A DNA stretch of 64,000 nt from Branchiostoma floridae (lineage: Eukaryota > Chordata > Leptocardii > Amphioxiformes > Branchiostomatidae). A program made the translations under genes and the position numbers. Where the stretch lies: NCBI RefSeq assembly GCF_000003815.2, contig NW_023365765.1, positions 87,631 through 151,630 on the forward strand, written 5' to 3'. Of this stretch, positions 1-64,000 are shown one piece after another. The stretch's first letter is position 1. Each line of letters begins with the position of its first letter. Below the pieces are notes generated by a model, which was given only the letters and a program-made list of their open reading frames with translations, ran no database searches and was not told where the DNA came from.

Positions 1-90
1 CCCCCGCAGTGCTCCGTCCTGACGCACACGCTGGTCCGCTTCTGCAGACCCCGCCCGCACGTCACGCTGCAGGACGACCACCGGCTCCAT
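1..90 (-). CDS. Exon 18: TSP1 repeat 5, cut by window edge
   Basis: Begins after acceptor CGTAAG and completes the split arginine codon: [25 protein letters not shown]. The rest of the repeat and the gene's end lie outside the window. Confidence 0.85.
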
Positions 91-3000
91 CTTACGACGG
101 AAGAAATGTTGATTGTTTAAAGTAAAGATGACTTTCCAAGGTTTCTATGTCACTTATGATCACCATCTATGGCTCGATCATGACTTGCTGGATAATGTAT
201 GGAAGTAACGTCTCCTTTATGGTCTATCTAAGGCCTAAGTCATATTTCCAAACCGGGCCCAGACCGGGCAGCTTTGGGGAACGAAAAGTACTTGTACCTG
301 CCCCAGTAGTACAAGCTTCCCGGCATATATTCCTTTCCCGGTATTTTCCTTTCCCGATATTTTTCCTTTCCCGGCGTATTCCCAGTTTAAAATCATGACC
401 AAACAACTTACGCCAATGCCCCCAGAGAGGCCGGTGAAGGAGGCTACAGTACACCTAGATTTGGATTTTGAAATACTATGCAACGTGGAATTTTTAAAAA
501 ATGAAGTACATACATGCCTTGCTTCATGTTTCTTAAAGTCAGGTGAATAGACAGTAGGAAGTCATGAGAGAAAGAAAACAAGACAGAAAGACGGAGAGGG
601 GGGAATCACCTGTATGATTGTGGGCAGGGCCGCTGGATGCACTTTCTGACCACGGTGTCGGACCCGTTGCAGGGCAGCCCACCGTTCCTGGGGGCCGGGT
701 CCGTGCAAGAGCGGGTTCTGGTCTGTGAGCCGAGACCGCACGTCCGGGTACACGGGGACCACTTACTCCACTTGGTCCAGCCGCCGTCAACTGGCAAAAC
801 GATTGATAGTTACTGTTAAATAGATGTCTTTATTGAAAATAGCAGTGACCGTTTCCAAAATCATATCCAGTTGCTTGAGAAACTGCTTTTTGGCATAACC
901 ATTAGACTTATCGGAAGAAATATCAACAAAATCATACAAGGGTGTTGACAACCTTTACACCTATATAAAAAAGCATATTTCAAAGATACAAAAAGGTGTT
1001 GATAACCCTAGAATATAATTTAACGATCTTACAAAGGTATTGATGACAACCTTTAGACTTCTTTAAAAACATATTTCAAAGATCCTAACACCAAGAAAGG
1101 TGTTAAAATAATCGATCCAGTTATCAGTACATCTACATGCATACATACATATTCATACTCTTTATCGAGTTGAAGCATTGACAAAGTTACGCTTCCAGTG
1201 TGATCTATCTTTCATCAGTTCAGTGAGGTCCTTATCGCATAGTCTTAACATTCCCCACCTGGACATTTCTCTGGGTTGCAGCTGGCCTCCTCCATGGAGG
1301 GGCCCTCGCAGGGCAGGTTCTCGTTGATGCTGCATTCCCGGGTCCGTTTCCGGTACCCTCCCCCGCACGTCTGGCTACAGTCCGACCACGGCCCCCACAT
1401 GCTCCAACCGCTTTCTGGCAGGATTCAACAACATTAGAAGGATTACGCCGATGAATGTTGGACATTCAGGAAACTCAAAGGAAGGAAATTCTTTTTTAAT
1501 TATATATAAAAGATATACTGATTATGTATTGATTGATAAATGGTTTGTTGGAAAATAACAGTCCCGTCTGGATTTTGGTACTTCTTTGATAAACACACAA
1601 AAGTTTAAGATTAACTCAAGCAAAGTTATTGACCGTCTGCAAAACTGGATTAGTTTTGCAAACTATCAGAAGTTTCAGACAACGTCCACTATCAGTTGTC
1701 AGTGACTGAATATAATCTGAAATCTAACAGGGATTTCACACTCTAGTTTAGTCACTGACAGTATTCAACAACATTTGAAAGATTACGTCGATGACTAAAT
1801 ATGTTTTGCAAACAGTCAGAAAATCCAGACAGCATCTGCTATCTTTCGTAACTGAACATGATCTGTTACGTCATGAGGTATTTCAGACGAAAGATACCAT
1901 ATATATATATATATATATATATATGCTGTCTAAAACTTCTGGCCGCCAGCAAAACGTATCCAAATTGGGTAACTTTTGTATACAATGTATGAGGAACTAA
2001 ATTTTATAACAATGCGGAAATGATCGAGTATACACGACAACTGTCTCATTAGAGGTATTTACTATCTGCCATGACCGTAACAAATCAATGGTACGTTCCT
2101 AATACTGTAAATGCAGAAATGTTGGCGGTGGATTAATGTTCGCGGTTTCCGTGGTGGCCACTTCACCGCGAATTTAAAACCACCGCGAACATTTTTCTAT
2201 TATGATATTAGATTGCAGTGTATGGTGTTAACGCGAACTTAAATCCACCGCGAAAAGTCCTTTTTCCGGCTACCGCGAAATTAAATCCCCGCGAACTTAT
2301 ATACATTTACAGTATACAACGTGTATCTTGCAACAGTCGGTTTTACTTACCTGGACATGCTTTCACCAGACATTCGTCCGTCTCAAGGAAGGTACCCTTG
2401 CAGGGATCCCCTCCGCCGCTAGGGGGCGGGTTAGAACACTGCCTGGTCCGTACCCTTGCGCCTTTTCCGCACGTCGCCGTACAGGACGACCACGGCGTCC
2501 AGAACCCCCAGCCTCCGTGAACTGTAACTCACATGGTTAGATATTTGAAGCCTTTCCTGGCTGGCTATGAAAGTTTTACTCCTAGATCCTCTATCTCAAT
2601 GCTTTTATCAAACTCTTTTAAGATTGGCAAACACATCGAGCTTGAACAACATAAGGCATATGCCGGCTTCAAGGGAAACGAGCGATCTACTGGAAAATGC
2701 TAAAAATAATGACATACAAAGATATCACGATGTTGATTTGGTCTTAAATCTCGGCTATTTCTTGAGGAAATATAAAACGCAGAAACAAACACGCACATAG
2801 CTCATCACCAGTACAATTCAGAAAAAAACTGTGCGTCCGTTATGCCGATATACTATTTTAGACTATTCGCTGCTGTAAAGGAGAGAGCGTTTTCTTACTA
2901 GGATCCCGTAAGCTGGCGACTCTGTTGTGAGCGTTAGTGACGGACCCCTGCCGGACGTGTGGCCTTCCCACCGTCTCCACCCGGCTGTCGCTCCCCTCCG

Positions 3001-6000
3001 ACCCGCCTTCTGGTGACGTCACCGTTCCCTCGCCAGCCACAGACAATCTTCTACCTGGAGACAGTGTGACTAGCAATCAATTGATACTCGATTGGTCACA
3101 AATATGCTTCTTAAGTATTGAAATTCGGGCCATGAAAGTAAACCTGGCCACAGAGAGTCGACAATCAGACATCGTGTCTGTCTCGGTGTCTTATTATTCT
3201 CACGTTGTGTCGATGTCATGCAAATCTATTCTAATTAGCACAGTACGTTTGTTTTCATCAGCTCGTGCAAACGTCATGATTGAGACAAGGTGAGACGGGG
3301 AGATATAAGCGTGTTCACGGATCCAACTGCGCATGCGGAGCTTGATACATTTTGGGTAATGTATCAAATGTTAAATTCTGTGAGAAAAAAAAAACACGTC
3401 TTGTATGTATTTAAGCATTTTGGTGTCCTCTAACAAAATGTTGTAACAACAGCTATTCTAATGTCCTAACCGGTGTTCAAATGTTCGTCGACAGTGGCGC
3501 ACTTGGTATGCGTTCGATTGATTTGATGGAAACCCGTGTGAAACAGGTATAATCCCCAAATGACACGGCAAGTTATCACCCGGCCCTGAACACCCGTATC
3601 GAGCGTTATAGCGGCCCAGCTATGACGTAAGAACTGTTAACAAGGCAGGAACCAGTCCACCGTTCATCTGTAGATGCGCAATTGCGTCCATGAACAAGCT
3701 TATTGCTTTATAAAGCGGCCAATCAATCAAGGTCCAGCAAACTTTGGCCATGCGCAGTCGTGGTACGGGATGGTCGGGGGTGGATGAAAAACACTGCCAG
3801 CGATCCTGGGATTGATTCATACACTAGTGTGCAAGCAAAAGTGTAACGTGGTTTTGCCCTACCACAGATAGATCAGCACTGGTACTCCATGCAGTGACAT
3901 CGGTATCTAGTCATTGTTCGATATCAAAGTGCAACGACACAGGTTTTCAGCCCAAATTCTTGTTGAATGACAATATTTTTTGTGAAACTAAGGACCAGAT
4001 CACTTTAATAAAGGAGAAAGGTGAACTACCATCATTTTAGAGATCTAGAGCTACTACTACATGCAAGTCATCTCGGTGTAGCGTGACAGAAGCCGGTCTA
4101 CCATGCCGGGACGTGTACTTTGGTGAACGAACATCTGCCCAAAGCTGGAATGGGTGAATCGGCGTGTCTCTTGGTCTTTTCTCAGTGTTCTAAGCTACCG
4201 CAAAGTACCTGGACAGGGGATAGGGTTACAGACGTGTCTATGTACGTCCGGGCCCTGGCAGGGTTTTCCACCGTTCGTCGGGCGAGGGTTGTTACATGTC
4301 CGTCTGCGGAGCGTCCAGCTTTTCCCGCACGTCTTGGAACAACGGCTCCACTCGCCCCACGGGCTCCAGCCCCCGTCAACTTTGTCACAGGTTAGCAGGT
4401 CAGTACACAGTCACTTATATATAGTTCAGAAGTAGAGAGTCTTTACAGCTCGTATGTTAGTATTGGATAATCATGTTAATTAGATCTTAGATCATAATAC
4501 ATGGTAAACTTTCTTCTATCAAACAAACACAAAGTACACACGGATCAAATTTTCAACGACCACCGTCACCTTCTTCAGGATCAATACTGATGACCAATCA
4601 CTTCAGAATGTAAACTCACGAGAGTGTGTGGAAGAAAGTTTAGCATTGTAGTGTGATTACTACCAACACAGATGAGCTTCCATGATAGATCTTAAATCTT
4701 TTAGTGTAAACCCTGAATGATAGTTGATCCTGAAGATTCTGAAGAATGTCTGATACAAGACAAAACTGGTATATGAATACCGTTTTGTCACTCCTGTTGC
4801 CATTCTACTGATGTTTTTAAATATATATGTATACTACCGTATACTATTGTAACGATAGTTTACAATAAATACATCGATCAACTGACTTGCACTATGCAGG
4901 ACCAATACAAGGAGAAATTTCAAAGCGGTATCCTAACAGCAGGTTGATAATACAACATCAACTCCGATAAAAGTGTTACCTGACATCTCGTCCTTGGCCA
5001 CCCCTCCTTCCACAACTCTTCCCTCCACAGTCGCCACCTCCTGTCTCACGGCTTCATGATCAATACCTGAAATATGCAATAATAGCTTGCTGAATCCCTA
5101 AGGCTGTGTAGAAATCCCTTTTAATGGCTGTAAGTATTCATGTAAGTAGTCATTCAGTAAAGGTCACTTTCCGAACATGTGAGGTAAGCACGGGGTCAAA
5201 GGTGGCTGGAAGTTTGTAAGGACCACCGTCTTCCTACATCTTCAACCTCAGACAATTTAGAGCTCATTATGTATACACTTATATATGCACTTACCTTCTA
5301 TCTCGGACAAGAGAGACGGCTTGCCAGGGTTGGATCTGCTCCTAGAGTCCGGCACCCGACCGATCCCCTCAATCTCGCTCAGAGTCCGCTGACGCGATCC
5401 TTCGCCTTCTGCCACAACCCGGACCTCGTCGTTACCTACGCGCGGAAGGATTAAAAAGTACCACATTGTAAAAAAATCCAACAATTCTAATCGACAAACT
5501 TCCGTATGAGCGACAGGTCACATGTTTGACATACAAGGTAGACTCACGGGGAAGTTGGTCAGGGATATTGTTGGCTCCAACGAACATTCATGTTAATGTC
5601 TGTAATTGTACTTGAATGCAAGTTCATCTGTGACGGTAATCAACATTATGTTGCAATTTTACACTTTACATCCGTACACAAAATAAAGCGTTTTCAACAA
5701 GCTTTTGATCAGTCTTCTGATCTTCGAGTTGAAATGACCCATTTGGCCAACAGTTGAAATGGGTCGATACCGACTGCCAAGCACCTTCAACCCTTTGGTG
5801 ACGTCACACTTCCGATCTGGAAGTGCCACATAGACTTTGTTTCGTTTCAACTTGATCACAGGACTGATCTATTGTTGGTATGTGATTTATTTTGTGTACG
5901 GATGTAAAGTTTAAAATTGCATCATAAGTTGGTAAATGTAGTATTGTACAGCGTCTTTTGTTGAATGAAATCACCAATAGCCCCTACCAGATGTTTCTGA

Positions 6001-9000
6001 TATCATGCACAAAATGCCATTCCGTCGCATCACGTTGTAAACCTTTCAGTGCCTTAGTGTTTTGTTAGGGGCTGTTGGTTTCAATGTTTCTGTGTTACAG
6101 TCGTACATATGCGTGCGTCCAATCACGATTATTGCGGTTTTACCCAAACGTTCGCTCTTGCTTTCAGCCACCATGCTGCAGTTCGTATCAGCTTGCATAT
6201 TTAGCCAGAAGTCCCCTCTGGAAGGTAAAACCTACCTTGCGGCGGTGGCGGCGCCATTGACACACGTATGGCGGAAATAGCCGGACCACCCTTGAACCGG
6301 GGCGGCTTATTGCGGTGGTTCCGCCGGTCATCTTTGACCGAATGGGGAAAGATAAAACGGACAGAATGATTTTTTTCGTCGATCTTAAGAATACTTTTTT
6401 ACCAGCATTAAAATGCCACCATGGATGAGCACATCGTTACGTGAAGGCATTGCGAACGGAAACAAGAAGGATTCTCTCCTGTAATATTCATCCCTTTATT
6501 TCGCTGTTCGAATGGCAATGGAGACAAAAATGTTTGGATGTTTACAGTGTGAAATGTGTTTGTATGTATGGTGTTGTAGTTTCTAGTTTGTCATAGGTCA
6601 TGAACGTTCAGTCAGGTGGTAGTTAGGTCAAGTGTCATGTGTTAATTATAAATTTGGCACGTGGTAGTTACAAGGGTGTCACGTGGTAGTCACAAGTGTA
6701 TCACGTGGTAGTCACGTGTTAGATATACAAGCAAGCACATTGTGTGTCATGTGGTAGTTCTAAGTATGCCACGTGGTAGTCACAACTGTGTCACGTGAGT
6801 TACAAATGTATCACGTGGTAGTCACAAGTGTATCACGTGGTAGTCACAAGTGTATCACGTGGTAGTCACAAGTGTATCACGTGGCAGCTACAAGTGAGTT
6901 ACGCGTTAGACACATTCAATCACATTGTGTGTCATGTGATGTCACGTGGAAGTCACGATTGTGTCACGTCATAGATATACGTTAATTACATGATACTAGT
7001 AATCACATGTGTGTCGCCTTTTAGTTCACAAGAGTGTCACGTGATAGCTACATGTCTGCCACGTGCTAGTCATGGATGTGTCGAGTGTTAGGTACATTAT
7101 GTATTCCCACCTGTGTCACGTGGTAGTTACTAGTTTGCCATGTAGTTATATGCTTATGTATGCGACGGCAATTGTGTTAACACATTTCATATAAACGTCT
7201 TGTGCAAGCAAGACCATTATGGTCTCTTTTCCGTGCATTATGACGTTGCTATTGATAGATTTTGATAGATTTCAAATTCAAGAACCGACAATATAGTTAT
7301 CAATCGCACAAAGACTTAATTGCACAATTCTAAGTAGAGCGCTTTCGCCTCAAAATACTGCTCAACCCGCAAGTTATACTATCATATACTCTACTTCGTG
7401 AAGAAGTTTGTTGTTCTGTGTCTATGTCCATGCAATTTCTGAAATCAAAACTGCACTATTCCATTTTTTTCAATTTGAAAAAAAAGGCCGACTGAAAGAA
7501 GCAGTTCATTTTGTGCATACTTTCATTTGCATGCATTATAATCGCCTCCTGTTGCTCTACACGAATTAATGTGTTTTACACTGCAACAGCCTTTGTCAGT
7601 ATTACCTGGTGACCCCTGACCTCTTCCCTCGGATGTACCCCTCAGCAGATCCAGGAAGGTGTTGGCACGTGACCAGACGGAGGTCGGTGACCCCGTGCCC
7701 TCAGCAGGACCGGGGGATGTCTCATATTCTGATGACGTCGTCTGAACGGTGTGGTGAACTGTGTGGGTCAATCAAATCAATCAATAAATTGCTGAATCAA
7801 TCAATCAATGAACCAGTCAACTTAATTTATCCTGCTGCGCGTGCGTCAGCCTCTCTGTCGGTCATTACACTGTAAATTAGATTAAGTTATTAACAGAGCA
7901 ACATTGTTACATACCGACCTATAAAGCAATCTATGCGTGTCGAATCATGTACACTGTACCATGATTTGAAGCTACCGTCCTACAGTAAAGCCTCATTAGC
8001 TTACAGTAAAGAGTCTGTACATGAGACATGTCACTTAATGTTATGGACAAAGATTTATTTGCATATCTATCTACACTTCAAAAATCCAGTCACTATTCTA
8101 CTGAAACTTACGAAGAGCATTGTTAAACCCTGTCAGTCCTTGATGCTTGGGTGAGATATGACCCTGGCGTTTGGCGCCAATACAACAGGACCACACAGAA
8201 AGGGTTCCTGAACACTACGTCTTTGATAAAGTTCCATCGTCTCATATTGCTTACCTTTCAACAAATTCAATGCCACAGATGACGCGTGTACAACGTTTTG
8301 CTGTTGTTATTGCTAACTGACACAGGTATGTGAAAGGATGTGTGGAAATCATTTGTCAAGATATAATAACTTTTTACTTGGCAGCCATCGCTCTGGCCAA
8401 GGATATCTTACAACAACTGTTCCGAGAACAGCAGTAATGCAAAATAATTACTTTTCACCAGTCAGACAAAACACCCAGGCGCCACTACTCTGCTCAGTAC
8501 CAAAGAATGAGCCAAGGTTGTATAGATTTATTAGCAGAGTTCAAACCGGAGGCAGAACTAAAAGAAAACACCCTTCCGAAGCTCACTCCGAAGCAGCCTT
8601 CTTTGGCTAAATCCAGAGGTGGTAAATCATGCCTCCCTCATTTATTGCTTAAAACTATGGAATGCTGCAAAACAGGTGTTTCTGCTCTCTTCTTTGCTGC
8701 AAAGTTTGAAATATCCGAAGTGATAATGATAAACAAAATTAACCTGGTGTATTATTGTGGTCAGTTGGTACACAATATGAGTAATGAGTCTGTTTTACGT
8801 GCTCGAGGCACCTCCTCGAACACGGGGTCCCGTTTACGTATGAACGCCCTCACATCATGTCCGAGCTGAGCCGACCATGGGATCGAACCTAGGCCTGCGG
8901 ATCCAATGAAATGGTTCCAGATAGCTGAAGAACCAATATCAGAAGAACACATGGTATCTAGAACTTAAATCATCACTTTTCAATACTTTCAGAAATGTTG

Positions 9001-12000
9001 CTCAACTGATACCCTGTGGAGGTTGATGCAAGACCTACAGAACACGTGGAGGCTTTGCGTAGGAAATTTGAACAAGAACTAAATAGAAAATGTACCAAGC
9101 AGGGCATTTAGGTCGATAGAGAGGGGGCTACATAAAAAGATCGGTTTCTTTTGCCAAAGCCAATAGCCGATTTACCTGTACTCCTTGTGTTAACAGCAAA
9201 CCCCTTGTGTATTTGGCACTTATTCAGGGTCTACGCTGCAGTTACCTCTTGGCAAGGTGCACGACACACGAGATCTCTTAAAAGGCAGGGTCGCACCAAT
9301 CCATCAACCTTGTGTTTGACTTTAGTGAGAGTTTGTTTCCGGCAAAGTTCCACGCCAATCTAAATGTTGGCCGACCTGTGCCAACTTCTTAAGGTACAAA
9401 TGACGGTGTGTAAATCACAGAAAAGTCGGTTAGTCACGGTCCTTGGCCCGACGCCTCCGCATTTTCCTTCCGTTGTACACCGGTTACTGGGTTACAGGGC
9501 ACAGAACAATTATAATAGCCCTTCTGATCCTTATACATGGGAATAATGGTTGAAAGAAAAGAAGCTATCAAAAGCCACTAGTTTATTCAATGATAAGCTA
9601 ACATTTACAGGGTAATCTAAGCTCTATTTATTGCCCATGTAGAGCATACCAGGAAATTCCATATGGCGGAACATGCGGAAAATAGTGGGGACCTGGCACC
9701 CCCCCCCCCCCCCTCTGGCATCATGGGGATGTTTGACAGCATCCAAACAGCATTCTTCTTGAGCGATTCTGACACAGCAAACATGCACAAGAGTCTGATT
9801 TTTTGACAAGGTAAAAAGACAACAACCTTTACCTGTAACGTCCAGCATTTCAATGCACGAACCTTTTCCAAAGAAGAAGACTATTCACTTTGTTTTTTAA
9901 ATGCTACCTTATTGGAAGATCACTCTGTCCACTTTCGTTTCATGTAACCAACACGGAATTTTGTCTGTTGGGAAAAGCTAGAGGCTAGAAATGAAAACTT
10001 TGACCCCCTTTAGGCTACATATTGTATGTAGTTCAAAATCTTACTAAGAACTTAAGTGGTGGTTTGAGCACTCCTGCGCTAAAGGCTCTGTATTCGCCCA
10101 TGTAATAGATGCGGGCTCAACTCCACGTTATTTGATTAATGAGGGACACATTCTTTAATTTCTAAACATGACCCAGACAGACCAACCTGATGAGCTTGTA
10201 GGATACAAACATAGCATGAACAGGTATGCGAGACATGAAGATCTGCTCACAGAGACCATCTGTTAGAAGACCTTGCCCGAAGCACCTGGCATGATTGATG
10301 CACTCATTCATTGGTGCCTTGCAGACCCTTGACAAGACGTGTCATGTTCTCACGCCTTCTGCGAAACCGCCACACTTCAGAACCGAATGAGAAACAGACA
10401 AGACATTCCGATGTGCTCTCTTCTACAAATTGCTGATCTTTAGCTAACAATCGTTTATTTCCGGAATACCAGTCAGACGTCCCAACGAGACCTAACAATA
10501 TATTATTACCTACTTCCCAACATCAAAGGGGAAATTGAGACTACAATCCTCTCAGGAATAAGTACGTGATTCAAACGTATGTCAGGTCTCAACCGATGAT
10601 GATAAGTGGTAGATGAAGTGTCGCATTCCTAGCTTGAATTGCAAAGAGAAACCATTCACATTGCGATTTCTGTAGATTCCGTGATTGATTGATCGATTGA
10701 AGGAATCATTGACTGATTGACTGGTCTAGTGTGATGTCATTGGGAATCAGGCTGCATCTGACCCTGCTGACATTGCCACTGGTATCGACCTGTCTGATGT
10801 GCCTTTGCCTGTCCTACGTGGTGAAACTCACGTCTTGAGCTGCGACTCCGCCTCAGGTTAACAAGGGTTAAGTTACACCGTACCGTTTGGCCTCAGGGTG
10901 ATACGTATTGGGTGTAATGGGTTAAAATTTATTGAAAGTAGGGTAAAAAGTATAAACCTGTCTGATGTGCCTTTGCCTGTCCTACGTGGTGAAACTCATG
11001 TCTCCAGTTGCGACTCCGCCTCAGGTTAACAAGGGTTAAGTTACACCGTGCAGTCCGGCCCCGGGGTGATGTTGATTACGCGTAATGGTTTGAAATATGT
11101 TGAAAGTGGCCAAATGGGCCCAGCAACAGAAGGACAATTGTTGGCATCCAGATGCAGTATATATTCATTACTTATGTGTGATATGTCTGTCGAGCCATAA
11201 TAGTGTACTGTGAAACCAAATACCAAGCCCCAAACACTGCTTTTGGCCTTTTCTTCACTGATTGCGAAGATAAGGCATAGCGTAGCATACAATAATGTAT
11301 GCTACGCCACGGCAGTTAGCAGTTTCAGATCAATATCAGAATGACCTGCCTACCAGAGTCTATATTCAAGCTACATATGTTCACCATCAGCAATTAAGAT
11401 GTGAGGTCTGAGTCCTAATTTCGATATGTTATGAAATACAATCACTTTCCTTGACGCCATGATGTTACATGTGGTATACGTTCAGTGTCTTCTTGACATT
11501 ACGATAAAATTGACTAAGATACATGTTTGGATTTGAAATATGGCCTTAGATGTATATGACGCATGAATACACAAAATGGAAAAAAAATCAGGAAAACAGG
11601 CTACTAATTGCCAGAACCATGAAAGATTTCAGGCTACTAATTGAATACCATGAGAGTTTATCAAGCTAAGCCCGCGTACATGTACCTTTCTACCTGAGTG
11701 TGTTGACGAATGGTCCCCTCGTTTTCTTAAAAGAAGCCATATGAGATTTAATCATTAAGTTATGATATACTTCACTAATTTGGAAGATCAACTGACTCTT
11801 TCTTGTCCGAAGATAAATTAATCTTCACAAAGGCACAACACCCAGCAGCTGTGTTGTACCATTGCCTCTGCGATCATCACCCCGCCCGTACACATACACC
11901 CCGGGGCAAACTGGAGAAACTGAGCAGGTAATAGAGACCTCATTTCTGCAACCTCTAATAACATTTGTCACGGGAACAACCTGGTCTTCATCAAGCCTGG

Positions 12001-15000
12001 CCAGGCGAAATGACGATCCGACATATCAGTCCTGTTTGTCTTTCAGTTTGCTCAGCAGGTCTTGTTCTCCGATAACCCTCTAGGCACAAAACAAACAGTA
12101 TCCTGACATGCGACAAGGATGATCTGCTGTTCATTAGCTAATAGAAGAAGTGGTCTTCCTACGACGTAGCTAAATAGGCGTGATATATTTACCTCCGTGA
12201 AATTGTGTGTGTGTCTGTGTGTGAGTATGTCTGTCAACAAGATAACTCAAGAACGGCTGGGTTGACTGGTTTCATTCTTGTTTTGGTGGTAGGGTGTGAC
12301 GAAAGCTGGAAATGATTAGATTTAGGCCCCCTTGGTACTGCAGTGGAACTTCTGCTTTTGCAATCTCGTGTTTTGAACACGCTATTGCCACTATTTTTTG
12401 GGTGTTAGATACCTATTGTGCTTGGGAAGAAGTAACAAGCTAAAACCGTTGCCAGTCTGAACCTGGAATCAATATATGGTACTTTGTGCCAATGCCCATC
12501 GTGGTTGCTGATAACAAAGCAAAAAGCAATTTGTATGGCTGATAAGTGACAACAAACGCGTCAACACATACTGATAACGCATGACCCTACTCGTGATGGG
12601 ATAAACAACTTCGCACACTCGTACGTTCAACACCAGAGACCTGCCAACAGCAAGCTACCTTCTGTTGTTTTGAAACGATGCCCTTGGCTAGGCTCTTGAT
12701 TTCCAACGAGTGCCCGGCACGCGAGGACTAGGAAAGACATAACCTCATTACAGGCATTTTCGTTGTTTACTGTACGTTGAATTTCGCTTCGAACAAATCA
12801 ATAACAGGGCGAGCATTTCTGCGTTTGATGAATAACACAACTAGGCTGTTCGTAAGTTACACTTCACATACGGCCTCTCCTACGAACCTACGAAAGTTGC
12901 AGACGAAAAAGGTGAAGAGCTGGAAAACAGGATTATTCATCCAGCCCAAACACGGCACTGTACTGGTGAGACGAATTAACTCAGAAACGAATCATCAAGG
13001 TTAGGAAAAGCATGTCTGAGTTCGACGAATAACACAATATAATTAATTGTGTAGCCCGTAAACTATACTAGTACTTCACACACAACACCAAACCCAAACC
13101 CAGTACTGACGAGGTAAATAAACTGCTGCGGGGTCACCTGGTACGTAACGTATCAGTGAACTTGTTTACTCGTCAAGCTTCACGTGTGCGCTCACCCTGA
13201 CCTACATACACAAGGGCACTGATACCTACAACTACAGCAACCCGGGGCAATGACCTGGCATTAACATTAGCAATGCCTCCGAAAATAGTTTCATCAGGTT
13301 GGTGGAATATAGGATATAGGAGAATTCTTGTTACACAACCAGCACTGTAGGCAATGTAAGTACCTGTAGCCTGTGTTTACACAAGCTTTCGCTGGCTGGA
13401 GTAATTACCCCCTCGTAGGGCCGACCGCTAGGGGCGCGATTTTAGTCAGGCTATAAGTACCTGCTGGTTGTGTAAAAAGAATTCTCCTATATCCTATTGG
13501 CAATGCCTGTTAGTTGGAACACTTTAAACAGCCTTTTCCTTCCATGGAATGCATCATGTTGTGATCTCATGTTTCCCAAGATGTTAGAAACCGAAGGTCT
13601 TTTAAGGTCTTCATAAACTTAACCTGACGTACTGTTGAAGAAGCTGCATTATATTATGCCGCAATACTTCGTAATTAAGTAGCTTGTACGTATAAAAATG
13701 TGCATGTTTGTGAGTTGCAGCATCTGGTCTCGCCAAGCCGTTGTACCATCTCATGAATCACACGCGATGATACAATAAGCTATCTTTGAGATTCAAAAAA
13801 CAGTTTAAATAGTATTGCGACATTTGTACTGTATGAAAAAGTATGGAAACACCACTTTACCTTCAGTGCGTCCTTCAACGTCATGTTCTCTCCTAACACC
13901 TACACCGCCCTGTCTGTCTGTGTTGTCAGTGGGACGTCCACCGCGATATCCCTCTACTGATGTCCCTTCTACAAACGTCCTTTCCACAGATGTCTGTTCC
14001 ACAGATGTTCCTTCCAATGGCGCGCCAAACGCAGGTATGGCACCGCCGTCACAGACGTTCCCCTGGTACACCTGTCCTCCGCAGCACACCTGCATCAACA
14101 TCGTCAGGTAAACTATTTCAACTTTTTGCAATCAAAATATCACGATGCAGTTAAAATATCACGAACGTGTAGACTTAGATGGTACTTTACTGTGACACAG
14201 GCAAATCCCTTTTGAAATGATATCACTGTATATTCAAGGGATTCACTTCAATAAAGCACAAAATGCAACGTGAACCCTCTATCAAATGCGTTTCAATTCG
14301 TACCTCGAGTAATGACCATTTCTACTCAGTCTGCGTACAGATGCGGGTCAAAATAACAAAAATCAAGATCGATAGCGGGCCCCTAGTGGCTCCCTAAAGT
14401 ACTGCTGCAAAACTTCCATTTTTGATAAATCTTGTTTCTTCATGATATAATTCCCAAGATGAATGCTTAATATGCTAATATCAAGTTGGTTAGAAATAAA
14501 ACTGAATGCCTCACCTGCCTGCCTATGTTGAAGACGACCTCCCCACAGCATCCCCAGACGGGAGAGGCAGGTACGGTAGACAGGCTGTTCCCGCACCTGA
14601 GACAGGTGTTCTCACCTTCTGCACCTGCCCGCACCTGTCATTTACCAAAATTTTATCCGCATTCGAGTCAAATTTACAACACCCAATCGGGCTATATATT
14701 CCGGTTAGCACTAGTACACAGATTATCTGCAAAGTCGTTAACCTTGAGTCCTCGTCGACAAGAACCAGTGTGAGAAAGAACCATTACAAATATTGTATTG
14801 TCAAATATTGATGTTCTAGAGCGACAAATGCAGGTAGAGTGAACTCGTGAAATCATTTTAAGAAGCAAGCAGAGTACAACCTGGGTTTTTAAGGCCAGCC
14901 CCCCCCCCCCCCCCCCCCCCCCGGCCCCGAGCGACATATAGTAAATTTTACATGGAGGGGCGTGTATCATGCGATATGAAGGTGTTCTAGCGCATTATTG

Positions 15001-18000
15001 TAGCCATGGTAAGAAGATGACCAGGACGATTCCACCGGAAACAAAAAAGGTAATTATAAAATATAATCCACATACGGTTCCCTGGCAGCAGAAGTGAGTC
15101 TCCGGGTTGTAGGGCGTGTTGTCCGGCCCGCAGCAGTGCCACTCCGGGTCCGAGGCAGGGCGGATAAACGCCTTCTGTCCGCACGTCTGACACGTGTGGT
15201 AGTCATTGCCACCTTCATGCAACTAGACAAAAATCATCATCACTTAGAAATGCTGAAAATTACTAAATCGTACGACGTCTTTCATTGCCAAATGCCCTCG
15301 ACAAAGGTAAAACCGCGTTAATCCATATCTCGACTCATTATTTACATTATAGTTAGAGGTTCACAAAGTCGAAACCGATAGGCCTCTAATAATCGGCAAA
15401 TATCTCAGCAGTTTTTCGGTTGACTTGACGTGATATTTTAACGGTCTCAACTGTCTTCAGATGACCCGTCGATATTCTCAATGATATTTCAATGGTCTGA
15501 CTCTCAATGACCAATGGTTCTTCGTTGCCCAGTGGACGCCCAATAGTTTTGAGGAAATAGGAAACAATGCATGTAACACTCAATGGGACACAATAAATTC
15601 AACGCACAACGCCCCTATAAACAAGACCGTGACGGGGGTCGCCACCAGCAACCTTACCTCCCCCGCACAGCAGGTGTGAGTTTCCGGGTTGTAGGCGTCC
15701 AGTCCGCAGCAGTAGTAAGAAGGCTCACTGATCCTCCTGCTGTACGTCTTACTGATGCACCTCTGGCACACAAACTCGTTCTCCGGTCCGTCCTTTAGCT
15801 CGTCGAAGCAGCAGTGCTGCAGGCCCGGGTTGTACGGTAACTTGTTGGAGCCGCAGCACTGGCAGTAACGAACGTTTAATGAAACGTTATCTACAGGTTC
15901 GTGGACGGGAGCTAATTGCAAGTATGTACATATGGGAATCATACATATGATAGTGACAGAGCAAGCATACATGTAACAAGAATATTGATTGGCAGAAATG
16001 GACTAATTCAAATACAATGTACTAATATTTGCTATATCTAGACAAGTTGAATTTTTGCTTCTTTTTTTTAGAGCGGACAAAGACGGGAAAAGCCCAAATT
16101 TTTCAACAATTTCTGGGTTCTTTCGTCGCGGTTGAATAAGGTTCTTAGGTCCTTCCGGTGTGACTGTTTGAAAACCTACAGTCCTTTGGCCGCACATGGG
16201 GCGATTGCCGTCGTTTTGAGGTAACCTGAGTTAGCGCCGAATGGCAGCCACTCTAGACCCTTGCGACAGTCGTATTGAGGTCACCTGAATTAACACCGAT
16301 GTAGTTCAGCCTAATGTAAGCTTCTGACAATTTAGGCCCTGGCTGCGAAGAGAGAGTAGTCGGCCCACCCAATAAAATGAACAATAAAAAAAAATGGACA
16401 CCTTGTAGTGCGGCTCGCTGCGCTGCCTGCTGAAGGCCGCGGTACCGCAGCGGTTACAGATGTAGTCCCGCTGCGGGCCCGGCTTGACCCTGTCGAACCC
16501 CTCGCAGCAGTGGTGCGTGGTCGGGTCGTACGGGATCTCCGCCCGGGCACCGCAGCACCGGAACGCCGGGGCCGTGCGAGGCTTACTGAAAACGGTCTCT
16601 CCACACCTGATAATAACGATAAACAAATATCAGAAACGGAGCTTAAGTTGCAGAACCCCTACCCTGGGGGCCAGCCGGGATCGGGCAGCTAGGACAGTTT
16701 ATTCGGTGGCCCAAGACAGTAAGGCCCGCCGATCTCCTATTAGCGCTCCGGGGAGTTTGAACCAGAGGAGGTCCACCTGCAGTCCTTCGGGCTTAAACTC
16801 CCCGTAGTGCTAATGTGAGATCGGCGGGCTGACTGCCTTGCGTCCCCGAACAAAACTCGCTAGCTACCCGATCCTGTCTGGTACCCAGGGTACAGAACCC
16901 CTCGCAGCAGTGGTGCGTGGTCGGGTCGTACGGGATCTCCGCCCGGGCACCGCAGCACCGGAACGCCGGGGCCGTGCGTGGCTTACTGAAAACGGTCTCT
17001 CCGCACCTGATGATAATGATAAACAAGTATCAGAAACGGAGACTCCGCTGAGCTTAAAAGGTTCTAAAATGTAACCATTTCGAGGATGAGCATGTCTTGT
17101 GTTATGTCGTTGTAGATGCCATTTTTGTTTGTTTAGACCATATTTCTATGCTTGTGAAGGTACACGACCAACGAATTTTCAACAATGCTAGGAGATGGAG
17201 GTGATCGCTAAATTAAAGTATGTAGGAGGGAAGCACTTGACAGATTTCCATAGTTTTTAATACCAAGGAAAGATGTCTAATAGTGACCTACCGATGGCAC
17301 TCGTAGTTGGCCTGCACGCCTTCATACACCTCGTTGTAGCAGCAGTGGTGCGTCTGCCCGTTATACGGCACGTTCTCCTCCCCACAGCACAGCCATTCGG
17401 ACGATTCCGTCGCTGGGAACGAGACCACGTTCATCCCGCACCGGATACACCTGGTACTGGCTTCCGGTCCGTTCAACAGCTAAAGGAGAAATCGTACGTT
17501 GAGGATCACCTGTTTCGCAGTTTCTGATAATCCCATTCCTAGTAGTTTGATATATAAAGGACAAAACTTCATCAACCAACTTCGTCGCAATCAAGTATTA
17601 CTAGCTGGCGAGGTCAAGTTCTAGTGAATAGTGCTGATGCACTATATACTGTTCAGTACTCTGAAGGAAAGACAAAGATGTAACGGACAAAGATCCATCA
17701 GAACGAATAAAAAGACAAATGACAGTAGGTAACATACTCCGTGACGTATTCATGGTTTCCGCCGCATCAGTTGTAACGATATAATATATATTATGCCGAT
17801 GATATGGACAGTCCCAGACGGACAAATAACGAAAATAACGAAAGAAGAAAAAGGAATCGAAGTCCTAATATTACTGATAGCATTCCAGGACAAATTATAC
17901 ACCAAGGCGTAAAAAGAATAGACGTGGGTATTGTTTGTGTATATATTTACGTAAACATTTATATTTTTCGTTAACTTTCCCAAAAAAAGTCCGACCTGGC

Positions 18001-21000
18001 CTCGGGACCCAGCCGGGTTTGCAAATGTGACGTTAGACACTTACGATCCCCGTACTTACTGTATGTATGAAACTGGCGTGTTACATCTAAAGGCGGTTTA
18101 CCGGTTTTGCGAAACAAACAAACAAACAATCAAACATGTACCTTGTGGAAGCAGCAGATGTTTGTCTCCGGGTCGTACGGGATGTCGTTGTTGTCCCCGC
18201 AGCACCTGAACGACGTCTTGGCGTCCAGCGGCATGACGAAGGTGGTCTGTCCGCAAGCCTTGCACACGTGCCTGTCCGCCGCGCCCTCGTAGATGCCGTC
18301 CGGACAGCAGGTGTGCGTCAGGGGATCGTACACTATCCACCCCTCTCTGGTGATGCACAGGGCCGGGTCTATTGATGACACTTCGTATTCTGGCGCTAGG
18401 AGGAGGCATGGAAGACATTAAAGTAAAAAGAAATTGCTGCGAAGAAGATGAGATCTGTGTAGCAACCTATCTCTCGTAACTTAAGCCGTCCATACACGTA
18501 CACTATGCACCCCTATCTGGCCGGGTCTATTGATGACACTTCGTATTCTGGCGCTAGGTGGAGACATGAAGGTAAAAAAATTGAGACGACCTCAGCAGAT
18601 GCAGCTTTGTTGCATGCAAGGGGTATTTGGAGTATCCGTCTCTTAGTCCAAGGAGGACTTCCGACCAAGGATACAAGGGGTTCCTCCTCCCGCCTTTGAC
18701 TCGTGTAATGCGGGTGCGTAATGTCCGAACATGCTCCTATGGCATGCCACTGCCACAATATGTACATTTAGTCCCTGATAACGTCCCTGTTATTGCTAAG
18801 CTATAGAGCTCCCTCACACATTGCCAGCCACTCAGCTTCAAGCCCCCACACAAACCGCACCAACATGCAACAGCACACATCATGAGTTTATTCAATATTC
18901 CCAGCTATACACAGATGTCTCCCTGATGTATATGTGTGATCACAACTGTGACAAACTTCCTCGTGTAAGTCGGACACCTTTAGACTTACAAGCACCCTAC
19001 TGTCATAGATGGTTAGAAAGACGTGCCAAAAACACCAGCAAGGCTGATGAATATGCTGCGATGTCCACATAAGTGAAGGAAGTCCTCATTAAATTCTGTA
19101 GATTTTCCATTACAACAGGTGGTTCTTTTACACTTGTCAAGGACCCTGACGGCCTCAGACGAACTACAACTTGTAGAAGTAGCCTCCAAAGGCTGAAAAT
19201 CTACTTGATCAGGAAAAACGATCTTTCCCTGGACTGAAGCCATCATCTTTTCCTAATGTGTAAGTGGTAGCGTTGAGATGTTGAGATAATTAGACGTACC
19301 GCTCTAGTGATTAATAAGTGAGGAAATTCCGTTGGTCATTGAACACTCTACTGTGAGAACACATGCTCCTAGTGTCGTTTATGTGAAGTTTATCCAATTC
19401 AAACCCACGTTTGTCAGTCGACGTTATAAAGCTCTCCTTGTTTTCCCGTCCATTTTTTGGCTCTGAACCCTTTCCGGGTGCCAGCTCAGAGTGAGACCTG
19501 AATAAGACCTTACCCAAAGCCTTCTTGTGTGCAGTAATCAAGTTACATTCATCTTAACCTGATCAGACCACCTGCATCGATGGTTTAACTTCCACGTCCT
19601 GAAGTTTCAGACGAAGTCTTCCCAAGGCGCGCGTGAGGGATCAACTTGAGCAAATCACTTTACACCACAGTGACATGTCGCGCAATACAATGCTGAGACA
19701 CGGGTATTTCAATCGTTGAATACAATTCAGCTAATTGTGCTGCAAGCTGATCTACAAATGTTATCATATGGACGTCATGGATATAGACAAATGATTCACT
19801 GTGATCGACCGATAACACAATGATAGGGACTAATTAGACTCTCAGGAAACCCAACTCCGATTGCCTTATCACAAACCCACGGGGCTTTAAATTCTAGTGA
19901 TAGTCTTGGCCGTGACATAGCGAAGGGGGATACAACAGCAAACTGGGCACACTGATCGCGCGCCAAATCTGTGGTATTTAGCACCTGGCGCAGCTCGTCC
20001 TATAGCTAGTGCCTGAATACGCAATATACATGTATCAAATAAATTTAAAATGGCAAACGGTTAAAAGTGGATGCCCTGAAGTACAGAGGACTTGGCTTTT
20101 CAATAAGGCTTTACGTCCACTTGACAAACACCATTGGATGAGTGACGAAGGTCTGTGAGATACTTCAGAGACCATTAGAAGATAATAAGATATCTATGAA
20201 AGACCCCGAAGAACATTTAACGTTAACTGAAGACTAGTGAGAGATCTATCAGCGTTAGTGAACTCAGTCAAGCGAGCGGTCGGTTGAGTTGGGGGCGTTC
20301 AGTCCTAAAGTAGACGTCTGAAACCCTTGACGCATTATAATGAAAACACCATGTGATGCGTGCAAGTATATCTAAGAATACAACAAAACACACAAAGCGT
20401 AATTAACAACATTCGATTGTACATCAATTAAGGTTAGACATCCAGGTGATAAGATACGCCACTGACGAAAGACACCGGATGGCTGTCCGTTTCCAAAACC
20501 ATATCCAGTTGCTTTTTGGCGTAACATTCGATTATCATTAATGACATTCGTTCGAGGTCAAGTGTAAAATGTATGGAACCACAAAAAGACAGCGAGCCTT
20601 TCCCGGTCAGTGACCTACTAACCGAATAGACACTTAGGTAGGCGGGCAGAAAATGGATAAAGACATGAGACATCCCAGGAGGCTTGGAACGGTAACCAGC
20701 ACAGACGGCAGGAAATGCCAAACCTTTCAGGACGACTTTAACAGTTCCTCTAGATATAACCTTACTTTTACCAGATGGCACTCTGAGAGATGCTATCGCG
20801 GACTCCAGGCAGAATAGTGTGAAATCTACTTAAGACTAAGGGATATCCTGATAAAACAAAGAAATATATCTATAATATCAAACAGTGGCACTGTTCCTGG
20901 GGTTGTAGATTCACACCATTTATAGCAGTATAAGTCCATGATAATGATCAGACGTGCTGCCATAGATTGGGCAGACGTTCCCTTGGGTATGGCATTGAAC

Positions 21001-24000
21001 ATTGGCATTTCTGGTTTAGAGGATTAAGACCCAACATGCCACTCTGACGATAGTCACGTTTAAGGGAATTGGGCACACTTTCTCATTAGGTTGGACAGGT
21101 ATTTCCGTAGAGTATCAATGAGGCAATGTTTATAGGTGATGTAACTTTGCAGACGTTTCATTGGGTCTGCTTTAAGTGTCCGTGGCATGACGTAAATGTT
21201 TACAGCGAATTCGAAGACATTGACTATGTAAGTACTTTTCTGGCTATTGACGTACGACGTACTACCGATTACGTGACGCGGTGTAAACTGTGAAACTACA
21301 AATTAAGATAAAACAGCTGCTCTGTTTGGCTGAGGGTTGTTCAAACTGGTCTGCTGAAACAGCCTTCTGTATTAAAGCTCCTGTATTATCGACAATGTCT
21401 AATTAGTTCACAGATCCTTTGGGCTGATATAAATTTGTCAGATAGACGCCTTAAGTGTCCGTGTCCGCATAAACATTGCTACTTTTGAGCGTTGGTCAGA
21501 CTTCCCCTTGTGTTCGTCAGGGATTTCCGCAGAGTATCGGATGTTAACGAACCGTTACTGATTAACCAAGTAGAACAAAGACCAGCAGGAGCCTGGCTAA
21601 TGTACCGATTAAGATTTAATAGGTCATGGTCTGGGAGCAGACAACACAAACTCGGCAGGCGTCACAACACTTTCGGACCTTGAACTTCTTGTTACAGAAA
21701 GTTTACATCGTTATAGTACATTTTTAGTATATGAGCATATATAAAGGAGGTCAAACGTAACGTGCGTGTGATCCAGCTCTGTAAAGTGTAAGCCTGGTGA
21801 TGTTGTTGATGATATACCTTAGCAATGATACCAGATCCATGTTCTCTGCTTGCCTGATATTTATCACATCAAAGATACTGTTACAATGAAAGGAAACCAA
21901 CTTCCAATAGGCTAAACCCGGCTTTCAAAGCAAACTATAGACCGTATTGCGTTTCCATTATATCTGTCGACCGTCTCCCGAGACGAAAAGAGCCGAAGGA
22001 TATATCTAAATTTATTCATATTTCTATGTGCACCGTGCTTAACAAGACACACCAGATGCTTCTAACTTCTAAGCGTACAATTTCGGCCTTAATTCATGTT
22101 AAAGATTTGACTAATGGCCACTACCACGCCGCTCAACCAGACTAAAGTGCCGTTTATTTACACGGCCGCTAGAGACCTGCTGCTCATCGGAGTCATGTGC
22201 GGAGTTCAGCGGAAAACGCGGTCATCTGGCTTACATAAACGGGCAAACCTGGTCTTAATTCTGAACTCGGAGAGACCACTAAACGGACGAGCGCACAGGC
22301 GGAATGCTACGGGAGTGAATCAACTTCGTCTGTTTTGACATTAGAGAAGAGTCAATTTGCTTCACTCTAGTAGCTTCTTAGAAGAGGCAGGCGAGCATTG
22401 CCAACGGTGTCATCTACGAGGGTCATCTCAACAAAAACAGGACTGTTTGTTACATCAAAGGACTAGAAGTCGTCAGTCGTTCCGGAATCACGTACTCTCG
22501 ATGAAGAACATGTTTCGCATCACATACGAGTTACGAGTGTCTGGTCTCTGACGTGTTCACGCCCTATAGGACCCTATAGTACACATAGGGGGCACATATC
22601 AAGCTGGGAATCACAACGCGATGCTAGAAGGTGATCTGATAGAGAGAGCTTGGCTATAAATCTTATTGAGTTTGAGCGATTCAAGAACACGAACTGCCGT
22701 TACGTGTTCAGGAATGAGTGGCCATCTGGAGAAACGATTCTAGAGGTTATAAGTAACCAAGTTCAACGTAGGATGAAGTTCAAGTTAGAATGTGTAAGAT
22801 GATACTGCGTCATGGCTGAACAGGTGCACGTGGTTCAAGTAAAACATTTAGAAACAAGGTCCTCGCCAAGACCACATTGTTTATATATATTAAGTACTTT
22901 ACGATCCTTGATATATGCTGCGGAACATCTTGAAGCTACAATTACACCAAACCAAAGTTTCCCGTACTAACTACAGACTCAAAACACGATTCAAGAACAC
23001 GAACTGCAGTTTAAGTAAAGAATGGCCATCTGGAGAAATGATTATCCAGGCTCTACGTTTCTAATAACAAGAAGAAGTTCAAGTTAGGATGAAATGTGTA
23101 AGATGATACTGCGTCATTGCTGAACCAGTGCACGTGGTTCAAGTAAAACATTTAGAAACAAGGTCCTCGCCAAGACCACATTGTTTATAAGTACTTTTAC
23201 GATCCATGATATATACTGCGGAACATCTTGAAGTTACAATCACTCTAAACCACTGCTTCCCGTACTAAATACAGACTCAAAACACGATTCAAGAACACGA
23301 ACTGCAGTTTAAGTAAAGAATGGCCATCTGGAGAAATGATTATCCAGGTTCTAAGTGTCTAAGAAGAACAACAAGTTCAAGTTAAGATGAAATGTATATG
23401 GTGATACTGCATCATAGCACGTGGTTCTAGTAAAACATTTAAAAACAAGGTCCTTGCTAAGACCACCTTGTTTATCTTTAGTACTTTTACGATCCTTGAT
23501 ATATGCTGCAGAACATCTTGAATCTACAATTACTCCAAACCAAAGTTTCCCGTACTAAATACAGACTGCCCCATCACACGACCCGTTGAGCTACGTTAGG
23601 TTTATTGATAGAGGTGTACACCGTTTGGTGACCCGTATATGTTTATAGTTGTACCGGGATATAGGTCATTGGCAGAGACGAAAATCTCGTCATTTTTGCT
23701 GACTGGTATGTTTATATGTTTACCAAAAAAAGGTTGATGATGTTCAGTCAAATGAAAGTGGCGACGAGGTTAATGACAAAATAATTACGTTAACTGTAAC
23801 ATAAACCAACTACTGCACTGGCCTTTCAAAGCCAAAGCACCACAAATACGTTTTTCCCATAACCCAGAATGACTTCTTGGAGTACCACTAATCTCATCTC
23901 ACTAAGCACATTGGACTCCTCGAGTTTTGGACGATCAAGTGATGTATGTTTGAAGAGGACATACCATCGAATGCTATCATAGTTATTTTTGTTCTACCAT

Positions 24001-27000
24001 GTTTATTAGTTCTCTGGGTGGTTCCTGAATCACTTTGATCCGCCTGTGGCTTCGAATCGTCCCGGGACATCCCTCTAAATGTTGTTTCTTGTTCTTCCTA
24101 TACACTTAAATCCGGATAAATATACACAGCTAACATGACATGTCGCCGCTGTAGCTAAACAATCAGAGAACATTTACATGACGTTTGCCAGACCAGACTG
24201 CCAAAAGAACATGCCCTGTATGTGTGCCTATTCCAGATGGTGACGCTGATGTGTTTTGCAAAGTTTGCCATGTAGGTGGCAAGGACAGAATGAGATGGTC
24301 CTGCCCTATGGTTAAGGATGTTGACTAAGAATCGAAAGGATGTGGGGTCCATTCAACATCGGGCCCCTTCGGAAAGGTACTTTACACCTATTTCCTCAGT
24401 GTATCAAGGTTAAAATGACTATGTGGCTTCGGTTAGCGACTTTCCTTCGGGAGGGACGTGATAGGTTGAAAATGTTTCGAATTTCCTTTCATCAGCAAGG
24501 CATCCAGCCTAATTCGGTTGTAAATCTGGTCAAGTTTCCAACGTGTTCATACCCCTGTAAAAGCAGAACGAAACGCAACACAGTAACAAGACTAGATTCA
24601 TAACGTTATCCACTAGCCTGGTATCCAAACCTCAGGTAGACTTATACAGATTTCGTGAACCCATATTTCCGAGTAGGACAGAAGCTATATAGTATGTTTA
24701 GAGATCTTAAGACTTTCCACATCTTTCAACTCTCCGGATTCCCCCAGGGGTCTTTCATTAGCCCTGCTTCAATGTGCCCAACCTGATAAACGTCTGGGTT
24801 ATTAGGCGTAGTTATGTAGAAAGAACCATCGTAAGCATCCTTTTAACACCTAGCACGAGTATCTACAGCTTTGGTATGAAAATAGCCATCTATCTCAGAT
24901 ACTGGAGCTGATTGACAATAAACATGTTAATCCCTGAAAACAAACACTACACATGATAACAAATACTGAGATAGCGGGGTGCCAGAATGATTGACTGTAA
25001 CCTGCATCCCTTGTCACCTTCCTTTCCCATGGAAGACAGCGATTTATGTCTACGTTATGACTTATGTGTATAATATGGTCTTTAAAACCTGACACAGTTT
25101 AAACGCGTCTTTCTATGCTTAGCCAAGTTGAGCAAAAATGTACAGTAAATTCTTCCTTGTTTTATTTGTTTGTCTGTTTGACAAGTTGCTTATTCATGAC
25201 AAGCTCAAATCCTCCCTTTCTTCCTTTGTAACTAGGTATGCACTAGCCAGGAAAAAGGAATACATTTGTGCTATAGGCAGCAATGATTAACTTTAAGTTG
25301 AAGAATCTCATCGCAACCCATCGCTTCCTAAGATATTCGCTGCATACACAAACATCCACAAAACAAACAAGACTGAAATTCACAGAAAATTAACATCCGC
25401 TATACACCTACCCACCACATAAACCACAGCAAGTCCAGGTGCAAAGATATAACACAAAAATGTCACTGCAGTACCAAGGTCAACCAACAGGTGGCACGAA
25501 ATCAACCTGCACCATCACCACCCTACCCACCCACCGAAAACCATTGCAAACCTTTCAACGGTTCTTGAGATATTCCCCACATAAGTTCCAGACTGAAAAC
25601 AATATAGCAACAATACCTCCATTTTCATGGAGGTAAAAAAAATCTAGCATGTAAAAAAATATGTCATGTATGTGCTACAGGTAGAGGCCAAGGGGGACCT
25701 AACTTTTACCAGAAGAGAGAGACTGCACACGCTCATTAGTCGTTCCAGTAGCTGAACTCCGTCCCCTCGAGCCAGACCCTGGCTGTAATGGGCTCATTAA
25801 GACTTGAAGCTCACCCACGAACCCTTTAATTGGCTGAAATCTAAGACATTTCATACAGACGCCGTTTGGAGTACATTTCACTCCAGTCATACCTCAATAA
25901 TGTAGCTTCAGGTACATTGCTATTTTTTTTACAGAGAACATTCCCGATAACTACCCTGTGTGTCATCATATTACGTTTGTCGTGGTTCCCATGTTCCCCA
26001 GAAATTGTTTAAGGGGCCAAATATAAAACTCTCGGTATTGTAAATTCAATTAAATAAAACGGATGGCCCTGGAGTTCAGACTGCCAGAAACAGTATAGCA
26101 AAACAACTATTCAAAATCCTATGCACACGCATGATATCAATGACAAATGTACCTCAAACTTCGCCAATCTTGTTAAGTGGAGTACCATGTTGTATACGTT
26201 CATGACGTGTACAGTACTACAACATTTGACATTAAAGAGCCCAACAACACGTGGGTAATTGTGACCTACAGTTGAGAACCTTGGCAATCTCAGTATCGTG
26301 TTCTGTCAGTGTTTGACGTGTCAGATCAACTGTACTGCAACATTTGACATTACCGAGTCGGTCCATGTGTTGTTGGGTCGAACATCAGAGACGGAAACTC
26401 CGAGTCTGCGATGTTTTGCTCTTCCTTCTGCTCACACATAATAAAAACCAGACTGGGCAACTTTCAACCCCACTTAGGGGCATGTCGGAATGCATTCTTC
26501 AATGTCTTAATGGATAGAAGTGGTAAATATTGTATGTCTAGGCAGTGGAAGAAGAAGAAACAAATTGTAGAACCCACAAGATATTTAAAAAAAAAAACAG
26601 TGCTTTTTGTCTTCCTATTCTTCCAAAAGAAATCAATGAGAAAAAGAAGGAACACCAGCTATTAGATTTGGTGACCTTTTAAAAGCCTTCTCTGACAGGT
26701 GTACCTTCTTATATAACTGCATAAATGATTGGCCTCTTCTTGGTTCCTGTCCTCAAAGTCGTAGATTGATTGGTACGATATGCGCACACAAACAGCAGAA
26801 TTAAGATCAAAAGCGTTCTGACTGTACTTCTGTAGCGCAGTTCAACTTGCCGCATTGACTAACTTAAAGCAGCTTTCACCTCAATACATTAGTTGACTGG
26901 TATACGCAGAAACAGAAACTACTCCACACGGCAGTAAGTTTGGTCTGGTGGCCTTAAATAAGACCCGGTGACATGTGGACCTGATGTTCTTTATTCCGGC

Positions 27001-30000
27001 TAATTTTCTTCATTGAACCCCGTGACCCCCACCACTTAACTCCTATTTCTGTACAGTGACAATCTGTAGTTCATTTAAGAGCGTATAACTAAGTTGTGTG
27101 TATAGACTGGTTCGAAATTAGATTAAAATCAAATAGCACAACGCCGATGAAGGTTAGACATGGTAGGCTATGAGATACGCCCCCCAGTGACTGACGAAAG
27201 GCAGTGGATGCTACCCGAAACGCGTACGTCTCTGTTTCCAAAATAAACCAAATTGTTTGAGTAACTGTTGTCTTGCAAACAGAACAACGAGTATAGATAT
27301 TAGTAAATGGGATGTTGTGACCATTAATACTACGTACAAAAATGGATTTTTGCAATATTGGTCGTTGCATCATGATTGATTGATCGATAATTAACACTTG
27401 TTGGTTGTTATGTATTTTTGTGTGAACAGATTCGACCGGCGCATATGATTAAGTCTTTCAAACCTTCATGAGTTGAAAGATATTGGTCTAAGAATAGGAT
27501 TACGAAAACGGACACAGAACCATCGCTTTTACGCTTCAAGTACAAGGAAATAAAGCCTGTTAATAGCTAGCCCTCCTCAAAGCTTTTTTTTTTTCAAGAA
27601 TATATATCCCATACTTCACTCTGCCCCGTATTCCTTTGCACTATTTCAAGTACACGGAAACAGGTGGTGTTTATTGTTCAAGGTTAGCGACCTTTCCTGC
27701 AGTCCAACGTTACAAGGACGGTCTCGCCATGTCGTAATTCTCGGGCAGCGCTAATAGTGTAAGACCTGGCAGATGGTGGGCACATTTCTAAAGGGGGTAT
27801 CAGCGACGCTGTGAGGAAGATACAGAGCAGAGAGCGGCTCTTCCTCCCTCGCTGACCACCAACCCTACCCTGTTCAAAGTGCCCAGGACTATTCCGTACT
27901 GCCCTGGGCACATGAGACACCGTCACCCTTGAAAAGTAACTGATATGAGGCCCGATTCAGTTTGAATTTCTGTTACCTGAAGTCTGAAGGGAATAGCACG
28001 GAGGTAAAAGTATGACTAGAAAGGCAACAATACCCTAAAAAAATAGTCAAAAGATTCGTTTTACGTATCAATGGAATTTGTTGAGCACTCAAATCGCTCG
28101 GCCGCAGCGACGCCACCAAAGTGCCGCAGCTTTTGTGAGCAGGCAGGAAGGAAGTACAAGATGTGTAAACAGTACGGATACCATCTTCTCCAAAGCTAAT
28201 GGTCGCCAAATCAGATAGTAAATTGTTGTTTTCTTAGAATTTGGCAGATGATCAAATGGAAACCTCTTCGAAGGACACTTCGACTCTCGTTGAAAACAAA
28301 AGTGCGCACAGTAAAACCTGCCTAACAACACCGCTTGTGATCGATGGAATCTGATCTAAATGGAGAGGCTGTTCCTGTAGACAGGATTCTTTAATGCTTA
28401 TAAATATCAATGGGACAATAAATAAATACATCAGAAGGACCACCTTAATCCTCAAACCACCGTAGCCTTTTTGTGACGTAGATTACCGTATGGGGTCAAA
28501 ACTGACCCCAAAACGTTTTGTACAAATACAGTTTTTTGTGTGACTCATTTTGTGATTTGTATATATGTATAGTTTCAGTAATCTATTTGGGACAGTCTGA
28601 CATGATTAGGTGAGAATTCTTCTAGCTCATTATCATAATTTATGCAAAAGATCATGAGGACCACATTTTGCACCAACGCTATTCAGACCAGGAAGGAGGT
28701 TTTTGATGCCTGTACCAACTTCAATGCCGTATTGCACCTGAATGGCTTATGCTAGGGCCACCAAACTTGGTAACTTTTTAGAAAATGTTCATAACAAACA
28801 TTTTCAGTGAACAAAGTATGTTCATCATTTTTCATGTTGCCATGGCAACGTAATTCTGACAGATATATTTATTACGTAATTTTCTAATTTTGTATTAAAC
28901 ATTTAGGTTTTAAGGTTTTCTTGGCAAATAACAGTTGTTTATCACATCTTATAAAATTCAACCTAAATTTCATGGCTCAATATTGATAATTAATGCTAAT
29001 TTTATGACGTCATCAGTCAAAATCCAAGATGGCGGCCGATATGACCTAGATGACGTCATAATGTCGTCATATAAAATGATAATGGCACAAAAGTTAGTAC
29101 AATAATTTTGGCTTACATGTGCATCATTCTCTAAAAATTTCGTGCTCCTACAATAAGTAGTTTAGGTGTGGGTAACAAAAGTTTGTTTAAAAAAATGCTG
29201 GGGTCAATTTTGACCCCACTGGACCATGCATAGACTTTCGAGGATAACTTAATCAACAATTAGCCATTCTCGGTAACAACGTATAAGAAGTTATAGGACA
29301 TATATACAAACAAACTCCTGGAAGGAAATTTGTTTTCGACCAGAAATGACATAATGGCACACATTGATATACGCCTGGGGTCAGTTTTGACCCCATACGG
29401 TGGTTTGAGGGTTAAAGTGGTCACATTGGCCAGGTGGTCTTTATGTAGATGCGGTCACTTGTACAGGTTTGACTACTTTATGTACTGGGTTGTTTCTTTC
29501 GATCTCTTTTCTTTGCCACGCTCTTTATTTCCCCCCACCCCTTCTCCTTTGGACTATCAAATCTTGGAATGCTCACTTACACACATAACACGTACCTCTC
29601 TGATACCCAAGTGGAAAGAAATTGACTCTAACTTGGCGTCTGACTGGAGGAACTAAAAGCAGAGTAAGGGTTGAATCTGTTCATCGAGTGCATACAACAA
29701 TCCCTTTGTCAGAGACAGTCTCGACCGTATCATTCAGGGTTAATAAAATTGGCTTCATGAAACACTAGCTCACTTAAAGTTAAGTTACGGGTTGGTATTG
29801 GAGTGTTACTAAAGATATTGTAGTACCTTAAAGTAAAGTTACGGATCGTATCTGTTCTTTGAGGACTCTTTGAGTGCACACAACAACCCCTTTGTCAGAG
29901 AAGTTCTAGACTGTACCATTCCCGGTTAAATGAAATCGGCTCCCTCAAACACAAACTCACTAATATAAAGTATGTCATTTGGATCATTATCAAAGATGCG

Positions 30001-33000
30001 ATAGTAACTTAAAGTAACGTTACGGATTGGACCTTTTCTTTGAGTGCACACAACGATCTCTTTGTCCGAGATTCTAGACTGTATCATTCCGGGTTAATGA
30101 AAGTGACTTCCTGAAACACTAGCTCACCTTGTGATGGCATGTCATGTCCTCATGAATCAAGTACAACACACTGTTCCAATTATGTGCTTGCTTTATTTGA
30201 GGACTGGGTGAAAACAAACTCGAGACGAAATGACAACACTGGGGTGAGCTGAGGACAAACACCCTTGTGCAGTAGATGGACGTGATCTGCCAGGAGTATA
30301 CGGTTTACTATTGGCAAGATCTAGAGCAAAATGATATAGATATGAGCATGGCCGACAGACTCACAACAAATCAAACTAAGGAGATATTTGTATGAAGTTT
30401 TCGTTGCAAGATCTCCTCCCCCTTTCCATTACACACCACCTGGCCTTTACCAAATTTTAGGCGTGGAAAAAATGGGGCTAGTTGGAACTCCACAACCGTT
30501 ACCTAGTCTGGGTGCTTTCCTGATGGTCGTTATAGTGGTCTTTGGGGGGGGGGGGGGGGGGGGGAATGGCTACCGTAATATAACGGATGCATTTTTATAC
30601 CCACAGTCTGCTTTCAATAGCCTGACTCAGAATAGAGACATTCATCCTTCATATGACAATGATATTTCAGACTGTCTGCCAATGTAGGTAGGTAGTCAAC
30701 GTACATGCACGGGGTAATACCGCACCGTCGTGGTTATGCCACCCCCGTATTGTTAAGACGGGGTGCGCCAGGTCGCCCGTCCGGGTGAATGATGTGTGAT
30801 CTATTGAGGATATGGGATGTACTGGAGACAGAGTTTCCATTCCCGACACAGACAGTATTGTTTCCTGTGTGTGTTCAACCACTGTGTACTGAGTACACTG
30901 TTGACATCTGAGTCAGTCCAATACAGGCCAGGGCTGAGTACATTGCAGTAGGAAGGGAGGGGGACAAACAACCCCTGACGGTCCACTAGCTCTTGAACGA
31001 TGAATGATTCATTTGTTCCTCTGGCCTTGTCTATTTTGTTTCCATTGCTGAATGTGTCTTGCTCATCTTGCTCTTCGCTGCGTTAGCAATCGATTCCATC
31101 TATTGATGACCCCAGATTACCCAGTGTCAGTTTGGCTAAATTATACAGCAAGCGCGACAAGTGTGAACTTAAGGTTCTTTTGCTCCTGTGTCCTTTAAGC
31201 TTTACCCAGAGAACAGAAATTCTGAACATAGTATAGCCAAGTTCATAGCTCACCACCGAATGCGACCCTTCCCCCTCCGTACCTTGACTGACTCTGCTTT
31301 TCACTGACACATCTTTAATTTGTAGCTCTTTAATAGAAGGAGTTGACATAGCTGGTTTGTTCATGTCTACATGGATAAAATGTACTTGTACACATGTATT
31401 TCTAAGCAACGAGTAGCTGGAGAAAACATGACATGTCTTACCTTTTTGACCTTGAACCACGGTCACGGTCATTGTCACGACCTAAATGGGAAAGAGAAAA
31501 CACGTCACTGTTCAGTGTACATGATCACATGTACCATTGTTTGCAATGTACCGCATAGTCACAGCGTAGTGGGCTACTTTCGGTAACAAAATCAAAATTT
31601 GTTTTTGGATCCGCCATGTTTTATTGCGCGCGGTGCATCATGGTCGTCCCTAGTGATTTCCAAAATGGCCGCCGTCCAACTCTCTGACAGTCTGTCATGC
31701 CAAGAGAGTTATCCTGTGGGCGAGTTGTTATCGTGAGTTGGGAGCCTTTGTGATGATAAACCTTGACTTCCTCATACATCAGGGGCGACAAAGGTGGATG
31801 AAGGTAGATCTACAGCCTGTGATGATTATAGATTCATCCTACTTCCAAGAGTTTAAACAGAAATATAGCTTCACTGAATCTCTCATTGTAACATGTCGGG
31901 GATAGCTGAAGATTATGAAGAAAGGCTTTGTGTAATGACCTGAGAGGTATAGAATTGAACAGAATAGTCATCTCTCGCCCTGCAAGAAAGACTCACCCTG
32001 GCAAGGGATCTTCATATCTACCTTGGACCCTCCCCCAACGACTTGGAGGATCCTGGAGGTCAAGGTACTAGGTTAGGTGCGCAGGTAGAGTTGAGCATGT
32101 TTTCCCACCCATACTTTACTTTGCCAGTATCCTGACGTAATGTGTTGACACACCTCTTCAAATTACAAGTGTAATCGAGTGGGAGGGAAAAACCTGCGCT
32201 CTGTCAACAGTGCCGCTGTTTTGTGTCTGCTGTACCCGAGCTAGAAAAATATCACCATTGCCAGGATGGGTGATTTTAATTTCCGAAACTATGTAAAGGA
32301 CGAACAAGCGAGGCGTATGTATACACAAGGTGCAATCCATCCAAGGTAAACAGAAAAAAAACACAGCCTTGAATGTTAAAATGGGCTTCCCTCCAACAAA
32401 AACAAATTGAAATCACCCACATTGTGTTGCGAAATCACAGTGGTCACTGTTCTATTTCAAGGTCACGACCAAATGACCCTCTTATATACACAAATTCAGC
32501 ACATTTAGTCGGTCATGATCCAGCACAACTCACACCAAGACTCCATGGGGGTTAGGTTAGTGTTTGACTTACTGTCGTAGCGTGGGCCTCCGATAACAAA
32601 TTAAAGTTTTAGATAAAAATATCAGATATACACCACCCCCGCTTTGCTTCGGTCGGAGTCAATGATCTCCAAGCAGATCCTACGGTAGCATAATAGTATG
32701 AAAAGCTGGCAGAGAAGTGAAGTCAGCCTAAGTGATCCTAAGTGTGTATGCTATACCAGTGCCCGTCTGACTTCCTCTTGCCGGCGCTCCTTTGCTACTA
32801 CTCCTTTGCCAGCTTTGCTACGCTCTTATGGCACCATAGGATCTGCTTGGAGATTATTGTTTCATACCAGCACCACCCCCAACACCCCCCCCCTCCCTCC
32901 TCCACACACACTTGGTATAGACTCCCATTTACCGTCCTGAGCACAGCTGGCAGCCGAATGCCGAAACAGGCAAATATTGCCAGAATGTAGAGCAAAGAGC

Positions 33001-33580
33001 TCCGAGCATCTGGATGATCTGGGGGATGGCTGGACTTCCTAGTAGATTCGACTGGTCAATCTTTATGCTAGTATTAAGTCTCAGTGAGTTTTGAACCCCG
33101 GCCAAATAAAATTGTGTAAATCCACAATAAGTATCGAAACCAACTGCAAACTATTTCACTTATCATCAGGTACCGTGCCTTTAACATGAATTTACGAACT
33201 TGTCTTTCGGAGGGACGTGCCTTGAGCACATAAATCGGCCTCATTACTCAAACTTGGGTACCTACTGGCTGCAAATGATTTCGATATACCACATATGTAT
33301 TATTAGTACTTAGAAGATCTTGGAATGATACACACAGAAAACTGTTACACACGCTAGATAATTGTGACATACCTCCGATGAGATTAGCCATATTGCGAGG
33401 ACCTGTGAGGTATGCACAGTACAAATTGCTTACATTCTTACAGCAATTATGTAAGTCTGAACAAACAGAACAAAATCCGAGCGCTCTTACCTGCATTACG
33501 GCGACCACGGCCAACATGCAGACCCTGCAGGACACCGCCTGGGATCCTCCCTCGGATTTCCGTGCGTTTAACTGCATCAT
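1..33580 (-). CDS. Galaxin-repeat plus thrombospondin type-1 secreted protein (partial, 18 exons)
   Basis: A multi-exon gene assembled from splice sites and phase: 33580-33491, 31481-31442, 18395-18142, 17479-17292, 16606-16402, 15858-15658, 15222-15076, 14634-14515, 14089-13861, 7758-7606, 5435-5295, 5066-4980, 4379-4209, 3054-2899, 2521-2351, 1414-1259, 790-610 and 90-1 (incomplete). All junctions join in frame, giving at least 926 codons. Order: hydrophobic leader (about residues 22-43), galaxin-like dicysteine repeats (about 50-430), Gly/Ser/Glu-rich linkers (about 430-618), then five TSP1 repeats (about 620 onward) with a linker exon after the first. Galaxins are dicysteine-repeat proteins first found in coral skeletal organic matrix; TSP1 modules bind matrix and glycans. 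A secreted matrix or cell-surface role is inferred. The C-terminus lies outside the window. Joining exon 2 to exon 3 over about 13 kb rests on phase only; exons could be missed there. Confidence 0.8.
236..300. repeat. End fragment of GTCACATTT-type inverted-repeat element
   Basis: Matches the left arm of the element at 39,464-39,660 (TTTCCAAACCGGG, GACCGGGCAGCTTT, GGGAACGAAAAGTA). Lies in the intron between TSP1 repeats 4 and 5. No other content was recognised in 91-609. Confidence 0.55.
610..790 (-). CDS. Exon 17: TSP1 repeat 4
   Basis: Fifty-nine codons, phase 1 to 2: [28 protein letters not shown], ending CIQRPCP. Acceptor TTGCCAG, donor ACAG|GTGATT. Confidence 0.9.
832..905. repeat. Fragment of dispersed CGTTTCCAAAA/GTTGCTT repeat
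   Basis: Shares CCGTTTCCAAAA, CATATCCAGTTGCTT and CTGCTTTTTGGC with 20,434-20,530, and less closely with 27,150-27,275. The style (GACGAAAG...GAAACG) is reminiscent of Penelope-like element ends, but no reverse transcriptase is present. Confidence 0.4.
1259..1414 (-). CDS. Exon 16: TSP1 repeat 3
   Basis: A 156-bp 1-1 exon: [30 protein letters not shown], ending CNPEKCP. Acceptor CTGCCAG, donor CCAG|GTGGGG. Confidence 0.9.
1899..1923. repeat. (AT)n microsatellite
   Basis: About 12 uninterrupted AT units within the intron between TSP1 repeats 2 and 3. The remainder of 1,415-2,102 shows nothing recognisable. Confidence 0.9.
2103..2314. mobile_element. MITE family A, full copy
   Basis: Terminal inverted repeats TACTGTAAATGCA / CATTTACAGTA, with internal ACCGCGAA-rich inverted arms. 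Very similar copies lie at 51,440-51,609, 54,060-54,269 and 63,474-63,691. Non-coding, with a probable TA target duplication. It lies 37 bp past the donor of the TSP1-2 exon. Confidence 0.85.
2351..2521 (-). CDS. Exon 15: TSP1 repeat 2
   Basis: A 171-bp 1-1 exon: [28 protein letters not shown], ending CLVKACP. Acceptor GTTACAG, donor CCAG|GTAAGT. The cysteine spacing matches TSP1. Confidence 0.9.
2899..3054 (-). CDS. Exon 14: Gly/Ser linker between TSP1 repeats 1 and 2
   Basis: Fifty-one codons, phase 1 to 1, open throughout ([17 protein letters not shown]). Acceptor GTCTCCAG, donor CCTA|GTAAGA. Skipping it would keep frame, so it may be alternative. Composition resembles exons 10 and 11. 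No domain recognised. Confidence 0.5.
3055..4208. other. Intron between TSP1 repeat 1 and its linker exon
   Basis: No further phase-1 exon with good splice sites or recognisable repeat was seen here. Confidence 0.4.
4209..4379 (-). CDS. Exon 13: TSP1 repeat 1
   Basis: One thrombospondin type-1 repeat in one symmetric 1-1 exon of 171 bp: WSPWGEW, CSKTCG, RRRTC, CQGPD, ending CNPIPCP. The WxxWxxW tryptophans (C-mannosylation) and CxxTCG (O-fucosylation consensus) are present. Acceptor GACAAAG, donor CCAG|GTACTT. Confidence 0.9.
4980..5066 (-). CDS. Exon 12: short acidic linker
   Basis: Twenty-eight codons, phase 1 to 1 ([13 protein letters not shown]). Acceptor TTTCAG, donor TCAG|GTAACA. It sits directly before the first TSP1 exon. 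Confidence 0.6.
5295..5435 (-). CDS. Exon 11: linker
   Basis: Forty-six codons, phase 1 to 1, with two imperfect LSEIEG motifs and a basic/serine stretch. Acceptor GCGTAG, donor GAAG|GTAAGT. No recognised domain. Confidence 0.65.
5645..5927. mobile_element. Foldback MITE, about 40-bp inverted arms
   Basis: The left arm (TTATGTTGCAATTTTACAC, CATCCGTACACAAAATAAA) is the near-perfect inverted complement of the right arm at 5,886-5,926. Non-coding. The open frame inside is a by-product of the arms. Confidence 0.8.
6658..7122. repeat. 22-bp minisatellite with 14 CACGTG sites
   Basis: A tandem array of a 22-bp unit (consensus TCACGTGGTAGTCACAAGTG plus two bases), best preserved at 6,790-6,885. 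CACGTG starts at 6658, 6680, 6702, 6713, 6770, 6792, 6812, 6834, 6856, 6878, 6942, 7038, 7060 and 7117. CACGTG is the palindromic E-box bound by MYC/MAX, USF and CLOCK-type bHLH factors. The array is intronic. No repeat was recognised elsewhere in 5,928-7,605. Confidence 0.9.
7606..7758 (-). CDS. Exon 10: linker
   Basis: Fifty codons, phase 1 to 1, rich in Ser, Thr, Gly and Pro ([18 protein letters not shown]). Acceptor CCACACAG, donor CCAG|GTAATA. No recognised domain. Support is the matching phase on both sides and composition like neighbouring linker exons. Confidence 0.6.
10789..11107. repeat. Direct tandem duplication, period 168 bp
   Basis: Two copies starting at 10,789 and 10,957 share CCTGTCTGATGTGCCTTTGC and a long following stretch (GTCCTACGTGGTGAAACTCA, AACAAGGGTTAAGTTACACC). 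The second halves have diverged. Non-coding. Confidence 0.85.
12196..12365 (+). repeat. Dispersed repeat family E
   Basis: Begins with a GT/GTCT-rich tract, followed by ACTCAAGAACGGCTGG and ending CTTGGTACTGCAGTGGAACT. Related copies are at 48,585-48,765 (plus) and 61,990-62,190 (minus). It resembles a short interspersed element. No coding capacity. Confidence 0.6.
13306..13501. mobile_element. Foldback MITE (ATATAGGATATAGG arms)
   Basis: Arms AATATAGGATATAGGAGAATT and TTACACAACCAGCA at the left are inverted at the right (TGCTGGTTGTGTAA, AATTCTCCTATATCC). About 60-bp terminal inverted repeats, non-coding. Confidence 0.85.
13861..14089 (-). CDS. Exon 9: end of galaxin block and TSVE-repeat linker
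   Basis: Seventy-six codons, phase 0 to 1. It opens with [10 protein letters not shown] (last dicysteine) and becomes a linker with imperfect repeats ([14 protein letters not shown]). Acceptor GATGCAG, donor GAAG|GTAAAG. This exon marks the switch from phase-0 galaxin exons to phase-1 linker/TSP1 exons. Confidence 0.75.
14515..14634 (-). CDS. Exon 8: galaxin-like repeat
   Basis: Forty codons, phase 0 to 0. It reads CLRCGNSLS and [10 protein letters not shown]. Acceptor ATGACAG, donor CAG|GTGAGG. It is a shortened repeat lacking the YNPxTH part. Confidence 0.75.
14899..14922. repeat. Homopolymer C run (24 bp)
   Basis: Uninterrupted C tract in the intron between galaxin exons 7 and 8. A likely assembly or polymorphism hotspot. 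Confidence 0.9.
15076..15222 (-). CDS. Exon 7: galaxin-like repeat
   Basis: Forty-nine codons, phase 0 to 0, with [15 protein letters not shown] and YNPETHFCC. Acceptor TTGTCTAG, donor ACC|GTATGT. Confidence 0.85.
15658..15858 (-). CDS. Exon 6: galaxin-like repeats
   Basis: Sixty-seven codons, phase 0 to 0. It begins directly with CCGSNK, completing the SEPHYK of exon 5, then shows [20 protein letters not shown] and YNPETHTCC. Acceptor ACTGCCAG, donor GAG|GTAAGG. It carries two full dicysteine cycles. Confidence 0.85.
16402..16606 (-). CDS. Exon 5: galaxin-like repeat (intact copy)
   Basis: Sixty-eight codons: [19 protein letters not shown], then YDPTTHHCC, then CNRCG, ending in SEPHYK. Acceptor ATTATCAG, donor AAG|GTGTCC, phase 2 to 0. 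Its 5' half and acceptor are duplicated at 16,895-17,006. This copy has both splice sites and is the likely functional exon. Confidence 0.85.
16660..16892. mobile_element. Foldback MITE with 9-bp target-site duplication
   Basis: The two halves are inverted complements over about 100 bp each. Termini are TACCCTGGG and CCCAGGGTA, and inner arms share GCCCGCCGATCTC and the AAACTCCCCG region. It is flanked by a perfect 9-bp repeat, CAGAACCCC (16,651-16,659 and 16,893-16,901). Nine-bp duplications are typical of Mutator-like elements. No coding capacity. It lies on the junction of the exon-5 partial duplication. Confidence 0.85.
16895..17006 (-). pseudogene. Partial duplicate of galaxin exon 5, no donor
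   Basis: Nearly identical to the 5' part of exon 5 (acceptor through HHCCEGF), plus the flanking intron. Homology stops at the CGAACCCC/AGAACCCC junction, so the CNRCG half and donor are missing. The open frame continues into the neighbouring foldback element and stops near 16,793. Its acceptor is as good as that of exon 5, so it could act as a decoy or alternative terminal exon. Otherwise it is a dead fragment. Confidence 0.8.
17292..17479 (-). CDS. Exon 4: galaxin-like repeat
   Basis: Sixty-two codons with [22 protein letters not shown] and the first half of the next CxxCG unit (YECHR|CG). Acceptor TCCTTTAG, donor CG|GTAGGT, phase 0 to 2. The split arginine codon is completed by exon 5. 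Confidence 0.85.
17780..18033. repeat. Copy of GTCACATTT-type inverted-repeat element
   Basis: The right part (TTTTTCGTTAA, GTCCGACCTGG, TTGCAAATGTGACGTTA) matches the right arm of the element at 39,464-39,660, including the AAAAAGAATAGACGTGGG interior. The left boundary is uncertain. Intronic, between galaxin exons 3 and 4. Confidence 0.6.
18142..18395 (-). CDS. Exon 3: galaxin-like repeat
   Basis: Eighty-four codons. It shows YDPLTHTCC, then [13 protein letters not shown] and YDPETNICC: the repeating pattern of galaxin-type proteins (Y-[ND]-P-x-T-H-x-CC, then CxxCG, then CCG). Acceptor CTCCTAG, donor AAG|GTACAT, phase 1 to 0. A short copy of its 5' end and acceptor lies at 18,505-18,560. 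Confidence 0.85.
18505..18560 (-). repeat. Duplicate of the exon-3 acceptor region
   Basis: Repeats the 5' end of exon 3 and its acceptor (GGGTCTATTGATGACACTTC, GTATTCTGGCGCTAGG). An internal deletion removes the CCAGAGAGG part. It carries an acceptor but no full exon, so it is a fragment. Confidence 0.75.
20434..20530. repeat. Fragment of dispersed Penelope-style repeat
   Basis: GTTAGACATCCAGG, ATACGCCACTGACGAAAGACA, then CCGTTTCCAAAACCATATCC. Related to 27,150-27,275 and 832-905. The GAAAC part seen at 27.2 kb is lost here. Confidence 0.5.
22677..23566. repeat. Three tandem copies of a ~300-bp repeat
   Basis: Units start at 22,677, 22,987 and 23,285 with CGATTCAAGAACACGAACTG. They share GGCCATCTGGAGAAA, GATACTGCGTCAT, ACGTGGTTCAAGTAAAACAT, AACAAGGTCCTCGCCAAGAC and CTACAATTAC. 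Periods are 310 and 298 bp; the third unit is slightly shorter. No open frame spans it. Confidence 0.9.
24350..24480 (+). repeat. SINE tail fragment
   Basis: CCCCTTCGGAAAGGTACTTT, TTTCCTCAGT and CTTCGGTTAGCGAC match the body of the tRNA-headed SINE at 58,321-58,565. No tRNA-like head is recognisable here. Confidence 0.6.
27150..27275. repeat. Penelope-style repeat with hammerhead-like core
   Basis: GTTAGACATGG, ATACGCCCCCCAGTGA, CTGACGA (27,191-27,197), then GAAA (27,217-27,220) and CGTACGTC. CTGANGA...GAAA...GTC is the conserved core order of hammerhead ribozymes, which occur in Penelope-like retroelements. Stem I pairing is poor, so this is a decayed copy at best. Confidence 0.45.
28449..29411. 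mobile_element. Non-autonomous piggyBac-like element
   Basis: Flanked by TTAA on both sides (28,445-28,448 and 29,412-29,415), the hallmark piggyBac target. Ends are TCCTCAAACCACCGTA and, inverted, TACGGTGGTTTGAGGG. A GGGGTCAAAACTGACCCC palindrome follows each end, with another copy at about 29,200. 963 bp, no transposase. The left end has a ~25-bp insertion duplicating CCGTA. Confidence 0.8.
30544..30564. repeat. Homopolymer G run (21 bp)
   Basis: Uninterrupted G tract within intron 2. Assembly-sensitive, no other meaning apparent. Confidence 0.9.
31442..31481 (-). CDS. Exon 2: end of signal peptide
   Basis: A 40-bp exon between a TTTAG acceptor and a GTAAGA donor, phase 0 to 1. It reads [13 protein letters not shown], extending the hydrophobic core of exon 1 and ending in a plausible signal-peptidase region. 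The leftover base joins the exon at 18,395 in frame. It is short, so support comes from the splice sites and the continuous hydrophobic leader. Confidence 0.6.
31482..33490. other. Intron 1 of the galaxin/TSP1 gene
   Basis: No exon recognised. A SINE-tail-like fragment occurs near 33,170-33,240 (CCGTGCCTTTAACATG, TTCGGAGGGACGTG). Confidence 0.4.
33491..33580 (-). CDS. Exon 1: start codon and first half of signal peptide
   Basis: Thirty codons from ATG to a strong donor (CAG|GTAAGA), phase 0. The start is hydrophilic ([12 protein letters not shown]), followed by a hydrophobic run ([10 protein letters not shown]) that continues in exon 2. A second in-frame Met at residue 22 would give a conventional short signal peptide, so the true start may be there. 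The promoter and any 5' UTR exon were not identified. Confidence 0.65.
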
Positions 33581-35752
33581 GGCACGAAAGGCTCAATCTC
33601 AACTCTCCAGTCCAGAAATCTGTCTCAGAAATAAGAATCGTCTGCCCGAAATATAACCAGAAACAGGCCCACACTGTCGATCAGAAAAACGTGTTATGCG
33701 ACGACCACGGACCTAGACCTCCGGACTACTGCTTTATACCATCCCTCGCCTCGCAAGAAGAATCCCTGTACGCTCCAAATGTGCCCGCGACCCGCGGCTG
33801 ATTTGCTGCACTGAAGAACCCGAATCATCTGCCAGGCGCGTCAAACCTCTCAGACCCCAAACCTCCGTCCTTACCTAAAGAACCGCGTCCTCCCGTGGGA
33901 AGAACTCCAAGGCGCCGAGGTACGATTCCAGATCAGGCCACAATCCACAAGGTTCCAGGCAATCCAATTTTCCCCACTTGCAAAGGAGCAGATCTCTGGT
34001 GGTACCTCCTTAAAGGAGCAACACTCCCTGACACTGCGAGGTCAAGAAGGTCACTGCCAATACCCCGTCTTATGAGGAATCTGCGTCCCAGCTGGAGGAC
34101 AATCCGCTCAGGATCCTGTGTGCGCCCGGGCACGAACCGCTCCTCTCCGTACTTGCAGGTGGAATCGGTCTCTGCCCCTCGGCTATATGTAGACGACTGG
34201 AGGTATACGTATCTCTCCCTACAAAACCTCAGACGGGCGCAGAAGGGTGAAATATGCGGCCGAGCCGTGTAGTTATTTGTGTAAGCGTGAGTAAGCTTGT
34301 CTCGGTAGACAAGGAATGCTTGCTCGCCCGACACCGAGTCACTCAGAAGCGGGGGTGAAGCAGTGGAAACCCGTTTCCTCCTCCAAGCCTCGCTGAAATT
34401 TCAACTCTCCAGTTCAGACCTCAAGTAGCTTTTGACAAGATTTCTCCAAAGACGGCTACTGTAACGCGGAGGAGTACCGTACAGTGGGTGGCCTGAAACT
34501 CCTGGCGTTTGTCGTCCGAAAGAAAAGCTGCCTGCTCGACGCACTGCAAGGAAATGTGACGAAGCGAAGGTCAACACAACTCGCATCACAACATTTGCCG
34601 CACAGCGCCTGCCTGACCTAGAACGGTCGGTTCTCCATCAGGACCTGTCCAACTGAGCCACCGCAGGTTGAACTGATTGTTGGCGTGTTCCTTTACATCC
34701 ACCGGGACTCCGGAAAAACTCTCTGCCAATTAAAACGCGTGCGTTACATTCTACCGGGAATAGATGTCAGCAACCCACAACTTTCAAGGAACGGTCGTGG
34801 CAATCTTGACTTCAAACCGCAACCATTTGAAGTCGGGATTTCTGATGATAAATGCGTTGTCCTGCTTGAACTGGCTGCCAAGGCGGCTTAATACGTTACA
34901 CATGGGCTGAGACGTGTCTCAATAACGTCAAGCAATGAGGGTTGTCGGCTTAATCCGCGCTAAGTAATGATTCTACGGGCAAGATGACAGCAACGTCCAC
35001 AAGAACCAGAGGTTCCTCAAAAATTCAAGGTCTACGTAAAACCTTGAAGGAGAGCGCCTTAAGACGTTATCTGCTCCTTTGGAGGTGTCTAAGATTTGAC
35101 GAGTGCGCCTTTACTCCCTTACAACATGTCCCGCAGTGTTATCAGATAACCCGAGCCAACTTGAGACGCCTACTCGAAAGCACCTCTTTCTGCCATGTGC
35201 CTTCGAATTTCTAACGACGGTCGCAGCCCTTTTTTCTGAGTCGTAGCACTGTGGATTTACCATTTATCGTACCCAGCTCAACGTGAGAGCATATTGTTCG
35301 TGAAGCGTGATTGATCTTTCTCATTCTACGTAGTAGCACGTGATTATCTACATTTCAAATTACGAATCCTTTCCCCAAAGGCAAAAGTCGTTGCTGGATG
35401 TCCGGTTGTGTCGGTGTTCGCAGCCTACTTTCACCAATACCCAAATGTAGGGAAATTTGGGGATACTTCCTCGTTAATTTACTGTCAAGCAATGCCATTG
35501 CCCTCTCAAATTTATTGTGTCGTGCTGCCAAATCCCCTTCTGTCTACACGGACCCTCCCCAAACTCTATACACAGAAAGAGTCATCTTGTGGTCTCGCTA
35601 CAACACACTGGACATCCATCAAGTCAACAACTGACCGCTGTGGGCCGGGGCAGCTGCGTTTGCACAGCTTGGGCTGCAGGAGTAGGTCCGAGCGCTTCCG
35701 GGGTGCCCTGAGGTGGCTGAAGTCTCTACCAGACTCCCGCGTGGCAGAATAT
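33581..35752. other. Upstream flank of the galaxin/TSP1 gene
   Basis: GC-richer than the introns, especially 33.6-34.6 kb, as expected of a promoter-proximal region. Overlapping open frames on both strands (about 33.9-34.3 kb, up to 133 codons) have no recognisable domain and no clear splice context. I could not locate a TATA box or 5' UTR exon. Confidence 0.4.
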
Positions 35753-35830
35753 TGTAAATGCATTTAAGTTCGCGTGGATTTAATTTCGCGGTAGCGAGAA
35801 AAAAAAGAAGACTTTTCGTGGTGGTTTCAA
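35753..35830. mobile_element. MITE family A, end fragment
   Basis: AAATGCATTTAAGTTCGCG, TTAATTTCGCGGTAGCGAG and TTTTCGTGGTGG match one arm of family A in inverse orientation. The rest of the element is missing. Confidence 0.7.
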
Positions 35831-35889
35831 CTCTAGTCTCTTACTGCCATGGAAAATGGTAATAGGGCACTTAAAGTTTGGAAAAAAAG

Positions 35890-36100
35890 CCTAGTAGGAG
35901 TTAATTGTACTCTGCAAGGGGAGGTTAGGCTCCGGCTGTGTTTTTTTAAAAACTTTTTAAACCGTTTTTATCGGGCTTTCCATTTTTGTTCTCTTTTTTT
36001 GCCGCGAGACATCAAGAAAGAGTACAAAATAGAACCCCCGATAAAAACTACTAAAAACGCCTAACCTCTGCTTGGAGAGGAAGTTAATTGGCCTAGGAGT
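35890..36100. mobile_element. Foldback MITE (GAGGTTAGGC arms)
   Basis: Left arm GGAGTTAATT...GAGGTTAGGC and right arm GCCTAACCTCTGCTTGGAGAG...AGTTAATT are inverted. The interior carries mirrored TTTTTATCGGG / CCCGATAAAAA. A related arm occurs at about 47,800. Confidence 0.75.
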
Positions 36101-36342
36101 GAACTGACCTGCCTCGGAATAGCTGGATGAACTACATAAGACTGACTGAGATCCCATGGCAACTTATTTGTCCCTATTTGGCAAAATTCTTCTCTCCTGT
36201 CATCCAGCTGACACGTCTGGTTGGAGACGGCTGCCCCGGCTCCCAGGACGCACGGCCGTGGACAATCTAGTTTGTTCTATGTCAAGAGCAGCGCAGATGC
36301 CCCAGCTCAAGTCGGGGACGGTCCAGTAGATATACAAACGTA

Positions 36343-36475
36343 GCCTGGTGTCCAATCGTATTTTAGTCCCCGAGTCTCTTCACTTCTGTCCTGCGAAGAC
36401 GAAGTGGACAGGAGAGACTTGGGAGCTATGAATATAGAAAAAAATATAGTATGATACAGCTGGATTCCAGGCTAA
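36343..36475. mobile_element. AGCCTGG foldback element
   Basis: Ends GTAGCCTGGTGTCCA and TGGATTCCAGGCTA are inverted, with inner CCCGAGTCTCT / AGAGACTTGGG. It is a diverged relative of the element at 59,533-59,648. Confidence 0.7.
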
Positions 36476-36628
36476 TACAAAATCATGTAGCAAAGGGAAT
36501 TTGTAAATGTCACAGGAAGTAAAAGTACAATGTTGGTGGACAGGGTTATCTATACTTTAAATGAATAATCATAACTGTCGCTAAGATTTCTGTAGATTGT
36601 TAAACATTATCAGACGAAAGGGCTATTA

Positions 36629-37492
36629 CAGTGGAAGCCGCTTGATTGCACACCCAATTTGCCAGCGAATTTCGTGCAATTATCCGGCGTGTGCGATAAT
36701 GCGGAGTTGGTCATTTGGACCACATCACCACGGGCGGGGGGGCCGAGAGGTGGTATGGGAGGTAGAACAACGCACAGTTTATTTACGTGCCACAGTAGTG
36801 CTGTACTTGTTGTGCTCCGGACGTCATATACATGTCTTCACGAAACATCGTTCTGCAATGCACTTGAAATCAAAACTAAAAGTAGGTTACTGTATACGTT
36901 ATGTAGCTTCCTTATCACGAAACTAAAGCACTGCATGCGCACCGCCGAAGGCGAGTGTTATGTCCGTCTGTAGGCCCCGAGTCGCTGTGTTGTTTGCGAC
37001 TGGCTGCCAAGAACATAAAACCACTGCATAAGTATTTCCCCGCGACCCTAATTACGTAATTAGACAATGGACAGATAGAGAACATTTGTTATTGAGTACT
37101 GTATGTCAAAGCAAGTTGTCTGCCAAATCGTAATGCCGGCTTTTGACGACCTTTCAAGCGGTCGAGCGTCTCTTCATGGTGCTGACCCCACAATATCGCT
37201 TTCTTTTGATCCCAATAACAATTTCATACATGTTGTCAGTAAAGCGACTTCACAAAGGCCATTATCAGCTTATTTGTACCGTGTCTGACGATTTTAACAC
37301 GCATTTTCAGTCAATTTGCCGACGATGTTTGACAAATTGTCGTGCAATTATCCGGCGTTGGTGATTTTTTGTTGTGCAGATAAGCGAAGTCACTAACAAT
37401 GGAATGAATGGGAGACGGTTTGGGATTTAGGGATTCTGTGCAATTATCCGAAGTGTGCGTTTATCCGAGGTGCAATTAACTGGCTTCCACTG
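36629..37492. mobile_element. pogo/Tigger-like non-autonomous element
   Basis: Terminal repeats CAGTGGAAGCC...GATTGCAC and GTGCAATTAACTGGCTTCCACTG, flanked by TA on both sides. CAGT termini, TA targets and internal TTATCCG motifs fit the pogo/Tigger branch of Tc1/mariner. About 864 bp. No transposase frame is recognisable. Confidence 0.7.
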
Positions 37493-39463
37493 TATATGCC
37501 TTTGCATTCGATTCAGCAGACCCCCTTCTTCTAAAATTAAGAAGGTTACATTTTGGGCAGCGTTTGTATGTATGTGGGACTTGGAGGCTAGAAAAAGACC
37601 ATTCTTTACTATTCTTGCTCCAGTGAGGGACTTGCCGGTGATATTTGCTATGACAGTTCCGCCGTGTAGCAACTCAAACTGCCGGTTTCCCCTCCCCTGT
37701 GAAACACAAATAAATGCACGAGCGCGAACTTCCTCCCAAACGTTTCCTAAACGGGAAAGGGTAACAAACTCCTACATTACCCGACGTGAAGAAGGTTATG
37801 ATTTACCAAATGACGATAAATCTGTCCACAGGCTTATTTTTGAAAGGATTAGGTCTATGAAACCGCAGCATGATAGGGTTTACCTACATGTACATATACC
37901 TTGCATTCAGTAGATCGTGAGTTCGATCCCCGGTCGTCATACCAAATACTTTTAAAATGGCACATGCTGTTTTCTCTCCTTAGCACTCAGTACTAATGAG
38001 GAAGAGTATGGGACTTACACACATCACTACCAGAGGACTGGTCCCCTGCTGTAGTGGCTTGTGCAAATGTGTGGCCCAAAGGCTACAGAAATGGTGATGG
38101 GCACCACCCCTAAGCATTTGTTACAGATGTACGGGCAACGTAACACTGCACCAATCCCCTTACACTTAACAGCATGGACTTTGGCTTTGACATATATGGA
38201 CGAGGCCATAACCGGTTGTTGAGACTACAGAGTTGTGATTAGCCTAGCCGATTTCATTCGACTAAGGAACTATACTTAACGCGCTGGCTGCCCACCTATG
38301 CCAAAAAGTAAAAGATTTTATTCCAATTGGTCACCTCAATGCTTTGGCACTGTCACAGCCCTTGTCACACATGGCAAACCATGGACTCCCGATGTTCTCC
38401 AGACCATGGTTGGTTGGTGAGGATATCGATGCTTATAAATACATTACTTTGAAAATTCAAAGTTAGAAACGTCGTTGTAGGATCTAGTAGTAGTCCATCG
38501 TGTTCTGCTGCTATAGTGGTCTAGACACTCTGCAGCTGCAGTCATACTCTCTCAACTTTGTCCTGCAAATAGGAGTTAGAAAAGCTAGGATGAAGTCTAG
38601 GTTACTTCCAACCCTGTACCGACCTTGGTGTAGTAATACCTCAAAGCAAAGTTGCGGGAAGGTCCCGAACGTGTGACAAGGGCGTAAGCCAGGTGAAAGA
38701 TCTTCAACATTAGATGACGGAAAACGTGCCACCTTCAGAAGATATGTGTGCTTGTCTCTGCCCTTCTTTGTTGTAAATTTGATTTGCGTTCGTGATATTG
38801 TGATAAGGAGTCAGAAAGGCAATACTCGGCTCCTGCAAGTTCGTAAATCTTCTTGAACTGAACCTGACACCGGATCGCTGAGCTCAAGTTATAGACACGT
38901 GAGTTCCACAACTAAATCTAGCGGTAGTTGGCCAGAAACAAATAAACGCACTTTCCACGATCGTGTGGGTACAAGTAAACCGCACAAGTGATCCGTGAAG
39001 TTAACATCCAGACCATGGTGGGACCGAAAAAGATCCAGCTCACTCCATGTCACCTTGGAGGCGCACGATTTACACTTTCTAGTACAGTAGCTGGACTAGG
39101 GCGAGGCACGGATTGAACACCTTTATCTGAATAAGAATCAAATATTCAGGTTAATAGAGTGGCAAAACAACCATCTCACCCCATGTGACATTGCAGATGC
39201 ATGATTTGCTCTTTCTAGTACAACATGTACCAGGCTTCGCCAAGGAACGAGTGGAAGACCTCTATCAGAGAAGCTATCAATTATTCAGCTGCAGGTTATA
39301 GGACGGTGCCATATATTGGTAAGAAGGCTGGACGCAAAGGTTAGTCAGTTTTGCTGCAGTACCAAGGAAAGCCACCTGGTCGCCCAGACCCTAGCCCTCG
39401 CGAATATCAACGGATATACCAATACAAAAGATCATAAGATTTATAACCTCCCACGTTAGGCGT
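37493..39463. other. Intergenic, nothing supportable
   Basis: A 152-codon open frame (37,455-37,913, plus) overlaps the transposon end and shows no domain. A box-B-like GTTCGATCC near 37,920 suggests SINE debris. Confidence 0.4.
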
Positions 39464-39660
39464 ACGTCACATTTCGAAACCGGGACCTGGCCGGGCAGCT
39501 TTCGGGGACGAAAAGTATGATATAAAAGACACCAAAGTACATAAGACGTAAAAAGAATAGTCGTGGGAATTATTTGTCTATATTGTTACGTATACGTATC
39601 TATTTTTCGTCAATTCCACAAACAGCCCGGCCGGGTCCTGGTTTGGAAATGTGACGTTAA
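39464..39660. mobile_element. Inverted-repeat element (GTCACATTTC termini)
   Basis: Left CGTCACATTTCGAAACCGGG...GACGAAAA and right TTTTTCGTCAATT...TTTGGAAATGTGACG are inverted complements. Partial relatives are at 236-300 and 17,780-18,033. Non-coding. Confidence 0.75.
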
Positions 39661-40569
39661 CCTCAGGCAGGCTGTTCACAACTAAAGGCAGACACATCCA
39701 CAGAAAACATATAACCTTCTTGGCGAAGGTAGCAATTCGAGGAGCCGCATTCCAGTCGCGGCCGTTAGCAGTGAACCGGGAAGAGGGTGTGACTCCTGCG
39801 GTCTGCTGTGTAAGCTCCACCGAGAAGCAACAACATGTGTGTCCGATCCCGGGCCGCCGGGACGGAAACCAGAGGACCGGGGCTGGCACGGGGCCATGGG
39901 CACAGGAACACAACATTGGCAGGAACAGTCCTGGGGTTTGTTATTACTACAATCCTGATACATTTTCACCATTACCGATAAGCGAGAGGAAAGCTAACTT
40001 TGAACATGTATTCTAGACTAGATCTATGAAATCTGGGACTATGATAGCTTTTATATGCTTGCTTTCGTTGTGACCTGTACTTATCTCGGTTGAAGATATG
40101 CAGGTATTAAATGTGATTTTCCCCCGTTTTTACGGGTGTTGCTAGTACGCATTGGCAATGCGCTGACATCCAAGGCACTTAAAAACCATTCGTGGGGTGG
40201 TTGAGATTTAGCTTTTCTATCACCGGGATTTTTGAAAGTTTGATTTAGATTATTGAATTAAGAGAAAAAGAAAACAAAGAAAGTGATGGAACCATCGATT
40301 GGAAGACAGTATGATAATGTGAAATGTAGTTTTTTACGGATGAGGTTTGTGGCCACGCTAGTACGCACTGGAACCTAGGAAGCCTCCGGCCCTACGACCC
40401 CGTGCCGTCCGTCGGACCCAGGCTCTTCTCAGCCCAGAGAGACTGGCTCGCTCTTGCGCACGAGGCCCACTGGTCTATAAACACTTGTATTCAAAGACAC
40501 TTTGTCCTTAAATACTGTGCAAGTCCAACTAGAGAGTACGCATTGGCAATACGCTGACACTCAACACTG

Positions 40570-41686
40570 GCGGATCCCGAAATTTGGTAAGGGGGGGGCG
40601 CGCACCATTACGCGGCCGAAGGCCGCGGCCGCGCAGCGCAAGCTGCGCGGGGGGAGAGCACGAGAGGGGGGTTCCCCCCTCTCGTTGGGGGGGTATGGGG
40701 GGCCTCCCCCCAGAAAATTTTTAAGAAATAGAGGCTCTCTGGTGCATTTTAGAGCCATCTCTGAGCAAATTTGAGAAGCAAACTAACACTAACTTTTTGT
40801 CATGTCTGTGGCTGTCTTGTTCACGTTAGGGACATTTTTTTTACTATTTTTTTTGCTACCACTGAGGACAAACCTAACAAACCTAACAAAGGCTAGTTCC
40901 TCCTTGTTAATATTCATAAATGACGCCACGCTACACAAACAATATCTCAAAATTATTTGTACCTGGCTGCCGATTTTCCTCTCACCGCGAAGCTGCTCGC
41001 TCTCCTATAAAATTGCATAGAAATCTTGTGGGATCTGAGCGGCTTGTCGGAGACGATTTTGAAAGTGTCTTACGCATTTGAAATTGCATATATTTCGGAC
41101 TCTTTTTGCTTCTGCGGTGGCATATGATGACGATTAATCGGGGGAAAATGACAACAAAAACGTCAGCACGGTTATTGCGGCGACTGATCAGAACTGGAGT
41201 GGGGAGGGGGGTGTCGGCGCACGACGCCGATTTTCCCAAGGCGGGGTCGACCGGTTGCGTCTCTCTGATGACGGACGGTAGAAATCACCAGTTTATCAAA
41301 AATAATTAAATTTCGTTGATTTTCTAGAGTTCTTTCAAAATTTTCACGCTCTTTCTATATCTTTGAGCGCCAATTTTGGCTTACAGCGACCCACCAGTTT
41401 CTTGGGGAGAAATTGATGCAGCCGCGCCCCGGGCCTTTACCGTAAGTTTACGTGACTCGAAAGACCCAATATTAATTGCAAACTGCAAGTTTCTCTTAAT
41501 AATTACCAGAAAATCACCTTTCAAATAAGCGAATTAGTTTTATAACGTTGTCAATATTCTTGGCATAACTTCCGAAGGCCCCTAGTAGCCTGGGTTTATC
41601 TTGCTAATCTTTTTTTTTTTTTTTGCCAGCTGAAGGGGGAGGCGCGCGCCTGGCGCGCCTCCCCCTGGATCCGCGCATGCTCAAAG
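40570..41686. mobile_element. GC-rich DNA transposon with GGCGGATCC termini
   Basis: Starts near ACTGGCGGATCC and ends near GGATCCGCGC in inverse orientation. GC-rich palindromes lie inside both ends (GGCCGCGGCCGCGCAGC; GGAGGCGCGCGCCTGGCGCG). GGCGGATCC-type ends are common in hAT and P superfamily elements. Boundaries and target duplication are uncertain. No transposase was found. Confidence 0.55.
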
Positions 41687-44600
41687 CACTTATAAAACTA
41701 TCTGTCCATGGGAAGGAGGTGACGGCTGGACCTCATCCTGAGGCTCTAAGTCTTAGATTAACCTTCAGGATCTAAGGTCAAGTACCTCGCACCTTTCGGA
41801 GATTACTCCTTAACGAGATTTGCAGGCCACATATGGTCTTACCTACCCATGATGATGGTGGCTGGGTCGTTCTCACCATCATTGAAATACTTTTTAACAA
41901 AAATATTACAGAAAAAGACGATGCTTTTACATGTACTTGAAAGTATGAACTTTCGTCGAATCCCTGACGCGTCTTTGCCAGGTTCGATTCTATTATACGT
42001 AGGACTGTCCAGAAAGTTAACTTTAAGAAAGATTCAGCATCTTTCAAGCAGCAGTCTAAGACGATTTTTTCTATTGTCATTTGGTTCGGTTCAACAGGTT
42101 TCAAGCAGCAGTCTATTTTTTTAGGAGAATTATAGGAAATAATAAATTTACGATATCTTATATGCTTGACAGCATGACAAACCCTCACCAAAGATAACTC
42201 AATGAAGATCAATGCTCTGCCAGATATATGTACCTAGTAGCAGTGTTTGACCTTGAGACAACGTAACTCAAAGACAAAAGCGAGAAAGACATAAGGTCTC
42301 CGTAAAGCGATGACATCTGTTGGCAAGACCTCCAAGGACAAGTTCTTCCTTATCGGATCTTCACAAATCTTCAAAGAAGGAGAGAACTGTTAACGGGTCT
42401 TCTCAGGACCTTATCACTGACCTTACACATGCCAGGTTCTTACACTTGTCGCCGAACCGCTTTGTGTTAATCTTCCACATTTCATCGTGTTTCAGATGTG
42501 TTCAATTTTCTGTGTAGTTTTGAAGGTTTGATACCAGCCCTTTCATCACTTTATGCTATTCGACCGATGAAATTAAAAAAAAAAAACGTAAATCCTAAAA
42601 CTTAAAGAAACGTATTCAAAGATGAAGATCAGGTATAAAACACGGTGTCTTGGTGGTGTAGCAATCGTAAAAGTGGAACAGCATCAAACCACCTGTTGAC
42701 TTGGAGCCGCCATCTTGATTCGATGAAGACGTGTTCGAAAATCCCAGCATGCAATAGGCGTCGGTCACTGACCTGCACCCAAACAGCGTTGTAATTCTAC
42801 CTGACGTTTTTGTTTGGACATAATTTTAGAGTAATGAGGCAAATTCGGTCACAAAGTAGGGTTTTATTGGATCCTTAATGTGAGGAAAGCCAGTACACAA
42901 GAACCCCGGCGGCTCCACACTTCGGCCTGTCGGAAAGTCGTCATAAATCCTGGCGTTCACAGAGCGCCCAAGGTCGAAGGTTACAGTTGTTGGAGGCCGG
43001 GGCAGTGGAGCTAACACAACCCAGCTGGCAGGGGACTGCACATTCTCCTACACAGAGGAGGCCAAAGTCGTCTCAAAACTCATATTGAGGGTCTGCATGG
43101 GGGTCCCGACAACGATTTACGCTGAATTCAGAAGAACACCCTACGTATTACGCTAAATCAAGGAAGGCAATTACGCTAAATTTGATCGCCTCGCTGCGAA
43201 TTACGTAGATAAGATGGTTTTCCCTACGAACTACGGGAAATAAAAATAGGCTGCCTACGCCGAAAGAAGCATGCAGACCCTCTCCAGGGCGTTTTGAGGC
43301 GACTTTGGTCCCCTCTGCGTAGGAGATTGGGGATTGCTGTGAAAATTTTCCCGTCGCGACAACTTTCCCTCCCTGACGCACAGCAAGCATCAAACTTAAT
43401 ACGATGTCGTGCCTTACGGTGAATGTAATGGCATTCGCCGCTGGTCGTCGCACGATTTTTAAAGTCGTAGAAGCAAGCACGTTGTGACAGAACATGCGGA
43501 CAGGAGGCGCTGTAAACCTTAGAATTTGGCCAAACAGGCTAAATAATACAGGAGTTGCTAACTGAAGTCCTATGGTTGACTAACTTTGAGAATTATCGTT
43601 ATTGTGATTTAAAACGGCCTCAAACATTCAGCTCCAAAATCGCAGTTCAAATAAATGATGTGTATCAAGCTATCGCGAAAGAGTAATTCGAGTACGAAAG
43701 ATTTGGTAACGCCCTCTATCGACCCGTCTATGAAAGTCACTTAATCCGCAAAAAAAAATTAAATTGCTATTCATCGTTTGATCAAAATAATGGAAATTTA
43801 TTGAATTATTTTGTATCAACACGATAAAGAAACGAACTTTAAATGGACAGAGCTCGCTAAAGCTTCTCATCCACTTTTCCGCTTAGGAATCGCCAAGAAA
43901 ATACGTTTAGACATTAATGCTGAAGTTTCCATTTTTCCACCTTTTCTTCTCGAGGTAAAAGTTTGAAAAGTTATGCATAAAGTAATGTATCATTTAAACA
44001 TAACGGTATATCTAGACTAGTCCTGAGATGATGCTACTCATACGTCATTAAGACACATAACATTTCTTTTAAAGACTGACAAATATTTTCTGTGCGTCGA
44101 ATTTGTATAAACAAGCACAGTTTGAACCCGACTGCCATCGCCAAGTATGGCGTTTGTAGATGGTTGGCATTTCAAATTGTCTCCCAAACAGTGACAGAAA
44201 CGGGCAACCATGGAAATTCAATAATTTTGTAGCCCAACATCTGCTTGGGTATTACTATCAGTATTCAGTACACTATGGTCTATCGTATTTTCTGCTCCCA
44301 TGATGTATGCCGTACGTGTGGTTCCTAATGTCTCCCGTTGGCAAAACGCAGGCATTGCTGTCGTCATTGTGCCTGTACTTACATCGGAACCGCTAGGTGG
44401 CGTTTCTGACAGGTTACGTGGTATTGTGAGAATTGACGTGGTAAGCTTGGTCTACGTGGTCCGTTCTAACACCTGTAATGTGTGGCAAGGAAATGTATTT
44501 ACAAGTTCTTAAAAGGAAAAGCTTGTTCTGTTTTAAATACGATCCAGGGCGCAGCCATAATGATTTACGACGTCATAGGTCGGCCATTTTGAATGACTCA

Positions 44601-45298
44601 GATCAAAAATCATTTATTTCACGTACTGTACATCTGTTTCCGTTGCTCTCCGTTAAAAACTTTAAAAGTCTCCTCTCGACTTCTAACAATACATGGAATT
44701 CTTGCATTGTATTTGCAACAACAGCAACAATAATAATTTTAAGGCCACGTGGCATTGAGTTTGCGTATGGCATCGTCTCCAGTTTTAATGCTGGTCTCTG
44801 GTTTCTTCTAAAGAGAAATATCGACAGATTGTCCAAAGCAATTTTCGTAACCTAGCAACAAGATGGCGTTCTTGGTGACGTTCAATGAGGCTGCATAAGG
44901 CTGTGCCTGCCGGCCTCCCTGGAAAACACAGTCACAGATACACCTGCGTCAGTCACGGTCACAGGTGAAATGGTACAAAATGCTGCCGTCGTAATACGTC
45001 AACATAGGCTAAACAACCAGCTGCAGATATTACCAAAGTATTACCTTCTCGTGCTTTTGTTTCTTTGACCATGCAGTTGTTCATGGAACAAAAAGCCTTT
45101 TCTTAGTGTGAAAGATATTATACTTCTTGAACATCCACTTTCGTTTATGCTTTATCGAAGAAAATAAAATGTAACAATATTGTAGACCATATGTTATGTT
45201 TTCCAGCTTCTTCAGCCAGAAGAAGTGTTTATTTCAAGAACGCCAGACTTACATCTCATACTTGAGTGTCCAGCTGAGTTGTATTCTGAAGGAGTAAT
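41687..45298. other. Intergenic, no supported gene
   Basis: A 144-codon open frame (41,778-42,212, minus) has no recognisable domain. A candidate 47-bp minus exon (41,843-41,889) is described under findings. CATTCTCCTAC-type repeat ends occur near 43,050 and 43,320. Confidence 0.4.
45228..45233 (-). promoter_or_regulatory. Candidate poly(A) signal
   Basis: AATAAA on the minus strand, 66 bp past the stop codon of the C2orf72-like gene. Fits a short 3' UTR. Confidence 0.45.
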
Positions 45299-45325
45299 CT
45301 AGTGGTTCTCTCTTGCTCCCTCGCT
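45299..45325 (-). CDS. C2orf72-like terminal exon
   Basis: Acceptor TACCTTCAG, then eight codons (SEGARENH) and TAG. Phase 0 agrees with exon 3, and a poly(A) signal follows. Confidence 0.45.
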   Translation of the reverse strand, partial: SEGARENH

Positions 45326-48300
45326 CTGAAGGTAAAACGATGGAATTAGTAACTTTAAGTTTTAATTTGCTTATAACGAAAGGTTGCGCAATACATGCTA
45401 TATCAAAGTACCAGGGACGTAGTCTGGAATCCAGTCTTGTCTTAGTCCGTTGACCTGACCTGAGTTTTACTTTACATATGCCGTCTATCGCAACGCTCCC
45501 CGCTGATCAGAAAGGCATCAGGTACGTATTGCGTTAAATCGTGGTAGGTTATCGTCACAATTAATTAGTTAAATTTGAGCCGTTACGAATAAAGCCATGC
45601 GTAAAAGGGCAAGCATGTCGCCAGCAATCGGCTCCGACTTAGGTTGTTTCAATAATGTACAACTTACACGTTATGGCGCTAGGGATCTGTGCTTACCTTT
45701 CTAGTTCCCCCTCTCTGTGTGATGGTTTCCTCCGGAGTCCTAAGCACCGCTTCATCCTGGTGAGCCGGCTCTCCCTCTGTAAGTACGAGTCTGAAATAGA
45801 CGGAGTGACATTTGATATTTCCGTAAGGTACGTGAAATTTAATCGAATTATGATGAACGTTTAATGGCGGTAACACCCTCTTTACACTGAGACCATTGAG
45901 AGAGCACTGAGTGACCAAAAATCACAAAAAGCGCATTCCATTGATGAAAACTATCAAAACTTTAGTACATTAAAAAGCTGCCCACAATCAAACTTGACCT
46001 TCGTTACTCCAACCCCTTCCCAATTTCCAAATGCATTTGTACAATCCTAGTACAACCTCCATGGCGAAAGTCATAAGTGTATTCTGTCAGGTTTCTGTGG
46101 TAATTTGTCCTTTAATTCATAAATTTACATCGTAGAGAAAATGGGGGCTTATGAATGATAATTGTTGATATCCTGTGCGATCTGAAGACGCCATGGAAAC
46201 TCCGCCATCGTTTGCGGTTTGACTGTTGTGTGGGCGAGAGTCACATAATCACCACTAGGCAAATGCGTCAGTGGTAAATCTGTGTTGACGTCGAGACCAC
46301 TGGCAGTAACGGCTTCCCGGTTTGAAACATTCAGAATTAGATTTTGTTAACATCGTTATTTCGCGGCAGGATAGAATAAAGGGGCCATTCAGAGGGAAAT
46401 CTAGCTGGTAACTTGTGACCTGGAAGAACTTCGTAAATAAGAAAATACCTCCCGCGGACAAATTTTGAAACGTATAAGCTGTTCACGTTATTACATTCAT
46501 ATTATCATGTTTTGAATGATTATCAAATACAGAGGGTTTAATGTCCTTCTTTCCCTCAATATTCTTATTGCATGGTCCCTACACTAAGTAGTAAGCGTAG
46601 TCCAGTACTTAGTGCCCCTGTCTCTGGACAACTCAAAGGTTCCGAGTTCGACTCTTGGCTGCTGTTGAAAAATGTTTCGGTCCACGTAGCAGTAGTTAAA
46701 CCATGAGTTTGCTTGTCCAAAAGAGCTATGGAATTGTCCCCAGTACAATGAACCTGCAAATTTTGACTGCGCTTGTATAGTGCCTGTGACCTCTCTGTCA
46801 CAACTAGTGGACGATTGATCAATGAACTAAGCTGGATCGAGATCACATTCGTCGATGAGCTACACAAGATAAGATCACTTCTTCTCTTCTCCACAAGTTC
46901 CGAAGAGAACTCCATTTCCTGTCTACTCACAGATAACACAGACACGATATGTGGGGTAGGGTAGCGGCGTCACCATGACCGCAATGATGTACAAGCCACG
47001 AATGGTTAGGGGAGGGGAGAGAACATCTGTGGTAGGCTGGGGGAGGTTCACTTATGCTTCTATCTGTGATCCGACAGGAAATGGTACTTTCATACTCACC
47101 TTCTCCAGACATCTCCATTGCGTCCCGTATCGTGCTTTTCAAGACGTTCGGCGAGTTGGAGTCCTTTTCTACAAAATAACAAATTTGCGGCTGTCTGAAA
47201 TACGGCAGCTTCAGGTATTTTTCTAACAGTCTTGTCAGACGCATGACGGGGGTTTCCATGTCAACGGGCGCCGAGTCGACGACGATGACGCCAACATACG
47301 CAGCTTTCTTAGAGACGTACTTCCTGTCTTTGACGTCTTGTACGATCGTCTTAAGTTCCGCGCGGCAGCGATCGTCCGTCACGAAGACGTAGGGGAGATA
47401 TAAAGAGGACACAGTCGAATCGCTCTACGAATCCGTTGCTAGGTTTACTGGCTGAGAGTTCTGACGTGACCGGCGATGTCCGTCACCTTGCTTTTGCAAC
47501 CGTCTCTCCGTGGAGTTTGCTTCTTCCATTTTCTCCTTTTTCTGAAGACAAAAGACAAAACAGAATCATCATCAAAAATATACTAGTGAAATTTGAATGC
47601 TTAAAAACACCAATTGACCAGAACTTGATAAGTCACTTGTGGGGTGAGGTAATAACAATTACTAAAATGTATCTTAGGGCCTGGTTACATTCGTCGTGCG
47701 GCTGTAAATTGAAGGCAATCTAGGGATAGTCGTCGATTTGTCTTTAAAAAATTTATTCAGCTGCCTTGTTACCAAAAGGGCTGTCAGCCGGAGCCTAACC
47801 TCTGCTTGGAGAGTACAGTGAGTGTACCACATTCTCCTACGCAGAGACGAAACGTCAGTGGACGTCTCTGCGTAGGAGAATGACCTACCACAGCGGTGGG
47901 AGTTCCAGCCACTCAACGTGGATTTTGAGCCCCCCTAATAAGTTATACATTAAATGTCGCGCCGCTTTTCTCACGGGATTAATGTTCGGTGAACTCCAAT
48001 ACAACAGCTAATGGCCAGGGTTGGAGTGACGCATGGAGATTGTAAACATGTATTACCTGCACTTTCACTGCACTTGCGTCAAGCTTGCGTCACTGCGGGG
48101 TTCGAAAGATACTCAACGAATTTCAGAGATAAAGAACGAATCGAGACAATGTTACATGGTGAGAAAGATTAGTGGGTACTGAAATAATATGTAACATATT
48201 GTTCGTTGTCAATTGATCAACATTTTCTCTATTGTGGCCACCTGTCTATTGTGGCCACATTTCTCCGGCCCTTTGAGTGGCCGCTATAGACAGGCTTGAA

Positions 48301-50371
48301 TGTATACATAAATGTCGCCCCGTATTTCTCATGGAATCAGGGTTCAGTGAACTAGCTCCGATACAACTTCCACCGACAAATAAAGGGTTGGAGTCCCACA
48401 TTAAGACTTTGAGCCGTCCCATTAGTTACACATTAATCTTCCCCCGCCTTTCTTAGGGGATCAGGGTTCAGTGACCTCTGGTATTTACATAGCTGTAGCT
48501 TTTCATTTGAACACAGGTACTAGCTTCACTAGCGGGTGCCCATAGAACGAATTGTTACTTCCATTAGTCAAAACTGGGGGTATTATTTTTCTGTCTGTCT
48601 GTCTGTATGTGTTATTGGGTATATTTGTGGTCAGCATAACTCTAGAACCTCTGGATGTATTGCGATGATATTTGGTATGTGGGTAGAGGTTGGTAAGACA
48701 AATGTCAAGGTCGATTTTGGGCTCCCTATTATGTGACCTTGGTACTGCAGCAGAACTTCAATCATTTATATCTTTTGACCTGGACATGCCATGGACTTAT
48801 TAAAGCTGGCTAATTGCACAGCAGAATATTCGAGCTGACAATTTTCGTCAGCAAGTGCAACACGACTGATGTTTCCTCGATCTAGTGCCAGTGCCTGTTT
48901 TATCCATCATTTTGATGTACACAATTGCGGCGCCGGTGTTTGAGGACATACACCGATAATACCTGTCTCCGTTATCGCCGTACGTTCCATTTGCTTTGCA
49001 ACAGTATTCTTATCCGGTCGCCATGTAAATAAAACAGGTGACAGGTTCTCACATGCGATGTGGTTACATTAGATTTCTTGACATATTCAAATGGTAAACC
49101 ACACAAACTACAAAATGATACGAGTTACTACTACTACAACCGGAAGTTTGTAAACCGTAGACTGAAATTGATGGAAAAAATCAGAACGTAAAAGAACCTT
49201 GACTGGCTTTATTACTGGAAGCACAAATTCAAAGGCTCGGGATCGTGCCATATGGAAGGACCTCATATAGAGGAGCACTGGGGCAGGTAGGACAAAACAC
49301 GTGCATTGGATGTATTATTGACCTCGTGGGGGACAAAACATTTACACTTAAAAACACATTACGTAGTTGGTCTAACATTAACCTGGTTGTATCATTAACC
49401 ACCACTACGTGATTATATATATGACCTATAATCTCTGGTAAGCACAGACAAGGGGCAAAACATGCAATGGACAAAACCTACCACCCTCCCCCTTTTTTAT
49501 TTTGTGAGGCGTATTTGACAAAAACTCTACAATATGCTGTAAATAACTTCCCCAGCGCCTGGGTCTGATCAAGCTAGTAGACTCTGAACGAAATAAGACT
49601 ATCAGCTCTTTGGCAATGATGCATGGTGGTAGTACTATAGTGTACTTCATTCATTCTATCCCACACCCACAACAAAGAAACAGTGTGCTTACTGACATTC
49701 TTATCCGCTAATCACTCTCTCTAAAACCACTCACGATCAAGTGTCTATTATTAGGGTGATAACACACTGCGTACGGACAGTCCGATACGGGGAGTATTTT
49801 TCGCCACCTCTGGGTCACTCTCAGTAATGGAAATGGGATCTCATTATACGAACCAGATGCTTCGGGTACCACTTGCTGGATGCCAGACTCTGTGTTTCCT
49901 GGGTCTATATATTAATACAGCCTAAATCCTCGGCTCTGGGGCCAACATGGCCAAAGTCTACAGTGGGTTAGACCCTGGGCTGCCAGTAAATATTATTGAG
50001 ATTGGGCCGGGGTTTGGTATCCAGGTAGGACACCACGAAATGGAACCGCATGAAAATGTCTAGAATTTGTCAAACTCGTAGTAGGCAGTCTGGCTACCAG
50101 ACCCGTGATCTCAATGATATACATGTATCTAAAATAATGTTTATAAGACAGGGTCTAACTCAGAGGGAGGGTTCGTTGTTAATAACAACGCCATAGAATT
50201 TCCTTGAGGCATGTTGCCCTAGAGCCGAGGAGTTGTATTAAAGCTCTGGAAAGATTTGGAAACCGTCTGGCCTCCAGGCTAAGTTGTAGGTTCACAACAC
50301 GTGAAACTCACCTGTAATTTATCGAAGCCGCCTTCTACTAACAGTATCCCTCCAATCCCTCCCTTAGCCAT
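45299..50371 (-). CDS. C2orf72-like protein, 4 exons, in-frame TAG
   Basis: Assembled exons: 50371-50312 (20 codons), 47541-47100, 45776-45697 and 45325-45299 (stop). Phases agree at every junction. The main exon contains LKTIVQDVKDRK, then AAYVGVIVV, MRLTRLLEKYLKL and ICYFVEKD. This order of a short strand, a helix, a GVIVV strand and a LLE helix resembles what I recall of vertebrate C2orf72, whose function is unknown; the match is unverified. A TAG at 47425-47427 interrupts the frame 38 codons into the second exon. It may be a disabled allele, a sequencing error, or a sign that the exon really begins just after it (the TAG would then be the acceptor's AG). No signal peptide. Total about 200 codons. 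Confidence 0.5.
45697..45776 (-). CDS. C2orf72-like exon 3
   Basis: Twenty-six codons, phase 1 to 0, between TACTTACAG and AAG|GTAAGC. Hydrophilic tail (EAVLRTPEETITQRGG). Confidence 0.5.
46570..46690 (+). repeat. tRNA-derived SINE-like fragment
   Basis: Box A-like TAGTCCAGTACTTAGTG and box B-like GAGTTCGACTC at tRNA spacing, but no cloverleaf. Intronic in the C2orf72-like gene. Confidence 0.4.
47100..47541 (-). CDS. C2orf72-like exon 2 (main exon, contains TAG)
   Basis: Strong acceptor TTTTGTCTTCAG at 47,542, donor GAAG|GTGAGT, phase 0 to 1. The frame reads KKEKMEEANSTERRLQ onward, hits TAG at 47425-47427, then continues in the same frame through PYVFVTDDRCRAEL to MSGEG. The part after the TAG is clearly protein-like; the part before it is less certain. 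A weak alternative acceptor (TTCGTAG) would remove the stop. Confidence 0.55.
47799..48481. repeat. Inverted repeat and degenerate direct repeats
   Basis: ATTCTCCTACGCAGAGACG and its inverse (47,832-47,882) form a hairpin. Three diverged direct copies start near 47,939, 48,299 and 48,423 (ACATTAA, TTTCTCA, GGGTTCAGTGA, AGTTGGAGTC-like blocks). Intronic. Confidence 0.6.
48585..48765 (+). repeat. Dispersed repeat family E
   Basis: (TCTG)n, TATTTGTGGTCAGCATAACTC, GACCTTGGTACTGCAGCAGA. Same family as 12,196-12,365 and 61,990-62,190. Confidence 0.65.
49905..50285. mobile_element. Large imperfect foldback element
   Basis: ATCCTCGGCTCTGG near 49,927 and CCTAGAGCCGAGGAG near 50,220 are inverted. 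Inside, GTTAGACCCTGG...ATTGAGATTGGG mirrors ATCTCAATGAT...AGGGTCTAAC. Intronic, non-coding. Confidence 0.65.
50312..50371 (-). CDS. C2orf72-like exon 1
   Basis: Twenty codons from a start in good context (ACACCATGG), reading MAKGGIGGILLVEGGFDKLQ, to donor CAG|GTGAGT, phase 0. Confidence 0.55.
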
Positions 50372-51439
50372 GGTGTTACGGAGTGTTCACTGGCGTCCCT
50401 GGAGCCAGAACTACACCTATACGTGGCGCTCACGGTAGTGCCCTGTCCGCCCTCTGCCACAGTGTCCGGTGGCCCCGGTGTGAACGTTCTCTGCTGGTGC
50501 AAAGTGCAGGGGAGCTGGTGACGTGTGCGATCCCAGGCTTTTGCCTATGTGCGGGGTACTACCGGTATCCGTCCTCCTATTATAAACGATAAACGTCACA
50601 AAAAAAGTCATGAAACACGTGAGACTGAGCATGATCATCATACATCTGCTTGGAGATAAGCTGAGGCTTTCTGAGAACGCTTCAACGCCCGTGCACGTAT
50701 TTTGCGTCCAAATTTTAAGGCTTTTGCTTTCATCAATTGGCTTTCTAAGAAATCTCGATACCTATAATTCAACTATCAACACTCACGCATATATATATTG
50801 TACCGAACAAATAGTAGTGAAAATGACTGAATAACTGAACTGGTCTCTATCAGAGATGTCATGAAGAAAAGAAACACACCAAGAATATTTTCACGGTAGC
50901 CTTGTTTAGCAAACAGGAACAGGAAGCAATACCCTGTGCAATCAGTGATTTTTTTCTGCTGGCAAAAAAGGCAAGGCAACGTTAAGTACGCGAAATACGT
51001 ATGTGCCTTGAGCAGAAAATATTGTTTGAAGTATACCCTAAACTTTCTGTCACGGTGCGCAAGAAAATCACAGTAGCTGACGTAGTAGGTATTCCTGACC
51101 ATTCCTACTGAAGACGTCACTTATGCATAACCATAGCCCTTTTAAAAATCTCACATGAAAACTGATAGCCAAATTGAACCGTCTGGTTCATCGTACGTTT
51201 GTGGATTAAACATATGGTCGCACGTTGTTTCTGCACGCACGTCACGGCACCGATGATTGCGTCATTCACGCTTTCTCCGAGAGCGGAAATGTCTTCTAAT
51301 GTGGGCCGCACGTTTTAGTCACGTGACCTCCCAGCTGTAATAGAACGTAGCGACGACTCACAGTAGCAACAGGTATTGCCGCAAACCTTACTGCAGCCAT
51401 ATGCATACTGACGTCATAGCCTCCTCCAGGCCTTCCAAA

Positions 51440-51609
51440 TACTGTAAATGCAGAAATTGTCGCGGTGGATTAATGTTCGCGGTTTTCGCGGCGACCACTT
51501 TACCGCGAAATTAAATCCACCGCGAACATTTTTCTATTAAGGTATTAGACTGCAGTAGATGGTGTTACCGCGAAATTAAATCCCCGCGAACTTAAATGCA
51601 TTTACAGTA
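51440..51609. mobile_element. MITE family A, internally shortened copy
   Basis: TACTGTAAATGCAGAAAT start and AAATGCATTTACAGTA end. It lacks about 40 bp of the CGCGAAAAGTC segment seen in the full copies. Confidence 0.85.
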
Positions 51610-52483
51610 TACGTTTTGGATAGTATACGTTGATAAAATTACGAATCATAATAGTTTATTGCAAATTCGACGGATAAATGCAGGTATCAGGAAATCGGAT
51701 GGAAAAGTAGGGTAGAACAATATAATGGTTTACTTATTTTTTTTGGCGAGCATGTCATACGGATCGCAGCCTTGCGGCTGAATTGAGGTAATGGCATTAC
51801 ATTCAGCACAGTTATCACTTCATACAATATAAACGATACAATTCCTAGCACATTAAGATAAGAAGCAAGGTTTAAAAATATCTATAAATGAATTACGGGA
51901 TTAAAAACTAATATTGCACATTCAATCGTGATTTTCCATCATATTGCACTAAGGTACTAATTGCACAATATAGCATATGCCTACTTAAGTATAAACGCTA
52001 AGTCTAAAATCTAACCTAGAACTGAGTTCACGCGCGGGTAGGGAACAGAACAACCCCACACCCCTTCCGAAATACATGCATGGGCAAATGTCTACAAAGT
52101 AACATCTACATCTACATCTACATCTACATCTACATCTATAGCAAGCTACCACCAAATGTCAATGATGGTCCCTGTAGCAAATCATTCTCCCACAGCCAGA
52201 GTAGTTAGTCTTCAGAAGTAGAGCCTGAAAACGGTCTGTACTGACGCACTCTTAAGGGTAACGTACTGTACGTGCGGGTAATGACGTCATGTTATCCGCC
52301 TGCTGTATCTACGTATACGCTGGTTTGGTAGGATTATTCTCGGATGGCGTACATATACGTCTTGACGACATTAGCGAGAACGTTTACACTTCAGTGTATC
52401 ACGGTTTCCAAGACAAGAAATCCGTTTTGAGCGAATTTGGAAACACGAGCCCAGCTTTCGTGGAAGCGCGTAACGTGAAGCAA

Positions 52484-52816
52484 AGGGCACAACCCGCCGT
52501 ACGTACGTTCAAATACTTGTTGTCTACGTGCCAAAACGTGGGCCATCTTTTGGGATCCGTAAGTGGTATTAAAGTACCGCCTTCGCACGAACTCCGACGG
52601 ATTTTGGAGCACGCAGACACACGAAGAACTTGACGTGCAGGCAAAACTTTAGATTTGTGGGCTGTGGATTGGCCCCCCGTACGTGCCAGTACCCGTGGGC
52701 GATGCGCCTGCCCCAAGTTGCGCCTGCCCAGTACAGCCTGAACGTTTTCAGAAATACAGCGGACGTGGCCTCCCAAAAAACGTACGGACATATTGCACGC
52801 ACGGCGGGTTGTGCCC
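52484..52816. mobile_element. DNA transposon remnant, GGGCACAACCCGCCGT termini
   Basis: GGGCACAACCCGCCGTACGT at the left is inverted at the right (GCACGGCGGGTTGTGCCC). 333 bp, no transposase. A clear target duplication was not found. Confidence 0.7.
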
Positions 52817-53427
52817 TTAGCTTTAGCGATATTCCACACCGGGACAGCTTTGATACCCTTCGAGACCATGTTTAAATGAAATGATTTAAGTTAACTACTT
52901 ATTTTTTTTTGTATTACGCATACAATTTGATTCATTCTTTGTTGTTCAAGCGCGCATCTGCGTTTTTGCCTAGTGCTTTTTAGTCTCCCTCTCCCAAGAC
53001 AAGCATAAAAGCATGAAAGGACTATACCGAAACCCCTAGCTTTCACCTACCACTGTCGGTCTCTATTCAATATGTTTCCTTCATTATCTTCAAATAAGCA
53101 GAAAACGAGGGCTCCTGTTGGTATGGTCTGGTCTTACAGTGAACGCGCGCCATGTGTAAAAACATCTTATCCAATGCAAGAATTGCTGCCTACAATTTGT
53201 GGGCGAGACCAAACAAACCCTGGCCAACAGACTGTAAGGCGACCGTTCAACGGTTCATCCATCAATACAAAGAACGGTCTCAGCCCACTTCAACCTCACA
53301 GACCACAGCATTACAGACCTTAAAGTCCCCCAGGCATCGAACAACTCCGCTACACAGGACATGAAGACTCCACGAGACAACGCCGCTTACAACGGGAATC
53401 CTACTGGATACATCAACTTATAACATT

Positions 53428-53775
53428 CAGGGCTCAAAATACTTTTTTTTCTGCATACCTGCACTGGTGCAGGTAACACTGAAAATTACCTGCACCAGAC
53501 AAAATTTACCTGCACTACTCAGAACTTAGGAAGTATGGATCATACTAAAATTGCTCAGAAACCATTTGCTATATTTTCTTTTATACTTTATAGGCGGTAA
53601 CAGTCAATGCAGCTAATAACAATCCGCATACACCTACATCATAAGGACATTTATGTGTAAAACCCAGTACATAGACCAGTGCAGGTTTATAGGTGCAGGT
53701 AGACACCAGAAATACCTGCACAGCTCCAATTTTACCTGCACTAACCTGCATATGCAGGTGGTATTTCGAGCCCTG
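53428..53775. mobile_element. hAT-like non-autonomous element
   Basis: CAGGGCTCAAAATAC at the left and GTATTTCGAGCCCTG at the right. The interior is rich in palindromic ACCTGCAC/GTGCAGGT. CAGGG-type ends are typical of hAT. The 8-bp target duplication is not clean. Confidence 0.7.
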
Positions 53776-53851
53776 GACATTACATCCAGAGGGCCTGAAT
53801 CCGGAGTCCTTTTAATAGAGATCACCGTCACCCAAAGAACAGTGAACGTGA

Positions 53852-53937
53852 TCACGGTGAGGTAAACAACAACACAGCTGTGGACTTGGTCACAAGGAGG
53901 AGTAACGCCAGCAGGACAATCCGCTCGTTGTCTACCA
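53852..53937 (-). CDS. Candidate terminal exon B (transmembrane)
   Basis: Acceptor AACTCAG, phase 1. DNERIVLLALLLLVTKS forms one hydrophobic segment, then stop. A second hydrophobic run (VVVYLTVITFTVLWVTVIS) follows in a shifted frame, so a frameshift or alternative frame is possible. The hAT-like element lies directly downstream. Confidence 0.3.
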
Positions 53938-56248
53938 CTGAGTTTAAGGTGTTTTGAACATGAAAAGAATCCCACTTATGTCAAACGAGATACTGTGCTT
54001 ATGAGTTTCACAACGTATCACTGCAACCGATCGCTCACACCTGCACACCTGTGGATCAGTACTGTAAGTGCAGAAACGTTCGCGGTGGTTTTACGTTCGC
54101 GGTATTTGCGGCGGCCGCTTCACTGCAAATTCAAAACCACCGCAACTATTTTTCCATAACAGTAAGAGACTACAGTGCATGCTGCTACTGCGAAATTAAA
54201 CCACCCCGAAAAGTCCATTTTCCCGCTACCACGAAATTAAATCTCTGCGACTTAAATGCATTTACAGTATTCTGTGCGCATGAACACGCACTTTCCACTG
54301 GAGGATAAGCAAGCAAAAATTTGACCAAGAAGATTTTAGATTTGACAGATGACTCAACGAATCTCATAGATAAAGACTCAATCTGCTTGTTTTGTTTCAA
54401 CGAATTTTTACATTTGTGCATCATATATATGTACACCAGTTATAACATTCATTGTCCCACAAATATATAATTGTAGTCGCCTATGCGATCGCTCAGCGCC
54501 GAAGTGACAATTAATGTGTAGACTATAGAAACTTGCAATTTTACCGGTATACCGTTTATACGTAACATACAAAAATCTAGAATCCCTGACTGTAGTGTCA
54601 TCCTTGAATTTTTGTTCGTTTCGTCTTTGAAAACAGCTTACTGGGTGTTTGACACATACATGTACATGTACCCATCTCTTATATGTACACTTATTGTAAA
54701 GACGTACGTTATTAGAATGGAGCGAAATGCTGGAGGTATCTCCGAATCGATCGCTATAATTGCTTTGACTAGTTTCAGATAAAGAAAAAAAATCAGTGTC
54801 CTTCTTACAACCGATTAGCCCACATCAAAGGCTCGCTGTTGGTGACGACCTCAGTGCGCGTTAGTATCAGTGGGTGGGTTTGAAAGGCCTCGGGTCGCCG
54901 ACGTCTTCGTATGTGATGAACACGATAATTGCTTGCCTTTTATATAAGGGATGAAAACACAGAGGAAAATCACGTTTATGAAGGTTAGTGGCTACGTCGC
55001 TGTCTCCCCACGCAAAGGGACTTGTTTCACAAAAGTGGTCAGTTTTACTAGGTCGGGAATCTGGTGTTACTGTAGTTGCCAGTAAAAACATTTGCAGCGA
55101 GGCTTATGTAATGCACCCTTTTGAGGTCGAACCAAAAACCATGGCTCACAATTTACGTGAGTTAATACGTTACAGTCATGCTACACCATAAAAGAGCCAC
55201 TCATTTGAAACCATTTCGACACAAACGCCAGCATGTTGGGATGAATGGAGGGCGTTCACTGCACACTAACAATGGGGATATCCGTACCTTGTGTACCAGC
55301 ACTACGGGTATAAACACCTAGTAGTTGTACAGTATCATGTTCTATTGGGTCACGCCATGCGTCGTGGCTTTTCACAATAACATTTAGTCAGTACTATAAA
55401 TACTAGCACCGTCAGGTGCTAGGCCGCAATACTTGTACAAGTAAATCATGGGCACGGACACGTTGTGTCATTGTCGAAATTCCAGGTGCTGGTATGTAAA
55501 CAGTCTTAACGTTACATCATTTTGTCAAGCAGATTATCATTAGGTGTCATCCACATTCTTGTTGTGACAACTTAGTCAACAGCAACAACAAAATCAATGA
55601 AAAGCCCCCCAAAAAATTACAAACATGTGTCACCCTTTAAACAGGATCAAAGATTGTATTAGAGGAGGGGAACTAGGGGAAGTGCTCTTTCGAATTCACG
55701 GTGGTGGAAATATGTTCGAAAGGGGAGTAACACTAGGAGCAGATTAGTAAGGGGACAATAAATGAATGACAGAAGGAAGAACTACGGTGTCACCGATACC
55801 AGCGGTCACTTGAAACATCCCACCTCCCTCCCATTTGCGGCCTGTGACGACAAGTAACACACCTGTTACTTACCTGTTGCCTGTTTCCAATTCTCCCCCC
55901 ATCCGCTTCTGGCAAGGAAACCACGTACAGGGGCGCTCTCTGATTCCAACGCACGATGTTCGACCGACCAGTGTGAAACCGAACAAGAACTTACCACCCT
56001 TTCAGAGCACAAGCCGGCTGCCAGTGCTATTAAACCTCAACAAACACAACTTATAAACGTTAACTATACTGAGAGTAAACTATTGCTACCTATACAACAG
56101 GTGTGTTGTCTTACCTTGGTCTAGAAGACGCTGAGCTCCAGACGGAGTCCGAGAGGTCACCGTCAGCTGTGTTTACGTCTGCTGTCACCGGTGGAACAGA
56201 CACCACAGAGGCATGCGCAGAACGTTCGTCCTTCAAATTATCTGGCAT
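53852..56248 (-). CDS. Unrecognised gene, 5' exons with uncertain 3' end
   Basis: Exon 56248-56115 (ATG MPDNLKDERSAHASVV..., 44 codons, donor AAG|GTAAGA) splices in phase to 55908-55874 (SGWGENWKQAT, acceptor TTGCCAG, donor ACAG|GTAAGT). Two later exons fit the phase: 55069-54867 (67 codons with stop, ends RPFKPTH) and 53937-53852 (DNERIVLLALLLLVTKS, hydrophobic, ends TSP then stop). Only one would be terminal in a given transcript. With the second the product would be an ~84-residue C-terminal membrane-anchored protein. No family recognised. The gene runs away from the OCIAD gene, 0.7 kb apart. Confidence 0.4.
54060..54269. mobile_element. MITE family A, full but diverged copy
   Basis: TACTGTAAGTGCAGAAACG start and AAATGCATTTACAGTA end, with internal ACCGCAA arms. 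Confidence 0.8.
54867..55069 (-). CDS. Candidate terminal exon A of the unrecognised gene
   Basis: Acceptor AACTACAG, phase 1, 66 codons then TGA. Protein-like composition (TDHFCETSPFAWGD, RQAIIVFITYEDVGD), no domain recognised. Confidence 0.3.
55874..55908 (-). CDS. Unrecognised gene, exon 2
   Basis: A 35-bp exon with good splice sites on both sides (TTTCCTTGCCAG, CAG|GTAAGT), phase 2 to 1. Reads SGWGENWKQAT. Confidence 0.45.
56115..56248 (-). CDS. Unrecognised gene, exon 1
   Basis: Forty-four codons plus two bases from AGAAGAATG. Ser/Val/Asp-rich and probably disordered. Strong GTAAGA donor. Confidence 0.5.
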
Positions 56249-56940
56249 TCTTCTTCTCAATAAGCGATTCTCCTCGCAATATTATGCAACCATGGCACCG
56301 TACTTTACTCGGACTAGTACTAGAACAACATGTGATATGTAAGTGTGTTGACAAGAAATCTAGGTTTTGATAGCTGTTTGTTTTCTTTCTTAGTCCAAGG
56401 AGGTTAAAGAAAGCTTTAATAGTCGAGAGGGAACTTCCTGATTGAAATGATAAGCAGAAGGACCCATTTTGAAAAAAGGGGTGTTTGTTTACTATGTCTA
56501 GATAATTGTTGACACATAAGATAAATATTTACTTTGCTAATAATAAAAAGATATGGTTGACATGTACTATAGAGGCTATCTAGCGCAATTTTAGTTTTGT
56601 AGCTTGAGCTCCGATGAGATATACGTCAAACGTTTCTGTGCTTTATTTGGTAGTTGACCTATATACAAATGGTTCAAGCTACCAGATAACAAGATTGACA
56701 ACTTTTTCATTGTTGTTATAGGACCGAACCAATAGATTTTAGGTAGTTGATACGTGTAGCAATATCAATAATTAAATGTTTTGTTACAAAAACATAATAC
56801 AATGGTTTATCTATTTCATTTATGTGGGTCGTTATCCCAGGTTTATTGTAGGAAAAGAAAAAAACAAGAAATGTGACGTAACCAACCCTCCCTTCCCGGG
56901 CGCCGATTTGAATTCACCCCCCGCCATGCACTGCGCGACG
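56249..56940. other. Divergent intergenic spacer
   Basis: Lies between the start of the minus-strand unrecognised gene and the OCIAD promoter. AT-rich except for the last 60 bp. No repeat recognised. Confidence 0.4.
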
Positions 56941-56944
56941 TAAA

Positions 56945-56990
56945 CATCCAAGATGGCGGACTGACGTCGAAAATAATTTCGCAACTTTTC
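56945..56990 (+). other. Inferred 5' UTR exon of the OCIAD gene
   Basis: Ends at donor TTTTC|GTGAGT (56,991). The next acceptor, TGTTTCAG, ends at 57,104, leaving a short ~114-bp intron. Transcript start is uncertain. Confidence 0.4.
56948..56959 (+). promoter_or_regulatory. YY1-like element at the OCIAD gene start
   Basis: CCAAGATGGCGG is the classical YY1 motif, common just downstream of TATA-less housekeeping promoters. A TGACGTC (CRE/ATF-like) follows at 56,962-56,968. Position at the start of the inferred 5' UTR exon fits. Confidence 0.6.
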
Positions 56991-57189
56991 GTGAGTTATT
57001 TTTCGGTCAATTAGAGACGTATGGATCGACTTCTGTGGTAGTTGTTCTCAGACATTTACATTGAATACTGTATAGAAACTTAACAGGGTGCTGTCATGTT
57101 TCAGAACGGGATCTAAAGGACGATTTTTGACCATACACACAAGACGCAGAGAAGATCAGACGACGCGACGTCAACATACTAATGTCAAC

Positions 57190-57342
57190 ATGGCTGAGTT
57201 CGATTTTCTAGAGAACCCTCGGCTCATGCGAGTCCCGACCAAGAAGTGGATCGAGAACCCGTGCGAGAGAATCCTGGTGCCGGACAAGGACTTTGTCTAC
57301 ATGCTGGAGATACAGGACGTGCCGGTCCGGGCGAGGGACAAG
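57190..57342 (+). CDS. OCIAD exon 1
   Basis: Fifty-one codons, phase 0, MAEFDFLENPRLMRV to RARDK, donor AAG|GTGGGA. This N-terminal stretch precedes the OCIA domain and I do not recognise it. Confidence 0.85.
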
Positions 57343-60300
57343 GTGGGAGTTTCATAATAAATCGTATTTGGCTGATACACAGAAGGGGGTGGGGCGGTGA
57401 TATTCCTTTGTTATGATACCGATTTGTTGTCGTTTCGCGCCCACCTATTCCATGTGATGAAGTTTAGACATATACCTATGTGCTCGGTTTCTGTGTTGGT
57501 TTCCAGATAAATAATTGTTCCAAGATTTCCTGGAAATTACTTTTTGGCTGTGCTGTTCAACAGTTTCGACAGAGTCTTGAATAATTTTGAATGATGTCAT
57601 TATGACGTACTCCCTGTTCCCCAGTTCATCCACTGGAGGATGATGACATCAGAGGAGGAGCAGACCTTCAAAGAGTGTGAAAACGAGAGGTTCTGGACAA
57701 GATGTGAGTAAATGTTTGATATGTTTCATCGGGTGTTGACATCATCATTTATGAGATTTAGACTCAGGTTCAATGGCTGGTAGACCTGAGTCAGGTCAGC
57801 TGAAAAAAATTTATCTCTACAATGCAATAACAGATAAATTATGGTAGGATTGGCCAGTTGGGCCAATCGTAAAGAATTACGCATATAAAGATTGACCCGT
57901 GACCTCCACTTGTGTAACATCCACTGCGTGGATGGCTGGGCTCTTTTCTCATCGATCGCGACTGAATTCAAAGCCTGTAAGACTGCTTTGTAGACTGAAA
58001 GGTAAAAATTTAAAAATTTCTGTCGGCTCCTTAAAATTGTCCTACTAGTAGCCTGGTATTCATCCCCATTGCAGCTCTATTGTGTCTCTTTGTCCCTCTG
58101 CAAAGAAACCCATTTTTGGAGAACATGAAAGAGATGTGCCCGCTACAGTAGGAAATAAGATTGATCAGCATCAGATTGTTTTATTTAGAAGATGTGGTAA
58201 CACAGAGTTTCTTCTCATTCCCAGCTGTTCCCTTCATGATTGGAGTGTCGGCCATAACTGCAGTCCTGTCCAGAAGAGCAAGTGAGTCTATGTTGATCCT
58301 AACTAAAGAAGGACAATAATGGTGGGACCGCGTAGTGCAGTGGCAGTATGTTCGGCTCGGGACCGAGAGGTCTCGGGTTTGAATCCGACTGCCGTGCTAC
58401 CGATCTTGTGCCCTTGGGAAAGGCACTTTACACGACTTTCCTCACTTAACTCAGGTGAAAATTAGTACTTAGCTTCGGCTAGGGTCGTCCCTCGGATAGC
58501 ATGTTAAATGGAGGTCCTGTGTCTGGGAGAGCCATACCCCAGGCATGTTAAATAACCCCCACACGTGCGATGGTGCAAAATCCTTCCGTCTAGAATTGGT
58601 GATTCTCTACAAATCTCCCAGACTCCAGGAAGAATAGTGACATATCAGTCACTAATGAACGTCTGTATAACCAAACGAAACCAAACCAAAGATTCTATTT
58701 ACAAGACTCTTAGTCTTAGAGAAGACGTAGACTCTAGAAGACCTCATGTCTAGCAATATATCTGTGTGTTATATGTCATGATGACCCAACACCTTCTTTC
58801 CTCTCCCATAGAATACAATCTCTGGCAGAAAGCAATATGCCAGTATGGTGAGTACTAACATGTTCTTCAGAATTATAAAAATAGTTACTGTATTTATAGC
58901 AGAAGCAGACCTGTAATAATCCAAACCTCAAGCCATCATTTCAGAATGGTTAGTTTACCTCTATAGTAGTGGAAAATACTTCCAGGAAGGATCACTGTTG
59001 TGTGATGCAAGTCGTGATTACTGTATTATGGCTAAAGTTGATCCAATGTAGTGTAGACCTAGGTTGCATTTGGCCAAATTTGTAGTATTTTCAGTATTCT
59101 GCTACATGTACATATACAATTAGATACACTGACTGTGTGATAATCACTGTAGACTCAGTTATTAGAATGTAGTGTAGGTCTAGCCTGGCCAAATTCTAGC
59201 ATATTTTTCAGTTACAAAAATAAGTACACTGTCTGCACTTGTATTTGCTCTAGCCGCCCTGACGGTAGGCCGAGACCTGGGCCACTTCACGTACTGGTAC
59301 CTTGAGCACGAGCACTGGGCAGAGAGGTTCATGCACCTGCAGGGGTCGACCTACGGGGAGGCGTTGCGCAGGAGGGACTGCCAGCTCCAGAGGTCAGGGG
59401 GCAAAGGCCAGAAAATATCTGTATCTGTATAGATAGTATTGTTTGGACCCCCGCCAGTTGTACTGGTGCACATGAGCATTGGGACTCTGGGGTACTGGCG
59501 GTCATTCTGTTGTGTATGGAATGAAAGTCATGAATAGCCTGGTATCCAGCCATAATTTAGCTCCCGAGTCTCTTCTCTCCTCTTTGCTTAATTGCAAAGA
59601 GAAGAGAAGAGACTCAGGAACTAAATTACGGCTGGATACCAGGCTATTAAAGTCATGAATACATGTGAGTTGCAGTCAGACAAGTTATATGTGTCTCATC
59701 CATGCTTTCTAGTGTGAGGGGCTTGTGCAATCAACATGTTTAACAGTGAAACTGTTCCTTGCGGGCATGCAGCATGACAGCAGTTGATAGCAATGGGCAT
59801 TGTTATACTTTTATAGGCAGCACAACAGCTGAATAAGTGGCCAAAGAAGATGCTAACCAATCTGCTGGTTGAGAAGTTGAGAAAAAATTCTGTTGTCCTG
59901 ATCTCTTGCTTTCACTTATTTTGTCCTTTTCCTTTTCAGATGGTATCCCAATGGAGCTCCCCCCATCCCCAGGAACCTGCTCTACACCAGAAAAGAGACC
60001 CCCTCCCCCCTGCCTCCTCCATTACCCCCCTCCCCCTCTCCACATCTTATTACAGCATTGCCGCACACACAAGAGGAAAGTATACACGTGCCACAAGTTC
60101 CATCTGACATTGATGAGAAATACACAGACTACACGATCGAGTACAACTCTCCACTTTTCACTTCTTCCACCCTGGATGAAACAATTGATCTTGATGAAAA
60201 GGAAACAACTATAGAAGAAGAGGACAATCACCCAGAAGTCACCATCGCCTTATCAGATGATGATGATGACAAGAATGATCAGTCAGACCCATCATCCCTT

Positions 60301-60578
60301 TCACCATCTTTCCCATCATCCCCTCCACTAGCCGTCCCATCATCCTCTCCCCCAGCATTCCCATCATCCTCTGTTCACTGGGATGAAGATGACGCGACAT
60401 TGTATGAAAAGGATGGAACAATTCACAAAGATGATGCAACAATTCATGAAGATGATGCAACAATTCAAGAAGAACATGTGTTATCTGATGATTCTTCTGC
60501 TGTGACTGAAGACACTGAAGATATTTTACCAGAGAAAGGCAAGTACACCACAAGTCTTGTGTTTTTATTCAAACCACT

Positions 60579-60620
<42 letters not shown>

Positions 60621-61102
60621 CGTATGCAGAGCGTAGCATATGGCCTCTATTACCTTTGCAAGGCTCTGCTAAACTCAGGCTGAGGTTTCCACTTCAATCT
60701 GTGGGTGTGGCGATGGGAGATTGGACGACGGTTGCAGGCCTGAGAAGCTACTAGCCGGACTACTGCACATTTGGCGACTTTGGCCCCTAACCAGCTGTTA
60801 GCCAATTAGAGTGTCAGCTTTTAACTAAAGAAGACATGATGTAGGCAATGCTCTAATTGTCTGACAGCTACAGGTTAGAGGCAACGCCCACAAAAGTGGA
60901 TACCTTAGCCCAGTTTTGTACACCTACTGAAGTTATATTGTGTAGCTTTCAAACTGTGGCATTAATAACTTAGCATAGTAAAATACTGAACTACTTTTAA
61001 ATTAGTACAAAATTTTAGATGTTTGTTTATTTTTCCTCCATAGAAAAGAAGAGGAACATATACGGAGACATCATAGAAGAGGATATACAAAGTGAGAGAT
61101 AG
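57190..61102 (+). CDS. OCIA domain-containing protein, 7 coding exons, complete
   Basis: Exons 57190-57342, 57625-57703, 58225-58281, 58812-58847, 59254-59392, 59940-60538 and 61044-61102 join in frame to 373 codons. Residues about 57-145 form an OCIA domain: SEEEQTFKECENERFWTRS (family pattern TxEExRVxxECxxESFWxRx), then a hydrophobic helix (VPFMIGVSAITAVL) and GHFTYWY. Vertebrate OCIAD1/2 are mitochondrial/endosomal membrane proteins; OCIAD1 has been linked to respiratory complex III and STAT3 signalling. The last residues, RNIYGDIIEED, recall the NKYGD tail of OCIAD1. Between lies a ~200-residue Pro/Ser/Asp/Glu-rich extension. The start is chosen at MAEFDF after the 5' UTR exon; an upstream in-frame ATG at 57,088 lies in the inferred intron. 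Confidence 0.85.
57625..57703 (+). CDS. OCIAD exon 2 (start of OCIA domain)
   Basis: Acceptor TTCCCCAG, donor GAT|GTGAGT, phase 0 to 1. Carries SEEEQTFKECENERFW, the diagnostic OCIA signature. Confidence 0.9.
58225..58281 (+). CDS. OCIAD exon 3 (membrane helix)
   Basis: Phase 1 to 1, VPFMIGVSAITAVLSRRA, acceptor ATTCCCAG, donor CAA|GTGAGT. Confidence 0.85.
58321..58565 (+). repeat. tRNA-derived SINE in OCIAD intron 3
   Basis: The head has tRNA promoter boxes (CGTAGTGCAGTGG; GGGTTTGAATCC) at normal spacing. The body has CTTGGGAAAGGCACTTTACA, TTTCCTCACTT and CTTCGGCTAGGG. Fragments of the same body occur at 24,350-24,480 and near 33,200. Confidence 0.8.
58812..58847 (+). CDS. OCIAD exon 4
   Basis: Thirty-six bp, phase 1 to 1, YNLWQKAICQY, acceptor TCCCATAG, donor ATG|GTGAGT. 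Confidence 0.75.
59254..59392 (+). CDS. OCIAD exon 5
   Basis: Forty-five codons, phase 1 to 2: ALTVGRDLGHFTYWYLEHE, then EALRRRDCQLQ. Acceptor TGCTCTAG, donor CAGAG|GTCAGG. Confidence 0.85.
59533..59648. mobile_element. Foldback MITE with 9-bp target duplication
   Basis: AATAGCCTGGTATCCAGCC and its inverse GGCTGGATACCAGGCTATT bound a near-perfect 116-bp hairpin. AAAGTCATG flanks it on both sides (59,524-59,532 and 59,649-59,657). In OCIAD intron 5. A diverged relative is at 36,343-36,475. Confidence 0.9.
59940..60538 (+). CDS. OCIAD exon 6 (low-complexity extension)
   Basis: 199 codons. Pro-rich start (PLPPPLPPSPSP), then acidic (LSDDDDDKNDQSD), a SFPSSPPLAVPSSSPP tract, and repeats of DDATIHE type (DDATLYEKDGTIHKDDATIH). 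Acceptor TTTTCAG. The donor is AAAG|GCAAGT, a GC-AG site. Confidence 0.85.
60580..60615. repeat. (AT)n microsatellite
   Basis: About 17 AT units just inside the GC-AG intron. Confidence 0.9.
61044..61102 (+). CDS. OCIAD exon 7 (terminal)
   Basis: Acceptor CTCCATAG, then KKRNIYGDIIEEDIQSER and TAG. The frame only works if exon 6 ends at the GC donor. Confidence 0.8.
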
Positions 61103-61377
61103 CCTCCAGCAAGGACTGTGTGTTGAGTTGACAGTTTTCCAGTGTTGCGCAATGGTCTTGCATCTGGACAGCTTTCCAGTTGGTGGCAAACCCATTACTG
61201 AAACTTTAGGGAAAGAATCTATTAAGGAGAGTCACATGTGCAGGTGTGAATCACAACCTATAGTACTTTTCAGAACTCTGAGATTTGGGTTGTTGTCCTT
61301 CTATATGAGGCCGAGGGTCTTGAGACAGTGAATGTAGAATTTCAGAGGGGCTAGTAAGAACAGAAACAAACAAACAT

Positions 61378-61455
61378 GCCGACACCCGGGATTGAACCTG
61401 GGTTGGCAGATTACAAATCCAGCATGCTTGTAACCGGTGTGGCCACAAAAGCTCA
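61378..61455 (-). repeat. tRNA-like sequence, degenerate
   Basis: The minus strand has GCATGCTGGATTTGTAATC and GGTTCAATCCCGGGTGTCGG, like the 3' two-thirds of a tRNA with TGT in the anticodon position. The 5' acceptor strand and D arm do not pair, so it is a tRNA pseudogene or SINE head. Confidence 0.55.
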
Positions 61456-61834
61456 GAGCTCCTTAGCAAGGACGGTAGGTGGTACTTGAATCCCTCTGTT
61501 ACACAGTGATCCACGGTCTGGAATGCATGCCATGATACAAGATGCTACACTATTCTTCTCAAGAAAGGGTTACTTATATTGGCTCAAACCAATCCCTTCC
61601 CAACAGTTAGTACCTACATGTAATGCCTACTTGATGCACAGGTGTATTACTATACTGCATTGTAGTTTCAAGCTAATTGGAGAGAATATATCTTGATCAT
61701 CCATGACAAAATCATCTATTGTTGTCAAAATGTATAAGAATGCCGGTATGCAAACTTGCATAGTGTGTCTCCTTCGAGATATGACCAATTACAGTATGTT
61801 GTCTAAAGCATAAGAAATGTCTTGAAAGAAAATG

Positions 61835-61840
61835 AATAAA
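61835..61840 (+). promoter_or_regulatory. Candidate OCIAD poly(A) signal
   Basis: AATAAA 733 bp past the OCIAD stop codon. Usage unproven. Confidence 0.4.
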
Positions 61841-61894
61841 CCTACTATACTAAGAGACCTACTAAACTGGTGATACATGAACGCCTTCTTGAGT

Positions 61895-61968
61895 TACTGG
61901 AAATGCATTAAACTTTGCGGGGATTTGATTTCGCGATAGCGGGAAAATGGAATGTTCGCAGTGGTTTG
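61895..61968. mobile_element. MITE family A, end fragment
   Basis: TACTGGAAATGCATTAAACTT, GGATTTGATTTCGCGATAGC, TTCGCAGTGG match one arm. Confidence 0.7.
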
Positions 61969-61989
61969 TGAAAAATTACGCATTTATGG

Positions 61990-62190
61990 CTTTAATGGAA
62001 TTTCTGCTCCAGCAGTACCAAGGTCACATACCAGGGGGCCCAAAATTGACCTTGACCTTCGTCTTGTTCTCAACACCTACCCACATCCCAAATGTCATCG
62101 TAATCCATCCTGAGGTTCTTGAGTTGTGCTGACCACAAATATCCGGGAACACAAACAGACACACACAGACAGACACATCCAAAACTATAT
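61990..62190 (-). repeat. Dispersed repeat family E
   Basis: Minus-strand copy: CAGCAGTACCAAGGTCACAT, TGTGCTGACCACAAATAT and (ACAG)n. Between OCIAD and the THAP exons. Confidence 0.65.
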
Positions 62191-62240
62191 CTCAATTTTT
62201 CATGGAGACTAAAAGTGCGACTTGGGACAGCCGACGGCGA

Positions 62241-62267
62241 ATGCAAATGAGATTCAAATGATATGCA
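62241..62267 (+). promoter_or_regulatory. Octamer-like promoter motif, copy 1
   Basis: ATGCAAAT (canonical octamer, POU-factor site) in a 27-bp block that recurs at copy 2 with few changes (ATGYAAATGAGAT, AAATGATATGCA). It is 82 bp before the THAP ATG. Regulatory role inferred. Confidence 0.45.
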
Positions 62268-62322
62268 TGACGTCTAACCAGTGACTCGCTGCCCACTCTT
62301 TCTTCTCCCCGTGTCCATTGTA

Positions 62323-62730
62323 ATGGCGTCTTGTACTACAGCTCGTGTCAAAACAACACCCACCGGAAATTATTGTGTCGCAGGAGGCCCAAACGGTGTT
62401 AGCTGTAAGAATGGTCAGTCTACGAGGGGGATATCAATGCACAGATTCCCCAAAGTTAAACATGACGGAACTGAGGCTGACAAAAAGAGGCAGAAAACAA
62501 GAAAGCTTTGGATCAAGTTTGTTGAGAGGCATCGTCCTGGTTTTAAACCTAAGTCCGCGACATCTTCCTTGTGCTCGGCTCACTTCGAGCCCTCCTGCTT
62601 CACCACGAACCTTGAGATTGCGGAGCGCTGTGGAATGTCGAGAAGGCTTGTCCGAGGAGCAGTTCCCACTATTGACACAGCTGGTCTGCCGACTCCAAGT
62701 GTCCCAGTCACAGAACGCGCGCGTAGACGG
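62323..62730 (+). CDS. THAP-domain first exon, copy 1
   Basis: 136 codons from MASCTTARV to ERARRR, donor CGG|GTGAGT, phase 0. THAP-type C2CH zinc finger: Cys18, Cys28 (CVAGGPNGVSC, wider than the usual CxAxxC spacing), HRFPK, Trp63, RHRPGF, then CSAHF (Cys84, His87) and GAVPTID. THAP domains bind DNA and derive from P-element-like transposases. Later exons lie beyond the window. The 253 bp before copy 2 have no coding exon, so this exon must splice past copy 2. Confidence 0.85.
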
Positions 62731-62905
62731 GTGAGTTCGATACAGTTAAAGTTTACATGAATTTGATGAAATGAGATTGAAAACTTGTGATTTTGTATGA
62801 TTTTCTAACGATTCAAGATGTTATTTTCCTTGTGATTAAAATAACATATATCTAAGTTATGTTGAAACGCCTTCAAAGAATGCGATTTGGGGCATCCTAC
62901 GGAGA

Positions 62906-62932
62906 ATGTAAATGAGATGTAAATGATATGCA
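62906..62932 (+). promoter_or_regulatory. Octamer-like promoter motif, copy 2
   Basis: ATGTAAATGAGATGTAAATG and ATATGCA, 78 bp before the copy-2 ATG. A diverged duplicate of the block at 62,241-62,267. Confidence 0.4.
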
Positions 62933-62983
62933 GTCGTCACAGTGATTACTCGCTTTCCGCTTCGTCTAGCTCCCACTTTAAGT

Positions 62984-63397
62984 ATGGCGTCTTGTACTAC
63001 ACCTCGTGTTAGATCTAAACCCTGCAAACCCGGCGGAAGGTACTGTGTCGCAGGAGGCCCAAATGGCGTCGGTTGTAAGAATGGTCAGTTTACGGAGGGC
63101 ATATCTCTACACCAATTCCCTCGAGTTAAAAATGACGGAACTGAGGCTGATAAAGAGAGGAAGAATACAAGAAAGCTGTGGATCAAGTTTGTGGGGAGGC
63201 ATCGTCCTGGTTTTAAACCTTCCGCGGCGTCTTCCTTGTGCTCTACACACTTCGAGGACTCGTGCTACTACATGAACCGTGAGATTGCGGAGAGATGTGG
63301 GATTAGGAGGCAGCTTTCCTCAGGAGCAGTTCCAACCATAGACACTGCTGGTGTGCCGAAAACAACAGTCCCTGCCACAGACCGCACGCGGAGAAGG
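62984..63397 (+). CDS. THAP-domain first exon, copy 2
   Basis: 138 codons, MASCTTPRV to DRTRRR, donor AGG|GTGAGT, phase 0. Same finger (CVAGGPNGVGC, HQFPR, RHRPGF, CSTHF, GAVPTID). It differs from copy 1 by substitutions and small in-frame indels, with the frame intact, so it is probably functional. Confidence 0.85.
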
Positions 63398-63473
63398 GTG
63401 AGTTGGATCGGGGTCAGTGGTACCGCGGCCGCCAGGTCAGATCAGGTCAAGGGGCGGTTTGGGGGTTTTCGAG

Positions 63474-63691
63474 TACTGTAAATGCAGAAATATTCGCGGT
63501 GGATTAATGTTCGCGGTTTTCGCGGTGACCACTTCACCGCGAACTTAAAACCACCGCGAATATTTTTCTATAATGGTATTAGACTGCAGTCTATGGTGTT
63601 ACCGCGAAATTAAAACCACCGCGAAAAGTTGTTTTTCCCGCTACCGCGAAATTAAATCCCCGCGAACTTAACGTTAAATGCATTTGCAGTA
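63474..63691. mobile_element. MITE family A, full copy
   Basis: TACTGTAAATGCAGAAATA start, AAATGCATTTGCAGTA end. About 76 bp inside the intron after THAP copy 2. Confidence 0.85.
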
Positions 63692-63888
63692 TTGCAGAGC
63701 AGCTGCGCCTCCTTACAGAAATCATTTGAATTTCAGTATCGAAAAATGTACACCCATCGTAAAAACTAAGCGGTATACTAACATTGTAACAGCTTTTGTC
63801 AAGATGTGGCCATGGCTTTGTAGAATTTTCACATGAGATAGCTTTATTTTGCACAACAGTTGTACAAGTATACAAAAGTAACGGGTTC

Positions 63889-64000
63889 CGCACTGGTGTT
63901 CCAGTGCTGAATCAATGGGTCGAACTGGCCTCAGCACTGGTTTTCCAGTGCTGAAGAAACGTCAGAACTGGTTTTCCAGTGCTGAACGGTCTTGTTCCAG
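63889..64000. repeat. CTGGTTTTCCAG palindromic tandem repeat
   Basis: Three imperfect units of ACTGGTNTTCCAGTGCTGAA (63,893, 63,943, 63,968), each with an inner CTGG...CCAG dyad, continuing past the window edge. Function unknown. Confidence 0.75.

Follow-up and report, generated by a model that had tools for sequence, protein, structure and literature searches.

We consider it fairly probable that the exons described here belong to one large gene, which would encode a secreted modular extracellular protein. In order, this would consist of a signal peptide, a seven-cycle galaxin domain and flexible linkers, with 27 TSP1 modules after them and a fibrinogen-related-like domain at the C-terminal end. 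The fuller picture is held tentatively, with a confidence that stops just short of even: in it, a chordate with no mineral skeleton makes one giant secreted protein of about 2,200 residues (the sum over our exon list), a three-part scaffold of matrix or mucus that joins a galaxin ladder of coral type to 27 TSP1 modules and a head resembling fibrinogen-related domains. Such a combination was seen once in the genome searches and would have formed when the symmetric galaxin module was inserted in a phase-1 TSP1 gene. We judged the arrangement to be a new combination of known modules. The window, i.e. the whole stretch of 64,000 nucleotides that was analysed, corresponds to positions 87631-151630 of a Branchiostoma floridae contig of 151,630 bases (C207), and the genome-wide searches covered 513,431,437 bases in 431 contigs.

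The joined exons were compared with Pfam and matched Galaxin_repeat (PF24748) with E 7.4e-16 and 58.7 bits (cut-off 28) in three stretches, and the joined exons of the window matched TSP_1 (PF00090) with E 1.1e-48 in five stretches. Both matches exceeded the Pfam cut-offs in this search of the translated product, a check that had been proposed in the first-pass annotation, and the galaxin and TSP1 identities given there were right. The strand, which that annotation had left out, is minus for all galaxin and TSP1 exons. Two home-made profiles (TSP1 and galaxin), trained on these same sequences, were run on the real open reading frames and yielded 35 domain rows for TSP1 and 13 for galaxin at E≤0.01, every one of them from the contig's minus strand; reversed open reading frames gave 0 matches at E≤1. 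Exons were scored in bits with codon and splice models whose training set was the exons of this same gene, and plus-strand candidates served as the null (maximum 27.6 bits). The eighteen exons claimed previously were not reproduced: seven galaxin exons, five TSP1 exons, the signal-peptide exon and one linker exon could be supported in the window (Table 1), and the scores of the remaining upstream exons were not above the plus-strand null.

Table 1. Exons and exon-like features in the window, in minus-strand order; positions are those of the window unless marked C207.
Feature	Position	Strand	Phase	Score and remarks
Candidate first coding exon, 30 residues, with signal peptide	33491..33580	minus	phase-0 donor	donor score 9.3
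Galaxin exon 1	18142..18395	minus	1 in, 0 out	66.8 bits
Galaxin exon 2	17292..17479	minus	0 in, 2 out	43.4 bits
Partial near-copy of galaxin exon 3	16868..17006	minus		35.5 bits; 400 bases upstream
Galaxin exon 3	16402..16606	minus	2 in, 0 out	60.5 bits
Galaxin exon 4	15658..15858	minus	0-0	58.7 bits; other upstream acceptors are phase 1
Galaxin exon 5	15076..15222	minus	0-0	33.5 bits
Galaxin exon 6	14515..14634	minus	0-0	26.2 bits, slightly below null maximum
Galaxin exon 7	13861..14089	minus	phase-1 donor	last di-cysteine, Gly/Ser/Glu/Thr-rich linker, no stop
Linker exon	7606..7728	minus	1-1	possible exon, weak; 14.4 bits in longer form 7758-7606, inside null
Linker exon, probable	5295..5435	minus	1-1	30.1 bits (null maximum 27.6); acidic and Ser-rich
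TSP1 module 1	4209..4379	minus	1-1	profile match
Linker exon between TSP1 modules 1 and 2, possible	2899..3054	minus	1-1	weak; 25.0 bits, inside null
TSP1 module 2	2351..2521	minus	1-1	profile match
TSP1 module 3	1259..1414	minus	1-1	profile match
TSP1 module 4	610..790	minus	1 in, 2 out	profile match
TSP1 module 5	1..90, continuing to C207:87587	minus	2 in	profile match

The galaxin domain is encoded by seven minus-strand exons (18395-13861) and comprises 388 residues, 46 of which are cysteines (11.9%). It contains 15 di-cysteines with a spacing that alternates between 33-36 and 13-16 residues. About seven cycles had been reported, and seven cycles of the form CxxC(G) - CCG - CC were indeed found, together with half-repeats at both ends. 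The exons have AG/GT borders and the six internal junctions are phase-matched, the site having been picked among alternatives by motif and phase in at least one case (acceptor 15858). A second possible acceptor for exon 1 is located at 18389, and the splice of exon 3 restores a CxxCG motif across the junction. Exon 6 is backed by the alignment with the C13 paralogue described below. The score of exon 7 on its own was 0.5 bits and the exon was omitted by the automatic gene models; it was retained because a 13-residue stretch in it corresponds to VCCKDEVFQGTKC in the paralogue and the two sequences can be aligned at all 46 cysteines. When the galaxin domain was used in a PDB sequence search, no relative was obtained at E≤1.

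Two local duplications were observed in this region. Positions 16495-16641 and 16895-17041 (147 nt) are 97% identical, and in the resulting near-copy of galaxin exon 3 the frame is lost after CCEGF; the near-copy was taken up by the automatic gene models and is probably unused, or a duplicate of assembly or haplotype origin. In galaxin exon 1, too, the acceptor and the first codons occur twice (18361-18431 and 18519-18589, 158 bases apart, 83% identical).

The closest galaxin paralogue in the genome consists of two exons at C13:16413696-16415150, of which one piece matched PF24748 with 44.9 bits. Aligned with the galaxin domain of the window it is 52.7% identical over 376 residues and the two have 46/46 cysteines in common, and this retention of every cysteine at such a level of identity points to constraint. 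The C13 module starts at a phase-1 acceptor (score 6.6) and ends at a phase-1 donor (score 9.2). Given that entry and exit are in phase 1 in both copies, the galaxin domain is in both a symmetric 1-1 module, which is also the class of most TSP1 exons at the present locus. Within the module there is one intron in the C13 copy, placed elsewhere, and six in the window copy, and this difference in number and position points to intron gain or loss.

Five TSP1 modules are present in the window, as had been noted, but these are just the first of 27 on the contig, and the fifth crosses the window edge. The other 22 lie beyond the window on the minus strand, from C207:86983 to 65992, and two of the 27 are split by introns. 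The exon of module 1 scored 21.3 bits, inside the null, and its identity comes from the profile match. For 21 of the modules outside the window a Pfam scan returned 21 stretches (E 4.4e-214), and the halves of the split module number 6 matched the home-made profile weakly (E 0.002 and 0.017). Among the 25 unsplit modules to which the motif check was confined, W..W was present in 25/25, six cysteines in 24/25 and C..[ST]CG, which we take to be the O-fucosylation site, in 21/25. As chosen, the TSP1 exons and those of the last domain, like the galaxin exons, have AG/GT borders and phases that match. For the split modules and the last domain a phase-aware program set the exon ends, so that their matching phases are partly a result of construction. 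Thrombospondins proper also contain EGF domains, type 3 repeats and the TSP C-terminal domain, and Pfam scans of the joined exons gave none of these. Partial TSP1 copies (three at C207:85542-85923 and two at 74606-75018) were excluded from the total. The first three are tandem copies of a single TSP1 exon at a spacing of about 140 bases, preceding the full copy, and in each the module breaks off once its first part is complete.

After the last TSP1 exon three further exons follow on the minus strand (C207:65420-65255, 62804-62675 and 60857-60600), with a GGGWTL stretch and then a stop, ending VRILYWMREGRAPIYTKS. When compared with Pfam Fibrinogen_C (PF00147) they scored 13.4-14.5 bits, which is under the cut-off of 22, and the best match among solved structures was to angiopoietin-related protein 6 (E 0.0016, 35 residues). 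These similarities suggest that the C-terminal domain is fibrinogen-related-like, with a Pfam score below the cut-off. C17 and C235 carry relatives of the domain, and a weak one was seen on C16. Together with the 22 additional TSP1 modules, this end of the gene lies outside the window and had been missed when the extent of the gene was first described.

Several features in the neighbourhood were recorded. An exon at C207:51151-50915, of terminal type and with a strong transmembrane stretch and a charged tail, was tried as the end of the gene and rejected, as it had a good terminal-exon score but no tie to the gene; it may belong to another gene or be an alternative end. Farther along, at C207:37212-35028, two long minus-strand exons were predicted, the first with two IQ calmodulin-binding motifs, and these are likely to be part of an unrelated downstream gene. 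On the plus strand of the window, adjoining open frames at 62278-62760 and 62927-63481 contain THAP domains (PF05485, E 2e-14 and 3e-13).

At the other end, the exon at 33580-33491 was the top signal-peptide candidate between 50000 and 18395, scoring 21.2 bits compared with -3.8 for the next independent candidate, in a scan that is blind to start exons shorter than 40 bases and to split signal peptides. As a control the plus strand of the whole contig was scanned, and 2/85 candidates scored at least 15 bits, one of them 29.5; the score of 21.2 bits is thus by itself no proof of a start. Given that this exon leaves in phase 0 and galaxin exon 1 enters in phase 1, at least one exon must be missing between them, and no candidate for such a bridging exon scored above the null maximum of 27.6 bits. 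The signal peptide of the first-pass annotation is kept as the best start candidate, while an above-null exon joining it to the galaxin exons was not found. The exon is likely to be the start of the galaxin gene, its link to the galaxin exons being the part that we infer.

To what extent the pairing of galaxin and TSP1 modules recurs was examined in the rest of the genome. TSP1 profile and protein searches yielded the best places among the matches listed, and a complete genome list was obtained for a DNA pattern representing one TSP1 codon variant, with 42 places of which 13 were on C207 (3 in partial copies) and 0/42 on C13, home of the closest galaxin paralogues. No TSP1 was detected by profile in 3.4 kb around the C13 galaxin (a further 1.4 kb downstream was inspected by eye) or near four further galaxin places found by Pfam (about 3.3 kb around each), and none was found in 100 kb near the C1 galaxin gene or in 50 kb near the C12 galaxin, which was detected by Pfam and missed by the home-made galaxin profile. 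Within the reach of these searches, where the complete list represents one codon variant, the pairing thus gave no sign of being shared with other loci. Very similar long arrays with TSP1 modules every ~503 bases were seen at C3:27382319-27386550, C4:34196553-34206323 and on C314.

Whether the galaxin and TSP1 exons belong to one gene depends on the 9.5-kb gap between galaxin exon 7 and TSP1 module 1. The exit of the last galaxin exon is a phase-1 donor in the window as well as in the C13 copy, with no stop in the window's exon, and the entry of the first TSP1 exon is a phase-1 acceptor that matches it, a match that is weak evidence since phase 1 is the commonest class here. No good initial exon with a signal peptide was found in the gap, the best scoring -1.6 bits (21.2 at 33580). 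The probable phase 1-1 linker exon inside the gap (5435-5295) scored slightly above the null, and the window contains no N. For these reasons one secreted protein with both kinds of module is more likely than two. The AATAAA signals in the gap (9 observed, 5 expected) decide nothing. The alternative is that two adjacent genes lie on the same strand, the first (33580 to about 8000) for a secreted protein of galaxin-like type and the second for a TSP1-array protein starting in the gap, and that the fusion is a reading error. Such a model scored less than 10 bits from the one-gene model, the score of one gene minus that of two being 7.5 or 9.4 bits (two codon models) at the usual costs for starts and stops. 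Lowering those costs changed the margin to -1.5 or 0.4 bits, and removing them changed it to -19.0 or -18.5 bits, so that two genes came out ahead under lax priors. Given that the sign of this margin shifts with the start and stop priors, the number of genes is not settled by the sequence. In the printed run, however, two genes required an 8-residue terminal exon (FCLRFELC, then stop) and a 22-base start exon with no signal peptide.

An unconstrained model of the contig placed galaxin and TSP1 in a single chain, but ended that chain with a stop after TSP1 module 16 and gave module 17 a start of its own, drawing on partial duplicate copies there. It recovered neither the signal-peptide exon nor the final stop and overran into neighbouring genes, which makes it a poor judge of gene ends. 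The locus falls within a dispute over whether lancelets show exon shuffling or annotation error: extreme exon shuffling with a phase bias was described (PMC4284660, excerpt), and a reply held that the novelty may reflect gene prediction errors, with example fusions in B. floridae refuted by ESTs (PMC4967905, excerpt). Those refuted fusions, and the lack of TSP1 modules near the galaxin paralogues within search reach, favour two genes, which we regard as possible, with a real but minor share of our confidence. The galaxin and TSP1 exons are likely to form one secreted protein, as the first-pass annotation had it, on the strength of splice sites, phases and the signal-peptide scan; the reading goes no further than likely, because with lax priors two genes score nearly as high or higher, and the paralogues do not support it independently.

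A different source of error would be an assembly chimera in which two loci were juxtaposed by haplotype merging. C207 measures 151 kb in an assembly where contigs can reach tens of megabases, and it carries several partial near-duplicate exons, and the B. floridae assembly, with 19 chromosomal scaffolds, was made by merging two divergent haplotypes (PMC7269912, excerpt). On the other hand, the window is free of ambiguous bases (N = 0), the sole N run of C207 (275 bases) is located past the last domain, and strand and exon phases are consistent across the join; we therefore find a chimera very improbable. A related idea was rejected. C207 does not resemble a haplotig of a placed locus, the best TSP1 relatives elsewhere being at most about 65% identical among the matches listed, and it has just three DNA pieces longer than 300 bases in common with C1:7420001-7520000.

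From the observed modules and their order, the possible splice sites with their phases and the conserved cysteines, we infer a single transcript, secretion, binding functions and the tissue as follows. Exon shuffling in phase 1 would have set the symmetric galaxin module ahead of the TSP1 array. By analogy with predicted models in which hairpins are joined by di-cysteine bridges (PMC12419799, excerpt), the galaxin part may fold into small hairpins that such bridges staple together as a rigid ladder. Judging from their families, the TSP1 array would be a long rod, C-mannosylated and O-fucosylated, that binds matrix partners, and the C-terminal domain could act as a recognition head. The whole protein might then serve as a cross-linker or scaffold of a cuticle-like matrix or a mucus layer.

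A matrix or mucus protein is probably what the gene encodes, and this was our first choice, ahead of mucosal recognition and then of a mineral role. Under mucosal recognition the protein would be antimicrobial and not structural, with a galaxin head, a TSP1 stalk and a fibrinogen-related end that binds microbes in pharyngeal mucus. The squid galaxin-like protein EsGal1 is reported to be antimicrobial and to modulate symbionts (PMC7853314, excerpt), lancelet FBG genes are reported to evolve in TLR-like patterns (PMC4284660, excerpt) and the C-terminal end resembles fibrinogen-related heads such as that of angiopoietin-related protein 6; as this match is limited to about 35 residues, we think such a role rather unlikely. 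A mineral-associated matrix protein, like the galaxins of coral skeletons, is highly unlikely in our estimate. Galaxin-type di-cysteine proteins do occur in the skeletal matrix of corals and calcareous sponges, but galaxin-like proteins are also present in animals with no skeleton (PMC12419799, excerpt), and Pfam scans of the exons gave no known mineral-binding domain.

If the exons are joined in one transcript, the galaxin ladder, familiar above all from the skeletons of corals, is a movable domain in a non-calcifying chordate, and the rapid exon shuffling that has been claimed for lancelets gains a concrete example. If there are two genes, it is a further warning against inferring domain fusions from DNA. 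The first-pass annotation knew of no described family with this combination, in agreement with a limited literature search in which, as far as the available excerpts go, no description of galaxin and TSP1 in one protein was found, and galaxin, thrombospondin and amphioxus were not mentioned jointly. Galaxin and thrombospondin appear as separate proteins in the accessible parts of PMC4890752 and PMC7853314. A coral mucin4-like skeletal protein combines N-terminal TSP1 domains with another matrix module, the partner being mucin4 and not galaxin (PMC4890752, excerpt).

Compared with coral galaxin and galaxin-like proteins (PF24748; PANTHER PTHR34490), tandem di-cysteine repeats are found in both, and a signal-peptide candidate lies upstream here. 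The cysteine content is similar (11.9% here, 12.4-13.4% in coral galaxins; PMC2726143, excerpt), whereas the repeat units differ: here two di-cysteines and one CxxC are spread over about 50 residues, and in the excerpted sources the coral galaxin unit has two di-cysteines in about 30. An RXRR protease site is a feature of stony-coral galaxin (PMC6824150, excerpt). In the lancelet, TSP1 modules follow downstream and RXRR is absent from the 388-residue galaxin stretch, the part scanned for it.

SCO-spondin, properdin and hemicentin-type proteins are TSP1-array proteins. Long TSP1 runs are common to them and to the present locus, where the modules are mainly single phase 1-1 exons; in place of their other typical domains, none of which were found in the scanned exons, there are a galaxin head and a fibrinogen-like end. 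The large galaxin-containing proteins of sponges are usherin-like. They carry a galaxin-like stretch amid fibronectin III and laminin EGF domains (PMC12419799, excerpt), so that in sponges, as here, a galaxin-type region would lie within a very large secreted multidomain protein. The exons of the lancelet gave no fibronectin III or laminin match in Pfam, and the neighbours of the galaxin domain are instead TSP1 modules and a fibrinogen-related-like end.
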